Shown here: piece by piece, positions 1 through 64,000 of the stretch
Layout: each line of letters starts with the position of its first letter
Position numbering within the stretch: position 1 is the first letter of the stretch
Assembly (NCBI GenBank): GCA_903921325.1
Contig: CAIXPL010000028.1
Span: forward strand, 213,912 to 277,911
From: an uncultured Pseudomonadota bacterium
GTDB lineage: Bacteria > Pseudomonadota > Gammaproteobacteria > Burkholderiales > SG8-39
Direction: 5' to 3'
Length of the DNA: 64,000 nt
Notes under the pieces: model-generated
Told to the model about the DNA's origin: nothing
Database searches by the model: none
Seen by the model: the letters and a program-made list of their open reading frames with translations, nothing else
Position numbers and translations under genes: made by a program

Positions 1-660
1 TATCGCGTTCTTCGGCAGCAGATCGATCATGAACTGAAAGGTCTTCGCCGAATACGGCATGGCACCCTGAAATCCGCGGTGACAGTTGAGCACCATGTTC
101 ACGTAGGGCGGATCATCATCAAGGCCTTCACCGATCAACGTGGTCACATCCTGCACGATATGCGTGGGACTGAAGACCTCCCATTCCGGCTTGATGCCGC
201 GCGCGCGCATCGCCTGGGCCAGTTCGCGATTTTTTGACAGCGGGCTATTGAAAATAATGTCGTTGCCGGCAAAACTCAGATTCACCGTGATCGCATCGAG
301 GGTACACATCTCGGCACCGGCCTCGACCCCCTTGATGCGCTCCTCCCACTGGGTTTCCCAGCGTCCGTCGGGCATTTGTTTCACCACATCACCATCGACA
401 CCACCACCAGTCGAATTGTTGATGATGATGTCACTGCGGGCGCGAATGCGTGAATTGATATCGCGATAGATCTCGGGGTTGCAGGTCGCCTGATCATCCG
501 GTCGCCGCGCATGGACGGCGACCACGGATGCACCAGCATTCCAGCAATCGATGACATCACGGGCAATCTCGTCGGGTTGGGTCGGTAGATTGGGATTCTG
601 CTTCTTGCCGGCCATGCCGCCCGTTGGCGCGATGGTGATGATGACCTTGTTGCTGCCCAT
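1..660 (-). CDS. BKACE/DUF849 family beta-keto acid cleavage enzyme, 3' end outside window
   Basis: The first 220 residues of a beta-keto acid cleavage enzyme (family of 3-keto-5-aminohexanoate cleavage enzyme Kce), which condenses a beta-keto acid with acetyl-CoA in a TIM barrel. The start KVIITIAPTGG is typical. The ATG at 660 follows a purine-rich stretch, and the reading frame is open to base 1, so the C-terminal third is missing. The family's zinc-binding HxH motif reads VVAVHARRP, so the first histidine is alanine; a second copy at 40916 keeps HIH. It lies 45 bases after the PuuE-like gene on the same strand, so the two are probably co-transcribed. The family call is firm; the substrate is unknown and the metal site looks altered. 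Confidence 0.85.
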   Translation of the reverse strand, partial: MGSNKVIITIAPTGGMAGKKQNPNLPTQPDEIARDVIDCWNAGASVVAVHARRPDDQATCNPEIYRDINSRIRARSDIIINNSTGGGVDGDVVKQMPDGRWETQWEERIKGVEAGAEMCTLDAITVNLSFAGNDIIFNSPLSKNRELAQAMRARGIKPEWEVFSPTHIVQDVTTLIGEGLDDDPPYVNMVLNCHRGFQGAMPYSAKTFQFMIDLLPKNAI

Positions 661-705
661 GATGTGTTGTCTCCGGTATTGATTTATTTGTCGATAATGG
701 AACAT

Positions 706-1605
706 TCAAACGGTGGCGATCGTGCCCTGCGGCAGGGTGAGGCAGTGGCCGGCGATATCGCCAGGGCGGGTAAGCCATACACGATCAAACAGCGGGTGGG
801 CCACCATCTGACGCAAACCTTCACGCAAAGCGCGCAGACGATGCGGCTGACCAAAGATCATTGTATGTAACGAAATGGCAAACACCAGGGGCTGCTGTTC
901 GCTTTGTTCGACCATTTCTTCGAATTGGCGCACACAGGTGTCTACAAACTGCACCGGATCGTGGTGCAGTTGCAGAATGGGCACAAAATCGTTGGTCTCG
1001 ATCGGATAGGGTATCGAGAGCAAGGGACCCGAGCGCGTTTTCATCCAGAACGGTTGATCGTCACAGGGCCAGTCCAGGACATAGGTATAGCCGGCCTCAC
1101 GCAACAGATCGAGCGTGACCCCGCTGGGCATCATCAAGGGGGTCATCCACCCGGACGGAGCGCGACCTTCGTGATGTCTGATCGCCGCGGTTGCTTCGCT
1201 GATCAGGCGCCGTTCATCATCTTCGGGACGCGCACCGGGCTTTTCTGAATTGGTACGGCCATGGCCGACGATTTCATGGCCGTGATTGCGGATGCCCGCC
1301 ATCACCTCAGGATGTGTGTCATAGAGATAGCTGTTGCACAGACAGGCCGCCGGCAGGTTCAATTCCCCGAACAGCTCGAGCAGGCGCCACAGGCCGACGC
1401 GGTTGCCATATTCACGCCAGGACCAGTTGCGATGATCGGGCATCGGCAGGCCACCACCCAGCACCGGCCCCACTTCCATTCCGAAGCCGAAGGTCTCGAC
1501 ATTCAATGCGATATACATCGCCAGGCGTTTGCCACCTGGCCAATCGTAGTTCGGGCGGGTCGTGATCGGGCTGAAATTAAAGCGATCGTGCGTTGGCAAT
1601 ACCAT
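706..1605 (-). CDS. PuuE-like polysaccharide deacetylase-fold hydrolase
   Basis: A 299-residue NodB-fold protein of the PuuE/cyclic-imidase branch rather than a classical secreted chitin deacetylase. There is no signal peptide, and it has the family signature GHEIVGHG at about residue 110 and a C-terminal stretch with FAISLHTMIFGQPHR. PuuE relatives open cyclic amides such as allantoin; by analogy this is probably a cytoplasmic cyclic amidohydrolase, but the substrate is inferred. It is the first gene of a minus-strand pair with the BKACE gene and is divergent from the NMT1-like binding protein at 1729, suggesting a catabolic unit with shared control. A second family member is at 26735, next to a Bug protein. 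Confidence 0.8.
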   Translation of the reverse strand: MVLPTHDRFNFSPITTRPNYDWPGGKRLAMYIALNVETFGFGMEVGPVLGGGLPMPDHRNWSWREYGNRVGLWRLLELFGELNLPAACLCNSYLYDTHPEVMAGIRNHGHEIVGHGRTNSEKPGARPEDDERRLISEATAAIRHHEGRAPSGWMTPLMMPSGVTLDLLREAGYTYVLDWPCDDQPFWMKTRSGPLLSIPYPIETNDFVPILQLHHDPVQFVDTCVRQFEEMVEQSEQQPLVFAISLHTMIFGQPHRLRALREGLRQMVAHPLFDRVWLTRPGDIAGHCLTLPQGTIATV

Positions 1606-1728
1606 GGTTTGGAGTCTCCGCAGGGTGTCGAATACTATGACATCGACAGCATGTTTGTTCCAGTCGCGATTGCTGTCATGATTTTTGCTGGTTTTGCTTG
1701 CCGATGTCCTCTACCGGAGTCTTGATCC
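1606..1728. promoter_or_regulatory. Divergent promoter region with inverted repeat
   Basis: The 123 bases between the divergent PuuE-like gene and the NMT1-like binding-protein gene hold an exact inverted repeat TGTCGA-N11-TCGACA at 1626-1648. It is a candidate operator for a regulator encoded elsewhere. The ribosome site CCGGAG at 1714-1719 serves the plus-strand gene. No convincing -35/-10 pair was found. Confidence 0.4.
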
Positions 1729-2865
1729 ATGCTGATAACTGCAATGAATCGCCTGGCCGATCGAATGGACGCTTGGTCCCCTGTCACCCCTGAGCGCGGG
1801 CGCGGGTCTGCCCGTCTCCGGGTTATCGGCATGGCGCTCGCCATCCTGTTGGACGCGGTCGGGGGGGCGGACCTTGCTCTGGCGCAAGAGACACGTCCCG
1901 CGGGCGCACAGGCCTTGACCAAGGTGCGCTTCACGCTGGACTGGCGCTATGAAGGTCATATGTCCTACTTCATGGCAGCCAAGGCGCGCGGCTATTTCGA
2001 GCGCGAAGGAATTGATCTGGTGCTTGATTCCGGCGCCGGATCCGGTGCAACGCTTAATCGGGTCGTCAGTGGTGCCTATGACATGGGCACCGCGGATCTG
2101 AGCTCGGTGATTGAGTTTCTGGGGAACAATCCGGACAAGAGCGCGTTTCAGTCGGTCTATCTGCTCTACAACCGCTCGCCGTTCATCATCCAGACGCTCA
2201 AGCGTACCGGCATTCGTTCGCCCAAAGATCTCGCGGGCAAGCGGATGGCGTCACCGGCCTTTGATTCGGTTCGCAAGGCCTTTCCGATCTACGCCAAGGC
2301 CATCGGCATCGACCCGGCCTCGGTGAGTTGGACCACGGTTGATATCGCCTTGCGCGAGACCATGCTTGCTCGCGGTGAGGTTGATGCCGTGCCCGGTTTT
2401 GAACTCGATCGGCTCACCTTGATGGCGCGCGGTGTCAATGAGGATGATATCGTGAGCTTTGCCTACGCCGATGCAGGCGTTCGGCTCTATAGCAACGTGA
2501 TCATTGCCAGCAGGAAAATGATCACCGAGCAACCGGCGGTCGTCGCAGGGGTGCTGCGCGCGATCAATCGGGCGTTGATCGAGGCAATCGACAATCCGGC
2601 GGAAACTGCCAAATACACGCGCCAGTTTGATGCGCTCGTGGATGATGCGGTGGCGCTACAAAAGCTTCGCATCCTGCTGCGTGTGATCGACACGCCGTTT
2701 GCACAAAATGTCGGCCTCGGTGACATGGACAAAACCGACCTCGCCAATCAGGTGAACGATGTTGCCGCGGCCTTTGGCCTCAAATCGCGACCGAACGCCG
2801 AGGACTTGTTCAATCCGGCTTTTCTGCCGCCAAAGGCTGATCGCATTCCGCACAAGGCTAGATAG
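1729..2865 (+). CDS. NMT1/SsuA-like ABC transporter substrate-binding protein
   Basis: A 378-residue periplasmic binding protein of the NMT1/THI5-like family, which delivers pyrimidines, sulfonates or related small nitrogen compounds to ABC importers. The mature part opens with VRFTLDWRYEGHMSYFMAAKARGYF, split by the usual ligand-loop residues, and contains DLAGKRMASP, typical of the fold. The start at 1729 has GGAG eight bases upstream. The N-terminus is unusually long: about 33 polar residues precede the hydrophobic stretch, and a likely signal cleavage follows ALAQ near residue 53, so an internal start is possible. No permease or ATPase gene lies nearby. It is divergent from the PuuE-like/BKACE pair, which may process its cargo. 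Confidence 0.85.
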   Translation: MLITAMNRLADRMDAWSPVTPERGRGSARLRVIGMALAILLDAVGGADLALAQETRPAGAQALTKVRFTLDWRYEGHMSYFMAAKARGYFEREGIDLVLDSGAGSGATLNRVVSGAYDMGTADLSSVIEFLGNNPDKSAFQSVYLLYNRSPFIIQTLKRTGIRSPKDLAGKRMASPAFDSVRKAFPIYAKAIGIDPASVSWTTVDIALRETMLARGEVDAVPGFELDRLTLMARGVNEDDIVSFAYADAGVRLYSNVIIASRKMITEQPAVVAGVLRAINRALIEAIDNPAETAKYTRQFDALVDDAVALQKLRILLRVIDTPFAQNVGLGDMDKTDLANQVNDVAAAFGLKSRPNAEDLFNPAFLPPKADRIPHKAR

Positions 2866-2976
2866 AGGCGATCGTACTGCGGGAGGCAGTCCGCTGATTC
2901 GTGGCGCCCGGGAGACCAGCGCTACTTTGAAGTTCGGTGCCGCGCTAAACTACCGGCGTCGAACTGGTGAAATGAG

Positions 2977-4584
2977 ATGGCAATCATGCAACTTGACCAT
3001 GCGTGGGTTGGTGCACTGGCACTGAGCACTCTGCTGCTCGGCTGTGGCGGCGGCATTCGCTCATCGTCGGGCACGGGGACGGAAAGCGGGGGGACTACAA
3101 GCGCGCCTTGGAATGTCAATTCGCTGGCCGCGTGGTCAACGCTTGCGGCGCAGTGTGTATCACCCCGTACCGGCACTGATCCCTATACCGGTGTTGCCTA
3201 CTCAGACCGGCAGGGCAATTTGCTGAGTGAGCAAAACTGGCTCGCCTCCTGGACCAACGATACCTATCTGTGGTTCCAGGACGTCAGTTTCACCGATCCT
3301 AGTGGCTATTCAACTGCGATCAATTATTTCAACACCCTCAAGAGTTCACTCACCACGGCGAGCGGTAAAGCAAAGGATCGGTTTCATTTCACCCTTCCCA
3401 CCAATGTGTGGGAGGCTGATTCCGTTGCCGGGGTCAACATTGGCTATGGGGCGACTGTGTCAGCGATCAGCCAAGTGCCGCCCAGGCAGTACGTCGTGGC
3501 CTACACCGAGCCGGGCTCGCCGGCTACGGCGCTCGTACCACCGCTTGCCCGTGGCGCCCAAATCCTCGCCATCGATGGCGTGGATCTGGTAAACGACTCG
3601 ACAACGGCTGGTGTCGCCACACTTAACGCCGGCTTGTTCCCTGCGACCGTCGGCGAGGCCCATCTGTTCACAGTGCAGGACCTCGGTGCGAGCGCGACCC
3701 GGACGGTTGCGCTGATCTCCGCGAATATCACATCTACGCCCGTACAGAACGTATCGACGCTGGCGAGCGGGAGAGTCGGTTACTTTCTATTCAACGATCA
3801 TCTGGCGACCGCCGAGCCGGCCCTCTATAACGCAATCACCCTACTGAAGAGCAGCGGCGTCACCGATGTCGTGATCGATATGCGGTACAACGGCGGTGGC
3901 TATCTCGACATCGCAGGGGAACTGGCCTACATGGTTGCCGGACCGGTTCGAACTGCGAGCAAAACGTTCGATCTACCCGTGTTCAATTCAAAACACCCGA
4001 CCACAGATCCGGTGACAGGTTCGACAATTGCAGCCGTTCCGTTTCATTCGAGTTCAATCGGTTTTACAGCCTCGCCCGCTGCAGGTACGGCATTGCCGCA
4101 TCTTGATCTGACGAGGGCGTTTATTCTGACGGGCAGCGGAACCTGCTCGGCGAGTGAAGCCGTGATCAACGGGCTGACCGGAATCGGCGTTCAGGTCATT
4201 CAGATCGGCTCTACGACGTGCGGTAAGCCCTATGGGTTTTATCCTGCGGACAACTGCGGCACGACATACTTTTCGATTCAGTTTCAGGGAGCCAATCAAC
4301 TCGGCTTTGGTAACTATTCGGATGGCTTTGTGCCGCAGAATGGCACAACCACTGGCATCGCCTCCGCAGCGATCCTTCCAGGATGCGCCGTGGCAGATGA
4401 CTACACCCATGCCTTGGGTGACCCGACCGAAGCCCGTCTGGCGGCTGCCCTGCAATACCGGACGAATACTACTTGCCCCGCCCCGAGCGCACAGGCACGC
4501 GGGCCGAATACGTCGCTGGATGCCACAGAAGGTCAGGTCGTGAAGTCGATTTTTCGCTCGAACCAGTTTCTACGTCGTCCGTAA
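2977..4584 (+). CDS. S41 family (C-terminal processing) peptidase, predicted lipoprotein
   Basis: A 535-residue exported serine protease of the S41 family. A short hydrophobic leader ends in a lipobox LLGC (Cys23), so it is probably anchored in a membrane facing the periplasm. The mid region around residues 170-260 resembles a PDZ domain. The substrate strand VIDMRYNGGG and the catalytic serine region CSASEAV near residue 391 are present, with the lysine in TTCGKPYG about 26 residues later, matching the Ser-Lys dyad spacing. The start is an ATG after a weak purine stretch. It is a single gene: the next gene is convergent and ends 12 bases away. The physiological substrate cannot be told. Confidence 0.88.
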   Translation: MAIMQLDHAWVGALALSTLLLGCGGGIRSSSGTGTESGGTTSAPWNVNSLAAWSTLAAQCVSPRTGTDPYTGVAYSDRQGNLLSEQNWLASWTNDTYLWFQDVSFTDPSGYSTAINYFNTLKSSLTTASGKAKDRFHFTLPTNVWEADSVAGVNIGYGATVSAISQVPPRQYVVAYTEPGSPATALVPPLARGAQILAIDGVDLVNDSTTAGVATLNAGLFPATVGEAHLFTVQDLGASATRTVALISANITSTPVQNVSTLASGRVGYFLFNDHLATAEPALYNAITLLKSSGVTDVVIDMRYNGGGYLDIAGELAYMVAGPVRTASKTFDLPVFNSKHPTTDPVTGSTIAAVPFHSSSIGFTASPAAGTALPHLDLTRAFILTGSGTCSASEAVINGLTGIGVQVIQIGSTTCGKPYGFYPADNCGTTYFSIQFQGANQLGFGNYSDGFVPQNGTTTGIASAAILPGCAVADDYTHALGDPTEARLAAALQYRTNTTCPAPSAQARGPNTSLDATEGQVVKSIFRSNQFLRRP

Positions 4585-4596
4585 TCATCGCCGCGC

Positions 4597-6249
4597 TCAG
4601 GCGTCGCCAGGCCAACGACCTGCACCACGCACAGCATCAATGATGGCGAGCGGGTCGTCGGCCATTTGCTGCGCCCGCCATGCGACATGACCATCAGGGC
4701 GCACCAGCACCAAGGGCGCTGCATATAGGCGTTCAACTGCAGGGTCTTGAATGCGAACTGCGCTGATCGGCATGCCTCGTTGCACCGCCGCGTTCATCAT
4801 GGGTTCGATCGGCTGCGCCTTGGCACCGAGTTCGAGAAGCACAAATCCGCGACCGAAGAGATCCAGGGTTGAGCGGCCGTCGGGCAAGAACGCGTGCGGC
4901 GCGCGCGAACCAGGGCGCGCGGTCTGGGCGTAAGTGCTGGCCGTGTCTTCCGGACGCGCGCTGCCATCGTCCACACACAGCGGCGAGGGATCGTAGCGAT
5001 AGCCCAATACGATGCCTTCATTCTTGAATTCTCGTTCGAAGTCGTTGTCTGCAATGTGCCGACTCAGTGTTGCTCGTGCCGCTTCACCTTCTGGCGTCGA
5101 ATCGCGCAACGCGGCGAGCTTGGGCAGCGCAAGGAATTTGGCAAAGGTAAACGTTGCCTCAGTGACATTGCGATCGGCCACCGGTCGACGCTCGATCTGG
5201 TAGCTGTCAAGGATGCGCTCGGGCGCCCAGCCATCCCGCACCGCTTCGATTTTCCAGGCCAGATCAACCGCATCAAGGATGCCGGTGTTCATGCCAAAGC
5301 CACCCGTCGGCGTGAGATTGTGGATGGCATCACCACACAGAAACACCCGCCCGCGGCGAAACTCATCGGCCACTCGTTGCTGGCGCAACCAGGGCAGAAT
5401 GCCGACGACTTTGCACGGAACTGATTCACCGATCGCCTGCTCAATATACGGTGCCGGGTCAAACGTAGTCAGATCGGTATCGGGTGACATCTGCGAGAGC
5501 CACAGCCGCCATAATTTGCGCCCATCGATCGTAGACAGACCTGCCCACATGCCTTGCGGTCCGATCAGCCAACTGAGCACCGACGGGCGCTCGCCGGCCC
5601 GAAAGACCTGCTCGGATTCAAAATATATGTTGATCTCGTAGCTCAATTGCGCCGAACCGATCATGGTGATACCAAGCGATTCGCGTATGCCGCTCCTGGC
5701 GCCATCACAGGCCACCAGATAATCGGTCGTCATCTGCCGGGTAGCTCCGCTATCCCGGTCAGTCAGGGTGACGCAGACATGATCGCCACGATCTTCAAAG
5801 TGATCGAGCATCGTACGGTAGAGCAAGCGATTGCTCGGATAACTGCGCGCATGTTCGCGCAAGATGGGATCGAACCAGGTCTGCGGGCAGCGCTGAAAAC
5901 TCTCAGGCGAATTGCCTGACGGCTTGCGCTCGGCATCAGTGCCATAGTCGATGACGGCCAAGGGATCGGAGCGTAGTTGAGTTACATACTGCATGCGCCT
6001 GGGGTAGTCGCGGGGCCAACCGGCGTTACGTACCTGATCGGCAATACCCCAACGCCGACATACTTCCATCGAACGGGCATTGACTGCGTTCATTCGCGGC
6101 AGCGGAATGGACCCATCGCGCCGCTCGACCAAGGTGCAAGCAATCCCGCGCCAGGCGAGCTCAGTTGCCATGGCCAGACCGACCGGCCCGCCACCGACCA
6201 CCAGTACCGGGGTGTGCTCCAACTCTGACACTGTAAAGTCCCTCGTCAT
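4597..6249 (-). CDS. FAD-dependent aromatic-ring monooxygenase (PheA/TfdB type)
   Basis: A 550-residue flavoprotein hydroxylase of the group A (PheA/TfdB/MhpA-like) type, using NAD(P)H and oxygen to hydroxylate phenolic substrates. The dinucleotide-binding motif GGGPVGLAMA is near residue 20, the second FAD motif GDAIHNLTPTGGFGMN is near residue 300, and a degenerate thioredoxin-like tail follows. I chose the ATG at 6249 (MTRDFTV) because the Rossmann motif then falls where the family has it; an ATG at 6279 is possible, and the frame stays open to 6441 without useful features. It is divergent from the Bug protein at 6440, which could supply an aromatic acid. The substrate is unproven. Confidence 0.88.
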   Translation of the reverse strand: MTRDFTVSELEHTPVLVVGGGPVGLAMATELAWRGIACTLVERRDGSIPLPRMNAVNARSMEVCRRWGIADQVRNAGWPRDYPRRMQYVTQLRSDPLAVIDYGTDAERKPSGNSPESFQRCPQTWFDPILREHARSYPSNRLLYRTMLDHFEDRGDHVCVTLTDRDSGATRQMTTDYLVACDGARSGIRESLGITMIGSAQLSYEINIYFESEQVFRAGERPSVLSWLIGPQGMWAGLSTIDGRKLWRLWLSQMSPDTDLTTFDPAPYIEQAIGESVPCKVVGILPWLRQQRVADEFRRGRVFLCGDAIHNLTPTGGFGMNTGILDAVDLAWKIEAVRDGWAPERILDSYQIERRPVADRNVTEATFTFAKFLALPKLAALRDSTPEGEAARATLSRHIADNDFEREFKNEGIVLGYRYDPSPLCVDDGSARPEDTASTYAQTARPGSRAPHAFLPDGRSTLDLFGRGFVLLELGAKAQPIEPMMNAAVQRGMPISAVRIQDPAVERLYAAPLVLVRPDGHVAWRAQQMADDPLAIIDAVRGAGRWPGDA

Positions 6250-6439
6250 TGCGTTGCTTTGTATCGTGTCGTGACGCATTCCGTGATGCGCGTTCCGGGT
6301 TGCGTCTTTGCACCTGTATCGCACCGACTGCTTTGCACAGGCGCGCTTGTCCAGGCGCAAAAGGCTCTCAAGGTGCACCGTCGCACGCCAGCACGGTCTA
6401 ATATCTGTCAATAATAATCCCGTGGGCAGGAGACTAACC

Positions 6440-7438
6440 ATGCCTTATTCGACGTGTGCAAGACGAGCCGGTGCGTGGGTGCTCGCGGTGAGTATTTTTG
6501 TGGTGTTCATGGGTAGCGCGCGAGCGCAAACCGACGAGCGTTATCCGTCGCGACCCGTCAAATTGATCATTGGTGTCCCGCCAGGTGGTCCAACCGATCT
6601 GGTTGGCCGATTGATTGCTACCCGACTAGGCGAAGTCCTGGGCCAGCAATTGGTGGTTGAAAATCGCGCGGGGGCCTCAGGCGCGTTGGGTATGGAGGCC
6701 GTTGCCCATGCTGCACCCGATGGCTACACCCTTGCCTATGGTGCATCGAGCAACGTGGCGCAACTACCGGCCCTGCGCCGCAACGTCGCGTTCAATCCGC
6801 TGGAGGATTTTGCGCCGATCAGCATGACCGTAACCGGGACATTCACACTAGTGACGACAGTGAGTGTGCCAGCGACCACGATGGCCGAATTCATCGCCTA
6901 TGGTCGTGCGCATCCGAACACACTGAACTTTGCCACTGCGGGCGCGGGCTCAGCACCGCACCTGGCGGCCGTCCTCTTCAATGAGCAGGCGGGCATCCAG
7001 GCGGTGCATGTGCCCTTCACTGGCGGCGGGCCGGCATTGCAGGCAACCATGCAGGGCAACACCCACTATGTGTTTGACACCGTGGCCACCTCCGTTCCTC
7101 TGCTTAAATCGACCAAGGTGCGCGTACTGGCTGTCACCAGCGCTGAGCCATCACCGTCACTGCCCGGGGTGCCCACGGCGAGCGCGGCCGGATTGCCCGG
7201 GTTGGTCATCACCACCTGGAACGGCCTCCTCGCGCCACGCGGAACGCCGGGTCCCATCGTTGAACGCTTGAACAAGGCGCTGCGCACGGCACTGGGTTCG
7301 CATGACTTCTCCGAGCGCCTGTCGAGCATGGGTCTCGCTGCAGCACCGACATCGCCTGAAGCCTTCAGCGCCTTTATTGCGCGCGAACTGGAGCGCTGGC
7401 GCGGCGTGGTGGAACGGTCAGGAGTTAGTGCGGAGTAG
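6440..7438 (+). CDS. Bug/TctC family tripartite tricarboxylate transporter binding protein
   Basis: A 332-residue periplasmic solute receptor. Bug proteins bind small carboxylates, amides or aromatic acids between two lobes; some deliver to TctAB permeases and many are orphans. The ATG at 6440 has AGGAG seven bases upstream. A hydrophobic leader ends after ARAQ near residue 29. Family marks are PPGGPTDLVGRL, VVENRAGASG and APDGYTLAYG in the first 100 residues, and a tail around ELERWRGVVERSG. It is divergent from the aromatic monooxygenase, with a 190-base shared upstream region, so an aromatic carboxylate ligand is a reasonable guess. No tctA or tctB is near. Confidence 0.93.
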   Translation: MPYSTCARRAGAWVLAVSIFVVFMGSARAQTDERYPSRPVKLIIGVPPGGPTDLVGRLIATRLGEVLGQQLVVENRAGASGALGMEAVAHAAPDGYTLAYGASSNVAQLPALRRNVAFNPLEDFAPISMTVTGTFTLVTTVSVPATTMAEFIAYGRAHPNTLNFATAGAGSAPHLAAVLFNEQAGIQAVHVPFTGGGPALQATMQGNTHYVFDTVATSVPLLKSTKVRVLAVTSAEPSPSLPGVPTASAAGLPGLVITTWNGLLAPRGTPGPIVERLNKALRTALGSHDFSERLSSMGLAAAPTSPEAFSAFIARELERWRGVVERSGVSAE

Positions 7439-7647
7439 GTCGATCGACCGGCGCGTTCAATCAGTTCCGGTATCTCCCGTTATGGGAGCTCCGTCCAACA
7501 AATTTCTTTCCCCAACCGGTCACACCTATTTTGGTGAGGGCATTGCGATACCATTCGCTGTCGATGGGTCGGGTCATTGGACCAGCGCGGCAACAAGTGG
7601 CTACCGTACCGGGAACGGGTTTCTCATTAAATTCAAGGAGTTTTGAT

Positions 7648-7926
7648 ATGCCCAAGATGTTCTCCCTTGCTTTCGCGAGTCTGTTTGCCCTTGGCCTGAT
7701 GTTTTCGCAAACCGCCAGCGCGGCGTCGGCATGTGAGGCCAAAGCTCTCAGTAAGGATGGCAAGCCGCTGTCAGGCGCGGCCAAGGCATCCTCCATCAAG
7801 AAGTGCGAAGAAGACAGCAAAGCCGCGATGAGTTGTGCTGATAAGGCGATAGACAAGAACGGCAAGCCACTTTATGGCGCCGCAAAAGACTCCTTCATCA
7901 AGAAGTGCGAAGGTGGCGCAAAGTAG
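7648..7926 (+). CDS. Small secreted PsiF-repeat protein
   Basis: A 92-residue exported protein with two copies of the PsiF repeat. The signal peptide runs to about residue 24 (ends ASA). Repeat one is CEAKAL...KPLSGAAKASSIKKC and repeat two CADKAI...KPLYGAAKDSFIKKC, each bracketed by cysteines. The E. coli founder psiF is induced by phosphate starvation, but its function is unknown and I see no clear Pho box here. AAGGAG at 7635-7640 is a strong ribosome site. The 200 bases upstream are otherwise featureless. The pilus operon converges on it from the right. The family call is strong and the role is unknown. Confidence 0.85.
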   Translation: MPKMFSLAFASLFALGLMFSQTASAASACEAKALSKDGKPLSGAAKASSIKKCEEDSKAAMSCADKAIDKNGKPLYGAAKDSFIKKCEGGAK

Positions 7927-7940
7927 TACTTCGATCTCTG

Positions 7941-7963
7941 AAAAGCGCTGACCGCAATCAGCG
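7941..7963 (-). terminator. Probable intrinsic terminator of the pilus operon
   Basis: A 6-bp perfect stem CGCTGA/TCAGCG (7946-7951 and 7958-7963) with a 6-base loop lies between the convergent psiF-like and pilus genes. Read on the minus strand it is followed by CTTTT, so it would end transcription leaving the last pilus gene. The stem is short, hence the moderate confidence. Confidence 0.5.
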
Positions 7964-8010
7964 GCCGGCGCCTTTCCTGCGACCGCGTCAAAGCGATCTG
8001 CAGCATCAGA

Positions 8011-9525
8011 TCATTGGAGCGCAAACGTACCGCTGCGGGCAGGCGCAGTACAGTGCGCGAGCGCCGGGCCGGTGAGTCCACCCGCGGCACATTTCAAGGC
8101 CTGCTGATAAAGCAGGTGCGGGACGACCGGATCCACCAAATCGTCGGCTCTGGGCACGATGCCGGCATCAAGGCTTTGCGCATGACAACGTGCTGAAGTC
8201 TGCGACGGATCGCATTGACCCCAGACCAACTGAACCACCGCTTGTACAGTCGCGCTTAACGGCGCATCGATCAGGGATCGTTGTATCTGAAAAAATAGTG
8301 CCTGACTGGTCGGGTCCAGATTGCCGATGGCATTCGCCACGCCGTCATTGATCGGTCCAGACCATTGTGGCGCTGAGCCACCAGGTGAGCTCGGACTTGC
8401 ACCGATCCAGTTCGACCCCAGATCAATGAGTCCGGCACCCGTCGCTGTAAGGTCAATCGGCCGGCCATTGTTCAGGCCCGTGGCCAACACGCCGGCATTC
8501 TCAAGGACCCCCACGCCCTCTGGCAACAGCGCAACCGCATCGGCGGCAACAAGGGCAGGGGCAACCGAATATCGCTCTGGCACGTCGATCGAAACGGTGA
8601 GCCGCTGCGGTGATGAGGGCAGCTTGCCGCCAGTCCACACGGTGGCCCAGACCCCTGAGCTCACACGATGGGCTGATTCATCACAGTCGGTTACTGCCGG
8701 TGGGCCCGGATCACTGATGACGACCTGACCCGGGTCAGCGCAGATCACCGCCGAGATCGCGTTGCTCGCGGCAAGCTCTCTGGAGGACAACAGATACCAC
8801 TGAGGTTTGACGAAGCCATCGATCGTCCAGGTGACGGTGCGAAAGAATAGTCCCCCCACCGTTGTGCTCATGGTTTTGAATTGATAGTCACTCACCGCGA
8901 GCCAGCCAAAAACACTATCGTGCGTGCGCATGGCCAGACCCATCGCCACTTGCGCTGCCGCAAATGTCATGCGGTGGAATATGGGGTCTTGAGCGTCTCC
9001 CCGATGAGCGTTGAACGGGTTGTAACCCGGTGCGCCGGAGGTCTGCTCAGCGAGTGTCCGATATCGCCCATATGCGCGAAGATACTCTCCATGCCATGGG
9101 GTGAAATCCGCCAGGGATACGTACGCGGCCCCGTCCGGGCGTCGCTCCAGCCGCAGAGCCTGAACTCGCAATTGCGCCGTTTGGGGAGAATACCGCCCGA
9201 CGATCAGCGTGATCGGTCGGCGCAATCGCGGAATGGCGTCGCTCGTCATCGTACTGTCCAAGCCCAACATGCCCACTTCCTGTCGCCCTCTGGTTACCCA
9301 ACCGGGCGCGGCCAGCGGTGCTGTCTCTCGTGCGCTTGGCGCATGGGGTAACAGCTTGGCGATATCAACAAACTGGGCCTTTGGCACAGCGACCGGCCCG
9401 TTTGTCGTGCGAAGGGTCAGCCAATCGGCAGCATCACCAGAAGACCCGGCGAGCACCATCACAAACGCGATAAAGCATGCAATCGTGCGCGTGAACGCTC
9501 GGGCAGTCCGATCAACTTCCAGCAT
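8011..9525 (-). CDS. Unrecognised exported protein, last gene of the pilus operon
   Basis: A 504-residue protein I cannot assign. The ATG at 9525 gives a signal-like N-terminus (TIACFIAFVMVLAG, cleavage near AADWL); the frame also has a GTG at 9546. The mature part has few cysteines, clustered after residue 270 (VICADPG, VTDCDES) and again at the end (WGQCD, SARCHA, LKCAA, AHCTA), suggesting disulfides and an extracytoplasmic location. No enzymatic motif or further membrane span is visible. Its start overlaps the end of the preceding 636-residue gene by 14 bases, so it is translationally linked to the pilus operon. A pilus-tip, adhesin or conjugation-like surface role is inference from context only. 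Confidence 0.75.
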   Translation of the reverse strand: MLEVDRTARAFTRTIACFIAFVMVLAGSSGDAADWLTLRTTNGPVAVPKAQFVDIAKLLPHAPSARETAPLAAPGWVTRGRQEVGMLGLDSTMTSDAIPRLRRPITLIVGRYSPQTAQLRVQALRLERRPDGAAYVSLADFTPWHGEYLRAYGRYRTLAEQTSGAPGYNPFNAHRGDAQDPIFHRMTFAAAQVAMGLAMRTHDSVFGWLAVSDYQFKTMSTTVGGLFFRTVTWTIDGFVKPQWYLLSSRELAASNAISAVICADPGQVVISDPGPPAVTDCDESAHRVSSGVWATVWTGGKLPSSPQRLTVSIDVPERYSVAPALVAADAVALLPEGVGVLENAGVLATGLNNGRPIDLTATGAGLIDLGSNWIGASPSSPGGSAPQWSGPINDGVANAIGNLDPTSQALFFQIQRSLIDAPLSATVQAVVQLVWGQCDPSQTSARCHAQSLDAGIVPRADDLVDPVVPHLLYQQALKCAAGGLTGPALAHCTAPARSGTFALQ

Positions 9526-11422
9526 ACAAAGTGCAGACAAGGTCACAGGGATACCAGGGCATGGTTTGCGAACGCTGCCAGATCGGCTCTACGGCAACAT
9601 AGGTCGAGCACTGCGGCACGTCATCAAATATCTGGCAGCCGAATATGGGACCAGCATCTCCTGCAGGGTCAAGGCATGTCGTACCCGGGTCGCCGGACAG
9701 CGCCAGGAGCAGCGTGAACTGCCCGACGCGCAAGGATCCGGCAGGACAAGCAGACCCTTCAAACCAGAAGTTGATTGGCCCGCCCGACGGAAAATTCTTC
9801 CGGTCGACAAATCCGAAATTCGAGAAAAAGGCGGTCGCAGCAAACGTCTGCATCCCGGCGATATACCCTCCCTGCCACGCGATGCTCTGGTAAGCACGGG
9901 CAAATGTGAGGTTGTTCGCGCCATCGTACGACCACTGCACCGCTGGAATTCGGTCGCCGCCGTGGTACCACTGGTTTTGCAATGGCTGGCCCTGCACCAG
10001 CACCCAACTTTGGGCAGTGAACATGTCCTCGCTGCGAGCACAGTAATCGACACCGGCGCCCCCACCGATGACCAGATCAATATTGCCATCTGGTCGACAC
10101 GAAGCACTCAAGGCGATGGCCCGACCACACCAGCCAAAATATAGGTCGGCAAACAAGAAGCTGGCTGGTTGCACGCCGGTCGTTGTAACTGGTGCCAATT
10201 GAACGATGCCCGGAGTCGCTGCCACGGTTCGCAGTGGTCCTTCAGGATTGTCCAGATCGACCACAAAGTCCGCAATTGCGCTTTGCGATTGATTGGTCAA
10301 GTTGGTTCGGGTCACATCAAAAGGCACCCTGGGCGACATGTCAGCGCGGCTGAGAATGTCCACCAGATGTGCCGCCCCTCCGATCTCAACCCGGTAGCGC
10401 TCAGTGCGGGATTCCAGCATCACGCTGTAGGTCCCGCTATTTCGATAGCTGCCAGCAGTACAGGTATGTGGCCCCCACTGTCGATAGTCGACGCTGATTA
10501 CTGCTCGGGCGACCTGTTGCCACGATCCGTTATCTGTCTGGGTGAGCTTGTATACCGGTTTCAATTCGCGCAAGTAATCAAGTAAGGCGTAGGGCGCACC
10601 GGTTTGATCGAGAAGCTGTTGCACGTCGGGTGCCACCGGACAATGAGCGCCCGCCTGCCTGTTTTCAAGGCAGTAAAGTCCGAAGTCCGGGTCAATCGTT
10701 ATTCCAGTATTGTTGACAGGTTCGTCGTATGCCCCCTGCACATTGATGATTTTCCAATCGTCTAGCGCGACCAGCTGTCGATTCAACTGCCGCCAGAGCA
10801 ATTTTCCTGCATTGGGATAGGCAAATGCAGCAGGCAGTCCAGAGGTCACCGCCAGGGAAACGTAGGACACTTCGATGGGGCCTGTTTGCGAATCGATAAT
10901 CTCAGCATCGCCGTATTGAATGCGCGCCCCCGCTTGCAATAGCAAATGCCACGAGAGCGTGACTGGATGCACGACACCCGATACCTGAACTGTCTGCAAT
11001 AGATTGAATAGAGCGGCATCAGCGCCGTTTGAATGCATCCATGCCTCCAACGGTGCCGCGACCACCGCAGCCAGTGTTTGAGCCTGGCGGTTGATCGCTG
11101 ACAGGATTCCTGATCGAGTCTGCGACATTCCGAACTCAGTAGCCGGGAGAATCGGTAACAAGGAAGGATCGGCAACCACGTACGAAGTCGTATCGAGGGT
11201 GAGCACGCCGGCCTTGATGTGACCGCTGCCCACCTGAGCGGCAATGTTGACTCGCATATCGCCAGGGCCGGCAACCGTCTGGGTCACAACGACGACATTT
11301 TCAGCCTGCACAGTGCGCGCCTGCGCAACGACGAACAGCAAGAAAAAAAGTGGACCGAATGTTCGGATTCGCTGCGCAATCCAACAGATCGAAAGACACA
11401 TCGATTTAGTCCGAATCCTCAT
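9512..11422 (-). CDS. Unrecognised large exported cysteine-containing protein of the pilus operon
   Basis: A 636-residue protein with a signal peptide (FGPLFFLLFVVAQ, cleavage near VQAEN) and about 14 cysteines in the mature chain, concentrated in the C-terminal half (YFGWCGRA, SASCRPDG, SACPAG, TTCLDPAG, WYPCDLVC). The ATG at 11422 overlaps the stop of the PilP-like gene as ATGA. The rest is rich in aromatic and Asn/Gln residues with beta-type composition, like a surface or tip protein. I recognise no family. Size, cysteine richness and last-but-one operon position recall TraN-like mating-pair proteins or pilus-tip adhesins, but I see no specific motif for either. Confidence 0.78.
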   Translation of the reverse strand: MRIRTKSMCLSICWIAQRIRTFGPLFFLLFVVAQARTVQAENVVVVTQTVAGPGDMRVNIAAQVGSGHIKAGVLTLDTTSYVVADPSLLPILPATEFGMSQTRSGILSAINRQAQTLAAVVAAPLEAWMHSNGADAALFNLLQTVQVSGVVHPVTLSWHLLLQAGARIQYGDAEIIDSQTGPIEVSYVSLAVTSGLPAAFAYPNAGKLLWRQLNRQLVALDDWKIINVQGAYDEPVNNTGITIDPDFGLYCLENRQAGAHCPVAPDVQQLLDQTGAPYALLDYLRELKPVYKLTQTDNGSWQQVARAVISVDYRQWGPHTCTAGSYRNSGTYSVMLESRTERYRVEIGGAAHLVDILSRADMSPRVPFDVTRTNLTNQSQSAIADFVVDLDNPEGPLRTVAATPGIVQLAPVTTTGVQPASFLFADLYFGWCGRAIALSASCRPDGNIDLVIGGGAGVDYCARSEDMFTAQSWVLVQGQPLQNQWYHGGDRIPAVQWSYDGANNLTFARAYQSIAWQGGYIAGMQTFAATAFFSNFGFVDRKNFPSGGPINFWFEGSACPAGSLRVGQFTLLLALSGDPGTTCLDPAGDAGPIFGCQIFDDVPQCSTYVAVEPIWQRSQTMPWYPCDLVCTLYAGS

Positions 11423-12360
11423 TTGCTGACCGGGCCCGCGGGCCCGATCTCCTGCCCGCGAGGGAGCGCAACGCTGGGGCGTGCCTCGGATGGTGCTGGA
11501 GGTAACACCCATTGTGGGGCCTCACGATTGCCCGATCTTGAGGCATCTGGGTTGCTCAACCGATTGATCTCCAGACCAGGAATCGGCGGGAGAACTGCGA
11601 CTGGCGCTGTGACTGCCTGCGCATCCTGGCGAGCGATTGCGACATCCCTGCGCTCGCTTCCGCTGGGAACACGGTAGGTTCGTCCATTGAGGCTGATGTC
11701 CAGGCCGTCAATTTTGTCGACATGAATTGAGCCATGTGCCGACCCCTCAGACATCACCTCAATTTTGGAATTGACTTCGACCAGGGCAAATTGCTTGCCC
11801 ATCACCGTACTCACCCCCAGCACGCGCAGAGGTCTATCCGCCTCTGCCTGCGGTAGAGTCACAGGATGCGTGGTCGGCAAGACTGGAGACTCGGTGATCG
11901 GCGTGCCCATGGGCGAGCGCGACCTCGGTGGCACTGGCATTCCCGTTGCATTCCGCGGCATCGCCGAGCGCGCACTGCTTAATGGCGGCGCGATCGCGTT
12001 GACGTCCTTTGCCGCGAGCGCAGGAGCACTCGGACTTCTTAGCCGCTCAAGCTCGGCATGCAAGCGAGCCGCCGCCACTTCCTGCTCAAGCAGGCGGGTT
12101 CGTTGCTTTGCCAATTGAAGAGCAAGTCCAAGGCGATCATATTCAAGACTATTGGTGGAAAATGGGTTACGAGTAGCAACGCTGCCCGGCTCGTGCTCGA
12201 TGAGCTTGGTGTTATCACCTACAGAAAAAGTATCGGCCGGCACACCCTCCTTGAGTCCGACAGTCGGCTGGGCGTTGGCCATCGCGCACAACGTACTAAA
12301 CGATCCTGCAAGGATAACCGCACCCGAGATTCGGGCTATTGGGAGTTGGTAGGTCAACAT
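11419..12360 (-). CDS. pilP: Type IVb pilus periplasmic protein PilP-like
   Basis: A 313-residue exported protein. The leader MLTYQL...CAMANAQ is a signal peptide; the ATG at 12360 has GGAG eight bases upstream. Residues about 72-108 form a charged helix likely to coil (AKQRTRLLEQEVAAARLHAELERLR in two parts). After a proline-rich linker, residues 180-240 contain a small beta domain (LRVLGVSTVMGKQFALVEV, then VDKIDGLDISLNGRTYRVP) resembling PilP of R64-type pili, which links inner-membrane components to the secretin. The C-terminal tail is low-complexity. It follows the PilV-like gene by 32 bases and overlaps the next gene by ATGA. The name rests on domain pattern and context. Confidence 0.62.
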   Translation of the reverse strand: MLTYQLPIARISGAVILAGSFSTLCAMANAQPTVGLKEGVPADTFSVGDNTKLIEHEPGSVATRNPFSTNSLEYDRLGLALQLAKQRTRLLEQEVAAARLHAELERLRSPSAPALAAKDVNAIAPPLSSARSAMPRNATGMPVPPRSRSPMGTPITESPVLPTTHPVTLPQAEADRPLRVLGVSTVMGKQFALVEVNSKIEVMSEGSAHGSIHVDKIDGLDISLNGRTYRVPSGSERRDVAIARQDAQAVTAPVAVLPPIPGLEINRLSNPDASRSGNREAPQWVLPPAPSEARPSVALPRGQEIGPAGPVSK

Positions 12361-12392
12361 GGTTGGTTCTCCTTTGGGACCTCGGTCGCGTA

Positions 12393-13439
12393 TCAACCGT
12401 ATGCTCCAATGACCGTTGTGATCAAAGTCTGACCGCTGGGCAGCGGAGCAATGACGCGCGCAGTGAACGGTGGCAAGCTCCGGCGAGGGTCCGTCTGATC
12501 CGGGTTGTTGACCGCATCCGATGAGTTGTCAATCTGCAATTTCCAGCGGGTCATCAACGTGACATCGTCCGGCGCGAGGCCCAAGCCGGCGAGCAAATTG
12601 AGATCGGGAGAGTCTGCATTGACTGCGTGCCCCAAGGTGGAGGCGATCATGCCCTGCGATGCCGCGCTCTCAACTGATCCATCCCACATTGGTGATGCCC
12701 AATCGCCCAGGCGGTTCGAATTGGCGAAGTAGTCCACCTCGATCGCACGCGAAACGGAACTCAAATATCGTGTCGAAAAATAGGCCGCATAGGCCGCCGC
12801 AACGCGTGCGGATTTCTTTTGCGCATCGTCATAGGCGGCGCGTACGGCAGGTTGCCCGCTGACAACCTCTGCAATGTCATCGCCCTGCACCGTCAAGATG
12901 CCGCTTGACGAATTGAAGCTCGATTCGAATCGACCATTCATCCCGGCGGAAATTAATGCAATGACCCGATAGTTCAGGCGAACCTCGGGGAGTTCCAGAA
13001 CGAGGTCATCGGAAATCACCACGTTGACCGGGCGATGAAAGCTGTCGTTAGTTAATTGATTGACGCCGCTGGTTGCGCAAGGTTGCAATGCCTGGGTGAC
13101 ATTCGGATTCCATTGGAATCCATTCGCATTTGCACTCAGTGCAGTGCCTCTTGTGGAACCGTCCGTCGCTGACAGCTTTCCTCCTTTCAGTAGCACACCA
13201 TTGAAGGCCACGGAATTGGGATCCGACGAGAAAGCGGTGGCAATCTCTTGCGTGATACAGCGCTCAATAGCCATTCGCAGTAGCCGCAGATTGAAGTGCG
13301 ATTCCTGCCTTTGACCGTATTCCAGAATACTTGCGCCGGTCGATAGAAGACTGACCGACAGCAGCGAAATGACAGCCATCACCACGACGAGTTCGAGTGC
13401 GCTGAATCCTCCGGCAGTTCCCGTTCGTGGTGGCGGCAT
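12393..13439 (-). CDS. Minor pilin, PilV-like size
   Basis: A 348-residue prepilin. An 11-residue leader ends in AGG, then F-SALELVVVMAVISLLSVSLLS, a class III signal with Glu at mature position 5. The long helix is followed by a roughly 300-residue domain with two cysteines (RCITQ, QPCATSG) that could form a disulfide. The length and order after the major pilin fit PilV-type minor pilins of R64 pili. No shufflon recombinase or inverted C-terminal cassettes are visible downstream, so the C-terminus is probably fixed. It starts 8 bases after the Glu5-less pilin. Processing needs a prepilin peptidase encoded elsewhere. Confidence 0.75.
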   Translation of the reverse strand: MPPPRTGTAGGFSALELVVVMAVISLLSVSLLSTGASILEYGQRQESHFNLRLLRMAIERCITQEIATAFSSDPNSVAFNGVLLKGGKLSATDGSTRGTALSANANGFQWNPNVTQALQPCATSGVNQLTNDSFHRPVNVVISDDLVLELPEVRLNYRVIALISAGMNGRFESSFNSSSGILTVQGDDIAEVVSGQPAVRAAYDDAQKKSARVAAAYAAYFSTRYLSSVSRAIEVDYFANSNRLGDWASPMWDGSVESAASQGMIASTLGHAVNADSPDLNLLAGLGLAPDDVTLMTRWKLQIDNSSDAVNNPDQTDPRRSLPPFTARVIAPLPSGQTLITTVIGAYG

Positions 13440-13447
13440 TGCCAGGG

Positions 13448-14290
13448 TCAGAGCTTTTGAATTGCGTAGATTCGGATCGACTGCCCAAACGGGGTCCTGG
13501 ACCGCAAGACCATCGAATAGGGGGGCGACTGAGTTTCACAGTCCTGGTCATTGGAAATCTCGATTGCGCCTCCCCAGGCATCGGTCGCTGGTGCGGGATC
13601 CAGGCCGAACGATGCCCAGGCGATGTCCTTTGCTCGCATGTATCCGTCTGTCGCAGGCAGGGACTGCCCTTGAGCCTGGCAACTCGGGTCGGGGCGGAAG
13701 GGATTGCAGGCAATCTCACCCAACTCTTGTCGAGCCCTGGATGCCGCCCAATGTTCAATTCGCTCGGCAAATTGCGCAAGGTACGCTGACGTATCCTTGA
13801 ACGCAGCCTGCTGCAGCGAAAGGCCCGACACCACTTCAGTAAGTGCACCAGAAAAATCCACGACGTGACCGCTGCGTGGGTCCCAGTGAGGTGAGCCGGC
13901 GGATTGACCCGGTATCCACAGCAGGAGGATATGTCCCGCCACTTGTCGATCTGAAATCAACGCGCTGGACCAGCTCCGCAAACCAAATTGAGGCGTGATG
14001 TTTGCTGCCGTAAGCAGGCTGCCCATTTCAAGCGGTCCTGAGATTGCCGCCACTTCAGCCAGGTGGCTTCGATACCATAGCGTTACCAACGCAGCGCTTC
14101 GCGAAAGATAATCTCGTTGTGATGAATTCCGATTCGCTGCAATGGCGGCCAACCGCTCCACCATCAGCGAGGCAAGGCACAGACTGAACAGGCTCATTGC
14201 CCCGAGCAGCAGAATCGCGACGGCAAATCCCCGCTGAAGGCGCATTGGCCGCTGGGGGCACCGCAGTCGCCCGGCCAATCCCGATTGCAT
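13448..14290 (-). CDS. Pilin-like minor subunit lacking Glu5
   Basis: A 280-residue protein with a prepilin-like N-terminus: a positively charged leader ending LQRG, then F-AVAILLLGAMSLFSLCLASLMV. Mature position 5 is Ile instead of the Glu that normally pairs with the neighbouring subunit, as in GspK/PilX-type tip pseudopilins, which lack it because nothing sits above them. The ectodomain has a Cys pair (IACNPF, PSCQAQ) and a third Cys (DQDCETQ). The start may be 14290 or the ATG at 14245 (MRLQRG), which would give a 6-residue leader. Gaps to the neighbours are 16 and 8 bases. The pilin class is clear; tip location is inference. Confidence 0.7.
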   Translation of the reverse strand: MQSGLAGRLRCPQRPMRLQRGFAVAILLLGAMSLFSLCLASLMVERLAAIAANRNSSQRDYLSRSAALVTLWYRSHLAEVAAISGPLEMGSLLTAANITPQFGLRSWSSALISDRQVAGHILLLWIPGQSAGSPHWDPRSGHVVDFSGALTEVVSGLSLQQAAFKDTSAYLAQFAERIEHWAASRARQELGEIACNPFRPDPSCQAQGQSLPATDGYMRAKDIAWASFGLDPAPATDAWGGAIEISNDQDCETQSPPYSMVLRSRTPFGQSIRIYAIQKL

Positions 14291-14306
14291 GATGCGCTGC
14301 CGGTGA

Positions 14307-14861
14307 TTAAGTCAGGTCGAATTCAAGCGTCAACGTGCCATTGCCGCTGGAACCCTCGGCAGCGACGCAACGTCCGGCAGACTGGCGTGCACCGTTGCAC
14401 GCAGTTAGGGCTTTGGGTAACACCTCATTTGGAATATGGGATGCCGTGATCCGCCAGTGCGTTCCGATCGAGTCCTGCGACTGTGTGATGCCCAGAGTCG
14501 CGCCGGCTCCAATATTGGAGATGATGATGTTGCCGCTGCCATCGACTGGCGCGGGCTGAGCGTAACGTTGATGCCATTGCGCGGAGATGTCCAAACCACA
14601 AAAACTGTTGTCGGCATTCGCTTTTGTAGGATCAAACAACACATCCATTCTGGTTGGATAGCAGGAAAAGTCGTTCTTTGCCATGAGCATGGCATTGGCA
14701 TAGTCGTTCATTGCACTTGACAATGCGATGCCTCTTGAATTGCTCTGGTCATAGCTGAAAACTGCGATTCCGCTGATCAGCGCCATCGCTGCCAGTACCG
14801 CAATCATTTCTATCGCAGAAAAGCCGCCTTGGCGGTCAATACGGCTGAGCTGTGACTTCAT
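14307..14861 (-). CDS. pilS: Type IVb major pilin, PilS-like
   Basis: A 184-residue prepilin, the likely main pilus subunit. The ATG at 14861 has a GGAGAACAG ribosome site; an upstream ATG at 14885 has none. The leader MKSQLSRIDRQGG is 13 residues, then F-SAIEMIAVLAAMALISGIAVFSY with Glu5. The mature protein is about 171 residues with Cys pairs FSCYP/SFCGL and TACNG/GRCVA, the second forming the C-terminal disulfide loop usual in type IVb pilins. It sits between the platform protein and the minor pilins, as in the R64 order pilR-pilS. Mature N-terminal Phe is less usual for type IVb than Met, Leu or Trp. Confidence 0.82.
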   Translation of the reverse strand: MKSQLSRIDRQGGFSAIEMIAVLAAMALISGIAVFSYDQSNSRGIALSSAMNDYANAMLMAKNDFSCYPTRMDVLFDPTKANADNSFCGLDISAQWHQRYAQPAPVDGSGNIIISNIGAGATLGITQSQDSIGTHWRITASHIPNEVLPKALTACNGARQSAGRCVAAEGSSGNGTLTLEFDLT

Positions 14862-14896
14862 CTGTTCTCCAGGAGTTTGGTTCATAGGTCGAAGAT

Positions 14897-16096
14897 CTAA
14901 AGATGAGCAAAGGCAGCTAGCAGCTGGGGCAACACTGCGACGCCGGCCGTTGCGACAACCATGCAGGCAATAACCAGGTACGACAGCACAGTCACGGTGT
15001 GTTCAATTTGATCGCAATGCTGCGACACCTCTGAGTGCAAGCGACCAAGCACCCGCTCTACGCCCAGCTTGTAGTTTTGCGCTGATTCGGCCGCTGCCAA
15101 TTCCGTTGCAACCGATGCTGGCCACCCTACCCGTCGCGCCACCACGGCGAGCGATGCCGTTCCCGAGCGGAGCATATTGGCCATTGCTTCGAGCCGCTCG
15201 CGATGCTCGGCGAGGCTGGCGGCACGGGCAAGCGTTGTAAAGATTTCAACAGGCCGCATGCCAATCTCATACATCAGCAAAAACGCTGACCATGTTGCTA
15301 TCAGTTCAAGTTTGATGCGCAGCTTCGCAAGCGGCGGCAATACGCGGGTGAAACGGGCCGAATCCAGATTGCGCACGATGAGCACAGCCACGATCGGCAG
15401 CGCGAACCAACCGCAGCTGAACAACCGCGGAAACTCCGAGACAGCCACAGCGAACCGATAGTACTCAGCCGCCAGCGAAGGCACCTGGATGCCAAGACTC
15501 GACGAGGTTCCAAAGAATTTCGCCAGTCTTGGTGCGATGAATAGAGTCACGCCCCACATGACGATCCACATGAAGAGAAACACCAGGGTCGGGTACCAAA
15601 TGAGTCCGGTGACCCGCGCTTTCAGTTTGATCTGAACGTCGATTTGCTCCGCGAGCGCCTGAAAGACTCGTGCCTCTTGCCCGGTGTCATGCACCGCTCG
15701 GATCGCCTGGACGTGGTTCATCGGGAATCCGGCAGCAAGCATCGCGTCAGCGATCGGCAAGCCGGCCAGTACGGCTGTGCGCAGACTCGACAACGCAACC
15801 GAGGAACGTGGTCGATCGATAAATTCCTCTGCATCATTCAGACCCTGCGGAAGCGAAAGACCAGCACGCAAGCGGTCTGACAGAACTCGGTACAAGCGAC
15901 TCAGTTCCGCTGGCGCTAGCGCTTCGCGATATGCCAAAGCAGCGATCGACCGACCCCAATTCAATCGGACTTCTGCGTCAAGTACGCCCAGTCCGTCGTA
16001 CACCTGCCTGTGTGCCTCCTGCAAGGACGCGCTCACCACCGTGCCATTGAGCGGTCCTTTCGGGCCATGAATGACGTAGTCGAACACGTATTGCAT
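14897..16096 (-). CDS. pilR: Type IV pilus inner-membrane platform protein (GspF/PilC/PilR family)
   Basis: A 399-residue polytopic protein with two GspF-type cytoplasmic domains. Membrane spans are at about residues 170-195 (YPTLVFLFMWIVMWGVTLFI), 230-250 (SCGWFALPIVAVLIV) and 370-393 (LVIACMVVATAGVAVLPQLL). The first domain carries the family-like LYRVLSDRLRAGLSLPQGL. It would couple the ATPase at 16099 to pilin extraction. The ATG at 16096 is preceded by GGAGG and starts 2 bases after the ATPase stop, so translation is coupled; an earlier in-frame start inside the ATPase lacks a ribosome site. The family call is firm; the pilR name follows R64 order. Confidence 0.87.
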   Translation of the reverse strand: MQYVFDYVIHGPKGPLNGTVVSASLQEAHRQVYDGLGVLDAEVRLNWGRSIAALAYREALAPAELSRLYRVLSDRLRAGLSLPQGLNDAEEFIDRPRSSVALSSLRTAVLAGLPIADAMLAAGFPMNHVQAIRAVHDTGQEARVFQALAEQIDVQIKLKARVTGLIWYPTLVFLFMWIVMWGVTLFIAPRLAKFFGTSSSLGIQVPSLAAEYYRFAVAVSEFPRLFSCGWFALPIVAVLIVRNLDSARFTRVLPPLAKLRIKLELIATWSAFLLMYEIGMRPVEIFTTLARAASLAEHRERLEAMANMLRSGTASLAVVARRVGWPASVATELAAAESAQNYKLGVERVLGRLHSEVSQHCDQIEHTVTVLSYLVIACMVVATAGVAVLPQLLAAFAHL

Positions 16097-16098
16097 TG

Positions 16099-18096
16099 TT
16101 AGGCCTCCAGGTCGATGTGGGCGCACAGCTCATCAATCGAAGTCAGTCCTTCAGCGACCAACGCCAGTGCGTTGTCGCGCATTGAATTGCCCTCCATTGC
16201 CTTGCGCAGCGCTGAAAGGGGTGCCGCCGTTTCAAGTTGATCGCGGAGCTTCTTTCCGCAGTGAAGCAATTCATAGATCATCCGACGTCCTCTGTAGCCG
16301 GTGTGCCCGCAACTTCCGCACCCGTTGTCGGCCGCCCGAAATGCAATTGGATCGCGTTCCCTGGGCATTGACCTCTGGCCCAAGGGGGCAAGCAATTGGT
16401 AGGTGCTCTGCCGCTCATCGGGCACTTTGCAGCGAACGCAGAGTTTGCGAACAAGTCGTTGGGCAAGAACGCCCAGCAGGATCGATGCCGCCTTTTCACC
16501 TGGCACCGCCAGGTCTTCAAGCCGTCTGATGGCCTCTGCCGCACCATTGGTGTGAAGTGTCGAGAGAACCAAATGGCCGGTGTTGGCCGCCCTGAACAGC
16601 TCACGAGCCGTATTCTCGTCACGAACCTCGCCAAACAGAATCTTGTCCGGCGCATTGCGCAACAGGCCCTTCAGCGCCAAGGCCCATTGGTCACCCTCAT
16701 CCTTATTCAGACCCGGACTCAATGGAAACTGTTGCCACAGTCCGTGCGTGTATTCAACTGGTGATTCAACGGTTTGAATGCTCTCGCACACAGGGTCAAC
16801 CGATTGCAGCAACGCGTACAGTGTGGTCGTCTTGCCCGATCCTGTAGGCCCGCAGATCAGAAGTACCCCGCTTCTCGAGCGCATGTATGCGAGCAGCAGG
16901 TGCAATGTCCGAGTATCAAACCCGAGTTGATTCAATTCGACGGCAGTTGACTGACGGTCATTGATCCGAATGGTGACCGTTTTCCCCTGAACTGCGTTGC
17001 CTATCTCTACCCGGAACACGTAACGCTCAACGATGTCTGCATAGCGATCTCGGATTCGCACTGCGTGTTCGTTTCTGCTGGTGTTGAGGTCAAGGGAACA
17101 CTCTGTGAAGCCGCACAGCAGCTTCTCGTCTGCCACACCGCTCAACAGGGAATTTCGCATGACACCGATCATCTGATCGAGCAGATCCGTCGGAACGCTG
17201 CGCAGGAGTGCCCAAATGCCATCGGTCTTCAGCTTGATCATGCCGATCCGATGCGAGCGATAAAGGCAAAGGTCACTCGCTCCGGTATAGCACGCGTGTC
17301 TGAGCAGAGCCATGAACATGTCCTGATATAGCCCGCTCTGAGTCAAATCTTCACGAAGCCGCAGCGCAAGGAAATGCCGTTCCATCAGATCCGTGAGCGC
17401 GGCCGCAGTTCGCGCGAAGTGTCGTCGATAGAGCACCTGGCAAGTCGCACTCGATGCGACGTGGAAGTGACACTCATAGTCGCGGAATTGACTGGTCGCC
17501 TCTGCAATCGATCGAATATCGGATATGACAATCGAGATCCTGACTCGCGGATGAGCGCGAACCAATGCAATCGGTACAAAGCCGCGAAATTCTTCCAGTC
17601 GAATCTCGGAATCGAGCAAAGACTCGATCGGAACGTCATCAATTTCGCTCCACGGAAGGAAGTCCAGGCCGTGCTCAATCGCGATCACCTTGGCAACCTG
17701 CTCTTGCGATAACAATCCCCAATCTCGCATGACCTCTGATAGCGGTTCATGAAACTGCTTTTGGCGCTCGAGGGCGATCTGGATGTGATGATTTGGCATC
17801 CCCATGCGTTGAAGAATTTCGCGAGATGTCATGAAACCTGAAAAGAGCCGTTGAACCGCCTGCGCTAGATCTTCAGGCTTCAGCGCCGTCTGATCGATCA
17901 GAACACGGCCCAGCAATTGACCGGATCTCGCCTGGCGTGCCAATGCGTCTGCAAGCTGTGTCTGCGTGATGCTTCCAGAGTGCACAAGCAACTCCCCGAG
18001 GCGCATTCGTCCGGGTGTTGGCAGTGCGGCTGCCAACTCGTCGGTGACATCGCAATTTCTTTCCCGATGCAGTGGTTCTGATATCAATTGGGTCAT
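16099..18096 (-). CDS. pilQ: Type IV pilus assembly ATPase (GspE/PilB family)
   Basis: A 665-residue secretion ATPase powering pilus extension. Residues 1-160 are an MshEN-like N-terminal module (LGELLVHSGSITQTQLADAL and a second copy with LIDQTALKPEDLAQAV). The Walker A GPTGSGKTT is at about residue 417, the Walker B region ILFGEVRDENTA about 75 residues later, and the His box HLVLSTLHTNGA follows. A zinc-binding site LCVRC...GCGSCGHTGYRGRR lies at about residues 550-595, as in PilB/GspE. Note GEVRD instead of the more common GEIRD. The start overlaps the previous stop as ATGA. This is the assembly type; no PilT-like retraction ATPase is in the cluster. Confidence 0.92.
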   Translation of the reverse strand: MTQLISEPLHRERNCDVTDELAAALPTPGRMRLGELLVHSGSITQTQLADALARQARSGQLLGRVLIDQTALKPEDLAQAVQRLFSGFMTSREILQRMGMPNHHIQIALERQKQFHEPLSEVMRDWGLLSQEQVAKVIAIEHGLDFLPWSEIDDVPIESLLDSEIRLEEFRGFVPIALVRAHPRVRISIVISDIRSIAEATSQFRDYECHFHVASSATCQVLYRRHFARTAAALTDLMERHFLALRLREDLTQSGLYQDMFMALLRHACYTGASDLCLYRSHRIGMIKLKTDGIWALLRSVPTDLLDQMIGVMRNSLLSGVADEKLLCGFTECSLDLNTSRNEHAVRIRDRYADIVERYVFRVEIGNAVQGKTVTIRINDRQSTAVELNQLGFDTRTLHLLLAYMRSRSGVLLICGPTGSGKTTTLYALLQSVDPVCESIQTVESPVEYTHGLWQQFPLSPGLNKDEGDQWALALKGLLRNAPDKILFGEVRDENTARELFRAANTGHLVLSTLHTNGAAEAIRRLEDLAVPGEKAASILLGVLAQRLVRKLCVRCKVPDERQSTYQLLAPLGQRSMPRERDPIAFRAADNGCGSCGHTGYRGRRMIYELLHCGKKLRDQLETAAPLSALRKAMEGNSMRDNALALVAEGLTSIDELCAHIDLEA

Positions 18097-18641
18097 CCCA
18101 GAATCACGAGGTCGGCATCAAAGGTGTCGGCAAATACGTCGATGCCGGCAATCACCGCGCCCAGTTCGCGCAGGCACTCAAGGAAAGCAGTCAGACCCTC
18201 AATAGACTCATGCCGACCGCGCAAGCGCAGGCGAACGCGCTGCACCTGGGGTGCCGCGGCAAGGTGCTCGATCAACTCGGAGATTCTTCGAGACTTTCCC
18301 AAAGCTGGTTTTGCGGCGGGACTCAGCTGCGTAATGCTGACCAGGTAGGCAGAGGACCGTTGCTTGAGCATTTTATTCAGGCGATGCAATCTCGCTGCCA
18401 TCGGGATTGCGTGGTTGCGGGCGCGGGTATCGACGAACTGATCCATTGAGCGGTTGGTCTTTCCAGCCGAGGAAAGCGCCGTGGTCAGTGCCGCGAGCTT
18501 CCCGCGCCTCTCGGTAAGCGTATGGCTCAGTTCCTCCAGGCGCATTCTCTGTGCCTCGAGCGTTGTGTGTCGCGGTTCGATGATGGCGACGCTAACGCAC
18601 GAGATAATCGAGCAAGTGATCGTTAGGCGTCTGGAATTCAT
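18093..18641 (-). CDS. Small PilO/GspM-like inner-membrane pilus protein
   Basis: A 182-residue bitopic protein: a short cytoplasmic N-terminus, one membrane span (LTITCSIISCVSVAI), a coiled-coil stretch (residues 30-60, TLEAQRMRLEELSHTLTERR) and a ferredoxin-like C-terminal half with RRISELIEHLAAAPQVQRVRLR and FLECLRELGAVIAGIDV. This architecture matches PilO/GspM-type components that form the inner-membrane ring with PilN/GspL. The start at 18641 (MNSRR) overlaps the PilO2 gene by 50 bases; an in-frame earlier start at 18674 has no better support. It ends overlapping the ATPase start by ATGA. Homology is inferred from architecture, not from a signature. Confidence 0.6.
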   Translation of the reverse strand: MNSRRLTITCSIISCVSVAIIEPRHTTLEAQRMRLEELSHTLTERRGKLAALTTALSSAGKTNRSMDQFVDTRARNHAIPMAARLHRLNKMLKQRSSAYLVSITQLSPAAKPALGKSRRISELIEHLAAAPQVQRVRLRLRGRHESIEGLTAFLECLRELGAVIAGIDVFADTFDADLVILG

Positions 18642-19761
18642 AGTCGAAATCCATTTCACGGTCGGCGCCCTCAAATGTCATAACAGGTGATTCGCCCATA
18701 GGCTGCAATCGCACGACCGAATCGGTTGGGCCAGAAGGCAGTTTGGGCAGCTGCGGTTGATCGGTTGCCGCGCTATCGGTAACCGCCACACTCACGCGCG
18801 CCGGGCGTTCCAGTGCGTGAATCGTGGCGCGCCCCCCAGGCGGCGTGACCGATGAGGCCGATCGCACGAGTGCCGTGACGTCAAGCGACCCTAACTCTTC
18901 CAATAGGGGTAGACCGTTTTCAATCGTTGCAGCGAAGCTGGATCGGATCAGCTCTTCCTCTGCCGCAAGCCTTGCCTGCGCGGTCTTGAGATGTTCCGCT
19001 TGAGTCGAAAGCGAGACGACGTCGACTGCCAGAGCCATGCAGGCGGCCAGACTGCCCCCAGCTGCAGCCAGCCACCAGCGACTGGTGGGCACTCCCAGAA
19101 ACATGTCCTCGTTTGGATAAGCTGGTGGTGCCGGAGTGGCTGTGACGGCGTCATACAGGGCGACGCAGTCAAGCAGCGCTAGGCGATGCGCCTGCTCATT
19201 CTGCAGTCCGTGTCTCGCACAGTATTCATTGATGATTTGTTGCGATTGATACTGGGCGTTTTCGGTGTACTCGAGGTCACGCATCTGTCCATACCCGTCC
19301 ATCGCCCACAGCGCCAGAATCTGGCACTCGCCTGGTGCGCCTCCGAGGTTCACACCGACGACCGCGGGACGGGTCGAGTGGACTGCTGCTGGAACAAGCG
19401 ATTCGACGACAAGTCCCAGCGGAGTCATGCTGCAACCGCCTGACAGCGAGTCAGCGGTTCGCGCGTAGATCGCCCCTGTCACCAATGAGTAGTTGATGAT
19501 CCGAACGCGCTTGCCCAAGCGCAGCCGCGCAAGGCGCGTGGCTTTGGTCGTTGATACTGGCCGTTTGGATACCAGCCTTAAATCGGTCGTGGTCAGCGTG
19601 AGCGCTCGCGCAGGTGCAGGTTCAGGACCAGTGCCTGACCCCGCGAACCGGTCTAGACCGGTTCGCGTGATTCGCCACCAGGTGCCTGAGTGCAAGCGTG
19701 ACTCCAAATAGAGCCAAACCTCTGCGGTTCGAGGATTATCGGAATCCCTTACTCGCTTCAC
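18592..19761 (-). CDS. pilO: Type IVb pilus protein PilO2-like
   Basis: A 389-residue protein with a GTG start at 19761 that forms a GTGA overlap with the secretin stop; earlier in-frame codons lie within the secretin and encode only charged filler. Residues 1-235 form a cytoplasmic part with an actin-like or ring-component look, then one span at about residues 240-262 (WWLAAAGGSLAACMALAVDVV), a short helix (LKTAQARLAAEEELI) and a periplasmic tail. This is the layout of PilO2 proteins in R64-like pili (PilM/N-like bitopic inner-membrane protein). It follows the secretin, as pilO follows pilN in R64. Assigned by layout and order. Confidence 0.65.
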   Translation of the reverse strand: MKRVRDSDNPRTAEVWLYLESRLHSGTWWRITRTGLDRFAGSGTGPEPAPARALTLTTTDLRLVSKRPVSTTKATRLARLRLGKRVRIINYSLVTGAIYARTADSLSGGCSMTPLGLVVESLVPAAVHSTRPAVVGVNLGGAPGECQILALWAMDGYGQMRDLEYTENAQYQSQQIINEYCARHGLQNEQAHRLALLDCVALYDAVTATPAPPAYPNEDMFLGVPTSRWWLAAAGGSLAACMALAVDVVSLSTQAEHLKTAQARLAAEEELIRSSFAATIENGLPLLEELGSLDVTALVRSASSVTPPGGRATIHALERPARVSVAVTDSAATDQPQLPKLPSGPTDSVVRLQPMGESPVMTFEGADREMDFDYEFQTPNDHLLDYLVR

Positions 19762-21338
19762 AGTGATTCTCCGATCAGCGGGTCGATGCTGGGCGCTGGC
19801 GCGATCCTCGCGTGGAGCATCAATACGAGTTCGCGCGTGAGCTTTTGTTCTTCGGATCCTGCAATCCACTGACCGATGGTGTAATCGAAAAGACCGGGAA
19901 TGCCACTGGCACTTTTATATTGATTGGTAAAGCGACTGCCGCCGATGATGTAAGTCTTACCGGCTTCCAGCAATACCTTGAGATGGCTCGAACTTGTCGG
20001 TATGTCGTATCCAACCAGGATCGTGGACGGACCGGCAGCAAATGACTGCTGGTTGGTGGCTGTGGTCAGCATCGGGATAATGGTCATTTCGGCGTGCGAG
20101 TCGTCGATGATGTTGGGGCGAAACGCCAGTGAGACACCGTCCATCACATATGAAAGTGTCCCTGCGGTCGTTGCCAGTGAACCCGTTGAACTGATCGAGG
20201 TGGCAACTGAGCCCAGGTAGGGCTTCTCGGTTGCGTTTAGAACAATGCCGGCTTGGTGATTAAGCATCCAGAGTTGCGGCTCAGCGACGACTTTGGTCCG
20301 GGTACGGGACTGGAGCGCCTTGATGACGCTGGTGATAGTCGCGCTGGTGACCTGACCACTCGCGCTTGGATTTTGGACAACCGAGGAGCCCGTTACCCCG
20401 AAGGTGAGGGTGCGCCCGTTCGGACTCAGGATTCGAGTCCAGTCGATGCCATGAGAAAGTTCGTCATCGAGCGAGATCTCTACCAGGGCGACTTTGAGTT
20501 CGACCTGTCGAGCAGCGTCTTGAGTAACTGTCTCCATGAATGCGGTCACCCGCTGGAGGGCCGTGCCGTCAGCACGCACGGTGATCATGCCGGTCTCGGG
20601 GATGATGGTGACTTGTGCTTGACGTCCGGCCAATTCGCGCAGTGCGGTGAGAATGGATGAGAGCGCACCGGTGGTTCTGCCCTGTACCTTCATTCCTGTT
20701 GAATTGGCGCCATGACTTGCGCCTGCAATGGCTGACAGTGGTGTCGTACCTGACCCCAGTGGTGCGCCCGAAGGGCCTGCAGCGCCAATACCCGAAGCAT
20801 TTGCCCCAGGCAGACTGGTTCCCGACAAGCCTGCTGCGGTATTGGAGCTGACGAAATAGTCAGTGTTTACGTTCTCTAATAGATGAACCGGTATCCGATA
20901 GGTATAGGTGGCCTCTTTCGCGACATAGATCGCTCGCCGTTGCGGATTGATAATCGCTGCGAGTCCTGCTGATGCGGCGATTTCCCGCACGGTGCGATCG
21001 AAGGTCAGGTCGCTGAGATGGACCGTGCGTTTGTCGTCCGGAATTCCCGCGACTGCGATAACGGTGTAGCCGTTCGGCTCAGCGACTGACCGAAGAAGCG
21101 CAAGCAACGGAGTATCTGTCGCCTGAACGGAAACGGAGTCAGCGGTGGCGGCATAATCGATGCGATCCGCGCCGACGTACGGTTGCGAGACACGCCTCAG
21201 ATCGTGCGCAATGCTCAGTGCTTCAGCGATCTGTTTCGCCTCAGCTTGGGTCTGGCGATGAACTTCCGAAGCATTGTCCGGAAGGGTGCAAGCGCTTGCC
21301 ATTGCGGTGGCAAGAGCAAAGTGCGCCGGAATTTTCAT
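19758..21338 (-). CDS. pilN: Type IVb pilus outer-membrane secretin (PilN/BfpB family)
   Basis: A 526-residue secretin that forms the outer-membrane pore for the pilus. The leader ends ASAC (Cys17), a weak lipobox, consistent with the lipoprotein secretins of R64 and Bfp systems. N-domains span residues 60-270, interrupted by a Gly/Ala/Ser-rich linker around residues 170-215. The secretin core includes VELKVALVEISLDDELSHGIDW, TRTKVVAEPQLWMLNHQAG and the end GIPGLFDYTIGQWIAGSEEQK followed by RELVLMLHARI. The start overlaps the TcpQ-like stop by ATGA and the end overlaps the PilO2 start by GTGA. The family assignment is secure. Confidence 0.9.
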   Translation of the reverse strand: MKIPAHFALATAMASACTLPDNASEVHRQTQAEAKQIAEALSIAHDLRRVSQPYVGADRIDYAATADSVSVQATDTPLLALLRSVAEPNGYTVIAVAGIPDDKRTVHLSDLTFDRTVREIAASAGLAAIINPQRRAIYVAKEATYTYRIPVHLLENVNTDYFVSSNTAAGLSGTSLPGANASGIGAAGPSGAPLGSGTTPLSAIAGASHGANSTGMKVQGRTTGALSSILTALRELAGRQAQVTIIPETGMITVRADGTALQRVTAFMETVTQDAARQVELKVALVEISLDDELSHGIDWTRILSPNGRTLTFGVTGSSVVQNPSASGQVTSATITSVIKALQSRTRTKVVAEPQLWMLNHQAGIVLNATEKPYLGSVATSISSTGSLATTAGTLSYVMDGVSLAFRPNIIDDSHAEMTIIPMLTTATNQQSFAAGPSTILVGYDIPTSSSHLKVLLEAGKTYIIGGSRFTNQYKSASGIPGLFDYTIGQWIAGSEEQKLTRELVLMLHARIAPAPSIDPLIGESL

Positions 21339-21949
21339 CGTGTCAGCGCTCCGTCGGAGAGACGGACCTCCAAAACCTGGTTGCCTTCCCAGTAGGTTGC
21401 CGATAGATCGTAGGAGTCCAGAGCCTTCCTTACGATGGATTCGACCGAATCTCCGTCAATTCGATAGCCCTGCTGGGCGCGGAAGTCCGCCCTTGCATTC
21501 CACTGGAGGGCGATCCGATGACGATTCAGGAAAGACTTCAATGCCATTGATAAACGTTGGCCCTTGGCCACCTCGAGGGTGTAGGCAACCTCTTGCCCAT
21601 TGGGACCTGATGACAATTGCGCAAGGTTGGTTGGCTCATTCTGCGAAATTGCGCGCGAACGGACGGAAGCATCGGTGTGATTCATTGTTTCTGCCGTGTG
21701 ACCAGCCTCGACACCTGCGTGCTCTACGCTGGCCGCTGCTAGAAGTAATTCACCGTGTGCAATTTCAGGCGGTGGGGTTTGCAGCTCGCCTCGGATCGCT
21801 TCAAACCTCCAAACGGGAATCGGACCACCGCGCACGATGATTCCCGCGGTCAGACGGGACGCGATCGTTCCGTCTGACAATCGGTAAAACGCATACGCGC
21901 TGGGTAAATGAGCGCAGACCACGATCAATGCGATGACGACAAGGCGCAT
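21335..21949 (-). CDS. TcpQ/PilL-like pilus outer-membrane accessory protein
   Basis: A 204-residue exported protein. I use the ATG at 21949 because it begins a signal peptide (MRLVVIALIVVCAHLPSAYA); the frame is open to 22093 inside the transglycosylase gene but codes only charged sequence. The last 90 residues form a TcpQ-type domain: VAKGQRLSMALKSFLNRH, LQWNARADF, YRIDGDSVESIVRKAL, then YWEGNQVLEVRL. TcpQ-like proteins chaperone and anchor the secretin, and this gene directly precedes the secretin with an ATGA overlap, as pilL precedes pilN in R64. There is no lipobox, unlike R64 PilL. The central 70 residues are low-complexity. Confidence 0.72.
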   Translation of the reverse strand: MRLVVIALIVVCAHLPSAYAFYRLSDGTIASRLTAGIIVRGGPIPVWRFEAIRGELQTPPPEIAHGELLLAAASVEHAGVEAGHTAETMNHTDASVRSRAISQNEPTNLAQLSSGPNGQEVAYTLEVAKGQRLSMALKSFLNRHRIALQWNARADFRAQQGYRIDGDSVESIVRKALDSYDLSATYWEGNQVLEVRLSDGALTR

Positions 21950-22034
21950 AGTCAAGCGGGCTTCCGGTCGCCGCCAAAGGGCGAACGCGTGTTGGTGGCG
22001 CGGGCTGTTTGCCGCACGCCTCCTGTCGGTTTCA

Positions 22035-22559
22035 TCATCGCCGCGCGTCGCGCTCAATCTGCGCGATCGCTGCGTGAAAGCGCTCGTCGACAAACCGGAA
22101 ATTTCGAGTCAGACGAGCGTAATACTGGCGAGCTGCGGGCGTGCCCGCGCTCGCTTCGGCGTGAGACCAGTAGGCTGCATAGGCTTGCCATGTCCAGCCA
22201 AAGGTGCGTAGGTTGTCGCGAATGACTTCGGCTGCGATATGCGCACCGTGGTAGGGGTGATGTACCCGGTCGAGGCCTGTGCGCCCGGCCTGATGGTACG
22301 TGTTGATTTGAAACAGGCCGCGGTCGAGTCCTCGCGCACCTGGTCGAACCGCATAGAGGTCAATCGTGCTGTTTTCATTGAGCATGTAGGCCGCCAACAA
22401 TCGAGGGTCTGTTTCTGTATCTTTCGCCGCCGCGCAGAGGCTTTGAGCGATCCATTTGCTCGTGGCTTGGCCAAGATTCGGATTTTTTTCGGTTACGACC
22501 AGAAGCAAGGCAATGGTGCAAGTGGCCAGAGAGAACATGAGAGCGAGGGCATCAGGCAT
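22035..22559 (-). CDS. Lytic transglycosylase-like protein (SLT domain), pilus-associated
   Basis: A 174-residue protein with an N-terminal signal or anchor (LMFSLATCTIALLLVVTE) and an SLT-type domain. The likely catalytic Glu is in LAAYMLNENS (near residue 62), followed by GARGLDRGLFQINTYHQ, matching the GxxGLxQI signature. Such enzymes open peptidoglycan for pili and type IV secretion (PilT of R64, VirB1). The start overlaps the preceding sigma/ParB-like gene by 8 bases, and the stop lies 85 bases before the TcpQ-like start. It is one of few features shared by pilus and conjugation systems. Function is well supported by motif and context. Confidence 0.8.
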   Translation of the reverse strand: MPDALALMFSLATCTIALLLVVTEKNPNLGQATSKWIAQSLCAAAKDTETDPRLLAAYMLNENSTIDLYAVRPGARGLDRGLFQINTYHQAGRTGLDRVHHPYHGAHIAAEVIRDNLRTFGWTWQAYAAYWSHAEASAGTPAARQYYARLTRNFRFVDERFHAAIAQIERDARR

Positions 22560-23766
22560 TCATTTTCAAGGCCTGCCCAATGCGCTCGCGAGATCGCTCC
22601 AGTTGAACGCGCACACTTGAGAGCAGAACCCCCTCGCGCGCAGCGCGCAAGAGGGCTTGCGCCTCAGTCGAACCGATGGTGGTGATCACGGTCGTACCCA
22701 GTTCCCTTAAAACGAGAAACTGCGCACTGGCAGGCATTTCGTCAAAGAATGCGGCGACCAGAGGCGACAGGGACCCCTCGTCATAGAGTTTCTGAAAAGC
22801 GGGAATCAATTGTGGAGCTCTGGTGTGGTCGGCTCTCATCGCCCCACACATGCTTTGAAATGCCAGATCGTCGATATCCGATGAATCCGAAGCAACAACA
22901 TGGAGCAGTGTTGCGACGGATTCGAGTCCGAGAATCCTGGCCGCCACGCAAACCTCGGCGCATTGCAGAACACGGCTGTATTGATCGACGTAAACGATCG
23001 CTGGCTGTACGCCCAAACAGACGAACTGGCGCAAGGCTTTCAGCACGTCCGTGCCGGACCGATCCATTCGATTGGGCAGGCGCAGACTACGCAGCGCGCG
23101 ACGCGTAATTGGGCTGGATGGTAACCACTGCTCCTCAGGCAATGCGCGAAAGATCCGATCGATCCGGCCTGCATCGGGTGCGGAAAACAAGTGATAAATG
23201 TCTTCCATTTGGGAATTGACGCGCCGCTTTGTCACTCCCATTCGGGCGGCGATTTTCTCCGTTGACTCCTGGGCAAGAATTCCGTCCAGCACGCTGCGAT
23301 ACGAGGGATGGTTGTACAGAGGGTGGGCGCGGACTGCATCTGGAAAGGCAATCTCCGAACAACAGCGGATGAACAGCATCCTGATCTGCTCATCGACTGG
23401 TGGGACTGCGCTTGAGTAGTTGTGATCATCCGGTGGGAAGTCGACCAGTACGTGGGCATCTGCATCCCCCTGCGGCGAGGCGGATCGTCGTACCTCATAG
23501 TCCTCGAAGCTCTCGGTGGGATGCATGCCGATCGAATCGCTCAATTCGTTCACTAGGGAGCGGTACAAGTATTTGAAATAGGCCTCGCGGTCCTGGGTGT
23601 GGGCGCCCTCGCTTAGCTTGCCGACCCGCCGCCAGACAACGTAGAGGGTTTGGCGGACGTCGGCGACCTCTACCCGATATCGATCAGCTAACCGCGGCAA
23701 GTGCCCTTTCATGCGGGCTATTGATTCTTCGTAGGTTGCGTGAGCATTTTGAGCAGGCGGTTTCAT
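22552..23766 (-). CDS. Sigma-factor-like protein with ParB-like C-terminal segment
   Basis: A 404-residue protein I do not recognise as a known family. Residues 20-75 resemble sigma-70 region 2 (LADRYRVEVADVRQTLYVVW, then AYFKYLYRSLVNELSD). Residues 165-195 look like a region-4 helix-turn-helix (STEKIAARMGVTKRRVNSQM). Residues 245-290 resemble the ParB/Srx nuclease core (VQPAIVYVDQYSRVLQCAEV, then ARILGLESVATLLHVV). The C-terminal 100 residues are helical. It has no export signal. It lies downstream of a palindrome-rich AT island and heads the tightly overlapped pilus genes, so a regulatory role for the operon is a fair inference. Both domain assignments come from reading the sequence and need profile confirmation. 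Confidence 0.7.
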   Translation of the reverse strand: MKPPAQNAHATYEESIARMKGHLPRLADRYRVEVADVRQTLYVVWRRVGKLSEGAHTQDREAYFKYLYRSLVNELSDSIGMHPTESFEDYEVRRSASPQGDADAHVLVDFPPDDHNYSSAVPPVDEQIRMLFIRCCSEIAFPDAVRAHPLYNHPSYRSVLDGILAQESTEKIAARMGVTKRRVNSQMEDIYHLFSAPDAGRIDRIFRALPEEQWLPSSPITRRALRSLRLPNRMDRSGTDVLKALRQFVCLGVQPAIVYVDQYSRVLQCAEVCVAARILGLESVATLLHVVASDSSDIDDLAFQSMCGAMRADHTRAPQLIPAFQKLYDEGSLSPLVAAFFDEMPASAQFLVLRELGTTVITTIGSTEAQALLRAAREGVLLSSVRVQLERSRERIGQALKMNA

Positions 23767-23886
23767 GAGTGGGAACCTAGTCGTATGTTTAGTTGATAGA
23801 CTATTACGCTAGTATTTCAGATGGTAATACTATATTATAGTGTAATGATTGTCGAGTGCTGTTAACATGCTGAAACTAATGGACAT
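23767..23886 (-). promoter_or_regulatory. AT-rich control region upstream of the pilus operon core
   Basis: The only sizeable gap within the operon (120 bases, conspicuously AT-rich beside high-GC genes). It holds an exact inverted repeat TAGTATT-N9-AATACTA at 23810-23832 and an overlapping perfect palindrome ACTATA-T-TATAGT at 23829-23841. The latter contains a minus-strand TATAAT (23834-23839), with a TTAACA 20 bases further upstream as a poor -35. It is a likely promoter/operator for the sigma/ParB-like gene and what follows. Confidence 0.5.
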
Positions 23887-24906
23887 TCAGCAGTTGCTAA
23901 CCGAATCGAATGGAACGCAGCAGGTAGTCGGCCGCCAATAAATCCAGGCGTAAGCGCCATCGGAGCTGCGCAACATATCGGTGGGTAACGCTCCCGGTGC
24001 ACCCGCCTGAACGCAGGAACTCACCGCCGGATAGGCCTGCTGGAACTTGCCGGCAACGTCCACCGGAAAGGGAAAGCTGCCCAAGTCGGTGCGTGCTACA
24101 GACATCCCGCGATAGGCTGCAATCGCCGAACTGCGAACCTCATCGGACCCCAGTGAGCGCATTTGCCGCGGATAGAGTGGTCCCCAAGCGCCAATGCAAG
24201 GGTCACCTTCCAAAGATTGGACGAGCGTGCCGCCGACATCAACAGACGCGGTGATCGCGCATTTTGCAACGCCCCTTTCAAAGAGATTTTGAAGCGTCAA
24301 GTCGCGGCAACCCGTCCGCCAGTTGAGAAAGTCCAGTTCGCTTAGATACGCAGGGGTCATCGTTACACCGAGCGTCTCAAACGATCCCTCCACCGCGGCA
24401 CCGAGTGCAGCCGATAGCATCTCCGTGCCACACATGTTGATTGCGGCCATCGGACTTGGTTGCGCAGGAACACGAGCACTCGAGAGTTTGCAACTCTGGC
24501 AGCCGTTGTGAAGCTGCACCAGACGCTCGGGCATCGAAAAGACATGAACCTCGTAAGTTGAATCCTTGCCGTTGGCGTGCGTCTGGCGCGTCTGAGCCAA
24601 AGCCGCCGCTCCGCTCGAACCCATTGCCATCAGATCGAAGCCTGCGAGCATTGACTCACCCGGGAATCGGGTGGTTTCGATAAAGCTCGCAGGCACGAAC
24701 TGGCTCACCCGATACGCGCACGGTACGGCACCGCAATAGCAGACACCGGTGACCACGCGCGCCGAACAGGTGGGGGACGAGCTGATCCGGGAGACCACAT
24801 CGGCAGGGGTCTGCGCCGGCAGCGCCCAAAGGTCGGCGGGTAAAGCGAAAAGGATCATCGCCCACGCACCAAACAGGATCGTCACGGATCGATCTGCATT
24901 TCCCAC
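23887..24906 (-). CDS. TraU-like conjugation protein (integrating conjugative element TIGR03756-type)
   Basis: A 339-residue exported protein. The GTG at 24906 follows GGAGGGTGAGGTAAG; the signal peptide ends near LWALPAQ. The start of the mature part (CSARVVTGVCYC...PCAYRVSQFVP) and the later WGPLYPRQ with a following AIAAYRGM match the pattern of TraU and the related ICE protein family, periplasmic factors needed for DNA transfer rather than pilus growth. It has about 16 cysteines. It sits at the head of the type IVb pilus operon, 120 bases before the sigma/ParB-like gene. Its presence without tra ATPases or relaxase in the window is odd; it may be a borrowed envelope component. The family call is moderate. 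Confidence 0.62.
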   Translation of the reverse strand: MGNADRSVTILFGAWAMILFALPADLWALPAQTPADVVSRISSSPTCSARVVTGVCYCGAVPCAYRVSQFVPASFIETTRFPGESMLAGFDLMAMGSSGAAALAQTRQTHANGKDSTYEVHVFSMPERLVQLHNGCQSCKLSSARVPAQPSPMAAINMCGTEMLSAALGAAVEGSFETLGVTMTPAYLSELDFLNWRTGCRDLTLQNLFERGVAKCAITASVDVGGTLVQSLEGDPCIGAWGPLYPRQMRSLGSDEVRSSAIAAYRGMSVARTDLGSFPFPVDVAGKFQQAYPAVSSCVQAGAPGALPTDMLRSSDGAYAWIYWRPTTCCVPFDSVSNC

Positions 24907-25199
24907 GCTTTCTTACCTCACCCTCCTGGGAGCACTCTGAAACAGGTGCCGCATCGACTAAACCCCGGGGTGGGAAGCCGATCGAGGGGATAGCCGGTGT
25001 CGCCTTCTTCAGCTGAGATGTAATCGACAGCGTCAATGGAAATGCCACAAACTGGAAACGTGCAGATTGGTCGGCAAATCGCCCAAGCGTCCGTTTCAGG
25101 GGCTATTTAATGTGCGGGCCGACCACCGCTGGCATTCCCCTACTGGAATCTTTGTATGATCTGAATTGCGCAGCACCCAGACAGACCGAGGAGAACGCG

Positions 25200-25682
25200 A
25201 TGCAGAACCCGTCCCGCCCGATCGCCATCGTTGCTGCTGATGTCCCGCCAAAGTCCAAACAGACGGCCTACCCCGAACCGTTCGCCTCGCGCATGACCGG
25301 GCGCATCAAGCATGCGCTCGGCGACCATTTCGGACTGCAAAACTTTGGTGTCAACCTCACCACGATTGCCCCTGGTGGCGTGACCGCGCTGCGGCATGCG
25401 CATACGAGACAGGACGAATTTGTCTACATCTTGCAAGGCACGGCAACACTCAAGACCGATCACGGGGCGACTCGACTCGGCCCCGGCATGTGCGCCGGAT
25501 TTCCTGCCGGGAGCGGCGATGCGCATTGCCTCGTCAACGAGACCGATGACGATGTAGTCTATCTTGAGGTCGGTGATCGCTCGATCGGCGACGAAGTCAC
25601 CTATCCAGAGGACGATCTCAAGGCCATCATGATCGGTACCGAGCGCGGTTTCGTGCACCTTGACGGCACACCGTATCGCTAA
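25200..25682 (+). CDS. Cupin-domain protein
   Basis: A 160-residue single-domain cupin. The ATG at 25200 has GAGGAG a few bases upstream. Conserved barrel motifs are present: cupin motif 1 around residues 62-82 (PGGVTALRHAHTRQDEFVYILQG, with two His and a Glu as metal ligands) and motif 2 near residues 98-115 (MCAGFPAGSGDAHCLVN, with the last His). The metal-dependent function is not predictable; close relatives are often annotated as transcriptional-regulator-like or isomerase-like cupins. TATGAT at 25153-25158 could be its -10. It stands alone between the divergent pilus operon and the hydrolase gene. Confidence 0.83.
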   Translation: MQNPSRPIAIVAADVPPKSKQTAYPEPFASRMTGRIKHALGDHFGLQNFGVNLTTIAPGGVTALRHAHTRQDEFVYILQGTATLKTDHGATRLGPGMCAGFPAGSGDAHCLVNETDDDVVYLEVGDRSIGDEVTYPEDDLKAIMIGTERGFVHLDGTPYR

Positions 25683-25821
25683 GCAAGCGGGTCGCGTCCG
25701 GTAACCTGCGCCGACTCAGGCGGTTGCCTGTGAGCCCGATTGAGCCCGGCTACGTCACGCACACTCCAGGGTAATCGCGCATCACAACCAAGATTCTGAC
25801 ACTCCCATAGCGACTGATTCC

Positions 25822-26589
25822 ATGCTCAAGAAAGTTGTACTTGTTCTCAGTGCAATTGCTGCCATCCTTTATGTTGCCTTCTGCGGCGCCTTGCATGCCT
25901 ATCAGGACAGTCTCATTTACCACCCGGTACCGGCCGCCGCAGGCACGCCGCAGACTGTCATGGTCATGCCAGCGGATGGGGTCGAGATCCATGTGTCGGT
26001 GAGACCACATGCAGGTCCCGATGCGATGATCTACTTTGGTGGCAACGCCGAGGATGTTTCGCGCGATCTGGCGGGCTTCGCGCAGGCCTTCCCCGATAAG
26101 GCCCTGTATCTGATGCACTACCGCAGCTATGGCGGCAGTACCGGTGTGCCGAGCGAAGAGGCATTGCAACGCGATGCGCTTGCCTTGTTCGATCGCGTGC
26201 AACAAGAGCATTCAAGGATTGCCGTCGTCGGGCGCAGCCTCGGCACCGGGATAGCGGTCCGGCTGGCAGCACGCCGCCCGGTGGCGCGGCTGGTGCTGGT
26301 GACGCCGTACGACAGTCTGCTCGGGCTGGCGGCGGCGCTGTATCCCTACGTTCCAGTGAGCCTGCTGCTGCGTGACCCGTACGATTCAGGCAGCTACGCT
26401 GCCAAGGTCAAAGCCCCCACACTATTCATTGTGGCTGAGCACGACGCAGTAGTGCCGCGGGAGAGCACAGAGCGATTGTTTGCACGCTTTGACAAAGGGC
26501 ACGCGTCTTGGGTGCTCCTCAAAGGGACCGACCACATTACGGTCACGGACAGCCCTGAGTATTTCGCAACGCTGGCTTCCGGGCTTTGA
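25822..26589 (+). CDS. Membrane-anchored alpha/beta hydrolase (BEM46/ABHD13-like)
   Basis: A 255-residue serine hydrolase with one N-terminal membrane span (VVLVLSAIAAILYVAFCGAL) and no obvious cleavage site. The nucleophile elbow is GRSLG (Ser139), the acid is in FIVAEHDAVVP (Asp about 208) and the catalytic His is in LKGTDHITV (about 236). HYRSYGGSTGVPSEE is typical of the BEM46 branch. The natural substrate is not known for this branch. It is probably monocistronic: 139 bases separate it from the cupin gene and 145 from the next PuuE-like gene. Confidence 0.85.
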   Translation: MLKKVVLVLSAIAAILYVAFCGALHAYQDSLIYHPVPAAAGTPQTVMVMPADGVEIHVSVRPHAGPDAMIYFGGNAEDVSRDLAGFAQAFPDKALYLMHYRSYGGSTGVPSEEALQRDALALFDRVQQEHSRIAVVGRSLGTGIAVRLAARRPVARLVLVTPYDSLLGLAAALYPYVPVSLLLRDPYDSGSYAAKVKAPTLFIVAEHDAVVPRESTERLFARFDKGHASWVLLKGTDHITVTDSPEYFATLASGL

Positions 26590-26734
26590 CTTTTATGCGA
26601 CGATTGGTTGCCTCGGCTAGCCGGACTGACAGCCGTTATCCGTCATAACCGGTCGTGCACTGGCGCATGCCCCTAAGCCGTGGATCGACCGGGCACCGTA
26701 GGCCTTTCAATAGCACCACCGAGGAGCCATTCCG

Positions 26735-27598
26735 ATGTCTGATACCGCCGTGGTCTGGCCTGACGGTGCTCGAGTCGCCGTGCTTGTCAGCGTGCTGCTT
26801 GAAACCTGGGCCGACGGACGCTCACCGACCTATTTCCCACGCACCACGCCGCTAAAAGCGGGTATGCGCGACGAGGCGGGGATTCAATGGTCACAGTACG
26901 GTCCCAATGAAGGCATCTGGCGCCTGATGCGCATCGTCGAGAGCCACAGCATCACCGCCACCGCGTTTTGCAACGGCTTATCTGCCGAGCAGTACCCGGA
27001 TGCAGTCGCGCGATTGGCCAGTGGCGGCCATGAGATTGCCGCGCACGGCTTTGCTCAAAGCGAATATCTGCATGAACAAGGCCCTGCCGGTCAGGCAGCA
27101 ACCATTGAACGAACCGTCACAGCGATTGAACGAGCCAGTGGCAAGCGACCCACCGGGTGGCTTACCCCTGTCTATGGCGGCGATAAGGACACCGTACCAC
27201 TACTGGCCAAAGCCGGATTGCAGTGGCACTGCGACGTACTTGATTCCAGCTGCCCAAGAATTGAGACTCATGACTCGCACACCATGGTTGGCATTCCGTG
27301 GTCGGAATTTGTCGATAACCGGGTGCTGCGCAGCAGCCCACGCGATTACTTTGATGTCTACAAAGGGACTTTTGACTATCTGCATCGCAATGAACCGGGC
27401 GGCGTGCTGCATATCGGTATCCATGCCCATTTTGGTGGCCGCCCGCTGATCGCCGCGGTATTCAATGAAGTGCTCGCCTATGTGCGCCGCCACGACAGCG
27501 TCTGGTTTCCGACCTGTAGCCAACTCGCCGCGATCGTTGCCGCAGCACCGGCACAAACTTACAGCTACCGGCAGCGCTTTTTTCCGGGCAATCCATGA
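26735..27598 (+). CDS. PuuE-like polysaccharide deacetylase-fold hydrolase
   Basis: A 287-residue cytoplasmic NodB-fold protein related to the one at 706-1605 but clearly diverged. The signature GGHEIAAHGFAQSEYL is near residue 95, GWLTPVYGGDKDT follows, and HIGIHAHFGGRPL is near residue 232. GAGGAG precedes the ATG. The stop overlaps the start of the following Bug gene by four bases (ATGA), so enzyme and binding protein are made together and probably handle the same compound. By analogy with PuuE and cyclic imidases, that would be a cyclic amide or imide; this is inference. Confidence 0.8.
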   Translation: MSDTAVVWPDGARVAVLVSVLLETWADGRSPTYFPRTTPLKAGMRDEAGIQWSQYGPNEGIWRLMRIVESHSITATAFCNGLSAEQYPDAVARLASGGHEIAAHGFAQSEYLHEQGPAGQAATIERTVTAIERASGKRPTGWLTPVYGGDKDTVPLLAKAGLQWHCDVLDSSCPRIETHDSHTMVGIPWSEFVDNRVLRSSPRDYFDVYKGTFDYLHRNEPGGVLHIGIHAHFGGRPLIAAVFNEVLAYVRRHDSVWFPTCSQLAAIVAAAPAQTYSYRQRFFPGNP

Positions 27599-28620
27599 TC
27601 ATCACCGCACCCTGTTGCGTCGCTCGTTCGGTACCCTCCACGCGAATGGCACTGGCGCGCTACGCCGTCGGTGGTCTGATCGCGCTGCTGGCGATGGGTT
27701 CGCAGATAACGCTTGCGCAGAACCTGAGTTACCCGGCCAAACCGGTTCGCATCATTCTGTCCTATCCGCCCGGTGGCATTACCGATCTGCTTGCACGCAC
27801 GGTTGCGCAGTCGATGCAGGAGCATTCAAAGCAAGCGGTGGTGGTCGAGAATCGTCCCGGTGGCAACTTCGTCATAGCCGCGGAAACGGCGGCACGCGCA
27901 CCGGCCGATGGCTACACGCTGTTACTTGGGACTGACAGCATTTTCACGGTCAACCCGCTGAGCGAGGCCCGCTTGGGCTATGACGCGGATCGGGACTTTG
28001 CGCCGGTGTCGCTGGCCGCCTTGCAGACGCTGTTTGTCGTCGGGAGCGGCAAGTCGTCCGCGCATACCCTCAAGGACATGATCAGCTACGCAAAAGCGCA
28101 TCCCGGTGAACTGTCTTTCGGCTTCTCGGCACTCGTCTCGCAGTTGGTCGGTGAGCAGCTGAAGCAATTCACCGGCACCCAGATTCAGGCGATTCCGTTC
28201 AAGGGCTCCCCGCCCATGCTGCAGGCTCTGCTCAACGGGGATGTCGCGTTTGCGATCGCCACGTTCACCCCTTATGCCAGCTACACCCATGACGGCCGCC
28301 TGGTCGGCCTCGCGGTGACCAGCAAGCAGCGTGCGGACATTGTCCCTGATGTGCCGACCCTGGCTGAACTCGGCATGGAAGATGTGGGCTATGACCTGTG
28401 GTACGGGTTCTTCGTGCCCGCTGCGACGCCGGCCCCGATTCAGGCACTCGTGCTGACCGAGATTCACCGGGTGCTCAATGAACCGGCGGTGCGAAAAAAA
28501 TTGCTCGACGCGGGCATGACACCGGCTCCAAGCAGCCCGGGCGAACTCGCCGCACGCATCCAGACCGATCGCGCAAAATGGAAGCGGGTGGTCCGCTCAG
28601 CCGGGATACCGCTCAACTGA
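27595..28620 (+). CDS. Bug/TctC family binding protein coupled to PuuE-like enzyme
   Basis: A 341-residue solute receptor with signal cleavage after TLAQ. The start at 27595 overlaps the previous stop; an ATG at 27646 would give a tidier signal peptide. Ligand-loop motifs are PPGGITDLLAR, NRPGGNFVIAAE and PADGYTLLLG. It is closely similar in sequence to the Bug protein at 57095: both share PPGGIT, GGN(F/Y)VIAAE and [12 protein letters not shown], unlike the others in the window. Each of the two sits beside cyclic-amide-type hydrolases, suggesting a common ligand class. The next gene is convergent, 25 bases away. Confidence 0.93.
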   Translation: MIITAPCCVARSVPSTRMALARYAVGGLIALLAMGSQITLAQNLSYPAKPVRIILSYPPGGITDLLARTVAQSMQEHSKQAVVVENRPGGNFVIAAETAARAPADGYTLLLGTDSIFTVNPLSEARLGYDADRDFAPVSLAALQTLFVVGSGKSSAHTLKDMISYAKAHPGELSFGFSALVSQLVGEQLKQFTGTQIQAIPFKGSPPMLQALLNGDVAFAIATFTPYASYTHDGRLVGLAVTSKQRADIVPDVPTLAELGMEDVGYDLWYGFFVPAATPAPIQALVLTEIHRVLNEPAVRKKLLDAGMTPAPSSPGELAARIQTDRAKWKRVVRSAGIPLN

Positions 28621-28645
28621 GCCGACCAACCCCCTGCGCGGTGGC

Positions 28646-29299
28646 TCAGGCTGCCTTGGTGAAGGCATCCTGCGTTTGCTTCTCAAATGCGAGCAGCTTT
28701 TGCACGCTGGGTCGTTCGCGCATGCGATCGTAATGCGCGTAGCAATTCTTGAATTTGGTCAGATCAAGATACTTGAGATCAAACCGGATCGCACGAATGA
28801 ACGTCCAGAAAAAGTACGCATCGACGGCCGTGTAGTGATCAAAGAACCATTGCCGTCCCGCGAGCAGATTGTCAGCGACGGTGAAGTTCTCATCGAGCAG
28901 CTTCTGCGCGCATTGTTTGACGCTCTCCTCAGTGCCTGGCACATCGCAGAAGCGCTTCTGATTGTTATTCGGAGTAAGGCCCGGGTGAATGCCCGAGGCA
29001 CACCAGGCCATCAGTGAAATCGCCTTGATTTCTTTCATCGGATCCTTCGGCAACAGATTTGCCTCGGGAAAATTGCGCGCAATCCACACATTGATGGCGA
29101 CATTCTCGGTGAGTGGCTCACCGTCAATCACCAGGACCGGCACTTTGTGCTTGGGATTGATACGCAGGTACTCCGGGCTGTTGTGCTGACCCTTGCCCAT
29201 ATTGACCGGCAGCACCTCGAAATCGGCGGCGGCCTCGGTCAGATTGATATAGGGCACCATCGAACAGGCGATCGGTGAATAGCAGAGCTGCAGTTTCAT
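28646..29299 (-). CDS. Glutathione S-transferase, bacterial beta-class-like
   Basis: A 217-residue cytosolic GST. The N-terminal thioredoxin domain begins MKLQLCYSPIACSMVPYI, with a Cys at the position used by beta-class enzymes (PxACS), and includes the cis-proline segment HKVPVLVIDG and the gamma-glutamyl contact EPLTENVAI. The helical C-terminal domain starts near residue 90 (IKAISLMAWC) and includes FFDHYTAVDAYFFW. GGAGGAAGAC precedes the ATG. It is divergent from the Bug gene at 29428. The role is probably thiol conjugation or detoxification of an intermediate; the substrate is not predictable. Confidence 0.88.
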   Translation of the reverse strand: MKLQLCYSPIACSMVPYINLTEAAADFEVLPVNMGKGQHNSPEYLRINPKHKVPVLVIDGEPLTENVAINVWIARNFPEANLLPKDPMKEIKAISLMAWCASGIHPGLTPNNNQKRFCDVPGTEESVKQCAQKLLDENFTVADNLLAGRQWFFDHYTAVDAYFFWTFIRAIRFDLKYLDLTKFKNCYAHYDRMRERPSVQKLLAFEKQTQDAFTKAA

Positions 29300-29427
29300 G
29301 TCTTCCTCCAGTTTCGGTGCAGTTCATTTGCGGTGCCGCGGCAGTATAGCGAATGCACGGGTCGGCCTACCGGCAGGGACGCGCTCACGGTAAAGTGTGC
29401 GCCGCCCCTTCCCGCGGTGTGACCTCA

Positions 29428-30435
29428 ATGCGCAGCCTGAATCAGCCCGGTGTCCGCCGACGCACTCGAACAACCTTGATCGGCATCGGCATCCTGGCGG
29501 CCTCAGCGTTCGCGGTGCCGACAGTAAACGCCCAATCCTGGCCCAACCGCCCGGTCAAAATCATTGCGCCCTACGCCCCAGGGGGGGTCACTGATCTGCT
29601 TGCCCGCGAACTCGCCAACGCCCTTACCCAACGCATGGGTGTCACGTTCATAGTCGAGAACCGCCCCGGCGGCGGCGGCAATGTGGGCCTTACGCTGCTC
29701 GCCAAAGCAGCACCGGACGGCTATACGATTGGCGAGGGCGCGGTTAATTCCCTGGTCGCCAACCGGTTCCTGTATCGCACACGGCCGTTTGATGCATTGC
29801 GCGATTTCACTCCGATCGCTTTTGTCGGCCGGCTTCCATTCGTTCTGGTGAGCAACCCGTCAGTGCAGGCGGCCAACCTGCAAGTGTTGGTCGAACACAT
29901 GAAAGCAGCACGCCTGAGCTATAGCTTCGGGTCCTCAGGCATTGGTAACACCGCTCACCTGTTTGGCGAACTACTGGCGCGGCGTGCCGCGATAGATCTG
30001 GTTCACGTCCCCTACAAATCAAGCGGCGAGGCACTGCGCGATCTTATCGCCGGTCGCGTCCAGCTCCAGTTCATCACACCGATCGAACTGGCCGGTCCGA
30101 TCCAGCAGGGTCTGGTGAAGCCGCTTGCGGTTGCCTCGCCCGTGCGGATTGCGAGCCTGCCCAATGTGCCCACCATGGATGAAATGGGGTATGAGGGTTT
30201 TGATTCACCCACCTGGTTTGGCTTCATCGCGCCAAGCGGTGTACCGGCCGATATCATCGACCGGCTGAGCCATGCGATGCGTGAGGCTTTGATGGAGCCC
30301 GGTGTGCGCGCCCGGCTTGCTCGCGGCGGGCTGGAATTGCAGGACATGGATCCGAGCCAGTTCAAGCAGTTCATCGCCAAGGAAATGATCCGCTGGGAGT
30401 CCATCGTGCGGGATGCCAATGTCCAGCTCGATTGA
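29428..30435 (+). CDS. Bug/TctC family binding protein
   Basis: A 335-residue solute receptor. I start it at 29428 (MRSLNQ) so that the signal peptide (TLIGIGILAASAFAVPTVNAQ) lies close to the N-terminus; the frame is open 75 bases further up. Loops read APGGVTDLLAREL, VENRPGGGGNVGL and APDGYTIGEG. Fifty-one bases downstream, on the same strand, lies the dihydroxyphthalate-decarboxylase-like gene, itself a binding-protein fold, so the pair may share a phthalate-like or related aromatic ligand. Confidence 0.92.
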   Translation: MRSLNQPGVRRRTRTTLIGIGILAASAFAVPTVNAQSWPNRPVKIIAPYAPGGVTDLLARELANALTQRMGVTFIVENRPGGGGNVGLTLLAKAAPDGYTIGEGAVNSLVANRFLYRTRPFDALRDFTPIAFVGRLPFVLVSNPSVQAANLQVLVEHMKAARLSYSFGSSGIGNTAHLFGELLARRAAIDLVHVPYKSSGEALRDLIAGRVQLQFITPIELAGPIQQGLVKPLAVASPVRIASLPNVPTMDEMGYEGFDSPTWFGFIAPSGVPADIIDRLSHAMREALMEPGVRARLARGGLELQDMDPSQFKQFIAKEMIRWESIVRDANVQLD

Positions 30436-30486
30436 CCGCGTGTTCCATCCTGAAACCATTGCTGCCTTCTTGAAACCGCTGATGCC

Positions 30487-31461
30487 ATGTTGAATCGACC
30501 CTTGCGTTTCGCCAGCAGCTTGTATGACCGCATGATCCCGCTATATGCCGGGGATGTTCAGACCGAGGGAATCGAGCTTGACTTCATCGCCAATGATTCG
30601 GTGCGGCAAATCTTTGACCAGATGGCAGGCAAGCAGGCTTTCGATGCCTCCGAGATGTCCACCTCGGAGTTCATCACCCGATATGCCGCCGGGGATCGCA
30701 GTTTCGTTGCCATTCCGGCCTTTCCCTCCAAGGTGTTCCGCCACGGCTTTATTTGTATCAACCACGATCGCGTCGGCCACCCGACCGAGCTGGCAGGCAA
30801 ACGAATTGGCGTGCCCTTATGGACCATGACCGCGGCAATCTGGATCCGTGGGCATCTCGCACAGGACTATCAGGTTGATCTGTCCGGGGTCACCTGGGTA
30901 CAAGGGGCGATGAATGCGGCTGGTGGCCATGGCAGTCCGGCTGCCTTGCCGGCACCGTCCAATGTACGAATCGAAGTGAACGACAGCGGCCGCTCACTGA
31001 GTGAACTCCTGGACGCAGGCGAAATCGACGCCACGCTTGGCACCAGCCTGCCTGTTGCAATGAAGCAGAATCGCTCGCTTACACGGCTGTTTCCCGACTT
31101 TCGTGCCATCGAACGCGACTACTTTCTGCGCACCGGTGTCTTCCCGATCATGCACCTGGTGGTGATCCGGCGTGAGGTGTATGAAGCCTATCCCGCTGTC
31201 GCGCGCTGCCTCTATCGTGCTTTGGATGCCTCACGCCAGGCGGCCCTGGCAAAAATGCGTTACCTGGGCACGCTGCGCTATATGCTGCCGTGGCTGACCG
31301 CCGATATTGACGAACTCGATGAACTGTTCGCCGGTGACCCATTTGTGTATGGCATTGACCCGAATCGGCGGACGTTGCAGACCTTGATCGAATTCATGGT
31401 GCAGCAAAACATGCTGCGCGCGCCGATTCCGATCGAAGACCTGTTCGTATCAGTCGATTAA
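30487..31461 (+). CDS. 4,5-dihydroxyphthalate decarboxylase-like protein (type II periplasmic-binding fold)
   Basis: A 324-residue cytoplasmic protein without signal peptide, of the family containing 4,5-dihydroxyphthalate decarboxylase (Pht5/OphC), which adopted the periplasmic-binding fold for decarboxylation. Family marks are LYDRMIPLYAGDV near residue 13, FDASEMSTSEFI near residue 55, ELAGKRIGVPLWTMTAAIW near residue 102, and a helical C-terminal region with RRTLQTLIEFM. Many members lack a proven activity and are annotated as ABC substrate-binding-like, so I keep the name general. It is linked to the Bug gene 51 bases upstream and convergent with the DUF2076 gene, 3 bases away. Confidence 0.78.
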   Translation: MLNRPLRFASSLYDRMIPLYAGDVQTEGIELDFIANDSVRQIFDQMAGKQAFDASEMSTSEFITRYAAGDRSFVAIPAFPSKVFRHGFICINHDRVGHPTELAGKRIGVPLWTMTAAIWIRGHLAQDYQVDLSGVTWVQGAMNAAGGHGSPAALPAPSNVRIEVNDSGRSLSELLDAGEIDATLGTSLPVAMKQNRSLTRLFPDFRAIERDYFLRTGVFPIMHLVVIRREVYEAYPAVARCLYRALDASRQAALAKMRYLGTLRYMLPWLTADIDELDELFAGDPFVYGIDPNRRTLQTLIEFMVQQNMLRAPIPIEDLFVSVD

Positions 31462-31464
31462 GTC

Positions 31465-32193
31465 TCAGGCGTAATCCCCGGAATCAGACGGATAGCTGTC
31501 ATCGCCCGCTGACAGATCACCGTCATCGACGCTCAAATCATAGTCCTGCGCGCTGGAAGCGTCGGAATAGACCGCCCCGGCGGTTACTGCGGCTGGATCG
31601 ACTGGTGAGTCGGATCGAAAAGATTGCAGGACCGCAGAGGGAGAATCCATGTCGTTCGACGCCAGAGGCATCACCGGATCAAAGGCCGCCGCGGCGCCGC
31701 TCGCGTGATGGCCCATGAGGTTCTGTATCCCCTGATAGAGTAGCGAGCCGGCAACGACGCCCGCGGCCGTAGTTGCCACCGAACCGAGTATCCCGCTGCC
31801 CCATGAGCTTGCTGGTGCTGGTGCGTAGGCAGGCGCGGGTGCGATTACCGGCGCCGGGGCTGGTCGCAGCGGTGGTATCGCGTTGGCCGTCAATGGTGCG
31901 GCAACCGTGCCCGGATGTCGTCCCCAGGCATTAGCACCGCTCAGAAAACTACTCGGCTCCACGCTGGTACGCAGCTGCTCGAGCTCAGCCTGCAGGCGAG
32001 TGATCTGAGCCTGCGCGGCTTGCACCGCCAGTTCAAGCCCCATTGTGCGCTGCACCAGCAGATAGCTCGCATCTGGCTGACGGGTCACCGCCTCGTGAAT
32101 CAAGCTGTCGGCCTCGGCATCTTTGACTTGCGCCTGTGCCTGAGCCAGTTGTTGCAGAAAAGCCTGCAGCATCTCGCGTTCCTGAAGTGTCAC
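31465..32193 (-). CDS. DUF2076 family protein
   Basis: A 242-residue protein of the DUF2076 family. The start is GTG at 32193: AAGGAG lies 6 bases upstream and the family's N-terminus TLQEREMLQAFLQQL begins there; the longer open frame above it has no such site. Residues 1-90 are helical with a coiled-coil stretch (LELAVQAAQAQITRLQAELEQL), a Pro/Ala linker follows, a Gly/Ala hydrophobic segment (SVATTAAGVVAGSLLYQGI) lies near residue 150, and the tail is Asp/Ser-rich and acidic. The family's function is unknown; some are described as periplasmic sensors, but no signal peptide is visible. It is divergent from the thioesterase gene. Confidence 0.8.
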   Translation of the reverse strand: MTLQEREMLQAFLQQLAQAQAQVKDAEADSLIHEAVTRQPDASYLLVQRTMGLELAVQAAQAQITRLQAELEQLRTSVEPSSFLSGANAWGRHPGTVAAPLTANAIPPLRPAPAPVIAPAPAYAPAPASSWGSGILGSVATTAAGVVAGSLLYQGIQNLMGHHASGAAAAFDPVMPLASNDMDSPSAVLQSFRSDSPVDPAAVTAGAVYSDASSAQDYDLSVDDGDLSAGDDSYPSDSGDYA

Positions 32194-32396
32194 GGGAAAC
32201 TCCTTCTGAGTGGACAGCGCCGCGCGGTCACCAGTCGATGACCCAGCGGTGAAGGTGGTGGCGGCCTTAACAGAATTCAAGAGTCGGCGCAGTGCGCTCG
32301 CCAACATTTGCGCTGGCAAATAGGCTGTCACGGGTGTCCACGGTGCCGTGTTTTGTTTTATGGTCCTATCCGGGCATTTCAACAGGCACCCACGTC

Positions 32397-32813
32397 ATGG
32401 CACAGGACATTCCGGCAGGGTTCACCCTGCGCTCCGAAGACAACACTTTCATGGATCACGTCGGTCCGATTTATCAGCGCGTGCTCGCGCATGGCGTGCA
32501 ACTGGGGGTGCGCCTGCAGCGGCACCAGCTCAACCCGATCCGAACCACGCACGGTGGCATGCTCATGAGTCTCATCGATGTCACGCTGGGTTCGACCGCG
32601 GCCCTCGCACTCGGTCATCCCGGCGTGGTGGCCACTGTGCAACTATCGTGCAATATGCTGGGTGCAGCACGCGAAGGTGACTGGATCCAATCCGAGGCGA
32701 GTGTGGACAAAACGACGCGCAATTTGTCTTTTGTCTCGGGGCGCATCATGAATGGTGACCAGGTGCTGCTGACCGCCACCGGCATCTTCCGTAACCCACC
32801 GCAGCGGGTCTGA
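32397..32813 (+). CDS. PaaI-type hotdog thioesterase
   Basis: A 138-residue acyl-CoA thioesterase-like protein. I start it at the ATG at 32397 (MAQDIPAG), which gives the usual length; the frame runs 105 bases further upstream. The hotdog helix motif NPIRTTHGGMLMSLIDVTLG carries the HGG and Asp of the PaaI/YdiI group, and the last strand ends LTATGIFR. It probably cleaves aromatic or short acyl-CoA thioesters in the cytoplasm. It is followed by the MazG-like gene 18 bases later and the beta-propeller gene, likely one transcript. Confidence 0.82.
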   Translation: MAQDIPAGFTLRSEDNTFMDHVGPIYQRVLAHGVQLGVRLQRHQLNPIRTTHGGMLMSLIDVTLGSTAALALGHPGVVATVQLSCNMLGAAREGDWIQSEASVDKTTRNLSFVSGRIMNGDQVLLTATGIFRNPPQRV

Positions 32814-32831
32814 ACAGAGCGAGTTCACCAT

Positions 32832-33188
32832 ATGCCCAATCTGGCACCGCTGGTCGATGTCTCGGCGCTGGAGGACGCGCTGCGAAAATTTGCCGCCGAG
32901 CGCAACTGGCAGGCATATCACTCACCGAAGAATCTGGCGATGGCGCTCACCGCCGAGCTCGGTGAGCTGGTCGAACTGTTTCAATGGATCACCGAGGATC
33001 AATCCCGCGAAGTTGCGCGTGATCCTAAATTGGCGCGCCCGGTCCGCGATGAACTGGCCGACGTGCTGATCTACCTGGTGCAACTGTCGACGGCACTCGG
33101 TGTCGATCTGAATGAGGCAGTTACCCAGAAACTCAAGACGAACGCCAAGAAGTACCCGGCTGGCGATTCGCGCCCGAAGCGGGCCTGA
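32832..33188 (+). CDS. MazG-like nucleotide pyrophosphohydrolase (RS21-C6/dCTPase type)
   Basis: A 118-residue all-alpha NTP pyrophosphatase. The metal-binding ELGELVELFQW (ExxE near residues 41-45) and DELADVLIYLVQL (ExxD near residues 74-78) are intact, as in the RS21-C6/YpjD group that hydrolyses dCTP or modified nucleotides. The start is ATG at 32832. It is the middle gene of a three-gene plus-strand set with the thioesterase upstream and a beta-propeller protein 5 bases downstream; the biological link between these is not evident. Confidence 0.87.
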   Translation: MPNLAPLVDVSALEDALRKFAAERNWQAYHSPKNLAMALTAELGELVELFQWITEDQSREVARDPKLARPVRDELADVLIYLVQLSTALGVDLNEAVTQKLKTNAKKYPAGDSRPKRA

Positions 33189-33193
33189 ATTCG

Positions 33194-34306
33194 ATGAACA
33201 ATCGACCTGCCGACGACCCGCTCAACGCAAACCAGGATGACAACGAGTCGCATTCGCCCAATGGCCAGGCAAACGCTACCACTGAGGTTGGGCGCGCAGG
33301 TACCTATCGACCTTTTAGCGCGGTGGCTTGCGCCAACCCGATCGAGGGTGGTATGGCGGGAGCCGGGCGCGAGGTGCTGGTGGTTAACAAGCTCGCCGGA
33401 CGCGTACAGTTCTTCGCGCGCTCCGGCTGGACACTGCTGGCCGAACTCGAGATGGAGTCCTTTCCGCATGAGGTGGTGATTGACCCCGGCGGACGCTTGG
33501 CGTACGTGTCGATCTATGGTCGCGGCGTGTTTGGCAAAAATAGCGAGCAGCCCGGTCGCAATATCGCGGTGATCGATCTCAGCACGCGGCAACAGGTGCG
33601 CAGCATTGATGTCTCGCCGTGGCGCGGACCGCATGGCATGGCATTCGATGAACAGGGCGTGCTGTGGGTGTCCTGTGATGTGTCCGGTGTTGTCCTTGCA
33701 CTCGATCCGGTGCGTGGCGAGATTTTGAGTGCGGTGCCAAGCGGCAGCTTCGGGACACACTGGCTGGTGGCCTGTCATCTCCACAGCAAGATCTACGCTT
33801 CGAACAAGACCTTTGATTTTCTGTGCGTGATCGATTCGCGCGAACGCAAGCTCATCGGCAGGATTCCATTCCCTCACGGCAGTGAAGGGCTGGCCTTATC
33901 CCCCCTTGGCGATCGACTGTACGTCACCGCCCAGCGACCGCAGATGATGGCCGTCATCGACACGCAGACCGATGCGATCATCGAAGAGGTGTCGCTGACA
34001 GTCTTCTCGCCTACGCCGCCTGAGCGTAACCCGCAGAAGCGCGTGCGGGTGTCACCGGATGGCCGCTGGCTGTTGCTTACCAGTTTCAACACCGGTGAGA
34101 TCGCCATCCTGCCCGGCAATGACTTGCGGGCGCAACGCCTGTTCTCAGTTGAGAAAGGCCCGATGGGCATTACCTTTGCAGACTCGAATCATGCGTTCGT
34201 GATGAACCATGATCAGGGCACTGTATGGCTGATCAATGTCCAGAGCGGCCAGGTGGTCGATCGATTTGTCACCGCCGCCGGGCCGGAAACCCTCGCGATG
34301 GTCTGA
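33194..34306 (+). CDS. YncE-like beta-propeller protein
   Basis: A 370-residue protein made of repeated propeller blades: GREVLVVNKLAGRVQFF, GRLAYVSIYGRG, IAVIDLSTRQQVRSI, GVLWVSCDVSGVVLALD, LCVIDSRERKLIGRIPFPHGSEGLALS, MMAVIDTQTDAIIEEV and VWLINVQSGQVVDRF (quoted in parts), about seven blades. It resembles YncE/YVTN-type propellers, but those usually carry a signal peptide and none is visible here; the first 35 residues are polar and Asn-rich. Function is unknown (binding scaffold or lactonase-like). It is the last gene of the thioesterase-MazG set, followed by a hairpin at 34306. Confidence 0.8.
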   Translation: MNNRPADDPLNANQDDNESHSPNGQANATTEVGRAGTYRPFSAVACANPIEGGMAGAGREVLVVNKLAGRVQFFARSGWTLLAELEMESFPHEVVIDPGGRLAYVSIYGRGVFGKNSEQPGRNIAVIDLSTRQQVRSIDVSPWRGPHGMAFDEQGVLWVSCDVSGVVLALDPVRGEILSAVPSGSFGTHWLVACHLHSKIYASNKTFDFLCVIDSRERKLIGRIPFPHGSEGLALSPLGDRLYVTAQRPQMMAVIDTQTDAIIEEVSLTVFSPTPPERNPQKRVRVSPDGRWLLLTSFNTGEIAILPGNDLRAQRLFSVEKGPMGITFADSNHAFVMNHDQGTVWLINVQSGQVVDRFVTAAGPETLAMV

Positions 34307-34324
34307 CTGCGAGTGGATCGCAGT
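34306..34324. terminator. Hairpin between convergent genes
   Basis: A perfect 7-bp stem ACTGCGA/TCGCAGT (34306-34312 and 34318-34324) with loop GTGGA lies immediately after the beta-propeller stop and before the convergent TauD-like gene. There is no T-run on either side, so it may be a weak or factor-assisted terminator. Confidence 0.35.
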
Positions 34325-34346
34325 GCCCTGAAAGAATTAATCGACC

Positions 34347-35222
34347 TTAAAGGGCGTGCTCGACATCGACAACGATGCGCCGCAACTTTCTTGCCTCACC
34401 CGGATTGAAGTGGGTACGGGCATGCATGACGCAGCGATTGTCCCAAATCAGCGTGTCGCCCGGGGTCCAGCGATGCTCGTAGCAAAAGGCGGGTTGCTCC
34501 TGGTGATCGAAAATCGCCTGCAGCAACTCATCGCTCTCCGCCCGCGGGATACCAACGATGTATTCAGTCATCAACCGGTTGGCATAGATTGCCTTGCGTC
34601 CGGTGGCCGGATGGGTGCAGACCAGCGGATGCGCAGCACGTAGTGCCTTCGCCGAGTGCGTCGCCCGACTCGCCGGAGCGGTGTTGTCCGCCTTGATGCC
34701 CGGCTCGTAGGTATTCATCGCGTCCCGACCCTCGATCCTGCGCTTGAGCGCGTCAGGCAAAGCTTGCCAGGCGGTGTACTGATTGGCGAAGACGGTGTTG
34801 CCGCCGTGCGCAGGAATGTCAATGGCATAGAGCATGGTGGCAATGGTCGGTCGCGCGACATAGCACCGATCAGAATGAAAGAACATCTCGCCGTCGGGCA
34901 ACGCCCCGACATAACGGCCGTTCTCCTTCTCGTTGGTGACATACATGACCGCAGGGTGAGTGCGACTGTTCATCCCATAGTCACCCAGGGTCCGGCCGAG
35001 TTCGCCGAAGTACTCGCCAAAGCGCACCTGTGCCAGCTCATCCAGGCGCTGCCCGGGCACCAGGAGAACGCAGTGCTCATAGAGTAAGGCTCGGATTGCG
35101 AGCGCCACATCGCGTTCGACCGGCTGTGACAGATCGAGTCCGTGCACTGCGACGCCAAGGGCCAGGGATAGCGGGCGCACATCAAGCCGGGTTGCGGTGA
35201 CAGTTTGCGCAGACGTTGTCAT
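34347..35222 (-). CDS. TauD/TfdA family Fe(II)/2-oxoglutarate dioxygenase
   Basis: A 291-residue non-heme iron dioxygenase. The facial triad is visible as FHSDRCY (His and Asp, near residue 110) and a distal His in NRCVMHARTHF (near residue 265), followed by the 2-oxoglutarate-binding Arg in ARKLRRIVVD. The N-terminus LDVRPLSLALGVAVHGLDLS is typical. I prefer the ATG at 35222 (MTTSAQ), with AGGTAGGGG upstream, over 35255. Substrates in this family include taurine, sulfate esters and phenoxyacetates; it cannot be told which applies. It is divergent from the Bug gene at 35324. Confidence 0.88.
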   Translation of the reverse strand: MTTSAQTVTATRLDVRPLSLALGVAVHGLDLSQPVERDVALAIRALLYEHCVLLVPGQRLDELAQVRFGEYFGELGRTLGDYGMNSRTHPAVMYVTNEKENGRYVGALPDGEMFFHSDRCYVARPTIATMLYAIDIPAHGGNTVFANQYTAWQALPDALKRRIEGRDAMNTYEPGIKADNTAPASRATHSAKALRAAHPLVCTHPATGRKAIYANRLMTEYIVGIPRAESDELLQAIFDHQEQPAFCYEHRWTPGDTLIWDNRCVMHARTHFNPGEARKLRRIVVDVEHAL

Positions 35223-35323
35223 GGGTATCGCCCCTACCTTGCACAGATTGGGCATAGCATACCAGTCCGTGGAACGCGATTTGCTGTGAGGATTTCAACC
35301 CACCCGCCAAGGAAAGTGAGTCC

Positions 35324-36316
35324 ATGTGCCTGCGTGCCTTCATCGCCCCGCTGGTCCTGCTACTAATCACCGCAACGGCATCGCCGAGGACCGCGGCGCA
35401 AAACGCGACGAGCTCCGCGTACCCCACGCGTGCGGTGCGCGTCATCATTCCCTATGCTGCGGGGGGCGTCGGAGACATTCTCGGTCGCATCGTCTCGCAG
35501 CGCATGGCAGACGTGCTTGGGCAACCGTTTGTAGTCGAAAATCGTGGTGGTGCCGCCGGTACGATAGGCTCGGATATGGTCGCCAAGGCGGTGCCCGATG
35601 GCTACACGCTGATGGCCTCGACGATCGGTGCATTTTCCATTGCGCCCCACCTGCTCAAGTCCATGCCTTACGATCCGGCGACTGCGTTCACTGCGATCGG
35701 TGGAGTGGCGCGTTCCACCAGCATGCTCGTGGTCGGTGCGAGCCAGCCCATCCATTCGGTAGCCGACTTGATCGCACGAGCCAAAGCATCACCCGGGCGA
35801 GTCAGCTATGGCTCTGCCGGGATTGGCAGCATCGGACATTTGACCGGCGAATTGCTGGCGATGGCTTCCGGCATCGAAATGACCCATATCCCCTACAAAA
35901 GCGCTGTGCTGGCATTTCCCGAAGTCATCAACGGCAGCATCACCCTGGCGATCGACACTTTGCCCTCGGTGATGCAATTCCTCAGGGCGGGCAGCGTACG
36001 ACCATTGGCGATGCTGTCCCTGGAACGCGTCGCTACCGCCCCAGCGGTGCCCAGCATCGCCGAGGCTGGTTTTCCAGAGGCGGTGCTTGAATTCTGGTCC
36101 GCCCTGCACGCGCCGGCTCACCTGCCCGCGCCGGTCACGGAGCGCCTTGCGCAGGCTCTCGCACGAGTCCTTGCGCAGCCCGAGATGCGTGTTCGCTTGG
36201 AAGGCCTCGGTGCCGAGCCCTGGTCGATCAGCGGGCCCGCGCTTGATGCACGGGCACGTGTCGACCGCGACCGCATCGGCAAGGTCGTCAAAGCCGCTGG
36301 AATCCAGGCGGAATAG
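35324..36316 (+). CDS. Bug/TctC family binding protein
   Basis: A 330-residue solute receptor with a signal peptide ending TAAQ near residue 25. Motifs are AAGGVGDILGRIV, VVENRGGAAGTIGSD and VPDGYTLMAS; note AAGG in place of PPGG. GGAAAG is seven to eight bases before the ATG. It is divergent from the TauD-like dioxygenase, with about 100 bases between, suggesting that it presents a related substrate. It is convergent with the next Bug gene, giving four Bug genes in 8.7 kb on alternating strands (35324, 36348, 37313, 43024). Confidence 0.92.
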   Translation: MCLRAFIAPLVLLLITATASPRTAAQNATSSAYPTRAVRVIIPYAAGGVGDILGRIVSQRMADVLGQPFVVENRGGAAGTIGSDMVAKAVPDGYTLMASTIGAFSIAPHLLKSMPYDPATAFTAIGGVARSTSMLVVGASQPIHSVADLIARAKASPGRVSYGSAGIGSIGHLTGELLAMASGIEMTHIPYKSAVLAFPEVINGSITLAIDTLPSVMQFLRAGSVRPLAMLSLERVATAPAVPSIAEAGFPEAVLEFWSALHAPAHLPAPVTERLAQALARVLAQPEMRVRLEGLGAEPWSISGPALDARARVDRDRIGKVVKAAGIQAE

Positions 36317-36347
36317 TGCGATAGCGGACCCAAACCTGATACAACGC

Positions 36348-37316
36348 TCAATCCGCGGTGGCGCCGGATTGCTTGACCAGTACCGCCCAGCGGGCAGTGT
36401 CCTCGCGCATGCGCCGGCTCAGTGACTCGGCGCTGTCAAGAATGGGCTCAAGACCGTTTTCCGTCAGATACTGACGTTTGAAATCAGGTTCGCTCATGAT
36501 TCTGACCAGGTCGCCATTCAGTCGATCAACGAGTGGTTTAGCCATCGATCCGGGCGCGACAACCGCAAAAAATGAATTTGCCTGAAACCCGGGCAGACCT
36601 GATTCACTCACCGTGGGCAGCGTCGGATAGAGCGCGAGTCGTTGCGGCGTGCTCGATCCTAGCAAGCGCAGCCGGCCGGTGCGGGCATTGGGCTCTACCA
36701 CGTTCACGTTGACCAGCATCATCGAGATATGTCCGGCCAGCAAATCAGCCAGTGCCGGTGCCGACCCCTTGTATGGCACATGCACGAGTTCTATGCCGGC
36801 TTCATGCTTGAATTGTTCCATTGCGATGTGGGCGTAAGAACCGGTGCCCATGGAGCCATAGGAATACGGCGTTGACTGTGTCCGTGCCAGGGAAATAAAT
36901 TCTGCAACGGTCTTGGCAGGAACGACCGGGTTGAGCGCAATCACTGGCGACAGGCTCGCAATCGCCGTGATCGGCGTGAAATCGCGCTCGACATCGTAGG
37001 GTAGCTTTTTGTACAAGTGCGGATCGATCACGAACTTGGAGCTGTCTGAGACCAGCAGCGTGTAGCCATCCGGGGCCGCGTGCGACACAAACTCGGCACC
37101 AATAATGCCGGCCGCACCTGGGCGGTTATCGACGATCACCGCTTGATTCCATAGCGGGGCGAGTTTTTGCGCAATGGCGCGGCCGAGCAAATCAGTGACG
37201 CCGCCGGCGGGCGTCGCCACCACAATATGAACCGGCCTCGCCGGAAAGGGTTGGGCTTGCGCGGCGGACGAGACCAACGCAAGCAGTGCGGCTATCGACA
37301 GCAGCCGGAAAATCAC
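36348..37316 (-). CDS. Bug/TctC family binding protein, second of a tandem pair
   Basis: A 322-residue solute receptor with a short signal peptide (LSIAALLALVSSAAQAQ). Loops read PAGGVTDLLGRAI, VDNRPGAAGIIGAE and APDGYTLLVSD. Its start overlaps the stop of the upstream Bug gene by four bases (ATGA), so two different receptors are made from one message. The pair is too different in sequence to be a recent tandem copy. No enzyme or permease gene lies in the same transcript. Confidence 0.93.
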   Translation of the reverse strand: MIFRLLSIAALLALVSSAAQAQPFPARPVHIVVATPAGGVTDLLGRAIAQKLAPLWNQAVIVDNRPGAAGIIGAEFVSHAAPDGYTLLVSDSSKFVIDPHLYKKLPYDVERDFTPITAIASLSPVIALNPVVPAKTVAEFISLARTQSTPYSYGSMGTGSYAHIAMEQFKHEAGIELVHVPYKGSAPALADLLAGHISMMLVNVNVVEPNARTGRLRLLGSSTPQRLALYPTLPTVSESGLPGFQANSFFAVVAPGSMAKPLVDRLNGDLVRIMSEPDFKRQYLTENGLEPILDSAESLSRRMREDTARWAVLVKQSGATAD

Positions 37317-38302
37317 TCGGCGCGCGCTCCGCTCGCCTTCACAAACGGTCCGAGCTTGTCCATATCGGTCCGGATATAGGCATCGAACTCAGCCAGTGGC
37401 ACGTTACGGGCACCCAGACCGAGTTTGGCGAACTCGGCTTTGATGTCCTCATGCTCTTGGGCGATACGCACGGTGCGGCTCAGCTGCGCAAGAATGGCCG
37501 GACTGACATGGACCGGAGCGAGCAAGCCAAACCACGCGGTGTACTGATAGTCGATTCCGGCTGCTTCGCGCGCACTCGGGACCTCCACCGGACTGTGCAT
37601 CGATTCGGCGCTCGACACCCCCAGCGCGAGCAGCTTGCCCGCCTTCACCTGACTGAGCAGGAAGGCGGTCGGAACAAAGGTGACTTCGATGCGGCCACCG
37701 AGCAGGTCAGACACATAATCCGATGAATTCTTGTATGGCACATGGCGCAATTCAATGCCCGCCAGTTTGCTGAAATAGGCGCCGGCAAGATGGGTCGATG
37801 TGCCGATCCCGGCCGATGCATAGCTGACGTCACCGGGTGATTTTTTTGCCAATGCGATGAGGTCTTTCAGCGTCTTCGCACCGGACTGCAGGCTCGCCAC
37901 AATCAGGTAGGCAGACTCTGCCATCAGTGCCACGCCTGCAAAGTCGCGCTTGCTGTCATAACTCAATGCGGGGTATAGCGCCGGGTTGATCGCATGCGTG
38001 GAATTGGCCATCAGCAAGGTGTATCCATCGGCCGCTGCGACTGCCACCATCTGTGTTGCAATCGTGCCGCCCGCGCCAGGGCGGTTTTGCACCACCACAT
38101 TGCCGCCCAGGATCTCCGAGAAGCGCGGCGCAAACGCGCGCGCGATCAGGTCCGTCGTGGTGCCCGTTGCATAGGGTACGACCAGGGTCACTGGCTTGAC
38201 CGGATAGTGCTCCTGCGCCCTTGCAGGCGCCGCAATCACCGTGAGGCCTGCCTGCAGCACCGTAGTCAAGAGTGCCAGAGTGCCGATACGCAATCGGATC
38301 AT
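37313..38302 (-). CDS. Bug/TctC family binding protein, first of a tandem pair
   Basis: A 329-residue solute receptor. The ATG at 38302 is preceded by GAGGAG and begins the signal peptide (IRLRIGTLALLTTVLQAGL, cleaved near ARAQ); two earlier in-frame starts add only charged residues. The first ligand loop is divergent: PYATGTTTDLIARAF replaces the usual PGG turn, so ligand contacts may differ. The other loops are ordinary (VQNRPGAGGTIATQ, AADGYTLLMANS). It is divergent from the CoxL-like gene, with a repeat-bearing 209-base region between. Confidence 0.9.
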   Translation of the reverse strand: MIRLRIGTLALLTTVLQAGLTVIAAPARAQEHYPVKPVTLVVPYATGTTTDLIARAFAPRFSEILGGNVVVQNRPGAGGTIATQMVAVAAADGYTLLMANSTHAINPALYPALSYDSKRDFAGVALMAESAYLIVASLQSGAKTLKDLIALAKKSPGDVSYASAGIGTSTHLAGAYFSKLAGIELRHVPYKNSSDYVSDLLGGRIEVTFVPTAFLLSQVKAGKLLALGVSSAESMHSPVEVPSAREAAGIDYQYTAWFGLLAPVHVSPAILAQLSRTVRIAQEHEDIKAEFAKLGLGARNVPLAEFDAYIRTDMDKLGPFVKASGARAE

Positions 38303-38353
38303 TGCTGCTGTCTCCTCATTCATGCTCACTCGAGCAATACGCTCGGGGATTTC

Positions 38354-38375
38354 TCGCACCCTATAATAAGCGAGG
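38354..38375. promoter_or_regulatory. TATAAT box bracketed by an inverted repeat
   Basis: In the divergent region between the Bug pair and the CoxL-like gene, a TATAAT (38363-38368) is flanked by CTCGC (38354-38358) and GCGAG (38371-38375). The box is readable as a -10 on the plus strand, but no -35 is at the right distance. A second small inverted repeat, CGAGC-AATAC-GCTCG, lies just to its left. This is a possible operator/promoter; weak. Confidence 0.3.
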
Positions 38376-38436
38376 TGGCGGCAGGGCGGTCACCTGTAGC
38401 TCACAACGTACTTCCGTGGAGCGATGCATCCCTCTG

Positions 38437-38540
38437 ACGGAGTGTCCACGGTGAGCGCTGACCTATGCCGAGTAGCCCGCGGATCGGAGAGTCCTGAGTG
38501 AGCACAGACCCATGCTGAGTAGTGCACGGATTGGAGAATC
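38437..38540 (+). repeat. 47-bp-period tandem repeat duplicating the start of the CoxL-like gene
   Basis: The segment at 38452-38493 and that at 38499-38540 match at about 33 of 42 positions with a 47-base offset. The second copy contains the real ATG (38512); the first contains an in-frame-looking ATG at 38465 that encodes MPSSPRIGES then stop, against MLSSARIGES in the gene. Differences in the shared RIGES part fall at third codon positions. The similarity extends left to 38437 (CGGAGTGTCC against CGGAGAGTCC at 38485), hinting at a third worn copy. Confidence 0.7.
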
Positions 38541-40848
38541 GGTGCGCCGGGTCGAAGACGCGCGGTTTCTGACTGGCGCCGGTCGATTTGTCGATGACAT
38601 TGAACTGCCGCGCCAGGCTTATGCTGCGCTGGTGCTCTCACCCCATGCACACGCCACTATCGACCAAATCGACACTCAGGTTGCCCGTGCAATGCCCGGC
38701 GTGCTGTGCGTATTGACTGGAGCCGATGTCAAGCTCGACGGTCTGGGCGCGTTCCCGACCATCTACATTGCCGATGAACGCGGCGGTCCTGCGGGCTTTC
38801 GGACCTTCCGGCCGTTGCTCGTGCTTGATCGCGTTCGCTGTGTCGGCGATCGGGTGGCGCTGGTCGTTGCTGATACGCTGCAGCAGGCGCGCGACGCGGC
38901 CGAGCAGGTGCAGGTTGATTACACGCCACTGCCTGCGGTGACGCGGCCGGATCAGGCAATTCTTGCCGATGCCCCGCGCTTATGGGAAGGATGCTCGGAC
39001 AACATTTCATTCCGGATCGCATTTGGTGATCCGGAGCTGACCCGCGCCGCATTCGCGCAGGCCCACACCACGGTGTCGTTGCGCCTGGTGAATCAGCGCG
39101 TCTCGGCCAATCCGATCGAACCGCGTGCGGCGTTGGGGCATTACGATGCTTCAAGCGAGACGTATACCTTGTACGCCACCTCGCAGGCACCGCACAGCGC
39201 GCGCGGTATCCTGGCACGCGAGATATTTGCGATTCCGGAACAGCGTTTGCGCGTGATCTCCGGCGATGTGGGCGGTGGATTCGGACTCAAGATCCACCCC
39301 TATATGGAAGACGCGCTGGTGTTATGGGCATCGCGCCGCTGCGCGCGTCCGGTCAAGTGGGTGGCCACCCGATCGGAGTCGTTGCTCGGTGACAACCACG
39401 GCCGCGATCAAGTCGTCGAAGGCACCCTGGCACTTGATGCTGAGGGGCGCATGCTGGGCCTGCGCGTACGCGGATGGCATGGCATTGGCGCCTACGCTTT
39501 TCACGGCGCAGTGACGCCGGTCGATTACGCCATGAAGCTGCTGCCCAGCGTTTATGATCTGCAGGCGGTTGATGTGATCGGGCACGGAGTCTTCACCAAT
39601 ACCTCGCCCACTTCGGCCTATCGCGGTGCCGGGCGACCGGAGGCGGCGCTGTTGATTGAACGGCTCATTGATCGCGGTGCACGCGCACTGGGCATCGACC
39701 CGGTGCAGATGCGCGCACGAAACCTGATCGACTGCTCCGCAATGCCGTATCGAAGCGCCTGCGGGCTGGTCTATGACAGTGGCGACTTTGCACGGGTGAT
39801 GGCCCATTGCATTGCATTGGCCGACTGGCAGGGCTATGCAACCCGTCAGGCCACTGCGCGCAATGCCGGCCGCTATTACGGCCGCGCACTGGCTTGCTAT
39901 ATCGAAGCCGGGGGACGTTTCAACGATCGGATGGAGTTGCGCTTTGATCCCACCGGAGGCCTTTGCATCCTCGCCGGTACCCATTCACACGGTCAAGGTC
40001 ACGCCACCACCTTTGCCCAGTTGACCCATGAGTGGCTGGGGATACCGTTCGACACGATTCAATTTCGCCAGGGTGATACCGAACAGGTCGCCTTTGGACG
40101 CGGCACCTATGCCGCGCGCAGTTCCATGGTGGCCTGCGGCGCGCTGCGGCTGGCGGCCGATGCGATCATCGATAAGGCGCGCCCGCTCGCTGCCTTTTTA
40201 CTGGAGTCTTCCGCCGAAGAACTGGTGTTTGCCAACGGGCAATTTGTTGTCACCGGGACGGATCGCGGCGTACCACTCACCGAGGTGGCCCGTGCCGCCT
40301 TTCGCCCACGTGGTGTGCCCGAGCATCTGGCGATCGGACTGGAAGCGAGCGCCATGTATTCCAGCAAAGGACAAAACCACCCGAATGGCTGTCATGCCTG
40401 CGAAGTCGAAATTGACCCCGATACCGGCCAGGTACGCATCACCCGTTACACCGCCGTTGATGATCTGGGTCGCGTGATCAACCCGATGATCTGCGAGGGC
40501 CAGATCCACGGCGGCGTGGCGCAGGGTATCGGACAGGCACTCATGGAACAGATCAGCTATGACCCGCACTCGGGACAGTTGCTCTCCGGCACCTTCACCG
40601 ACTATTGCATGCCGCGCGCCGATGACATGCCGCACCTGCAGGTGGGTTTCGACGAGATTCCGAGTACCTCCAATCCGCTGGGCCTCAAAGGCGTCGGGGA
40701 AGCAGGCACAATCCCGGCACCACCGGCCATCATCGAGGCGATACTGGATGCTCTGCGACCGCTAGGCGTTGAGGACATCGCCATGCCGGCAACCGCAGAA
40801 AGAATTTGGCGCGCTATGGCAACGGTGCCTCGAGCAGACCCGGTTTGA
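38512..40848 (+). CDS. Molybdopterin-binding large subunit, xanthine dehydrogenase/CoxL family (form II-like)
   Basis: A 778-residue molybdenum hydroxylase large subunit. It has the N-terminal GxSxxRxED-type opening (IGESVRRVEDARFLTGAGRF), the loop AYRGAGRPEA near residue 370 that marks form II/aldehyde-oxidase-type proteins rather than the CO dehydrogenase AYRCSFR, and the active-site Glu in GVGEAGTIP near residue 730. Such enzymes hydroxylate aldehydes or N-heterocycles and need an FAD subunit and a 2Fe-2S subunit; neither gene is adjacent. The start is within a 47-base tandem repeat. The BKACE gene follows 67 bases later on the same strand. Confidence 0.9.
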   Translation: MLSSARIGESVRRVEDARFLTGAGRFVDDIELPRQAYAALVLSPHAHATIDQIDTQVARAMPGVLCVLTGADVKLDGLGAFPTIYIADERGGPAGFRTFRPLLVLDRVRCVGDRVALVVADTLQQARDAAEQVQVDYTPLPAVTRPDQAILADAPRLWEGCSDNISFRIAFGDPELTRAAFAQAHTTVSLRLVNQRVSANPIEPRAALGHYDASSETYTLYATSQAPHSARGILAREIFAIPEQRLRVISGDVGGGFGLKIHPYMEDALVLWASRRCARPVKWVATRSESLLGDNHGRDQVVEGTLALDAEGRMLGLRVRGWHGIGAYAFHGAVTPVDYAMKLLPSVYDLQAVDVIGHGVFTNTSPTSAYRGAGRPEAALLIERLIDRGARALGIDPVQMRARNLIDCSAMPYRSACGLVYDSGDFARVMAHCIALADWQGYATRQATARNAGRYYGRALACYIEAGGRFNDRMELRFDPTGGLCILAGTHSHGQGHATTFAQLTHEWLGIPFDTIQFRQGDTEQVAFGRGTYAARSSMVACGALRLAADAIIDKARPLAAFLLESSAEELVFANGQFVVTGTDRGVPLTEVARAAFRPRGVPEHLAIGLEASAMYSSKGQNHPNGCHACEVEIDPDTGQVRITRYTAVDDLGRVINPMICEGQIHGGVAQGIGQALMEQISYDPHSGQLLSGTFTDYCMPRADDMPHLQVGFDEIPSTSNPLGLKGVGEAGTIPAPPAIIEAILDALRPLGVEDIAMPATAERIWRAMATVPRADPV

Positions 40849-40915
40849 TCGAACGCGCATGAGGCCACAAGTAATCGGCCATAAGCAATCAAGAAACACA
40901 GGAGACCACCGCACC

Positions 40916-41806
40916 ATGACCAAGAACAAGCTCGTGATCATCGTTGCCCCGACCGGTGGCAACGCCATGGATCGTGAAGGCGCCCAGGTGCCGCTCAGCC
41001 CGAGCGAAATTGCCGCCGAGGCACTGCGCTGCCGTGAAGCAGGCGCTGCCGTGGTGCATATCCATGCGCGCGATCCGGTGACTCGCCAGGCAAGCGGTGA
41101 TCGGGCCATCTTCAGCGACATCATCCGGCGCATCCGGGCACAAGGCGACATGCTGATCCAGACCACCACCGGCATCGGCATCACCGGGGCTGAGGTGCGC
41201 CCCGGACACGATGAGCGCCTGGGTCTGCTCTCGATCGAACCCAGGCAGGATCTGGCCACCATTCCACCCGGTAGCTGGGACATCTGGCGGCCAGGTGGCA
41301 GCACGGCCTACAAGCCCGATGCGACTTATCACAACACGCCAGCGTTTCTGCGCAGAAATATCGCGGCAATCGTCGAAAAAGGCTTGCCCTGGGAAATGGA
41401 AATCGCCGACACCGGGTTCCTCAACAACGCGCTGCGCCTTGCCGATGAAGGCATCTTTGATCGCAACAGCACGACGTTCTGGCTGGATTACTGCATGGGC
41501 TTTGGCGCCATGCCGGCGACCGCGCGGCATTTGATGTTTGCGCAGGAGGAAGGGCGCCGCTTGTTTCCGCAGGCGAAGTGGGCCGTACTCGCAACCGATC
41601 GCGACCAGTTTCCGATGAACACGCTCGGCATGGCGATGGGATGCGACATTGTGCGAGTCGGCTTCGAGGACAATATCTATTTGCCCGATGGCCGACCGGC
41701 ACGGCATAACCATGAGTTGGTGCAGGCAACCGTACAGATCGCCAAGGCACTTGGCCGAGACGTGGCCAGCGTGGCCGAGGCGCGACAGATATTCGGTATT
41801 GCCTGA
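40916..41806 (+). CDS. BKACE/DUF849 family beta-keto acid cleavage enzyme
   Basis: A 296-residue TIM-barrel enzyme. The start MTKNKLVIIVAPTGG and the intact metal motif VVHIHARDP near residue 47 fit Kce-like enzymes that split a beta-keto acid using acetyl-CoA. Later motifs LDYCMGFGAMPA and MGCDIVRVGFEDN (the latter with the third zinc-ligand Glu) are present. The ATG at 40916 follows CAGGAGACC; the open frame extends back into the CoxL-like gene without need. Its neighbour suggests a pathway that oxidises a substrate, then cleaves a beta-keto intermediate. Compare the variant at 1-660, which lacks the first His. Confidence 0.9.
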   Translation: MTKNKLVIIVAPTGGNAMDREGAQVPLSPSEIAAEALRCREAGAAVVHIHARDPVTRQASGDRAIFSDIIRRIRAQGDMLIQTTTGIGITGAEVRPGHDERLGLLSIEPRQDLATIPPGSWDIWRPGGSTAYKPDATYHNTPAFLRRNIAAIVEKGLPWEMEIADTGFLNNALRLADEGIFDRNSTTFWLDYCMGFGAMPATARHLMFAQEEGRRLFPQAKWAVLATDRDQFPMNTLGMAMGCDIVRVGFEDNIYLPDGRPARHNHELVQATVQIAKALGRDVASVAEARQIFGIA

Positions 41807-41815
41807 TACCGCGCG

Positions 41816-42961
41816 CTAACCGAGCACCGCGCTGACCAGGTGTTGATAGTCCTGGCGACTGGGTCGACGCGGTGCGGTCAGATTGAAATCGCTGCGCGTG
41901 GCTTCGTCCACCATGCGCACAGTATCGGTCCTGGCGTACCCCATGGCCCGCACGCTCGCTGGCAGCCCGAGACTCGCATTCATCTGCTCGACCGCATCGG
42001 CAATACGAAGGCCGGCATCTTGATCTCCCGCCAGGCCCATTGCCTCGGCCAGACGTTGCATGCGCATGCCGGGCAGGTCGTTATAGAAGCGCATGACCGC
42101 GGGCGTTGCTACGGTCACCAGCGTGCCGTGATGCAGAGGACTGTCGCCAAATGCCATCGACAACGCATGGATCGGTCCCAACCCCGCGTAGATCGCCATG
42201 CCACCTTCGAGCGCGGCCATCATCATCTGCTCGCGCGCCGTCCTGTCCTGTCCATCGGCCGTCGCCCGGCCAACGAAATTCACCACCCTCGCAATACCAT
42301 CCAGCGCGATCGCCTCTGCTGGCGGATTGTCGCGATTGGACAGAAACCCCTCGATACAGTGGGTGAGCGCGTCCATGCCGGTTGCTGCCGTCAAATGTGC
42401 TGGCAACGAGAAGGTGAGCGCCGGATCGCAGATCGCCAGATCGGGTTTGACAAACGGACTGCGGATCGACATCGCATGTCCATGCGCCTCGGGATGAATG
42501 CCACCGCCAAAGGTCACTTCTGCACCGGTGCCTGCAGTTGTCGGGACCGTGATATAGGGCGCCACTGTACGACCGATCCGTGCCGGATCACGCAGGTATT
42601 CAATGAGCGACCCGCCCTGGTGGGTAAGCACGCGCAGCGCCTTGCCTGAGTCGAGAACCGAACCGCCGCCCAGACCGACAATGCCATCGCAGCGATTCGC
42701 TTGGTACGCGACCAGTGCTTTCTCCACGCCGGCAATTGTTGGGTTTTCTGGAATCTCGTCGAACACCGCCGCACTAAAAGCATGGCCGGCCGCGCCGCCC
42801 ACCAGCGAGCGCAGCACCTGATCACACACACCGTGTCGTACCAGTCCTTGATCGGTAATGATCAACGGCCGGCTCACCCCGCGCCGAGTTAATTCAGGAC
42901 CCAACTGATCCAATGCGCCGTAGCCAAAATGCACGTCCGGGTACGCGGGAATGAAATTCAT
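41816..42961 (-). CDS. Iron-containing (group III) alcohol dehydrogenase
   Basis: A 381-residue NAD-linked metal-dependent dehydrogenase. The nucleotide-binding GGGSVLDSGK is near residue 98, the metal ligands are in GMDALTHCIEG (Asp and His near residue 195), GPIHALSMAFG (near residue 260) and SPLHHGTLV (near residue 275). The C-terminal half is all-alpha. Relatives include 1,3-propanediol dehydrogenase and maleylacetate reductase; the sequence reads closer to the alcohol dehydrogenase side. It is the last gene of a minus-strand run VOC - IorA - IorB - Bug - this gene, 62 bases after the Bug gene, and converges with the BKACE gene 9 bases away. Confidence 0.9.
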   Translation of the reverse strand: MNFIPAYPDVHFGYGALDQLGPELTRRGVSRPLIITDQGLVRHGVCDQVLRSLVGGAAGHAFSAAVFDEIPENPTIAGVEKALVAYQANRCDGIVGLGGGSVLDSGKALRVLTHQGGSLIEYLRDPARIGRTVAPYITVPTTAGTGAEVTFGGGIHPEAHGHAMSIRSPFVKPDLAICDPALTFSLPAHLTAATGMDALTHCIEGFLSNRDNPPAEAIALDGIARVVNFVGRATADGQDRTAREQMMMAALEGGMAIYAGLGPIHALSMAFGDSPLHHGTLVTVATPAVMRFYNDLPGMRMQRLAEAMGLAGDQDAGLRIADAVEQMNASLGLPASVRAMGYARTDTVRMVDEATRSDFNLTAPRRPSRQDYQHLVSAVLG

Positions 42962-43023
42962 GAGACGGTCCCTGAGTGTTTCGGTAGATCAATGGCGAGG
43001 TGTAGGTGCCTTGTCCCCACCTC

Positions 43024-44001
43024 TTACTCTGGCTGTAAACCGAGGGCGCGAATGAGTTCACCGTTGCGCTTGAAATCAGACTGCAGCAATTCGCCCAGTG
43101 ATTGCGATGTGCCCGCTGCCGGAACAAAACCAAAACTCGCCAGGCGCTCTTGAATCACGGCGTCATGGAGCAGACGGTTGATCTCGCGGTTGAGGATGGT
43201 GACCGTCTCCGCTGCCATGCCACGCGGTCCGAAAAATGCCGCCCAGGCATTGAGCTCAAACGGTGGACCACCGGCCTCGCGAAACGTCGGAATATCGGCA
43301 AACCCGCTCATCCGTTCAGCAGACGATACCGCCAGCGCCTTGATGCGCCCGCTGCGATAGAACGCGCCGCTGCTGCCCATGGTCGCAAACGCCCACTGCA
43401 GATCACCGTTCAGAATGGCGGAAAAAATCTGGCTGTTTTCCTTGAACGCCACATGCAGCATATGGGTGCCCAGCATCTGATCGAGCCGCAATACCCCGAG
43501 GTGGCTGGCGCTGCCCACATATTGAATGCCACTACTCACTGCACGTGAATCCCGTTTGGCCACATCAAGCAAATCACCCAGTGTCTTGAACGGTCCGTTC
43601 GTTGCCACCATCACAAAGAACGGTGTTCGATAGAGCAGGGCAATCGGTGTGAAATCAGCGATCGGATCGTAGGGCAGGTTACGCAGAAGCGAGGGATTGA
43701 TTGCAAGCTGAGGATCGCCGGCAATGACCAGTTCGTAACCGTCGGGCGACGCGCGCTTCACCGATTCAAGCGCGGCAATGCCGCTACCACCCGGTTTGGA
43801 TTCGACGATCACCGGCTGCTTCCACGTCTGCGACAGGCGGTCAGCAAATAATCGTGCCACCAGGTCGGGGCCGGCACTGGTGGAATAGGGCGAGGTGATA
43901 TGCACAGGGCGCGCCGGATAGCCCTGACCATAGGCCACCATCGAGGACGTAACCAATGCGACCAGGATGGCGAGCGCGAACGCTGTTACGTTGTCTTGCA
44001 T
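43024..44001 (-). CDS. Bug/TctC family binding protein in the IorAB operon
   Basis: A 325-residue solute receptor, one of the most divergent here. The first loop is PYSTSAGPDLVARLF and the second VESKPGGSGIAALES instead of the N-R-P-G form; SPDGYELVIAG replaces DGYTL. The signal peptide ends VAYGQ. I use the ATG at 44001 with GAGTGAGGG upstream; a GTG at 44013 is also possible. It lies 20 bases after the IorB-like gene and 62 before the alcohol dehydrogenase, so it probably feeds the substrate of that molybdenum hydroxylase, perhaps an N-heterocycle or aldehyde. Confidence 0.87.
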   Translation of the reverse strand: MQDNVTAFALAILVALVTSSMVAYGQGYPARPVHITSPYSTSAGPDLVARLFADRLSQTWKQPVIVESKPGGSGIAALESVKRASPDGYELVIAGDPQLAINPSLLRNLPYDPIADFTPIALLYRTPFFVMVATNGPFKTLGDLLDVAKRDSRAVSSGIQYVGSASHLGVLRLDQMLGTHMLHVAFKENSQIFSAILNGDLQWAFATMGSSGAFYRSGRIKALAVSSAERMSGFADIPTFREAGGPPFELNAWAAFFGPRGMAAETVTILNREINRLLHDAVIQERLASFGFVPAAGTSQSLGELLQSDFKRNGELIRALGLQPE

Positions 44002-44021
44002 GCTTGCCCTCACTCGTCCTT

Positions 44022-46193
44022 TCAGGAGGCCAGCAGCGGACTGCTGCGCAGGCGCCTGCCGGTCAACGCAAAGATCGCATTGGCCACCGCGGGCGCGGTT
44101 GAAGGAACCGTACCCTCACCCATGCCCCCCGGCTCGCCACCCCCTTCGATCAGTTGCACATGAATGCGCGGCATTTCGGCCAGGCTCAGCAAGGGATAGT
44201 CGTTGAAGTTGCTTTGCGCAACCCGGCCGCCCGTAAAACTGATCGCACCTTTGAGCGCGCTACTTAACCCCCACCCGATCGAACCCTGGACCTGCGCCTC
44301 GACCAGGCGCGGATTGATCACCAGGCCGCAATCAACCGCCACATGGATATCGTGCACCTTGAGCCGTCCGCTGTCGTCGAACGACACCTCGGCAATCTGC
44401 GCAGACCGGGTGCGATAGATATCGGCCCGCCCAACATACATGTGGTAAGCAATGCCCAGGGCTCGTCCTTTCGGCATCGCCTTACCCCACCCGGCTGCAC
44501 GCGCCACGGCATCAAGCACCGCCAGCGCCCGCGGATCGTTCTTCAACAGGTGCCGACGCAGTGCCAGCGGGTCTTTGCCGCCCGCATGCGCGATTTCGTC
44601 GATGAAGCTCTCCAACATGAATGCGTTCGGACCATGACCGATAGAGCGCAGCCATCCCAGCCGCACCGGCCCTTCAACATTCACTCCTTCGACCTGCAGG
44701 TGACTGATGCCATAGGGCATGTCAGCCGTTCCTTCGACGGTTGTTTCGTCGAGCTTGTCTTGGCGTAACCACCGTGGATTACGCTGGGCGAGCAGCGAGG
44801 GCGCGGCAATGCGCGCCGTGAGTCCCACCAGATTGCCTGTCGCATCCAGACCCGCCCGATAGCGCCCGAGAAACGCCGGGCGATAAAAGTCATGCGCGGT
44901 ATCTTCCTCGCGCGACCAGATCAACTTGACCGGCGCTCGCACTGCTTTGGATGCAAGCACCGCCTGAATCACAAAATCGGGTTGCCCCTTGCGGCCAAAG
45001 CCACCGCCGATATAGGTGACATGAATGGTGATTGCCTCGAGGGGCAACTTGAGCATTCCGGCCAACATCATGCGTAATGGCCCTGGGCTCTGAGTCGGCG
45101 CCCAGATCGTGCAACGATCGGGTGTGACCTCAGCGGTGCAGTTGACTGGCTCGAGCGTTGCATGCGCAAGGTAAGGCAGCCGATACTCGGCTTCGATCAC
45201 CTTCGCTGCGGCCTTCAAGGCGCCCGACGCATCACCTTCGCTGCGCGCAACGAGGATCCCTGTACCAGTCGATGCCCGTTCCATGGCTTGCCACAATGCT
45301 GCGGAATCCGTGGCCGCCTGCGGGCCCGGTTCGATATCGAGCCGCAGCGCCTGTGACGCTGCCCGCGCCTGCCAATAATGATTGGCCACAACAATGAGCG
45401 CGTCCTCAGTCTGCACGACCGTGCGCACGCCAGGCATGGCTTTCACGCTTGCCTCGTTGTAACCGACGATCTTCCCGCCCATCACGGGACAGTGCCGAAT
45501 GGCGGCATTGAGCATCCCGGGTATGCGAACATCAATGCCAAATTGCGCCTTGCCGGTGCTCTTGGCTTGCGTGTCGAGACGATGGATCGGCTTGCCGATA
45601 TAGCGAAATTGCGCGGGTGATTTGAGTACAGGCTCGCGTGGAATGGGTAACGCGGCGGCGGCCTGCGCGAGCGCGCCGTAGCTCATACGCCGCCCACTCG
45701 CCTCGTGCAGAACAGCACCTTCGCGCGCCTGGCACTGATCACGCGAAACTTGCCACTGGCTGGCTGCAGCCTCAATGAGCATGGCTCGTGCGCACGCCCC
45801 GGCCATGCGCAGTGGTCCGTAGAGCAAGGTGATCGCTGAACTGGCTGCCGTGAATTGACTCGAAAATCCGCGAATCGTGATCTGGTAGGGTGCGGCAACC
45901 GGAGCGTTTTCCAGGCGAATGCGCGACCAGTCCGCCTCAAGCTCATCGGCCAGGATCTGCGCAACCCCGGTACGAGTTCCCTGGCCCATTTCCGCCTGCG
46001 ACATGTACAGAGTGATCGTCTCATCGGTGCCGATCCGGATCCAAGGGGTAATCAGCACAGGGCCAGACGCACTGGTCGCTCCTGAGGTCTGCGCGTGCAC
46101 CATCGGCATCGGGATGATCAAACCACTGGCACTCGCCGCCATGCTCGCCAGAAAGCGGCGACGGCCCACTTCGGAGATCAATCGTGAGCTCAT
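44022..46193 (-). CDS. Molybdopterin-binding oxidoreductase large subunit, isoquinoline 1-oxidoreductase beta (IorB) type
   Basis: A 723-residue molybdenum hydroxylase subunit. A twin-arginine leader ([21 protein letters not shown]) sends it across the inner membrane, typical of IorB-type two-subunit enzymes that lack an FAD subunit. Motifs are [13 protein letters not shown] near residue 65, [13 protein letters not shown] near residue 395, and the active-site Glu in [15 protein letters not shown] near residue 690. The ATG at 46193 overlaps the IorA stop by ATGA. Electrons go from this subunit to IorA and then probably a cytochrome. The substrate class (aldehydes or N-heteroaromatics) is inferred from the family. 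Confidence 0.92.
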
Positions 46194-46684
46194 GGGTGCG
46201 TCCTTTCGGTCGAACGGGGCGGCGGAACGTAGGCAATTCGCGCCGCGGTATGGATGGCTTCGCGCACCCGATGATAGGTAGCGCATCGGCACAGGTTGGT
46301 GATTGATGCATCAATGTCGGCGTCACTTGGGTTCGGCGTGGCCGCCAAGAGCGCGGCAGCGGCCATGATCATCCCCGACTGGCAGTATCCACATTGCGGC
46401 ACATCATGTTCGATCCAGGCCTGCTGCACCGGATGCCCTGCCGGGCGGTCCGCTTGCAAGCCTTCAATCGTGGTGACCACACGGCCGGTCACGCTTGCGA
46501 CCGGCGCAACACACGAGCGCACCGCCTGACCGTCGACGTGCACAGTGCAAGCCCCGCACAACCCGGCACCACAGCCAAATTTGCTACCGGTGAGTCCGAG
46601 GGATTCTCGTAGGACCCATAGCAGAGGGGTATCGGGGGGCACGTCGACAAACTCGTCCCTCCCGTTCACATTCACGCTGATCAT
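46190..46684 (-). CDS. 2Fe-2S subunit of molybdenum hydroxylase (IorA type)
   Basis: A 164-residue electron-transfer subunit with two 2Fe-2S clusters: the plant-ferredoxin-type set [16 protein letters not shown] plus a fourth Cys (VRSCVAP), and the helical set [10 protein letters not shown] and [15 protein letters not shown]. All eight cysteines are present. It has no signal peptide; it would be carried out with the twin-arginine subunit downstream (ATGA overlap). The VOC gene ends 40 bases upstream. Together with 44022-46193 this makes a complete two-subunit enzyme. Confidence 0.93.
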
Positions 46685-46724
46685 GGACCGTCTCCTCTGT
46701 GGTTATTGTCAGGCCGAGTACGAC

Positions 46725-47123
46725 TCAAGCCTGTTCGATCGCACCGGTTTGGCTCTTGCGCGCATCGCGCGGGGCACCCCAGTAATCAAAAGACTCCTGC
46801 ACGGGTTCGAGCACGCGGGGCCTCCGTGCGCCTCGTTCGGGAAACTCTTCCATCCCGAAACTGTATTCCAGGGTCAATCCATCGGGATCAAGAAAATAGA
46901 GAAACACACTGCCCGAAGGGGGATGCCGGCCCGGCCCGTGAACCACTGGCACGCCGGGATGCAGCGCAATAGCGTGATGCGAAGGGCCACAGCGAAAGTA
47001 GCGCGCGCCCGCCGGTCCCTCACCCGTGGCGCCCAAGCCGAGCACATCACGATAGAACACGGTTGAGCGCTCGATGTCACTCACGTTGAGCGCGACATAG
47101 CCGAGCTTGCCAAACCGGATCAT
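46725..47123 (-). CDS. VOC (glyoxalase/extradiol dioxygenase fold) family protein
   Basis: A 132-residue vicinal-oxygen-chelate protein: LGYVALNVSDIERSTVFYRDVLGL is the classic first module strand-helix, with SHHAIALHPG and FLYFLDPDGLTLEYSFGM forming the second. Two beta-alpha-beta modules with candidate metal residues His (about 54) and Glu (about 100) are present. The length fits a single-domain VOC protein; whether it is a ring-cleaving dioxygenase, isomerase or resistance protein cannot be read. It is first in the operon with iorA and iorB, and divergent from the lipocalin-like gene. Confidence 0.85.
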   Translation of the reverse strand: MIRFGKLGYVALNVSDIERSTVFYRDVLGLGATGEGPAGARYFRCGPSHHAIALHPGVPVVHGPGRHPPSGSVFLYFLDPDGLTLEYSFGMEEFPERGARRPRVLEPVQESFDYWGAPRDARKSQTGAIEQA

Positions 47124-47167
47124 TCTGTCTCCGAGTGCGTCTTGTCGTTGTGGCTCATCTTAACAAG

Positions 47168-47190
47168 ATTCGAACGAATGCCAGATTCGT
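47168..47190. promoter_or_regulatory. Inverted and direct repeat in a divergent promoter region
   Basis: ATTCG-AA-CGAAT (47168-47179) is followed by a further AGATTCG copy (47084-independent; at 47184-47189) 17 bases after the first AGATTCG. It lies between the VOC gene (start 47123) and the lipocalin-like gene (start 47239), a plausible binding site for a regulator of either operon. The call is tentative. Confidence 0.3.
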
Positions 47191-47238
47191 GACGCTGGTA
47201 ATTCCGTGGTAGAACGCCACCCAACGGAGGGCATTACG

Positions 47239-47670
47239 ATGCGCATCGAGGACATACGCGGACGCTGGGACATCGTGTCATGGGACCAGGCCTATGACGA
47301 TGGCCGGATCATGTACCCGATGGGCGACGATTTAACCGGATTCATCGAATACGGTACGCACAGCATGTTCTGCGTCATCGCACGTGGCGCCCGCGCGCCC
47401 TTCGCCTCAGGCGCTCAATGGGTGGCCAGTGATGCGGAGAAGGCGGCGGCCTACACCAGCTATTTCAGCTACGCCGGGGACTATCGGCTCGACGGTGATG
47501 TCCTCGTGCACCGAGTCACCCACAGCCTGTTTCCGAACTGGGTCGGCGGTGAGCAACGGCGCCAGGCAAGTCTGAATGGCGATACCTTGCATCTGAGCGC
47601 CCGTCTGGAATCAGAATCACCGCAAGCACGCACCGCTCGGCTAATCTGGCGGCGTGCTACCCAACTTTGA
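47239..47670 (+). CDS. Lipocalin-like domain protein
   Basis: A 143-residue small beta-barrel protein of the lipocalin-like/DUF type. The start MRIEDIRGRWDIVSWDQ has the conserved GxWxxxS-like opening, then YPMGDDLTGFIEYG, FSYAGDYRLDGDVLVHRV and a final strand RTARLIWRRA, all common to the family, which is often found next to catabolic genes. I place the start at 47239 because GGAGG lies 7-11 bases before it; the frame continues 33 bases up. No export signal is seen. The function of the family is not established. The gene converges with the helicase, 5 bases away. Confidence 0.8.
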   Translation: MRIEDIRGRWDIVSWDQAYDDGRIMYPMGDDLTGFIEYGTHSMFCVIARGARAPFASGAQWVASDAEKAAAYTSYFSYAGDYRLDGDVLVHRVTHSLFPNWVGGEQRRQASLNGDTLHLSARLESESPQARTARLIWRRATQL

Positions 47671-47675
47671 TCGCC

Positions 47676-49658
47676 TCACCGCTTGGGTTTGCCGTATTTC
47701 ACCGGTCGGACCGAGCTGGGCGGTGGGCCTCCACGCGGTGGTTTTGATCCGCCCGGCGGGCGGCTACCTGACGCCTCGGCCGGTGCAATTTCGTCTGACA
47801 CGCTGATGCGCAGCGGTTGACCACCCACTCGCACAGTCTGTAGTTGCCGCAGCATGGGCTTGGGCATATCGACCGGCAGATCAAGCAGGCTGTAATCATC
47901 GAGGATGCGGATGCGACCAATGAATTTCGAGGGTAGTCCGGTCTCATTGGCGATGGCGCCAACGAGGTTCGAGGGCTTGATCCCGTGGGCGTGTCCGACC
48001 TCAACGCGATAAGTACGGCTGTCTTCCTCGCGCGGACGCGCAATGCCCTTGGGTCGAATTTCTTCCTGGCTGCGCTCGCGCACCCGCTTGAGCGGTGAGC
48101 CGGCATCACCTGCAGGGGCGTGTACGGGCTCGCTCGGTTCACGCACCCGCGCAAACCCGGGTTGCAGTGTGGGCATGGGCTTCGCTTCGGTCCCCGGGCG
48201 TGCCCGCGTGCTCGAGTATTCCTTGGCCGGCGCCGCGCGACCGGCAGCATAGGGGGTCGGTGCACTGGCTGGCGAACGCACTGGTGCACTCACTGCCGAT
48301 CTCAAGGATTCGCTCTCCTCGCCGGGCCTGCTGCGCTCCGGTTTGCTCATCAATAACGGGACACCGCGGCGAGTGATTTTTGCCAATGCTGCGGCGATCT
48401 GCACCGCCGATACATCATGTTCACGCTCGTAGTCCTCGACAATGGACACAAAGGTTTCCAGGCCACCTTCTTGCAGCGTCTCGGCAATGCGCTGTTTGAA
48501 GCGCGCAATGCGCACATTGTTCACTGCCTGAATTGTCGGCAACTCAAGGGCTGAGATCGGTTGCCGGGTCGCCCGCTCGATCGCGCGCAGCAAGCCACGC
48601 TCGCGCGGCGTGACGAACATGATCGCCTCGCCGCTACGACCGGCGCGACCGGTACGACCGATGCGATGGGTATAGCTCTCCGGGTCAGTCGGCATGTCGT
48701 AATTGAACACATGGGTGATGCGCTCGACATCCAGACCCCGCGCGGCTACATCGGTTGCGACCAGAATGTCGATGCTGCCATCCTTCAACTGACCAATGGT
48801 GCGCTCACGCTGTTGCTGCGCCAGATCGCCGTTGATTGCCGCAGCCGAGAAGCCACGCGCCTGCAACTTGAGCGCGAGATCTTCGGTTCCAAGTTTGGTG
48901 CGCGAAAAAATGATCATCGCGTCGAACGGCTCCGCCTCGAGAATCCGAGTCAGCGCGTCAAGCTTGTGCAGACCGCTCACCAGCCAGTAGCGTTGCCGGA
49001 TATTGTCCGCGGTGCCGGTCTTGGCGGCGACGGTGACCTCTTTCGGATCGCGCAGATAGGTCTGAGCGATGCGCTTGATTGCCGGTGGCAGCGTGGCTGA
49101 GAACAATGCGGTCTGGCGCGTCTTCGGTGTTTCCTGAAGGATGCGCTCGACCTCCTCGATGAACCCCATGCGCAGCATCTCATCGGCCTCATCGAGCACC
49201 AGCGTTCTGAGCTGCGACAGGTCGAGTGAACCCTTACTCAGATGATCGATCACCCGTCCCGGGGTGCCCACAACGACGTGCAGCCCGCGGCGCAGGGCCG
49301 ATAGCTGAGGGCCATAGCTCTGGCCACCGTAGATCGGTAGCACGTGAAAGCCGGGAATATGCGAGGCATAGCGCTGAAATGCTTCTGCCACCTGGATCGC
49401 CAACTCGCGCGTGGGCACCAGTACCAGAGCCTGCGGCGCACTCTGACCGGGATCCAGCCGCATCAGAATCGGCAGAGCGAAGGCAGCGGTCTTGCCGGTG
49501 CCGGTCTGTGCCTGACCCAGGATGTCCCGATTAGCGAGCAATAGCGGGATCGTCGCCGCCTGGATCGGCGAGGGAGATTCATATCCCAGATCCTTGAGCG
49601 ACTGGAGAATCGGTTCGCTTAACGCGAGATCGGAGAACAGCGAAGGAGCGTCGGACAT
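47676..49658 (-). CDS. DEAD-box ATP-dependent RNA helicase (DeaD/CsdA type)
   Basis: A 660-residue RNA helicase. The Q motif precedes Walker A AQTGTGKT near residue 55; PTRELAIQ, GTPGRVIDHL, VLDEADEM (DEAD), FSATLPP, ATDVAARGLDVERI and HRIGRTGRAGRSGEA follow in order. After residue 370 comes the dimerisation-like region, a Pro/Ala/Arg-rich stretch (450-560), and a DbpA-like RNA-binding domain (YRVEVGHAHGIKPSNLVGAI, FIGRIRILDDYSLLDLP), then a Gly/Pro/Arg tail. Cold-shock and ribosome-assembly helicases have this layout. It is a housekeeping gene flanked by catabolic genes, in its own transcript. Confidence 0.93.
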   Translation of the reverse strand: MSDAPSLFSDLALSEPILQSLKDLGYESPSPIQAATIPLLLANRDILGQAQTGTGKTAAFALPILMRLDPGQSAPQALVLVPTRELAIQVAEAFQRYASHIPGFHVLPIYGGQSYGPQLSALRRGLHVVVGTPGRVIDHLSKGSLDLSQLRTLVLDEADEMLRMGFIEEVERILQETPKTRQTALFSATLPPAIKRIAQTYLRDPKEVTVAAKTGTADNIRQRYWLVSGLHKLDALTRILEAEPFDAMIIFSRTKLGTEDLALKLQARGFSAAAINGDLAQQQRERTIGQLKDGSIDILVATDVAARGLDVERITHVFNYDMPTDPESYTHRIGRTGRAGRSGEAIMFVTPRERGLLRAIERATRQPISALELPTIQAVNNVRIARFKQRIAETLQEGGLETFVSIVEDYEREHDVSAVQIAAALAKITRRGVPLLMSKPERSRPGEESESLRSAVSAPVRSPASAPTPYAAGRAAPAKEYSSTRARPGTEAKPMPTLQPGFARVREPSEPVHAPAGDAGSPLKRVRERSQEEIRPKGIARPREEDSRTYRVEVGHAHGIKPSNLVGAIANETGLPSKFIGRIRILDDYSLLDLPVDMPKPMLRQLQTVRVGGQPLRISVSDEIAPAEASGSRPPGGSKPPRGGPPPSSVRPVKYGKPKR

Positions 49659-49777
49659 GGGAGATTTGCAACAAACTTAGGTGAGAGCCGCGGCAAGCCC
49701 GGCAAGAAAGCGGGCTGGTAAGGTACGGTCTGCCGCGGCGGGACGTCCGTCACGATACGCCTATGGGAGCCCTGTGC

Positions 49778-50806
49778 ATGCTGCGCCGTCAATTCAAGCT
49801 GATTGTTTACTGGTGCATTGGGCTCGTGGCGGGCGCCGCAGGCGCGCAAAGTGCCCTGTCTGCCGAGCCTGCGCGGGCAACAATCACCGATCCTGTTGAG
49901 CTCGCCGCGCCCTACCCGACCCGTCCGATTCATATCGTCGTGCCCTTCCCGCCCGGTGGCGCAGTGGATGCGATTGCCCGGGGCATCGGTCAGCGGATCG
50001 CCGAGCAGACGGCTCAGTCTGTGATCATCGACAATCGCCCTGGGGCGAGCGCAAATCTTGGCGCCGAAATGGTGGCCCGTTCACCGGCCGATGGCTACAC
50101 CCTGCTCATGGGTGCCAATGGACTGGCAACCAATATGACCCTGTTTCCGCAGCTCAGCTTCAATGCACTGCGCGATTTCGCATCGATTGCGCGAATCGGC
50201 GAAGCACCCGTCGTACTGGTAGTGCCAGTCGATTCGCACCTGCGCAGTGTGAGCGATCTGACTACGGCCGCGCGTACGCAGCCCGGTCAGTTGACTTACG
50301 GCTCAGCCGGGAATGGCAGTTCCAACCATCTGGCAGGCGAGATGCTGAAAGCTGCGGCCCAGATTGATGTGCTGCACGTGCCCTATAAGGGTGGTGCACC
50401 CGCCTTGACCGATCTGCTCGGCGGACGGATCAGTTTCATGCTGCTCAATACCGTTGAAGTGCTGCCGCAGCTTCGTTCCGGGCGGCTACGCGCCCTCGCG
50501 GTGGGTAGCCGCCAGCGCCTCGCGCTGTTGCCCGATACGCCCACGCTCGCCGAGGCGGGATTATCGGGCTTTGAGGCCTCGGTCTGGTGGGGTCTGCTCG
50601 CGCCAGCGCAGACCCCACGCGAAATCGTCCACCGACTCAACAGCGAGGTACAGACTGCACTCGCCAGCCCCGCCCTGCATCGTCAAATGAGCGAAATGGG
50701 TGTTGTCACTACACCCGGTACTGAAGCCGACTTCACCCTGTTCTTGCGATCAGAGGTCGAACGCTGGGGCCGGCTGATCCGTGCTGGCGGACTGCAACCT
50801 GACTAA
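49778..50806 (+). CDS. Bug/TctC family binding protein
   Basis: A 342-residue solute receptor. I choose the ATG at 49778 because GGGAG sits 8 bases before it; an ATG at 49763 overlaps that site. The signal is followed by an unusually long mature N-terminus (about 45 residues to YPTRPIHIVV). Loops are PPGGAVDAIARGI, IDNRPGASANLGAE and PADGYTLLMGA. It is divergent from the helicase and convergent with the next Bug gene, 5 bases away, so it is probably transcribed alone. Confidence 0.92.
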   Translation: MLRRQFKLIVYWCIGLVAGAAGAQSALSAEPARATITDPVELAAPYPTRPIHIVVPFPPGGAVDAIARGIGQRIAEQTAQSVIIDNRPGASANLGAEMVARSPADGYTLLMGANGLATNMTLFPQLSFNALRDFASIARIGEAPVVLVVPVDSHLRSVSDLTTAARTQPGQLTYGSAGNGSSNHLAGEMLKAAAQIDVLHVPYKGGAPALTDLLGGRISFMLLNTVEVLPQLRSGRLRALAVGSRQRLALLPDTPTLAEAGLSGFEASVWWGLLAPAQTPREIVHRLNSEVQTALASPALHRQMSEMGVVTTPGTEADFTLFLRSEVERWGRLIRAGGLQPD

Positions 50807-50811
50807 CCGGG

Positions 50812-51789
50812 TCATTCGATTTTCATACCGATATCGCGAATGACCTTGCCCCAGCGCTCAGTGTCCGTCCGGATGCGGCCAGCCAATTCGTCCGGCGTGC
50901 TGGTGGCAGGCGAAATGCCCAGAGTGCCGAGGCGCTCAGCCGCCTCAGGGGTTTTCATCATGCGCACCAGTTCACCGTTCAAGCGCTCGATCACTTCGCG
51001 CGGTGTGCCAGCGGGTGCGACAACGCTTTGCCACACTTCGAAGGCATAGCCTGGCAATCCCGACTCGGCCACAGTGGGCACATCCGGTGCCTGACGCAGG
51101 CGCTCTGGACTGGATACCGCCAAGGCCTTCACTTTGCCATTACGCACAAAGGGCAGCGCAGTGGAGACGCCCTCGATGCTCAACAGGATCGTTCCACCGA
51201 CCAGGTCGCTGATACTGGTGCTGCCCCCTTTGTAGGGTACCAGCGTGAACTTGGTGCCGGATTGCGCCATCAGCATCTCGATGGCCAATTGCACCGGTAG
51301 TGCCGAGGTCGCAATATTGATCTCGCCTGGGTGCGCTTTGGCCGCTGCAATCAATTCCTTGATGGTGTTCTGCGGAAAACTCGGATGCGCAACGATGATG
51401 TTGGGAATGGTTGCCACCAGTGCGATCGGCGCAAAGTCTTTTACCGGGTCGTAGGGCAGGCGGGTGTAGAGCCAGGGGTTCATCACCATGGCTCCGTCAA
51501 TGGCCATCAGCAAGGTGTAACCATCGGGGGCCGCGCGAGCAGTAATCTCGGCTGCGATGATCGAGTTCGCACCAGGACGATTGTCCACCACCACTTGTTG
51601 TGGCAAGCTCTCCGAGAGCTTCTGCGCAATGAAGCGTCCGAGGACATCGGCAGGCCCCCCCGGCGGGAAGGACACGATGAGGCGAATTGGTCGATTCGGA
51701 TAGGACTGCGCGAACGCGCTACCGGTCAGACATAGCGCGAGAACTACAAAAAAAGCGCGAACACAGCGTGACGGGGCGGTCGGGTTCAC
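50812..51789 (-). CDS. Bug/TctC family binding protein
   Basis: A 325-residue solute receptor with a GTG start at 51789, supported by GAGGAG seven bases upstream. The signal peptide (AFFVVLALCLTGSAFAQ) is clean. Loops are PPGGPADVLGRFI, VDNRPGANSIIAAE and APDGYTLLMAIDG. It is the last gene of a minus-strand series with the maleate-isomerase-like protein 50 bases upstream, so its ligand is plausibly a small dicarboxylate; this is inference. Confidence 0.92.
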   Translation of the reverse strand: MNPTAPSRCVRAFFVVLALCLTGSAFAQSYPNRPIRLIVSFPPGGPADVLGRFIAQKLSESLPQQVVVDNRPGANSIIAAEITARAAPDGYTLLMAIDGAMVMNPWLYTRLPYDPVKDFAPIALVATIPNIIVAHPSFPQNTIKELIAAAKAHPGEINIATSALPVQLAIEMLMAQSGTKFTLVPYKGGSTSISDLVGGTILLSIEGVSTALPFVRNGKVKALAVSSPERLRQAPDVPTVAESGLPGYAFEVWQSVVAPAGTPREVIERLNGELVRMMKTPEAAERLGTLGISPATSTPDELAGRIRTDTERWGKVIRDIGMKIE

Positions 51790-51839
51790 AACGTCTCCTC
51801 AGGGCCTTGCGACCCGCTATTTTTATTGCAGGCAATGAA

Positions 51840-52562
51840 TCAATGGTCGCGCAGCAAGCGGCCGAATCCGGGGACCGAATCCTTTACGCCCAGCGTACGC
51901 AGGCAATGCCAGGCGGCCGCGGTGTTACTGGTAACCACCGGCCGGCCGAGCAGACCTTCGAGCCGATCAGCGACGTCGGTTGAACGCACGGTCGTACAGG
52001 ACAGCAGATAGGCATCGGCGCGATCGTCCCGATGCGCGAGCGCCATCGCAATCCACTCTTCAGGGGTGACCGCCATCATCGCGTTGGCATCGGTCTTCGC
52101 AAGACCGGCACTTCCAACAATTTCGAATCCAGCCGCGCGGAAATAAGCTTCTTCGCGTTGATTGACTGCGTCGATATAGGGCGAGAGCATCACGATGCGC
52201 CGGGCGCCGAGCGTACGCAAGGCCGTGGCAATGGCCTCCGAGGTGGCCGTCGCCGGGCGACCTGATGCAGATCGAATCCGCTGCAGAATCGAGGCTTCCA
52301 GCTCGGTGCTGTAAGTGGACACTGCGGTGCAGTGAAACAGCACCAGATCGACTTGTGAATCGGCCACCAGTTCGGCGGCCTCTTCCACCCGTTCGGCGAA
52401 TGCGAGCAATTCGGCTTCGGCTGAACCGGTCAGTTTGAGTCGCGTGGCATGCATGGACACGCCCGCGGGCAACATGGCTTGGAACTGCGGCTCGGCGGCC
52501 TGGTTGCCCGAGGGCATGATCAGTCCGAGTCGTCCGCGTAGACCGTAATTGATGGCAGACAT
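51840..52562 (-). CDS. Maleate isomerase / arylmalonate decarboxylase-like protein (Asp/Glu racemase superfamily)
   Basis: A 240-residue enzyme of the cysteine-dependent Asp/Glu racemase superfamily. Both active cysteines are visible: LFHCTAVS near residue 82 and LLSCTTVRS near residue 197, and the N-terminal PSGNQAAEP matches the substrate-binding PSxNxxxE of maleate isomerases. The two-Cys pattern favours maleate cis-trans isomerase over arylmalonate decarboxylase, which has one. I take the ATG at 52562 (AGGA upstream); the frame has other starts at 52571 and 52643. Neighbours are the SDR upstream and a Bug gene downstream. Confidence 0.8.
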   Translation of the reverse strand: MSAINYGLRGRLGLIMPSGNQAAEPQFQAMLPAGVSMHATRLKLTGSAEAELLAFAERVEEAAELVADSQVDLVLFHCTAVSTYSTELEASILQRIRSASGRPATATSEAIATALRTLGARRIVMLSPYIDAVNQREEAYFRAAGFEIVGSAGLAKTDANAMMAVTPEEWIAMALAHRDDRADAYLLSCTTVRSTDVADRLEGLLGRPVVTSNTAAAWHCLRTLGVKDSVPGFGRLLRDH

Positions 52563-52721
52563 GAGTGTCATCCTGTGTGTGCTGAACCGATTGTGCACAT
52601 TATGCGTGTAGTGGTGCGCAAGCGGGTTGCGCGCATGCGCCAAAATTCAGTCCCGGTCTGCGTCGCACGCTGCGGTCCGTTGTGCGTAACCCAGCGAGCA
52701 CCTGGCCGAGTCGAACGATGC

Positions 52722-53480
52722 TCAGCCACCCAAGTAGGCGCCTCCGTTTACATGCACGGTCTGACCGGTGGTGAAGCGCCCGCCCGGGCCTGCGAGCCAA
52801 ATCACCGCGCTCGCGATTTCCTCGGGTCGACCGCGGCGGCCTAACAGCGGCGCATGGTGCGCGTGATGCGCTGGTTTGGCGCCGGCACTGCTCGTCCCGC
52901 GCACGGTATCGACCATGCCCGGGGACACACAGTTCACCGTGATGCCAAATTCTGCGAACTCATGTGCAAGCGCCCGGGTATAGCCGGTGAGCGCGGCCTT
53001 GGCGCTCACCACATGGGCGCGTTGACTGGCACCCGTGTGCGCGGTAAGTCCGCCAATCTGGATCACGCTTGCCGCATCGCTTTGTTTAAGCAAGGGCAGT
53101 GCCGCCTGCGTGCAATGGAACGCCCCATCCAGACACACCGCCATCGGTGCGCGCCACTGTTCAAAACTCATGTCAGCAAATGGCGCTTCATGCCGGATGG
53201 CCGCGTTATTCACCAAGACATCAAGCTGCCCATACTCTGCGAGCACGGCGGCGACCATGGCATTCACTTCGGGCCTGCGGGTGACATCAGCCTGGGCCAG
53301 CAGCGCTCTGCCGCCACGCTCGCGAATCTGCGCCACCACCGCCTCGCCTTCGGTCCGGTTGGTACGCACGTTGACAATGACCGCAGCCCCCGCATCGGCG
53401 AGCGCCAATGCAATGGCCCGACCGATATTGCGCCCGGCGCCGGTCACCAGACCAACGCGTCCGTATAGAGGTCCTGTCAT
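52722..53480 (-). CDS. Short-chain dehydrogenase-like protein with degenerate active site
   Basis: A 252-residue SDR-fold protein. The NAD(P) motif TGAGRNIGRAIA, the acidic segment LAQADVT and NNAAIRH are intact, and the C-terminal RPEEIASAVIWLAGPGGRFTTGQTVHVNGG is typical of FabG-like members. However, where classical SDRs have Ser and YxxxK, this reads IGGLTAHTGASQRAHVVSAK: the Tyr position is Val and the Ser position Gly; only the Lys remains. It may bind cofactor without classical catalysis, or use another mechanism. It starts 3 bases after the PrpD stop. The fold is certain, the activity is in doubt. Confidence 0.85.
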   Translation of the reverse strand: MTGPLYGRVGLVTGAGRNIGRAIALALADAGAAVIVNVRTNRTEGEAVVAQIRERGGRALLAQADVTRRPEVNAMVAAVLAEYGQLDVLVNNAAIRHEAPFADMSFEQWRAPMAVCLDGAFHCTQAALPLLKQSDAASVIQIGGLTAHTGASQRAHVVSAKAALTGYTRALAHEFAEFGITVNCVSPGMVDTVRGTSSAGAKPAHHAHHAPLLGRRGRPEEIASAVIWLAGPGGRFTTGQTVHVNGGAYLGG

Positions 53481-53483
53481 GGT

Positions 53484-54851
53484 CTAGCCGCGTAGAGATT
53501 GCAGATCAACCCGTGCCGCGGCGGGAAGTGCGCGCAACCGGGCAAGTACTGAGCGCGCATGCTCCTGCGACCAGCCGCCGTAGATGCAATTAGCCACATA
53601 CTTCTCCTCAAGCGATGCAGCCGACATCGGCTCATCACGTCCACCCCGAAAATGCCCCTGGCGCGCCTCACGCACCGACCCGTCGACAAGACGTGCGCGT
53701 ACATGACCGGTGAATTGGCGTGGATAGGGATTGTCCGGGTCGATGCGGTAGCTCACTTTGGCTGCTAACGCGCGCACCGCAGGGTCCTGTACCACCGACT
53801 CTTCGTATTCGACGAGGCCCGCATCGTTGCGCAGCAGGCCGACGGCGATCGCGTAAGGAATACTGAATTTGGCGGCGTAGCCGTTGAGGGGGTTTCGTTT
53901 GGCAGCGAGCGGTTCCCACAGGCGATGAACGATGCCCTCCGCCGTGTCACATTCGATCGCAACCACCTGATCGAGCGCGAGGCCTTCTTGCATCAGCCGA
54001 CGCGCGCAGTCGATGTAGGGATGGGCCATGGTGCCGCAAGCGTAGGGCTTGAATGCGATGTCGGCTGAGAGCCAGTCAACCCCGGTGCCGGCCAGCATGG
54101 CGGTGAAATCACAGTCGTCTGAATTGGCGAAGGCATGAAAGAAACCGTGCTCGCCGTCAAACAAGGTACGCGGCCCGGTAAATCCGGCGTGTGCCATTCG
54201 CGCGGCGCGATAACCGGCCTGCGCGGCCCACCCGGGGTGCATGCGTTTGGTCCAGGCGCCTTCTGCCAGATATTCAATGATGCCCGAGGCCATGCTGCCA
54301 GCAATGCCCAGTGCATTCCACCATTGCGTCTCATCGAGCCCGAGCGCGGTGGAAACGCCCGCAGCAGCGCCCAAAGCACCGAACACTGCGGTGGGATGAA
54401 ACCCAGCCTTATGAACCCGCTTGGGTGCGACCACACAAAGACGACACATGACCTCGCAACCCACAGCGATGCCGCGCACGAGCGCGGCACCACTCAACTG
54501 ATGCTGCTCGGCCGTGGCCAGCAGCGCAGGGATGATCACGACTCCGGCATGCACCGGCCCGCCTTCATAGGTGTCGTCATAGTCCTCGCCATGGGCGGCC
54601 GTGCCATTGCCCAGCGCGGCGCTGGCCACGTTGTAGCCTTGTGAATGACCAATCATCGTGCACGCGCCGGATTCGGCACCGGCTTGCAGCACCGCTTGCA
54701 TATAGTCCGTGTGCCGGGCCGCGACGCACAGGCCCACCACATCGAGCAACACCGATTCGCACAGCGTGTTCATGGCCGGGGGAAGCGCGGCTGGCATGGC
54801 GGCATAGGCGGCCGCCATGCGTTGCGAGACAGATATTGCGGGTAATGACAT
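53484..54851 (-). CDS. MmgE/PrpD family protein
   Basis: A 455-residue member of the family that includes 2-methylcitrate dehydratase, cis-aconitate decarboxylase and immunosuppressive gene 1. Family blocks are NGTAAHGEDYDDTYEGGPVHAG near residue 75, GCEVMCRLC near residue 128, FHPTAVFGALGAAAGVSTALGL near residue 152 and YACGTMAHPYIDCARRLM near residue 268. Many members are not methylcitrate dehydratases, and no prp cluster is here. Eleven bases separate it from the upstream Bug gene and 3 from the SDR, so it belongs to that catabolic operon, likely acting on a dicarboxylate or tricarboxylate. Confidence 0.9.
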   Translation of the reverse strand: MSLPAISVSQRMAAAYAAMPAALPPAMNTLCESVLLDVVGLCVAARHTDYMQAVLQAGAESGACTMIGHSQGYNVASAALGNGTAAHGEDYDDTYEGGPVHAGVVIIPALLATAEQHQLSGAALVRGIAVGCEVMCRLCVVAPKRVHKAGFHPTAVFGALGAAAGVSTALGLDETQWWNALGIAGSMASGIIEYLAEGAWTKRMHPGWAAQAGYRAARMAHAGFTGPRTLFDGEHGFFHAFANSDDCDFTAMLAGTGVDWLSADIAFKPYACGTMAHPYIDCARRLMQEGLALDQVVAIECDTAEGIVHRLWEPLAAKRNPLNGYAAKFSIPYAIAVGLLRNDAGLVEYEESVVQDPAVRALAAKVSYRIDPDNPYPRQFTGHVRARLVDGSVREARQGHFRGGRDEPMSAASLEEKYVANCIYGGWSQEHARSVLARLRALPAAARVDLQSLRG

Positions 54852-54862
54852 GGGGTAACCCT

Positions 54863-55861
54863 TTAGTCAGCTTCGATATGGCTCGCGCGTGCCACTGCCG
54901 TCCAATGCTGGACTTCGGCAGCAATGTAATCAGCAAATTGTTGTGATGTCATAGGCATCGGTTCCAATGCCTGTGCTGCAAATAATTTGCGCAAGTCGGG
55001 ATCGGCCAACGCAGCATTTATTGCGCTATTCAAACGCGTCACGATGGCTGCTGGCAAATTGGCCGGTCCAACGATGCCGTACCAGGTCAGACCGTTGAAG
55101 CCGGGGTAACCCGATTCCTTGAATGTGGGCACCTTGGGCAACAGGGGATGACGCTGCTCGCTGGTGAGTGCCAGCGGCCGGAAGGTGCCGGCCCGCACAT
55201 GCGGCAGCGCAGCCGCCAGACCCGGAAAGATCACCTGAATATGGCCGCTCATCGCGTCGGTGAATGCCTGGCCAATGCTGCGATACGCCACCGCCATGCT
55301 GGGCACGCCGGAGGCGTGCTTGAATTGCTCCATTACCAGATGGTTGAGGGTGCCAACTCCGGAAGTTCCGTAATCAACCTTGGTCGGATTGGCTTTGGCA
55401 TAGGCGACAAATTGCGCCAGCGTTTCCACCGGCACGGTGCGCGACACGACCAGCAGGTTGGGCGTCCCGCCGAGCATGCCGATGGCAGTGAAATCGCGCA
55501 CCGGATCGTACGGGCTTTTCTTGACGGCGGGGTTGGTGCCGTGGGTTGCTACATAACCAATCATCAATGTGTACCCATCGGGGGCTGCGCGAGCGGTGTT
55601 CTGCGCAGCAATCGCACCGCCTGCGCCGGCTTCGTTCTCGATGACGAAGGCTTGTCCCATGGCGAGGCGCAAGCGCTCGGCAATGATGCGCGCGACCAGA
55701 TCCACGCCGCCGCCGGGGGCCTGCGGTGCGATGAGTTTCACTGGACGACCGGGATAGGGTTCCTGGGCGCTGGCGGTGGACCCAATGAACAGCGCACCGG
55801 CAAACAGCCAGGCACCCAGCAGCAAAGCACCCCGCGGGCGCACTGGCATCAACAGTTTCAT
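54863..55861 (-). CDS. Bug/TctC family binding protein
   Basis: A 332-residue solute receptor. The ATG at 55861 begins a clear signal peptide (ALLLGAWLFAGALFIGSTASAQ); the frame continues 84 bases up without support. Loops read APGGGVDLVARII, IENEAGAGGAIAAQ and APDGYTLMIGY; the second lacks the usual N-R-P. It precedes the PrpD gene by 11 bases and follows the hydroxyacid dehydrogenase by 118, so it is likely the uptake receptor for the operon's substrate. Confidence 0.92.
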   Translation of the reverse strand: MKLLMPVRPRGALLLGAWLFAGALFIGSTASAQEPYPGRPVKLIAPQAPGGGVDLVARIIAERLRLAMGQAFVIENEAGAGGAIAAQNTARAAPDGYTLMIGYVATHGTNPAVKKSPYDPVRDFTAIGMLGGTPNLLVVSRTVPVETLAQFVAYAKANPTKVDYGTSGVGTLNHLVMEQFKHASGVPSMAVAYRSIGQAFTDAMSGHIQVIFPGLAAALPHVRAGTFRPLALTSEQRHPLLPKVPTFKESGYPGFNGLTWYGIVGPANLPAAIVTRLNSAINAALADPDLRKLFAAQALEPMPMTSQQFADYIAAEVQHWTAVARASHIEAD

Positions 55862-55979
55862 TGCCGGATGGTACGTTTCCGTTCGGGCCTTGACCAGCAC
55901 CGGTAACGCGATGTTGCGCGCAACGAATGACAACTCATCGCCCACCGGGCAGGCAGAACGAGCGCACCCGACCCGACGG

Positions 55980-56957
55980 CTAGCGGCTGCCCAGGACTTC
56001 GGGATTGATCACATTGATCGGCTTGCCAGCGTCATAGGCAAGAATCTGGTCAAAGATTTCGGTGAACTGGATCTCGTATTCCTCGCGAGTGACATAACCC
56101 AGGTGCGGGGTGCGCACCACATTGCTCATCTGCAACAAGGGATGAGCGGTATCGACCACCGGTTCGCTCTCATACACATCGACAGCGGCATAGCCAGGTC
56201 GCCCACGACGCAGTGCCGTGACCAGAGCATCGGGTTCAATCAGCGGTGCGCGGCTGGTGTTCACCAACAGCGCACTTGGTTTCATGCGTGCCAGATCGGC
56301 CGCTGTGACGATGCCGCGTGTGGCATCGACCAGGCGCATGTGTAACGAGAGCACATCGCTCGCCGCAAAAAATGCCTCCTTGCTCGATGCGGCCACATAG
56401 CCCTCGGCCACGGCCCGCGCACGGGAGGCCTCGCGCGCCCACACTTGCACGTTCATGCCAAAAGCACGCCCGTAGCCAGCCACGACCCGTGCAATGCGCC
56501 CGTAACCGTAGAGGCCCAGAGTCTTGCCACGCAAGGTGGTGCCCACGCCCATCTGCCAGCGTCCCGCGTCGAGCGAAGCCATTTGCTGCGGGATCTGGCG
56601 CGCAGAAGCCAGAATCAATGCCCAGGTGAATTCTGCCGTGGCGTACGAAGGTGTGTCCATATGCTGACTGGACGAAAGGATGACACCACGTTCGGTGCAC
56701 GCCGGCACATCAATGTGTGGATAGACGCTGCGCTGGCTGATCAGACGCAAGTGATCCAGACGCTCAAGCAGTCCGCGGCGGATTGGTGTGCGCTCACGAA
56801 TGAGCACGAGGGCTTCGGTATCGCGCAGTCGCTCGGCGAGCACATCCTCCTCTTTGGTATGCGTGTTCCACACAGTGACCTCGTGATCGCGCAACTTGGC
56901 AAAGCAGGGCAAGCTGCGCACGGTGTCGTGAATGTCATCCAGGATTGCGATTTTCAT
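55980..56957 (-). CDS. D-2-hydroxyacid dehydrogenase family protein
   Basis: A 325-residue NAD-dependent dehydrogenase. The Rossmann motif [13 protein letters not shown] is near residue 150, the catalytic Arg in [10 protein letters not shown] near residue 240, Glu in DVYESEPV near residue 268 and His in RTPHLGYVT near residue 287, all in order. GGCGGAGA precedes the ATG at 56957; the long open frame above it runs into the promoter. It reduces or oxidises an alpha-keto/hydroxy acid. It is divergent from the Bug-hyuA-hyuB-marR operon with a palindrome between, and may head the minus-strand operon through 50812. Confidence 0.9.
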
Positions 56958-57020
56958 TGCTTGGTCTCCGCCTTGTTCATATCGCAGCGCAGCAATATGG
57001 ATAGTCCATTTTCGATAAAG

Positions 57021-57042
57021 AATATATTGACGTCGATATATT
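57021..57042. promoter_or_regulatory. 22-bp near-perfect palindrome, candidate operator
   Basis: In the 137 bases between divergent genes (56957 and 57095), an AT-rich palindrome has arms AATATAT and ATATATT around a central GACGTC; 20 of 22 positions match the reverse complement. It overlaps a TTGACG hexamer (57027-57032), with TATACA 15 bases downstream, so binding would cover a plus-strand promoter. A smaller repeat ATGGA-TAG-TCCAT is at 56997-57009. The size and AT character fit a MarR-type operator, and a marR gene ends the operon. Confidence 0.6.
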
Positions 57043-57094
57043 AAGCGTATACAGTCCGCCCACCTCGGGAGTACACCGGGTGGGGGAGACATCG

Positions 57095-58072
57095 ATGACA
57101 CCGCACAGGTTCATCCGCGCCGCGGCCTTGAGCCTGGCTGCGATTTTCCTGCTGCCGCCGCTGTGCCAGGCGCAAAGCTACCCGAATCGCCCCGTTCACA
57201 TGATTATCTCGCTCCCGCCCGGGGGCATTACCGATTCGCTTGCACGCATTCTGAGTGACCGCCTCGCCGCGCAGATGAGTCAGACGGTTCTGGTCGACAA
57301 CCGTCCCGGGGGCAACTATGTCATCGCTGCGGAGGCAGCCGCGCGTGCACTGCCCGATGGCTACACCCTGTTCCTTGCGGTTGACAGTACCTTCACCCTG
57401 AATCCTCTGCAGGACACACGACTGAACTACGACTTTGATCGTGACTTTGCGCCGATCTCACTCGTTGCCCTGCAATCGCTTTTCATGGTGGCCAGTGGCA
57501 AAGGCACGATCACCAGTTTTTCCGAACTGCTCGCCCAGGCGCGCGCGCGTCCGGGCCAGATCAGCTTTGGCACCTCGGCCCTGCTGCCGCAGTTGATCGG
57601 AGAACAGATCAAGGTGGCCGCCGGCATCAATATGGTCCATGTACCTTTCAAGGGATCCCCGCCGATGTTGCAGGCGCTACTCTCAGGCGATCTGGATCTT
57701 TCAATCACGACCTTTTTGCCTTATGCCGCCTATACCAAGGATGGTCGCTTGCGCGGCCTTGCAGTCACCGGACCTGGGCGCGAAACGGCCTCACCGGAAA
57801 CACCGAGTCTGGCCGAACTGGGTTACCCAGACCTGGGTGCGCAACTGTGGTTTGGACTGGTTGCGCCGGCAGCAACCCCGGCGGCCATTCTGAAACGGCT
57901 GCAATCGGAAGTTCAGCGGGCATTAACCGATCCGGATACGCGGCAGCGCTTTCTGACCGCCGGCGTGGTGCCTGCCCCCGGAACCGCAGAGGAATTTCGC
58001 ACTCAGGTGCATAACGATTTGGCCAAGTGGACACGGGTGGTGAAAGCCGCCGGCATCGCGCTGGGTAACTAG
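57095..58072 (+). CDS. Bug/TctC family binding protein, first gene of the hyu operon
   Basis: A 325-residue solute receptor; the ATG at 57095 has GGGGGAGA upstream. The signal peptide ends LCQAQ. Loops [25 protein letters not shown] and [10 protein letters not shown], plus [12 protein letters not shown] near residue 185, make it the closest relative in the window of the Bug protein at 27595, which also sits by a cyclic-amide-type hydrolase. It is followed after 142 bases by hyuA, so it probably binds a hydantoin-like or oxoproline-like ligand. This is inference from position and similarity. Confidence 0.92.
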
Positions 58073-58214
58073 GGGTGGTGCCGGACGTGCGACTCGCGGA
58101 CCAGGACTCTGTCGCTTTGCCCCCAAGGCACGCGGGCAATCGGAGGCACTGACCTGTCGTACGCCGACCGGGTGCAAATCTGGCAGGACAGATAACGCAA
58201 TAGAGGATGGAATC

Positions 58215-60266
58215 ATGGGTTCGGTTGTAGGAATAGATATCGGCGGCACGTTTACGGATCTGGCCGCCTACGACCCGGTCAGTGGTCAATTTCATTTCGA
58301 GAAGACCTCGAGCACGCTTGCGCCGGACGAGGGCGCCGTCGCGTGCCTGACCCGGCTTGGTGAAGCGGGGTTCGACATTCCCGGCGCGAGCGTGCTCAAG
58401 CATGGCTGTACAGTGGTGATCAACAGCATTTTGGAGCGGCGGGGTGCGCGTACCGCACTGGTCACAACGCGCGGGTTTCGCGACATCCTGGAGATTGGCC
58501 GCGGCAATCGTCCGGAATCCTTCAATCTGTTTTTCAAGCGCCTGGCGCCATTGGTACCGCGCGAACTGCGCTTTGAAATCAGCGAACGGCTCTCGGCCAA
58601 GGGCGAAGTGGTCGAACCCCTGTCGCGCGATCAACTGGCCCCTCTGGTCGAGCGACTGCGCGCAGCCGGTGTCGAGGCTATCGCGGTGTGCTTTTTTCAT
58701 GCCTACCGGAACCCGGTCCATGAGCAGGAAGTCGCCGATTTTTTGCGCGCGCACGGTGACTGGTTTGTCACCGCCTCGCATGAGCTTTCGCGCGAGTTTC
58801 GCGAATATGAGCGAACCTCAACCACGGTCGTCAATGCCTTTGTCGGACCACGCACCAGTCGCTATGTGAATCGTTTTCGCAGCGGCACAGAACAAGCCGG
58901 ATTCGCCGGACGGTTGTTGCTCATGGGATCCAACGGCGGTGTGCTCACCGTGGAGGACGCGATTCAGCGCCCGGTGCTCTTGATAGAATCAGGACCGGTG
59001 GGTGGTGCCGCCGGTGCGGCCGAACTTGGCCGGGTCACCGGGTTCGACAAGTTGATCGCCTTTGACATGGGCGGCACGACCGCCAAAGCCGTGATTCTCG
59101 AGGACGGCGAAGCAGCGGTCACGCCCGTCTATTACGCCGCTGGCTATAACCGCGGCTACCCGGTTCAAGCAGCCGTGCTCGACATCGTCGAAGTGGGCAC
59201 GGGCGGTGGCAGCATTGCCGCGGTTAACGAACTGGGCGCACTCACCGTCGGGCCACGCAGTGCGGGTGCCGTGCCCGGGCCGGCCTGCTATGCCCAGGGG
59301 GGCACCGAACCGACCATCACCGATGCCAATCTGATGTTGGGACGGCTACATCCGGATCGCTTTCTCGGCGGACAGATTCATCTGGACTCAGCGGCCGCCA
59401 GCCAGGCCATCGAGGCACTCGCAGAGACGCTTGGCGAACCGGCGCATCGGGTTGCCGAGGGCATCATCCGCATCGCTACGCTCACCATGGCATCGGCTGT
59501 CAAAATGACTACGATCGAGCGTGGCCATGATCCGCTTGATTTTGCCATGGTGGCCTATGGCGGTGCCGGACCGCTGCATGCGGCGGCTGTGGCGCGCGAG
59601 CTCGGAGTAAAGACGGTCATCATCCCGCGCCAGCCAGGACATTTCTGTGCTTATGGCATGTTGTATGCCAATTTGCGCTACGACCTGATGCGGCTGTCTC
59701 CTTCGCCCCTGGAGGCACTGGATTTCGACGCCGCCGAGACTGTGTTTGCCGAACTGGAAGTGGACGGTCGAAAGATGCTCGCTCAGGTTGGTTTGCCGCT
59801 TGAGCACATCCATGTATCGCGCTACGCGGACATGCGCTATCTGGGCCAGGAACACACCATTAAAATTCGGCTACCCGCCACACTCACCGGACAGAATGCC
59901 CCGAGCTTGCACACGCTGTTCGAGGAAGGCTATGCCAAGCGTTACGGCCACATCAGCGAAAATGTCGCGGTGAATATTGTCAATCTCCGCGTGGTGGTCG
60001 ATGGCGTAGCGCAACGGCCACCCATGGCACCGATCGATGCTACGGGGGGCGCACCGCCTACCGCGTCGATGCGCCCAGTCAATTTTGACGGCCTGAATTT
60101 CACACCGTGTGCGGTATGGCAGCGGGAGACCCTGCCCCCGGGTCAGCAGATTGAAGGACCGGCGATCATCGAGGAGGCCGCATCGACCACGGTGGTGCCG
60201 CCAGGCACCCGAGCATCGATCGATGCCTGGGGCAATATCATCATCGACTTGCGGGGTGACGCATGA
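58215..60266 (+). CDS. hyuA: Hydantoinase/oxoprolinase subunit A
   Basis: A 683-residue ATP-dependent hydantoinase or N-methylhydantoinase large subunit (actin-like ATPase). The phosphate-binding GIDIGGTFTDLAAYD is at residues 5-19, a second ATP segment IAFDMGGTTAKAV is near residue 282, and FAMVAYGGAGPLHA is near residue 445. GAGGATGG precedes the ATG at 58215. The stop overlaps hyuB by ATGA, as the two subunits act together. The family splits 5-oxoproline, hydantoins or related cyclic amides, or carboxylates acetone-like ketones; the substrate is not fixed by sequence. Confidence 0.93.
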   Translation: MGSVVGIDIGGTFTDLAAYDPVSGQFHFEKTSSTLAPDEGAVACLTRLGEAGFDIPGASVLKHGCTVVINSILERRGARTALVTTRGFRDILEIGRGNRPESFNLFFKRLAPLVPRELRFEISERLSAKGEVVEPLSRDQLAPLVERLRAAGVEAIAVCFFHAYRNPVHEQEVADFLRAHGDWFVTASHELSREFREYERTSTTVVNAFVGPRTSRYVNRFRSGTEQAGFAGRLLLMGSNGGVLTVEDAIQRPVLLIESGPVGGAAGAAELGRVTGFDKLIAFDMGGTTAKAVILEDGEAAVTPVYYAAGYNRGYPVQAAVLDIVEVGTGGGSIAAVNELGALTVGPRSAGAVPGPACYAQGGTEPTITDANLMLGRLHPDRFLGGQIHLDSAAASQAIEALAETLGEPAHRVAEGIIRIATLTMASAVKMTTIERGHDPLDFAMVAYGGAGPLHAAAVARELGVKTVIIPRQPGHFCAYGMLYANLRYDLMRLSPSPLEALDFDAAETVFAELEVDGRKMLAQVGLPLEHIHVSRYADMRYLGQEHTIKIRLPATLTGQNAPSLHTLFEEGYAKRYGHISENVAVNIVNLRVVVDGVAQRPPMAPIDATGGAPPTASMRPVNFDGLNFTPCAVWQRETLPPGQQIEGPAIIEEAASTTVVPPGTRASIDAWGNIIIDLRGDA

Positions 60267-62059
60267 GTGCTGTTCTCACACCGGCGCGCTCAGGCGCGCG
60301 CCGATTCGATCCGATCATGCTCGAGGTGATTCGCAGCCTGCTGGTGGCGATCATGGACGAGTGCGAGATCAACCTGTCGCGCACCGCCTTCAGTCCGATT
60401 ATTTATGAAGTGAAGGACTACTGCATCGGCCTGCTCGATAGCGACTGCCGCACCATTGCGCAAAGCCGTGGCAGTGTGCCCACCTTCATGGCCGATCTGG
60501 GTGATTCAGTCCAGGATGGCATCGATCTGTGGGGCAAGGACGGATTTGCACCCGGTGATGTCCTGCTCATGAATTACTCGGACGTCTGTGGCCAGCACTT
60601 GAACAATGTGGTGGTGTATCTGCCAGTATTTCTGCATGACAAGCTGATCGGTTTCATGGCCTCACGTGCCCACTGGTCTGACGTGGGCGGCAAGAACGCC
60701 GGGTCATGGTCCACTGACAGTACCGAGATCTTTCAGGAAGGGCTGCAGATGCGCTCGCTGAAAGTCTACAAGAAGGGCAAACCCGATCCCGAGATTCTCC
60801 GGGTCATCCGCCACAACATCCGCATGCCCGAGATGTCCCTCGGCGACATGGAAGCGCAGATCGCTGCGTGTGAACTGGGCCGCCAGCGCTATGTTGCGCT
60901 GATCGAGAAGTATGGCTGGGACCTGGTCAATCAATGTATCCAGGCGATGTGGGATCAATGTGAGACCCTGGCTCGCGAGCAGATTCGTGCGATGCCCGAT
61001 GGTCGCTATACCGCCGAATCCTTTCTCGACGACGATGGGGTGACGGCCGACAAGACCATTCCGATCCGCATATCGGTGATCGTCAAGGACGACACTTTGA
61101 CGGTGGACTATAGCGAGCTTGCACCACAGACCCCGGGGCCGATGAATGCCGGGCGCAGTGCCGGCATCAGTGCTGCCAAAGTCGCCATGAAAAGTGCTCT
61201 GATCCCGCTCGTACCAGCCAATGAAGGCACGTTTCGACCGCTCCAGGTGATCCTGCCGCAAGGCACGCTGATGAGTGCGGTAGATAACGCCGCAATGTCG
61301 TTGTGGACCGTGACCATCAAGACGATTGTGGACACGATACTGCGTGCGTTTGCCGACGCCATTCCAGACCGGATACCCGCCGCCCATCACGGGGCGATGG
61401 GTGCGTTCATGTTCGCAGGCCGCAATCCCGATACCGGCAAGCGCTTCTCGACCGTGGACTCGGTGCTTGGCGGCTGGGGTGCGCACCCGGCGGCGGACGG
61501 GTTTTCACCGTTGAAAACCGTGACCCATGGTGATACCCGGCAGGTGCCCAGTGAAGTGGAGGAAACCTTCTGGCCGCTGATGATTGCGCGCTATGAATGG
61601 CGCACGGATTCAGGTGGCATCGGTGAGTACCGGGGTGGCCTGGGGTTGTGCAAAGCCTATCGCATGCCTGTGTCCGGGCGATTGACGGTGGCCTTTGAGC
61701 GCTCCAAGTGTGCACCCTGGGGTCTGTTTGGCGGTGGCCCGGGACAGGTCGGTTGTGCGCGAGTGCGCCGACCGGGGCAGACGAACTGGACGGTCTACCA
61801 GAAAGTCACGGCACTTGAAGTTGAAGCCGGCACAGAGGTGGAACTGCTCTCTGCCGGGGGTGGCGGACGCGGTCATGCGTATGATCGCGATCCGTTGCGA
61901 GTGCTCGATGATGTACGCCAGGGCTATGTGTCCGTTGAAGCCGCCGCCACTGACTATGGCGTCGTACTCGATCGCTCGCAAAAGGAAATCGATCAACCGG
62001 CAACCCTTGCGCGGCGCGCTCAGATGCGTGCTGCCGTACAACAGAAGGCGCTCGCGTGA
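60263..62059 (+). CDS. hyuB: Hydantoinase/oxoprolinase subunit B
   Basis: A 598-residue partner of HyuA. Family motifs include PIMLEVIRSLLVAIMDECE near the N-terminus, TAFSPIIYEVKDYC, FAPGDVLLMNYSDVCGQHLNNVV (in parts), PGPMNAGRSAGISAAKVAMKSAL and GGIGEYRGGLGL with the glycine-rich LLSAGGGGRG near the end. It starts inside the hyuA stop (ATGA) and ends inside the marR start (GTGA), so all three are coupled. The length is normal; both subunits appear complete. Confidence 0.93.
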   Translation: MSAVLTPARSGARRFDPIMLEVIRSLLVAIMDECEINLSRTAFSPIIYEVKDYCIGLLDSDCRTIAQSRGSVPTFMADLGDSVQDGIDLWGKDGFAPGDVLLMNYSDVCGQHLNNVVVYLPVFLHDKLIGFMASRAHWSDVGGKNAGSWSTDSTEIFQEGLQMRSLKVYKKGKPDPEILRVIRHNIRMPEMSLGDMEAQIAACELGRQRYVALIEKYGWDLVNQCIQAMWDQCETLAREQIRAMPDGRYTAESFLDDDGVTADKTIPIRISVIVKDDTLTVDYSELAPQTPGPMNAGRSAGISAAKVAMKSALIPLVPANEGTFRPLQVILPQGTLMSAVDNAAMSLWTVTIKTIVDTILRAFADAIPDRIPAAHHGAMGAFMFAGRNPDTGKRFSTVDSVLGGWGAHPAADGFSPLKTVTHGDTRQVPSEVEETFWPLMIARYEWRTDSGGIGEYRGGLGLCKAYRMPVSGRLTVAFERSKCAPWGLFGGGPGQVGCARVRRPGQTNWTVYQKVTALEVEAGTEVELLSAGGGGRGHAYDRDPLRVLDDVRQGYVSVEAAATDYGVVLDRSQKEIDQPATLARRAQMRAAVQQKALA

Positions 62060-62514
62060 CGGGTAAGTCCAATCCTGCGGCCAACGATGACAGCATCGCG
62101 TATTTGCTGCGCGATACCTATGCTGCCTTCGTGCAGGCGTTTGAAGACGATCTGGAAAAAGCCGGGATTGGTCTGAGTCTGTGGTTTCTATTGCGAGCAC
62201 TTGCCAAGGAAGACCTGTTGTCGCAAAAGCAATTGATGCAGCGGGCGGGCTTGTTACTGCAGCCGGCCACCAGTGCCGCGCTCAAGCGTATGGAAAGTCT
62301 TGGACTCATCCTCAGACACGAGGACGCAGTGGACAGGCGCAAAGTTCGCTTTGCGCTGACTCGTCAGGGGCACGCGCTCATCAGACGCCTGGGGCCGGCC
62401 GCCGCGGCCGTCCGTCAGGATGCGGTGCGTGATTTCACACCTGAGGAGTTTGCGCAGTTGCGCAAATTCTTGCAGCGGATGCAGAGCAATCTGCAGGCCG
62501 GTGAAATTACCTGA
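62056..62514 (+). CDS. MarR family transcriptional regulator
   Basis: A 152-residue winged-helix regulator. A GTG at 62056 overlaps the hyuB stop (GTGA); this start gives the usual MarR length. Residues 50-110 hold the helix-turn-helix (LLSQKQLMQRAGLL, ATSAALKRMESLGLI) and the wing with RHEDAVDRRKVRFALTRQG. It is probably a repressor that senses the operon's substrate and binds the palindrome at 57021-57042, a link inferred from position. Just past the stop, another frame (62511-62564) encodes an acidic 17-codon tail, which may be the remnant of a longer C-terminus. Confidence 0.88.
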   Translation: MTGKSNPAANDDSIAYLLRDTYAAFVQAFEDDLEKAGIGLSLWFLLRALAKEDLLSQKQLMQRAGLLLQPATSAALKRMESLGLILRHEDAVDRRKVRFALTRQGHALIRRLGPAAAAVRQDAVRDFTPEEFAQLRKFLQRMQSNLQAGEIT

Positions 62515-62599
62515 CCGGCGCCGAGGTCAATGACGACGGCTGGCTGGACGAACTCTTGCCTTAGGTCCTGAACGGCATTGGACGATGACGAGAGCCGTG

Positions 62600-62740
62600 T
62601 CATTCGAACTGCAGTTTGAGGTCACGAATCAACTGTCCCCAACGGTGATAGTCGTCCTGCACTTTTGCCGAAAATGATTTACTTGAACCCCCCACGGGGG
62701 TCAGGCCGCGCGCGATGAGCGCTTCGATTTCGATTCGAAG
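62600..62740 (-). pseudogene. Relic C-terminal end of a Bug/TctC gene
   Basis: The last 46 codons before the stop at 62600 read like the C-terminus of a Bug protein: EIEALIARGLTPVGGSSKSF, then VQDDYHRWGQLIRDLKLQFE, matching the ending (V)xxxLxxxGxxPxxxxxxxF...D..(K/R)W..(V/L)I(R/K) seen in the eleven intact copies here. Upstream, the similarity stops at about 62740, next to the hipB promoter; no signal peptide or ligand loops exist. It is a truncated leftover, probably from the insertion or deletion that brought in the hipBA region. Confidence 0.72.
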
Positions 62741-62747
62741 ATCGTTG

Positions 62748-62794
62748 TTGAGGATACTCCACGAGTGATTTATAATGGTTCTGGCAGGAACATT
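62748..62794 (+). promoter_or_regulatory. Promoter and candidate autorepression operator of hipB
   Basis: TTGAGG (62748-62753), a 17-base spacer and a perfect TATAAT (62771-62776) make a strong sigma-70 promoter. The -10 box is overlapped by an inverted repeat AAT-G-GTTC-TGGCAG-GAAC-ATT (62774-62794), well placed for the HipB-like protein to repress itself. The TATAAT includes the ATG at 62775, so that ATG cannot be the translation start. Confidence 0.6.
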
Positions 62795-62828
62795 TAATGG
62801 ACATTGCAGCCTTGTGGGGAGTGTTAAA

Positions 62829-63155
62829 TTGGAATGCCCTATTCCGGTTCCCGTCGCAAGAGCGATCCACAAGTTCGGTAGTGACATCTCTCTGGCGCGC
62901 AGGCGGCGCCACATCTCGCAGGCTTCGCTGGCTGAACGCATGGGTGCGTCGCTCTCCACCGTGAGGCGCATGGAGAAGGGCGACTTTCGCGTCCCCATTC
63001 ACTTCTTTGCCCGCGCGCTGCATGTCTTTGGCGAAACTCACGCGCTGGAGCGCTTGTTAGACACACCCAACGACGAAATCGGTCTGACCCTGATGGACGA
63101 ACAATTGCCCAAGCGCGTTCGCGGCAAGCGGGTGCGGCCGACAGGGGCTTTGTGA
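62829..63155 (+). CDS. hipB: HipB-like helix-turn-helix antitoxin
   Basis: A 108-residue DNA-binding protein of the HipB group. I place the start at TTG 62829, with GGGGAG 7 bases upstream, because the ATG at 62775 lies inside the -10 box. The Cro/C1-type helix-turn-helix is ISLARRRRHISQASLAERMGASLSTVRRM (in parts), residues about 20-55. The C-terminal basic tail (KRVRGKRVRPTG) is unusual in length. Its stop overlaps the hipA start by GTGA. It would normally neutralise and repress HipA; with hipA broken, it may remain as a lone regulator. Confidence 0.78.
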   Translation: MECPIPVPVARAIHKFGSDISLARRRRHISQASLAERMGASLSTVRRMEKGDFRVPIHFFARALHVFGETHALERLLDTPNDEIGLTLMDEQLPKRVRGKRVRPTGAL

Positions 63156-63961
63156 TGGCGAGTCTCGCGCCGATTCGTCAACACGTTCTAGTGTGTGTTG
63201 GGAAGGTGGGGTTGACGGTTGGTTCGCTTGTCTACGCCCGTCAAGGCCGTCGCGAAAACACCTCCTTCGCCTATGACGAAGGCTGGCTGTCAGACCCGGC
63301 TCGTTTTAACGTCTCAGCCGACCTTCACCTCGCGCCGGGCCACCAAGCTCATAGAGCGGCGTCACCTCATGATTCCGTGTTCCATGGCGCGCTTGCTGAC
63401 ACAGCACCGGACGCCTGGGGACGACGGGTCATCGCCCGTGACCATGCCAAACGCCGCAGAGCGGACCCTGCGTTGCCCGCCCTGTCTGAACTTGACTACC
63501 TGCTGGCTGTCGACGATTTCAGCCGCGTCGGCGCCCTGCGCCTGCGTGGCCCAGATGGGACCTGGTTACGCTCAGTGTCAAAAGTGCAACGGACGACCCC
63601 GCCGCTGATTGAACTGGACCGCATTCTCCGGGCCAGTAGCGCCGTGGAGCGCGGCCAGGAAACCTCCGAAGACTTGCGCTATTTGCAGGGTAAGGGCACA
63701 TCACTGGGCGGAATGCGACCCAAATGCACCATCTTGGACGAAGATGGCCGGCTCGCCATTGGGAAATTTCCAAGCGTAGGCGACACTCGCAGCGTCACAC
63801 GAGGAGAGGTTTTAGCGCTGAAGCTCGCAGCAAGGGCCGGGATCAACGCGGCACCCGCGTGCGTATTCCAAGCCAAACTGGACACCGATTCCACGCGAAA
63901 CTGGACAGTGATTCCACGGCAAACTGGACACCAATTCCAGGGCAATCTGGACAGTCATTGA
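63152..63961 (+). pseudogene. hipA: HipA-like kinase gene, interrupted
   Basis: The N-terminal half of a HipA-type Ser/Thr kinase toxin. It keeps the Couple_hipA region (GSLVYARQGRRENTSFAYDEGWL, HGALADTAPDAWGRRVI, in parts), GTSLGGMRPKC and the ATP-lysine in AIGKFPS near residue 205. After GINAAPACVF (about 63867) the frame runs through 23-bp tandem repeats and stops at 63961. Full HipA proteins are about 400-440 residues; the HNxDxH catalytic loop and the rest of the kinase are absent, so this copy should be inactive. The missing half may lie beyond the inserted element, outside the window. Confidence 0.8.
63865..63959. repeat. Four 23-bp tandem repeats, resembling an IS21-type insertion sequence end
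   Basis: Units start at 63865, 63888, 63911 and 63934 with exact 23-base spacing: ATTCCA-N4-AAACTGGACA-N3 (the last has AATCTGGACA). Multiple short repeats of this kind at an element's end serve as transposase-binding sites in IS21-family elements, and the sequence interrupts hipA exactly here. No transposase gene is visible in the last 40 bases, so the identification is from repeat pattern and position only. Confidence 0.6.
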
Positions 63962-64000
63962 TCGCTGCGTAGCACGCGGGATAACCGTGGCACCCTCGGC

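What the first reader, a model, noticed from the sequence alone, without database searches (positions are those of the whole stretch)
8011..24906. A type IVb pilus operon fused in context with conjugation-type and novel proteins
Fifteen same-strand genes, most overlapping by 4-50 bases, encode an R64/Tcp-like pilus machine with an unusual roster. A TraU-like protein and a sigma/ParB-like protein sit at the head, two unrecognised exported proteins are at the end, and a small PilO/GspM-like protein lies between PilO2 and the ATPase. This may be a distinct pilus variety or a domesticated piece of a conjugative element with a new task such as DNA uptake, adhesion or mating. The core assignments are from visible motifs; the novelty is inferred.
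Basis: partly seen in the sequence, partly recalled or inferred. Interest (0 to 1): 0.75.

Follow-up and report, generated by a model that had tools for sequence, protein, structure and literature searches.

The report
Chromosome-borne conjugation pilus led by TraU
A bacterium, probably of the order Burkholderiales, carries in a large chromosome-like contig a 15-gene pilus operon whose full gene set recurs on a circular contig, likely a plasmid, beside conjugation-type genes, and the pilus likely brings cells into contact for a DNA- or protein-transfer channel whose genes lie elsewhere in the same genome.

Summary
The 15 genes are real, same-strand and tightly packed. They form a type IV pilus operon of a variety for which I found no description: secretin, ATPase with c-di-GMP-binding domain, platform, three pilin-like proteins, two exported proteins with no family over cut-off. 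It is headed by a divergent TraU of the F-type transfer family. By sequence it is not an R64 pilus. All 15 genes recur on a circular 254-kb contig (G051:C7); 9-12 of 15 recur on Limnohabitans, Robbsia and Variovorax plasmids, after conjugation (T4SS) genes. The other two genomes of the genus carry 14 of 15. In the window no integrase or tra gene was seen among 18 neighbouring genes scanned, and no tRNA or flank repeat. The F-like T4SS (TraE, K, B, C and others) that accompanies the pilus on G051:C7 lies here on another contig, C8, at a site shared by all three genomes. Across 399 sampled genomes of the order, the strong TraU and strong TraC matches fall in the same five. Best reading: a plasmid-derived mating pilus and secretion channel, split over two host loci and kept by purifying selection. 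The window's species has no coupling-ATPase gene at the T4SS locus, where its two relatives have one.

The parts
23887..24906 (-). g1: TraU-family exported protein (divergent branch), first gene of the operon
   Evidence: PF06834 E=1.2e-17, 65 bits, over cut-off; also TIGR03756 (ICE protein) E=2.7e-14, below its cut-off; invariant Cys/Trp in a 41-row alignment; the canonical TraU on C38 scores 393 bits
22552..23766 (-). g2: putative HTH regulator (sigma-70 region 4-like, weak)
   Evidence: no family itself; homolog L020 Sigma70_r4_2 E=0.0015, G051 homolog ParB_N E=0.0035, both below cut-off; follows g1 in G001, G002, G051
22035..22559 (-). g3: lytic transglycosylase (SLT)
   Evidence: PF01464 over cut-off; found in G051 and Robbsia, not in G001/G002; profile matches the R64 SLT protein
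21335..22093 (-). g4: TcpQ/PilL-C-like periplasmic protein
   Evidence: PF10671 E=1.3e-4, below cut-off
19758..21338 (-). g5: secretin (MshL/PilN type)
   Evidence: PF00263 E=1.9e-15; TIGR02519 107 bits against TIGR02520 73 bits, both below cut-offs
18592..19869 (-). g6: protein in the PilO2 position (no PF06864 match); start probably downstream
   Evidence: homologs in six other clusters
18093..18674 (-). g7: small GspM-like protein (weak)
   Evidence: PF04612 E=0.0016, below cut-off
16099..18096 (-). g8: pilus assembly ATPase with N-terminal MshE-type c-di-GMP-binding domains
   Evidence: PF00437 E=1.1e-70; NF053729 over cut-off; tree with plasmid ATPases
14897..16126 (-). g9: inner-membrane platform, T2SSF type
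   Evidence: PF00482 E=1e-17
14307..14885 (-). g10: pilin-like protein (major pilin candidate)
   Evidence: TIGR02532 over cut-off; GG|FSAIE cleavage site read from the sequence
13448..14290 (-). g11: pilin-like protein without Glu5 (GspK/PilX-like by eye)
   Evidence: sequence; no family; homologs in six other clusters
12393..13439 (-). g12: minor pilin candidate
   Evidence: N-methylation motif, weak; GG|FSALE site
11419..12396 (-). g13: periplasmic PilP/GspC-like protein (by eye)
   Evidence: alignment A8; hhalign with R64 PilP only 13.8%
9512..11512 (-). g14: exported protein of unknown family; predicted TolB-N/LpoB/FlgT-like core
8011..9546 (-). g15: exported protein of unknown family
   Evidence: homologs in G001, G002, G051, pTEGF4, Robbsia in the same order; no usable model

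Best explanation
The operon encodes a type IV pilus of the kind carried by Burkholderiales plasmids with conjugation genes, is headed by a TraU of the F-type transfer family, and is likely the cell-docking half of a plasmid-derived transfer machine whose secretion-channel half is encoded on contig C8 of the same genome. Shown: gene content and order, full recurrence on a circular contig beside a T4SS, the C8 T4SS homologous to that one, its shared site in three genomes, low dN/dS, and TraU/T4SS co-occurrence in one sample. Inferred: pilins are cut by the one A24 prepilin peptidase found; the ATPase, tuned by c-di-GMP, extends the pilus through the secretin; the pilus holds a partner cell; TraU completes the C8 channel, linking pilus and channel expression. 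Also inferred: the machine came from a G051:C7-like megaplasmid. The substrate (ssDNA, as in the gonococcal genetic island, or protein) is undecided. The window's species has no coupling ATPase at the locus and might borrow the one on C38.
For: 15 of 15 genes in the same order on G051:C7, a 253,684-base contig closed by a 55-base terminal overlap, with a T4SS and, by eye, ParB- and primase-like genes. Pilus cluster after T4SS genes on pTEGF4 (10/15), Robbsia p3 (12/15) and Variovorax WDL1 plasmid 2 (9/15). ATPase tree groups window, G001, G002 and G051:C7 (100/100), these with the three plasmids (100/100), apart from three of the host's own ATPases and R64 PilQ. Seven ORFs of the C8 locus (L037) match the G051:C7 T4SS, TraC at E=1.9e-244, the weakest at 1e-9; TraC_F_IV and TraE over Pfam cut-off. 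The C8 locus shares flanking genes with G002 and, split over two contig ends, with G001. Strong TraC (E<=1e-200) and strong TraU (E<=1e-50) each occur in 5 of 399 genomes, the same five handles, at separate loci in four of them. dN/dS 0.09-0.25 for the T4SS, TraU and pilus genes measured. No mobility gene among 18 window genes outside the operon scanned, no tRNA, no 12-base repeat shared by the two flanks. Conjugative type IV pili of PAPI-1 and TP114 bind recipients and stabilise mating pairs (PMC5297154, PMC9045228; passages).
Against: No functional data. The five co-occurring genomes come from three genera, and the E-value cut-offs were chosen after seeing the lists. In the second genus (G248, G335, G307) TraU stands without pilus neighbours in the two genomes whose TraU surroundings I read, and none of the three is among the 23 g14 matches, so TraU and T4SS do not need this pilus there. 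Pilus and T4SS loci are unlinked in G000-G002, so their joint work is inference. No T4CP was seen at the C8 locus in G000. G001/G002 lack g3, and all three lack the PilT-like gene that the four plasmid-type clusters have between g11 and g12. TraH- and TraG-like names rest on position; Pfam did not support them. dS between G001 and G002 is near saturation. Contigs are not closed, so a second chromosome-like replicon is not excluded. The pilus site differs between G000 and G001/G002.
Confidence: 0.6

Rival explanations
1. A recently inserted or still mobile ICE/plasmid fragment: the operon is simply an integrated conjugative element's pil cluster, not host-owned.
For: Relatives are plasmid-borne. 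The pilus site in G000 is not the G001/G002 site. Operon G+C is 0.576 against 0.589 to its left and 0.609 to its right.
Against: No integrase or tra gene among 18 neighbouring window genes scanned, no tRNA, no shared 12-base flank repeat. 3 of 3 genus genomes have it, at about 30-63% protein identity to the window. G001/G002 share the upstream flank. The partner T4SS site is shared by all three.
Confidence: 0.15
2. A free-standing adhesion, twitching or DNA-uptake pilus that has lost any link with the T4SS; TraU is a passenger.
For: Pilus and T4SS are on separate contigs. G000 has no coupling ATPase at the T4SS locus. The MshE-type domain and MshL-like secretin resemble adhesion pili. The genome has a PilT-type ATPase elsewhere.
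Against: TraU heads the operon in G000, G001, G002 and on G051:C7 and has dN/dS about 0.18. Strong TraU and TraC matches are in the same 5 of 399 genomes.
Confidence: 0.2
3. The g1 TraU and the pilus serve the canonical F-type (GGI-like) T4SS on contig C38 instead.
For: C38 carries TraU, TraC, TraH, TraG_N, a TrbI-family TraB, a coupling protein and a topoisomerase. Its coupling protein is the only PF12696 match in G000.
Against: C38 has its own canonical TraU (393 bits). G001 has only one TraC match, the C8-type one, yet keeps the operon. The circular relative pairs the pilus with the C8-type T4SS.
Confidence: 0.05

Closest known systems
   Same: Same gene order with 15, 10, 12 and 9 of 15 genes matched; T4SS genes beside them
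   Different: All four carry a PilT-like ATPase between g11 and g12 and linked T4SS genes; the window has neither. TraU and g2 were not found in the fetched stretches of the last three, and the tblastn with TraU lists none of their genera
R64 thin pilus / PAPI-1 conjugative type IVb pilus
   Same: Role as conjugation pilus (PMC5297154, passages); ATPase, SLT and secretin matched with profiles (R64 only)
   Different: No R64 PilO2, PilV or PilU match; no PF06864; the only A24 peptidase found is on another contig. PAPI-1 proteins were not compared
Gonococcal genetic island T4SS
   Same: F-like T4SS in a chromosomal island, with TraU; secretes ssDNA (PMC4207684, passages)
   Different: The GGI is one island with TraD, TraI and a full F-like set (paper); here two loci, divergent TraU, no TraH/TraG_N Pfam match over cut-off and no T4CP at the C8 locus. 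The C38 system is the closer look-alike
Pseudomonas megaplasmids, IncP-2/pBT2436-like (assignment by size, recalled)
   Same: TraU relatives at 27-29% identity among the listed Pseudomonas rows and distant TraC relatives at 24-25%; the paper reports traGBV, type IV pilus and chemotaxis genes and shows p1 and pOZ176 transfer (PMC7070040, passages)
   Different: Plasmid-borne; only distant identity; their pilus genes were not compared here

Membership tests
Type IV pilus (type IV filament superfamily) | Assembly ATPase, platform, class III pilin and secretin | tested here: met
   PF00437, PF00482, TIGR02532 (g10), PF00263 over cut-off
R64 thin-pilus variant of type IVb pili | PilO2 (PF06864) | tested here: not met
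   No PF06864 in g6 at E<=0.1 or in four homologs at E<=1; hhalign to R64 PilO2 0.3%. The paper says the older Pfam model missed members (PMC3984277, passages)
R64 thin-pilus variant of type IVb pili | PilV tip adhesin and PilU peptidase in the cluster | tested here: not met
   No match of the 15 proteins to R64 PilV or PilU at E<=10; only A24 peptidase found in the genome is on C37
Type IVb pilus in general | TcpQ/PilL-type partner, long leader, larger pilin | tested here: inconclusive
   TcpQ E=1.3e-4 below cut-off; 192-aa pilin ORF with about 21-residue leader, start uncertain
F-type T4SS (C8 locus plus g1) | TraC, TraE, TraU | tested here: met
   TraC_F_IV and TraE over cut-off; TIGR02746 E=2.5e-53 but below its equivalog cut-off; TraU over cut-off
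F-type T4SS (C8 locus plus g1) | TraB, TraV, TraA | tested here: inconclusive
   TrbI-like E=4.1e-6 and TraV E=0.012 below cut-off; NF010289 TraB E=5.1e-13 and NF041281 TraA E=0.0016 below cut-off
F-type T4SS (C8 locus plus g1) | TraH and TraG N-terminal domain, TraN, TraF, TraW/TrbC | tested here: inconclusive
   No TraH; TraG_N E=0.012 and TraF E=0.0042 only in pOS401 homologs, below cut-off; the others were not searched one by one
Conjugative or integrative element | Relaxase, coupling protein, integrase, att repeats with the cluster | tested here: not met
   PF08751, PF03432, PF07514 have no match on C28 or C8 (PF03432 has one on C24); no T4CP at C8 in G000; no integrase in 18 neighbours scanned and no flank repeat. 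G051:C7 and pOS401 also lack the three relaxase families, so this is weak

The most novel reading that the evidence does not exclude
A host-owned transfer machine, not a mobile element: a conjugation pilus and an F-like secretion channel captured from a megaplasmid have become fixed at two separate chromosomal loci, tied together by a TraU gene that sits in the pilus operon, and work as one contact-dependent device for moving DNA or protein between cells. The channel and TraU have been fixed a second time, without the pilus, in another genus.
Probability: 0.4. Interest if true: 0.8.

Novelty: new variant of a known kind. Interest (0 to 1): 0.6.

Why it matters
It would show a bacterial lineage keeping a whole conjugation-type machine for its own use, split over two loci; the comparable case I know is the single-island gonococcal T4SS. 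It also defines a plasmid pilus family that I could not find described (g14 in 23 of 399 genomes of the order), whose two conserved exported proteins, g14 and g15, are candidates for recipient recognition or an outer-membrane ring.

Tried and rejected
R64 pilus: rejected as a label, because only g8 (phmmer) and g3, g5, g8 (profiles) match, and hhalign of g6 with PilO2 and g13 with PilP gave 0.3% and 13.8%.

Solved-structure searches with g1, the TraU alignment and the g6 alignment gave nothing meaningful. The g6 hits are designed repeat proteins aligned over 23 residues.

pOS401 was first taken as a full relative of the pilus; one search shows matches for 4 of 15 (g1, g8, weak g3 and g10). It is kept as a T4SS and TraU relative only.

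First ATPase tree: row own_L034 was a wrongly picked ORF, and several long rows met. It was redone without own_L034, own_L033, the PilT-like rows and the pOS401 rows; 12 of 20 rows kept.

Relaxase absence: three families tested. Because plasmid relatives lack them too, it is not used as proof of domestication.

Promoter/terminator scan: fewer sites than the mean of shuffles, uninformative. Homolog searches for g14 and g15 found only 4 and 2 proteins.

Literature: of the titles listed none is about this cluster. Each listing shows only the best 2-20 papers, mostly of larger sets, in an open-access library, so this is a limited check.

Full report
What is there. The window holds 15 same-strand ORFs at 8011-24906, read from high to low coordinates. 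Ten of 14 junctions overlap. I number them g1 (23887-24906) to g15 (8011-9546). Pfam and NCBIfam give TraU for g1, SLT for g3, secretin for g5, an ATPase with MshE-type c-di-GMP domains for g8, T2SSF for g9 and a pilin motif for g10, all over cut-off; g12's motif is weak. TcpQ for g4 and GspM for g7 are below cut-off. Nothing over a cut-off was found for g2, g6, g11, g13, g14 and g15. I scanned 18 window genes outside the operon: FAD hydroxylase, TctC receptors, cupin, hydrolase, deacetylases, GST, peptidase, molybdopterin dehydrogenase, dioxygenase and the like; two had no family at E<=1e-5, and none is an integrase, transposase or tra gene. There is no tRNA in the window and no 12-base repeat shared by the two flanks of 1.2-1.3 kb compared.

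Where else it occurs. In the window's genus, the two other genomes held (G001, G002) carry 14 of 15 genes in the same order; g3 was not found. They sit on contigs of 78 kb and 526 kb. Protein identity to the window ranges from about 30% (g13) to 63% (part of g5). G001 and G002 share the upstream flank of the operon; G000 has it at another site. All 15 genes recur on G051:C7, a 253,684-base contig of another family. Its ends overlap by 55 bases, so it is circular, and it carries a T4SS and, by eye, ParB- and primase-like genes. Plasmid pTEGF4 has 10 of 15, Robbsia p3 12 of 15 and Variovorax WDL1 plasmid 2 has 9 of 15. On these three the pilus genes follow VirB- or F-type T4SS genes directly or a few genes later. 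Seeds for the profiles included pTEGF4 and Robbsia where they matched, so their E-values are partly by construction. All four of these clusters have a PilT-like ATPase between g11 and g12, absent in the window's genus. In an ATPase tree of 12 rows the window, G001, G002 and G051:C7 form a clade (100/100), joined with the three plasmids (100/100) and apart from three of the host's own ATPases and R64 PilQ (a first tree, held a wrongly picked row). The g14 profile matches 23 of 399 genomes of the order.

The partner. The genome has a second locus on C8 (336-kb contig), fetched as L037. Seven of its ORFs match the T4SS on G051:C7, TraC at E=1.9e-244, the weakest at 1e-9. Pfam names TraC and TraE over cut-off, with TrbI-like (TraB) and TraV below. 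A TraA/VirB2-like small protein is weak, and TraH- and TraG-like names rest on position. The C8 locus shares flanking genes with G002 and with G001, where it is split over the ends of two contigs. A small gene beside it (184 aa in G000) has a relative next to an actin-like partition-type gene (by eye) on G051:C7, which hints at plasmid origin. G001 and G002 have a coupling ATPase there. In G000 the place is a 190-base gap, and the only match to the coupling-protein family in the genome is on C38. C38 carries a separate canonical F-type system with its own TraU.

Is TraU tied to that T4SS? In the order-wide sample (399 genomes, same handles in both listings), strong TraC matches (E<=1e-200) are in 5 and strong TraU matches (E<=1e-50) are in the same 5: G000, G051, G248, G307, G335. 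At the looser cut-offs used in the searches the counts are 7 (TraC, E<=1e-40) and 12 (TraU, E<=0.001), and the extra genomes do not coincide. The strict cut-offs were set after seeing the lists, the profiles include members of these genomes, and three of the five are one genus, so this is suggestive and not an independent count. Among 61 relatives, TraU is in 4, and all 4 have the strong TraC. In the second genus, TraU and T4SS lie 2.6 Mb apart in coordinates on a single 3.28-Mb contig (G248), and no pilus gene lies next to TraU in G248 or G335 (G307's TraU surroundings were not fetched). On plasmids too TraU can lie apart from the T4SS core: pOS401 has TraU at 45.7 kb and TraC at 87 kb.

Selection. 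By Nei-Gojobori counts, dN/dS is 0.11-0.15 for TraC, 0.17-0.18 for TraG-like, 0.19-0.25 for TraH-like and 0.18 for TraU in the second genus. Between G001 and G002 it is 0.09 for TraC, 0.18 for g1, 0.15 for g8 and g9, 0.16 for g14 and 0.24 for g15. dS in the latter pair is 0.9-2.0, near saturation. Two flanking control genes of the second genus (surA- and glyS-like by eye) gave 0.06 and 0.17.

How it most likely works. Conjugative type IV pili of PAPI-1 and TP114 bind recipient cells and stabilise mating pairs (PMC5297154 and PMC9045228, passages read). By analogy the g10/g11/g12 filament, extended by g8/g9 through g5, would hold a partner cell while the C8 channel, completed by TraU, opens between the cells. 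The one A24 peptidase found, on C37, would process the pilins. The gonococcal genetic island shows that an F-like T4SS in a chromosome can secrete ssDNA (PMC4207684, passages). There TraD is essential. Absence of the coupling gene at the locus in the window's species therefore means that it borrows C38's, moves something else, or is losing transfer. This is inference.

g14. The AlphaFold core (blocks 71-450) averages pLDDT 86, and weak structural matches point to TolB N-domain/LpoB-like and FlgT-like domains. An outer-membrane or periplasmic ring role is a guess worth testing.

Names. The order is probably Burkholderiales. Gene names marked 'by eye' come from recall of family sequences, not from a call.

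Verdict. The operon is a variety of plasmid-type conjugation pilus that I could not match to a described one, found here in a host-fixed setting with its likely channel at another locus. It is a new variant of a known kind, not a new category.

Noticed in passing
G000:C38, loci L035 and L036: A separate canonical F-type T4SS (TraU, TraC, TraH, TraG_N, TrbI-family TraB, coupling protein, topoisomerase) on a 114-kb contig.
   Followed up: partly
G248:C1 about 466-473 kb and 3,070,846; also G335, G307: Another genus of the order has the C8-type T4SS and a TraU at distant sites or separate contigs in 3 of 3 genomes matched.
   Followed up: yes
P0099: A g14 relative is predicted as one ORF with a piece of a PF00437 (PilT-type by eye) ATPase in front of it, perhaps a deletion scar of the PilT gene that plasmids carry nearby.
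   Followed up: no
L040 (pSMJS2), 7346-12814 and 21301-31443: The distant TraU of Halopseudomonas pSMJS2 lies near PRTRC genes, a sigma factor-like gene and a chemotaxis cluster; Robbsia p3 also has PRTRC genes.
   Followed up: no
L009, 2959-10936 (Acidithiobacillus marinus): A TraU relative downstream of primase-, SSB- and AAA-like genes (by eye) on a small contig.
   Followed up: no
L020 12560-13003: G001 has a different 148-aa ORF in the stretch where the window has the lytic transglycosylase g3.
   Followed up: no
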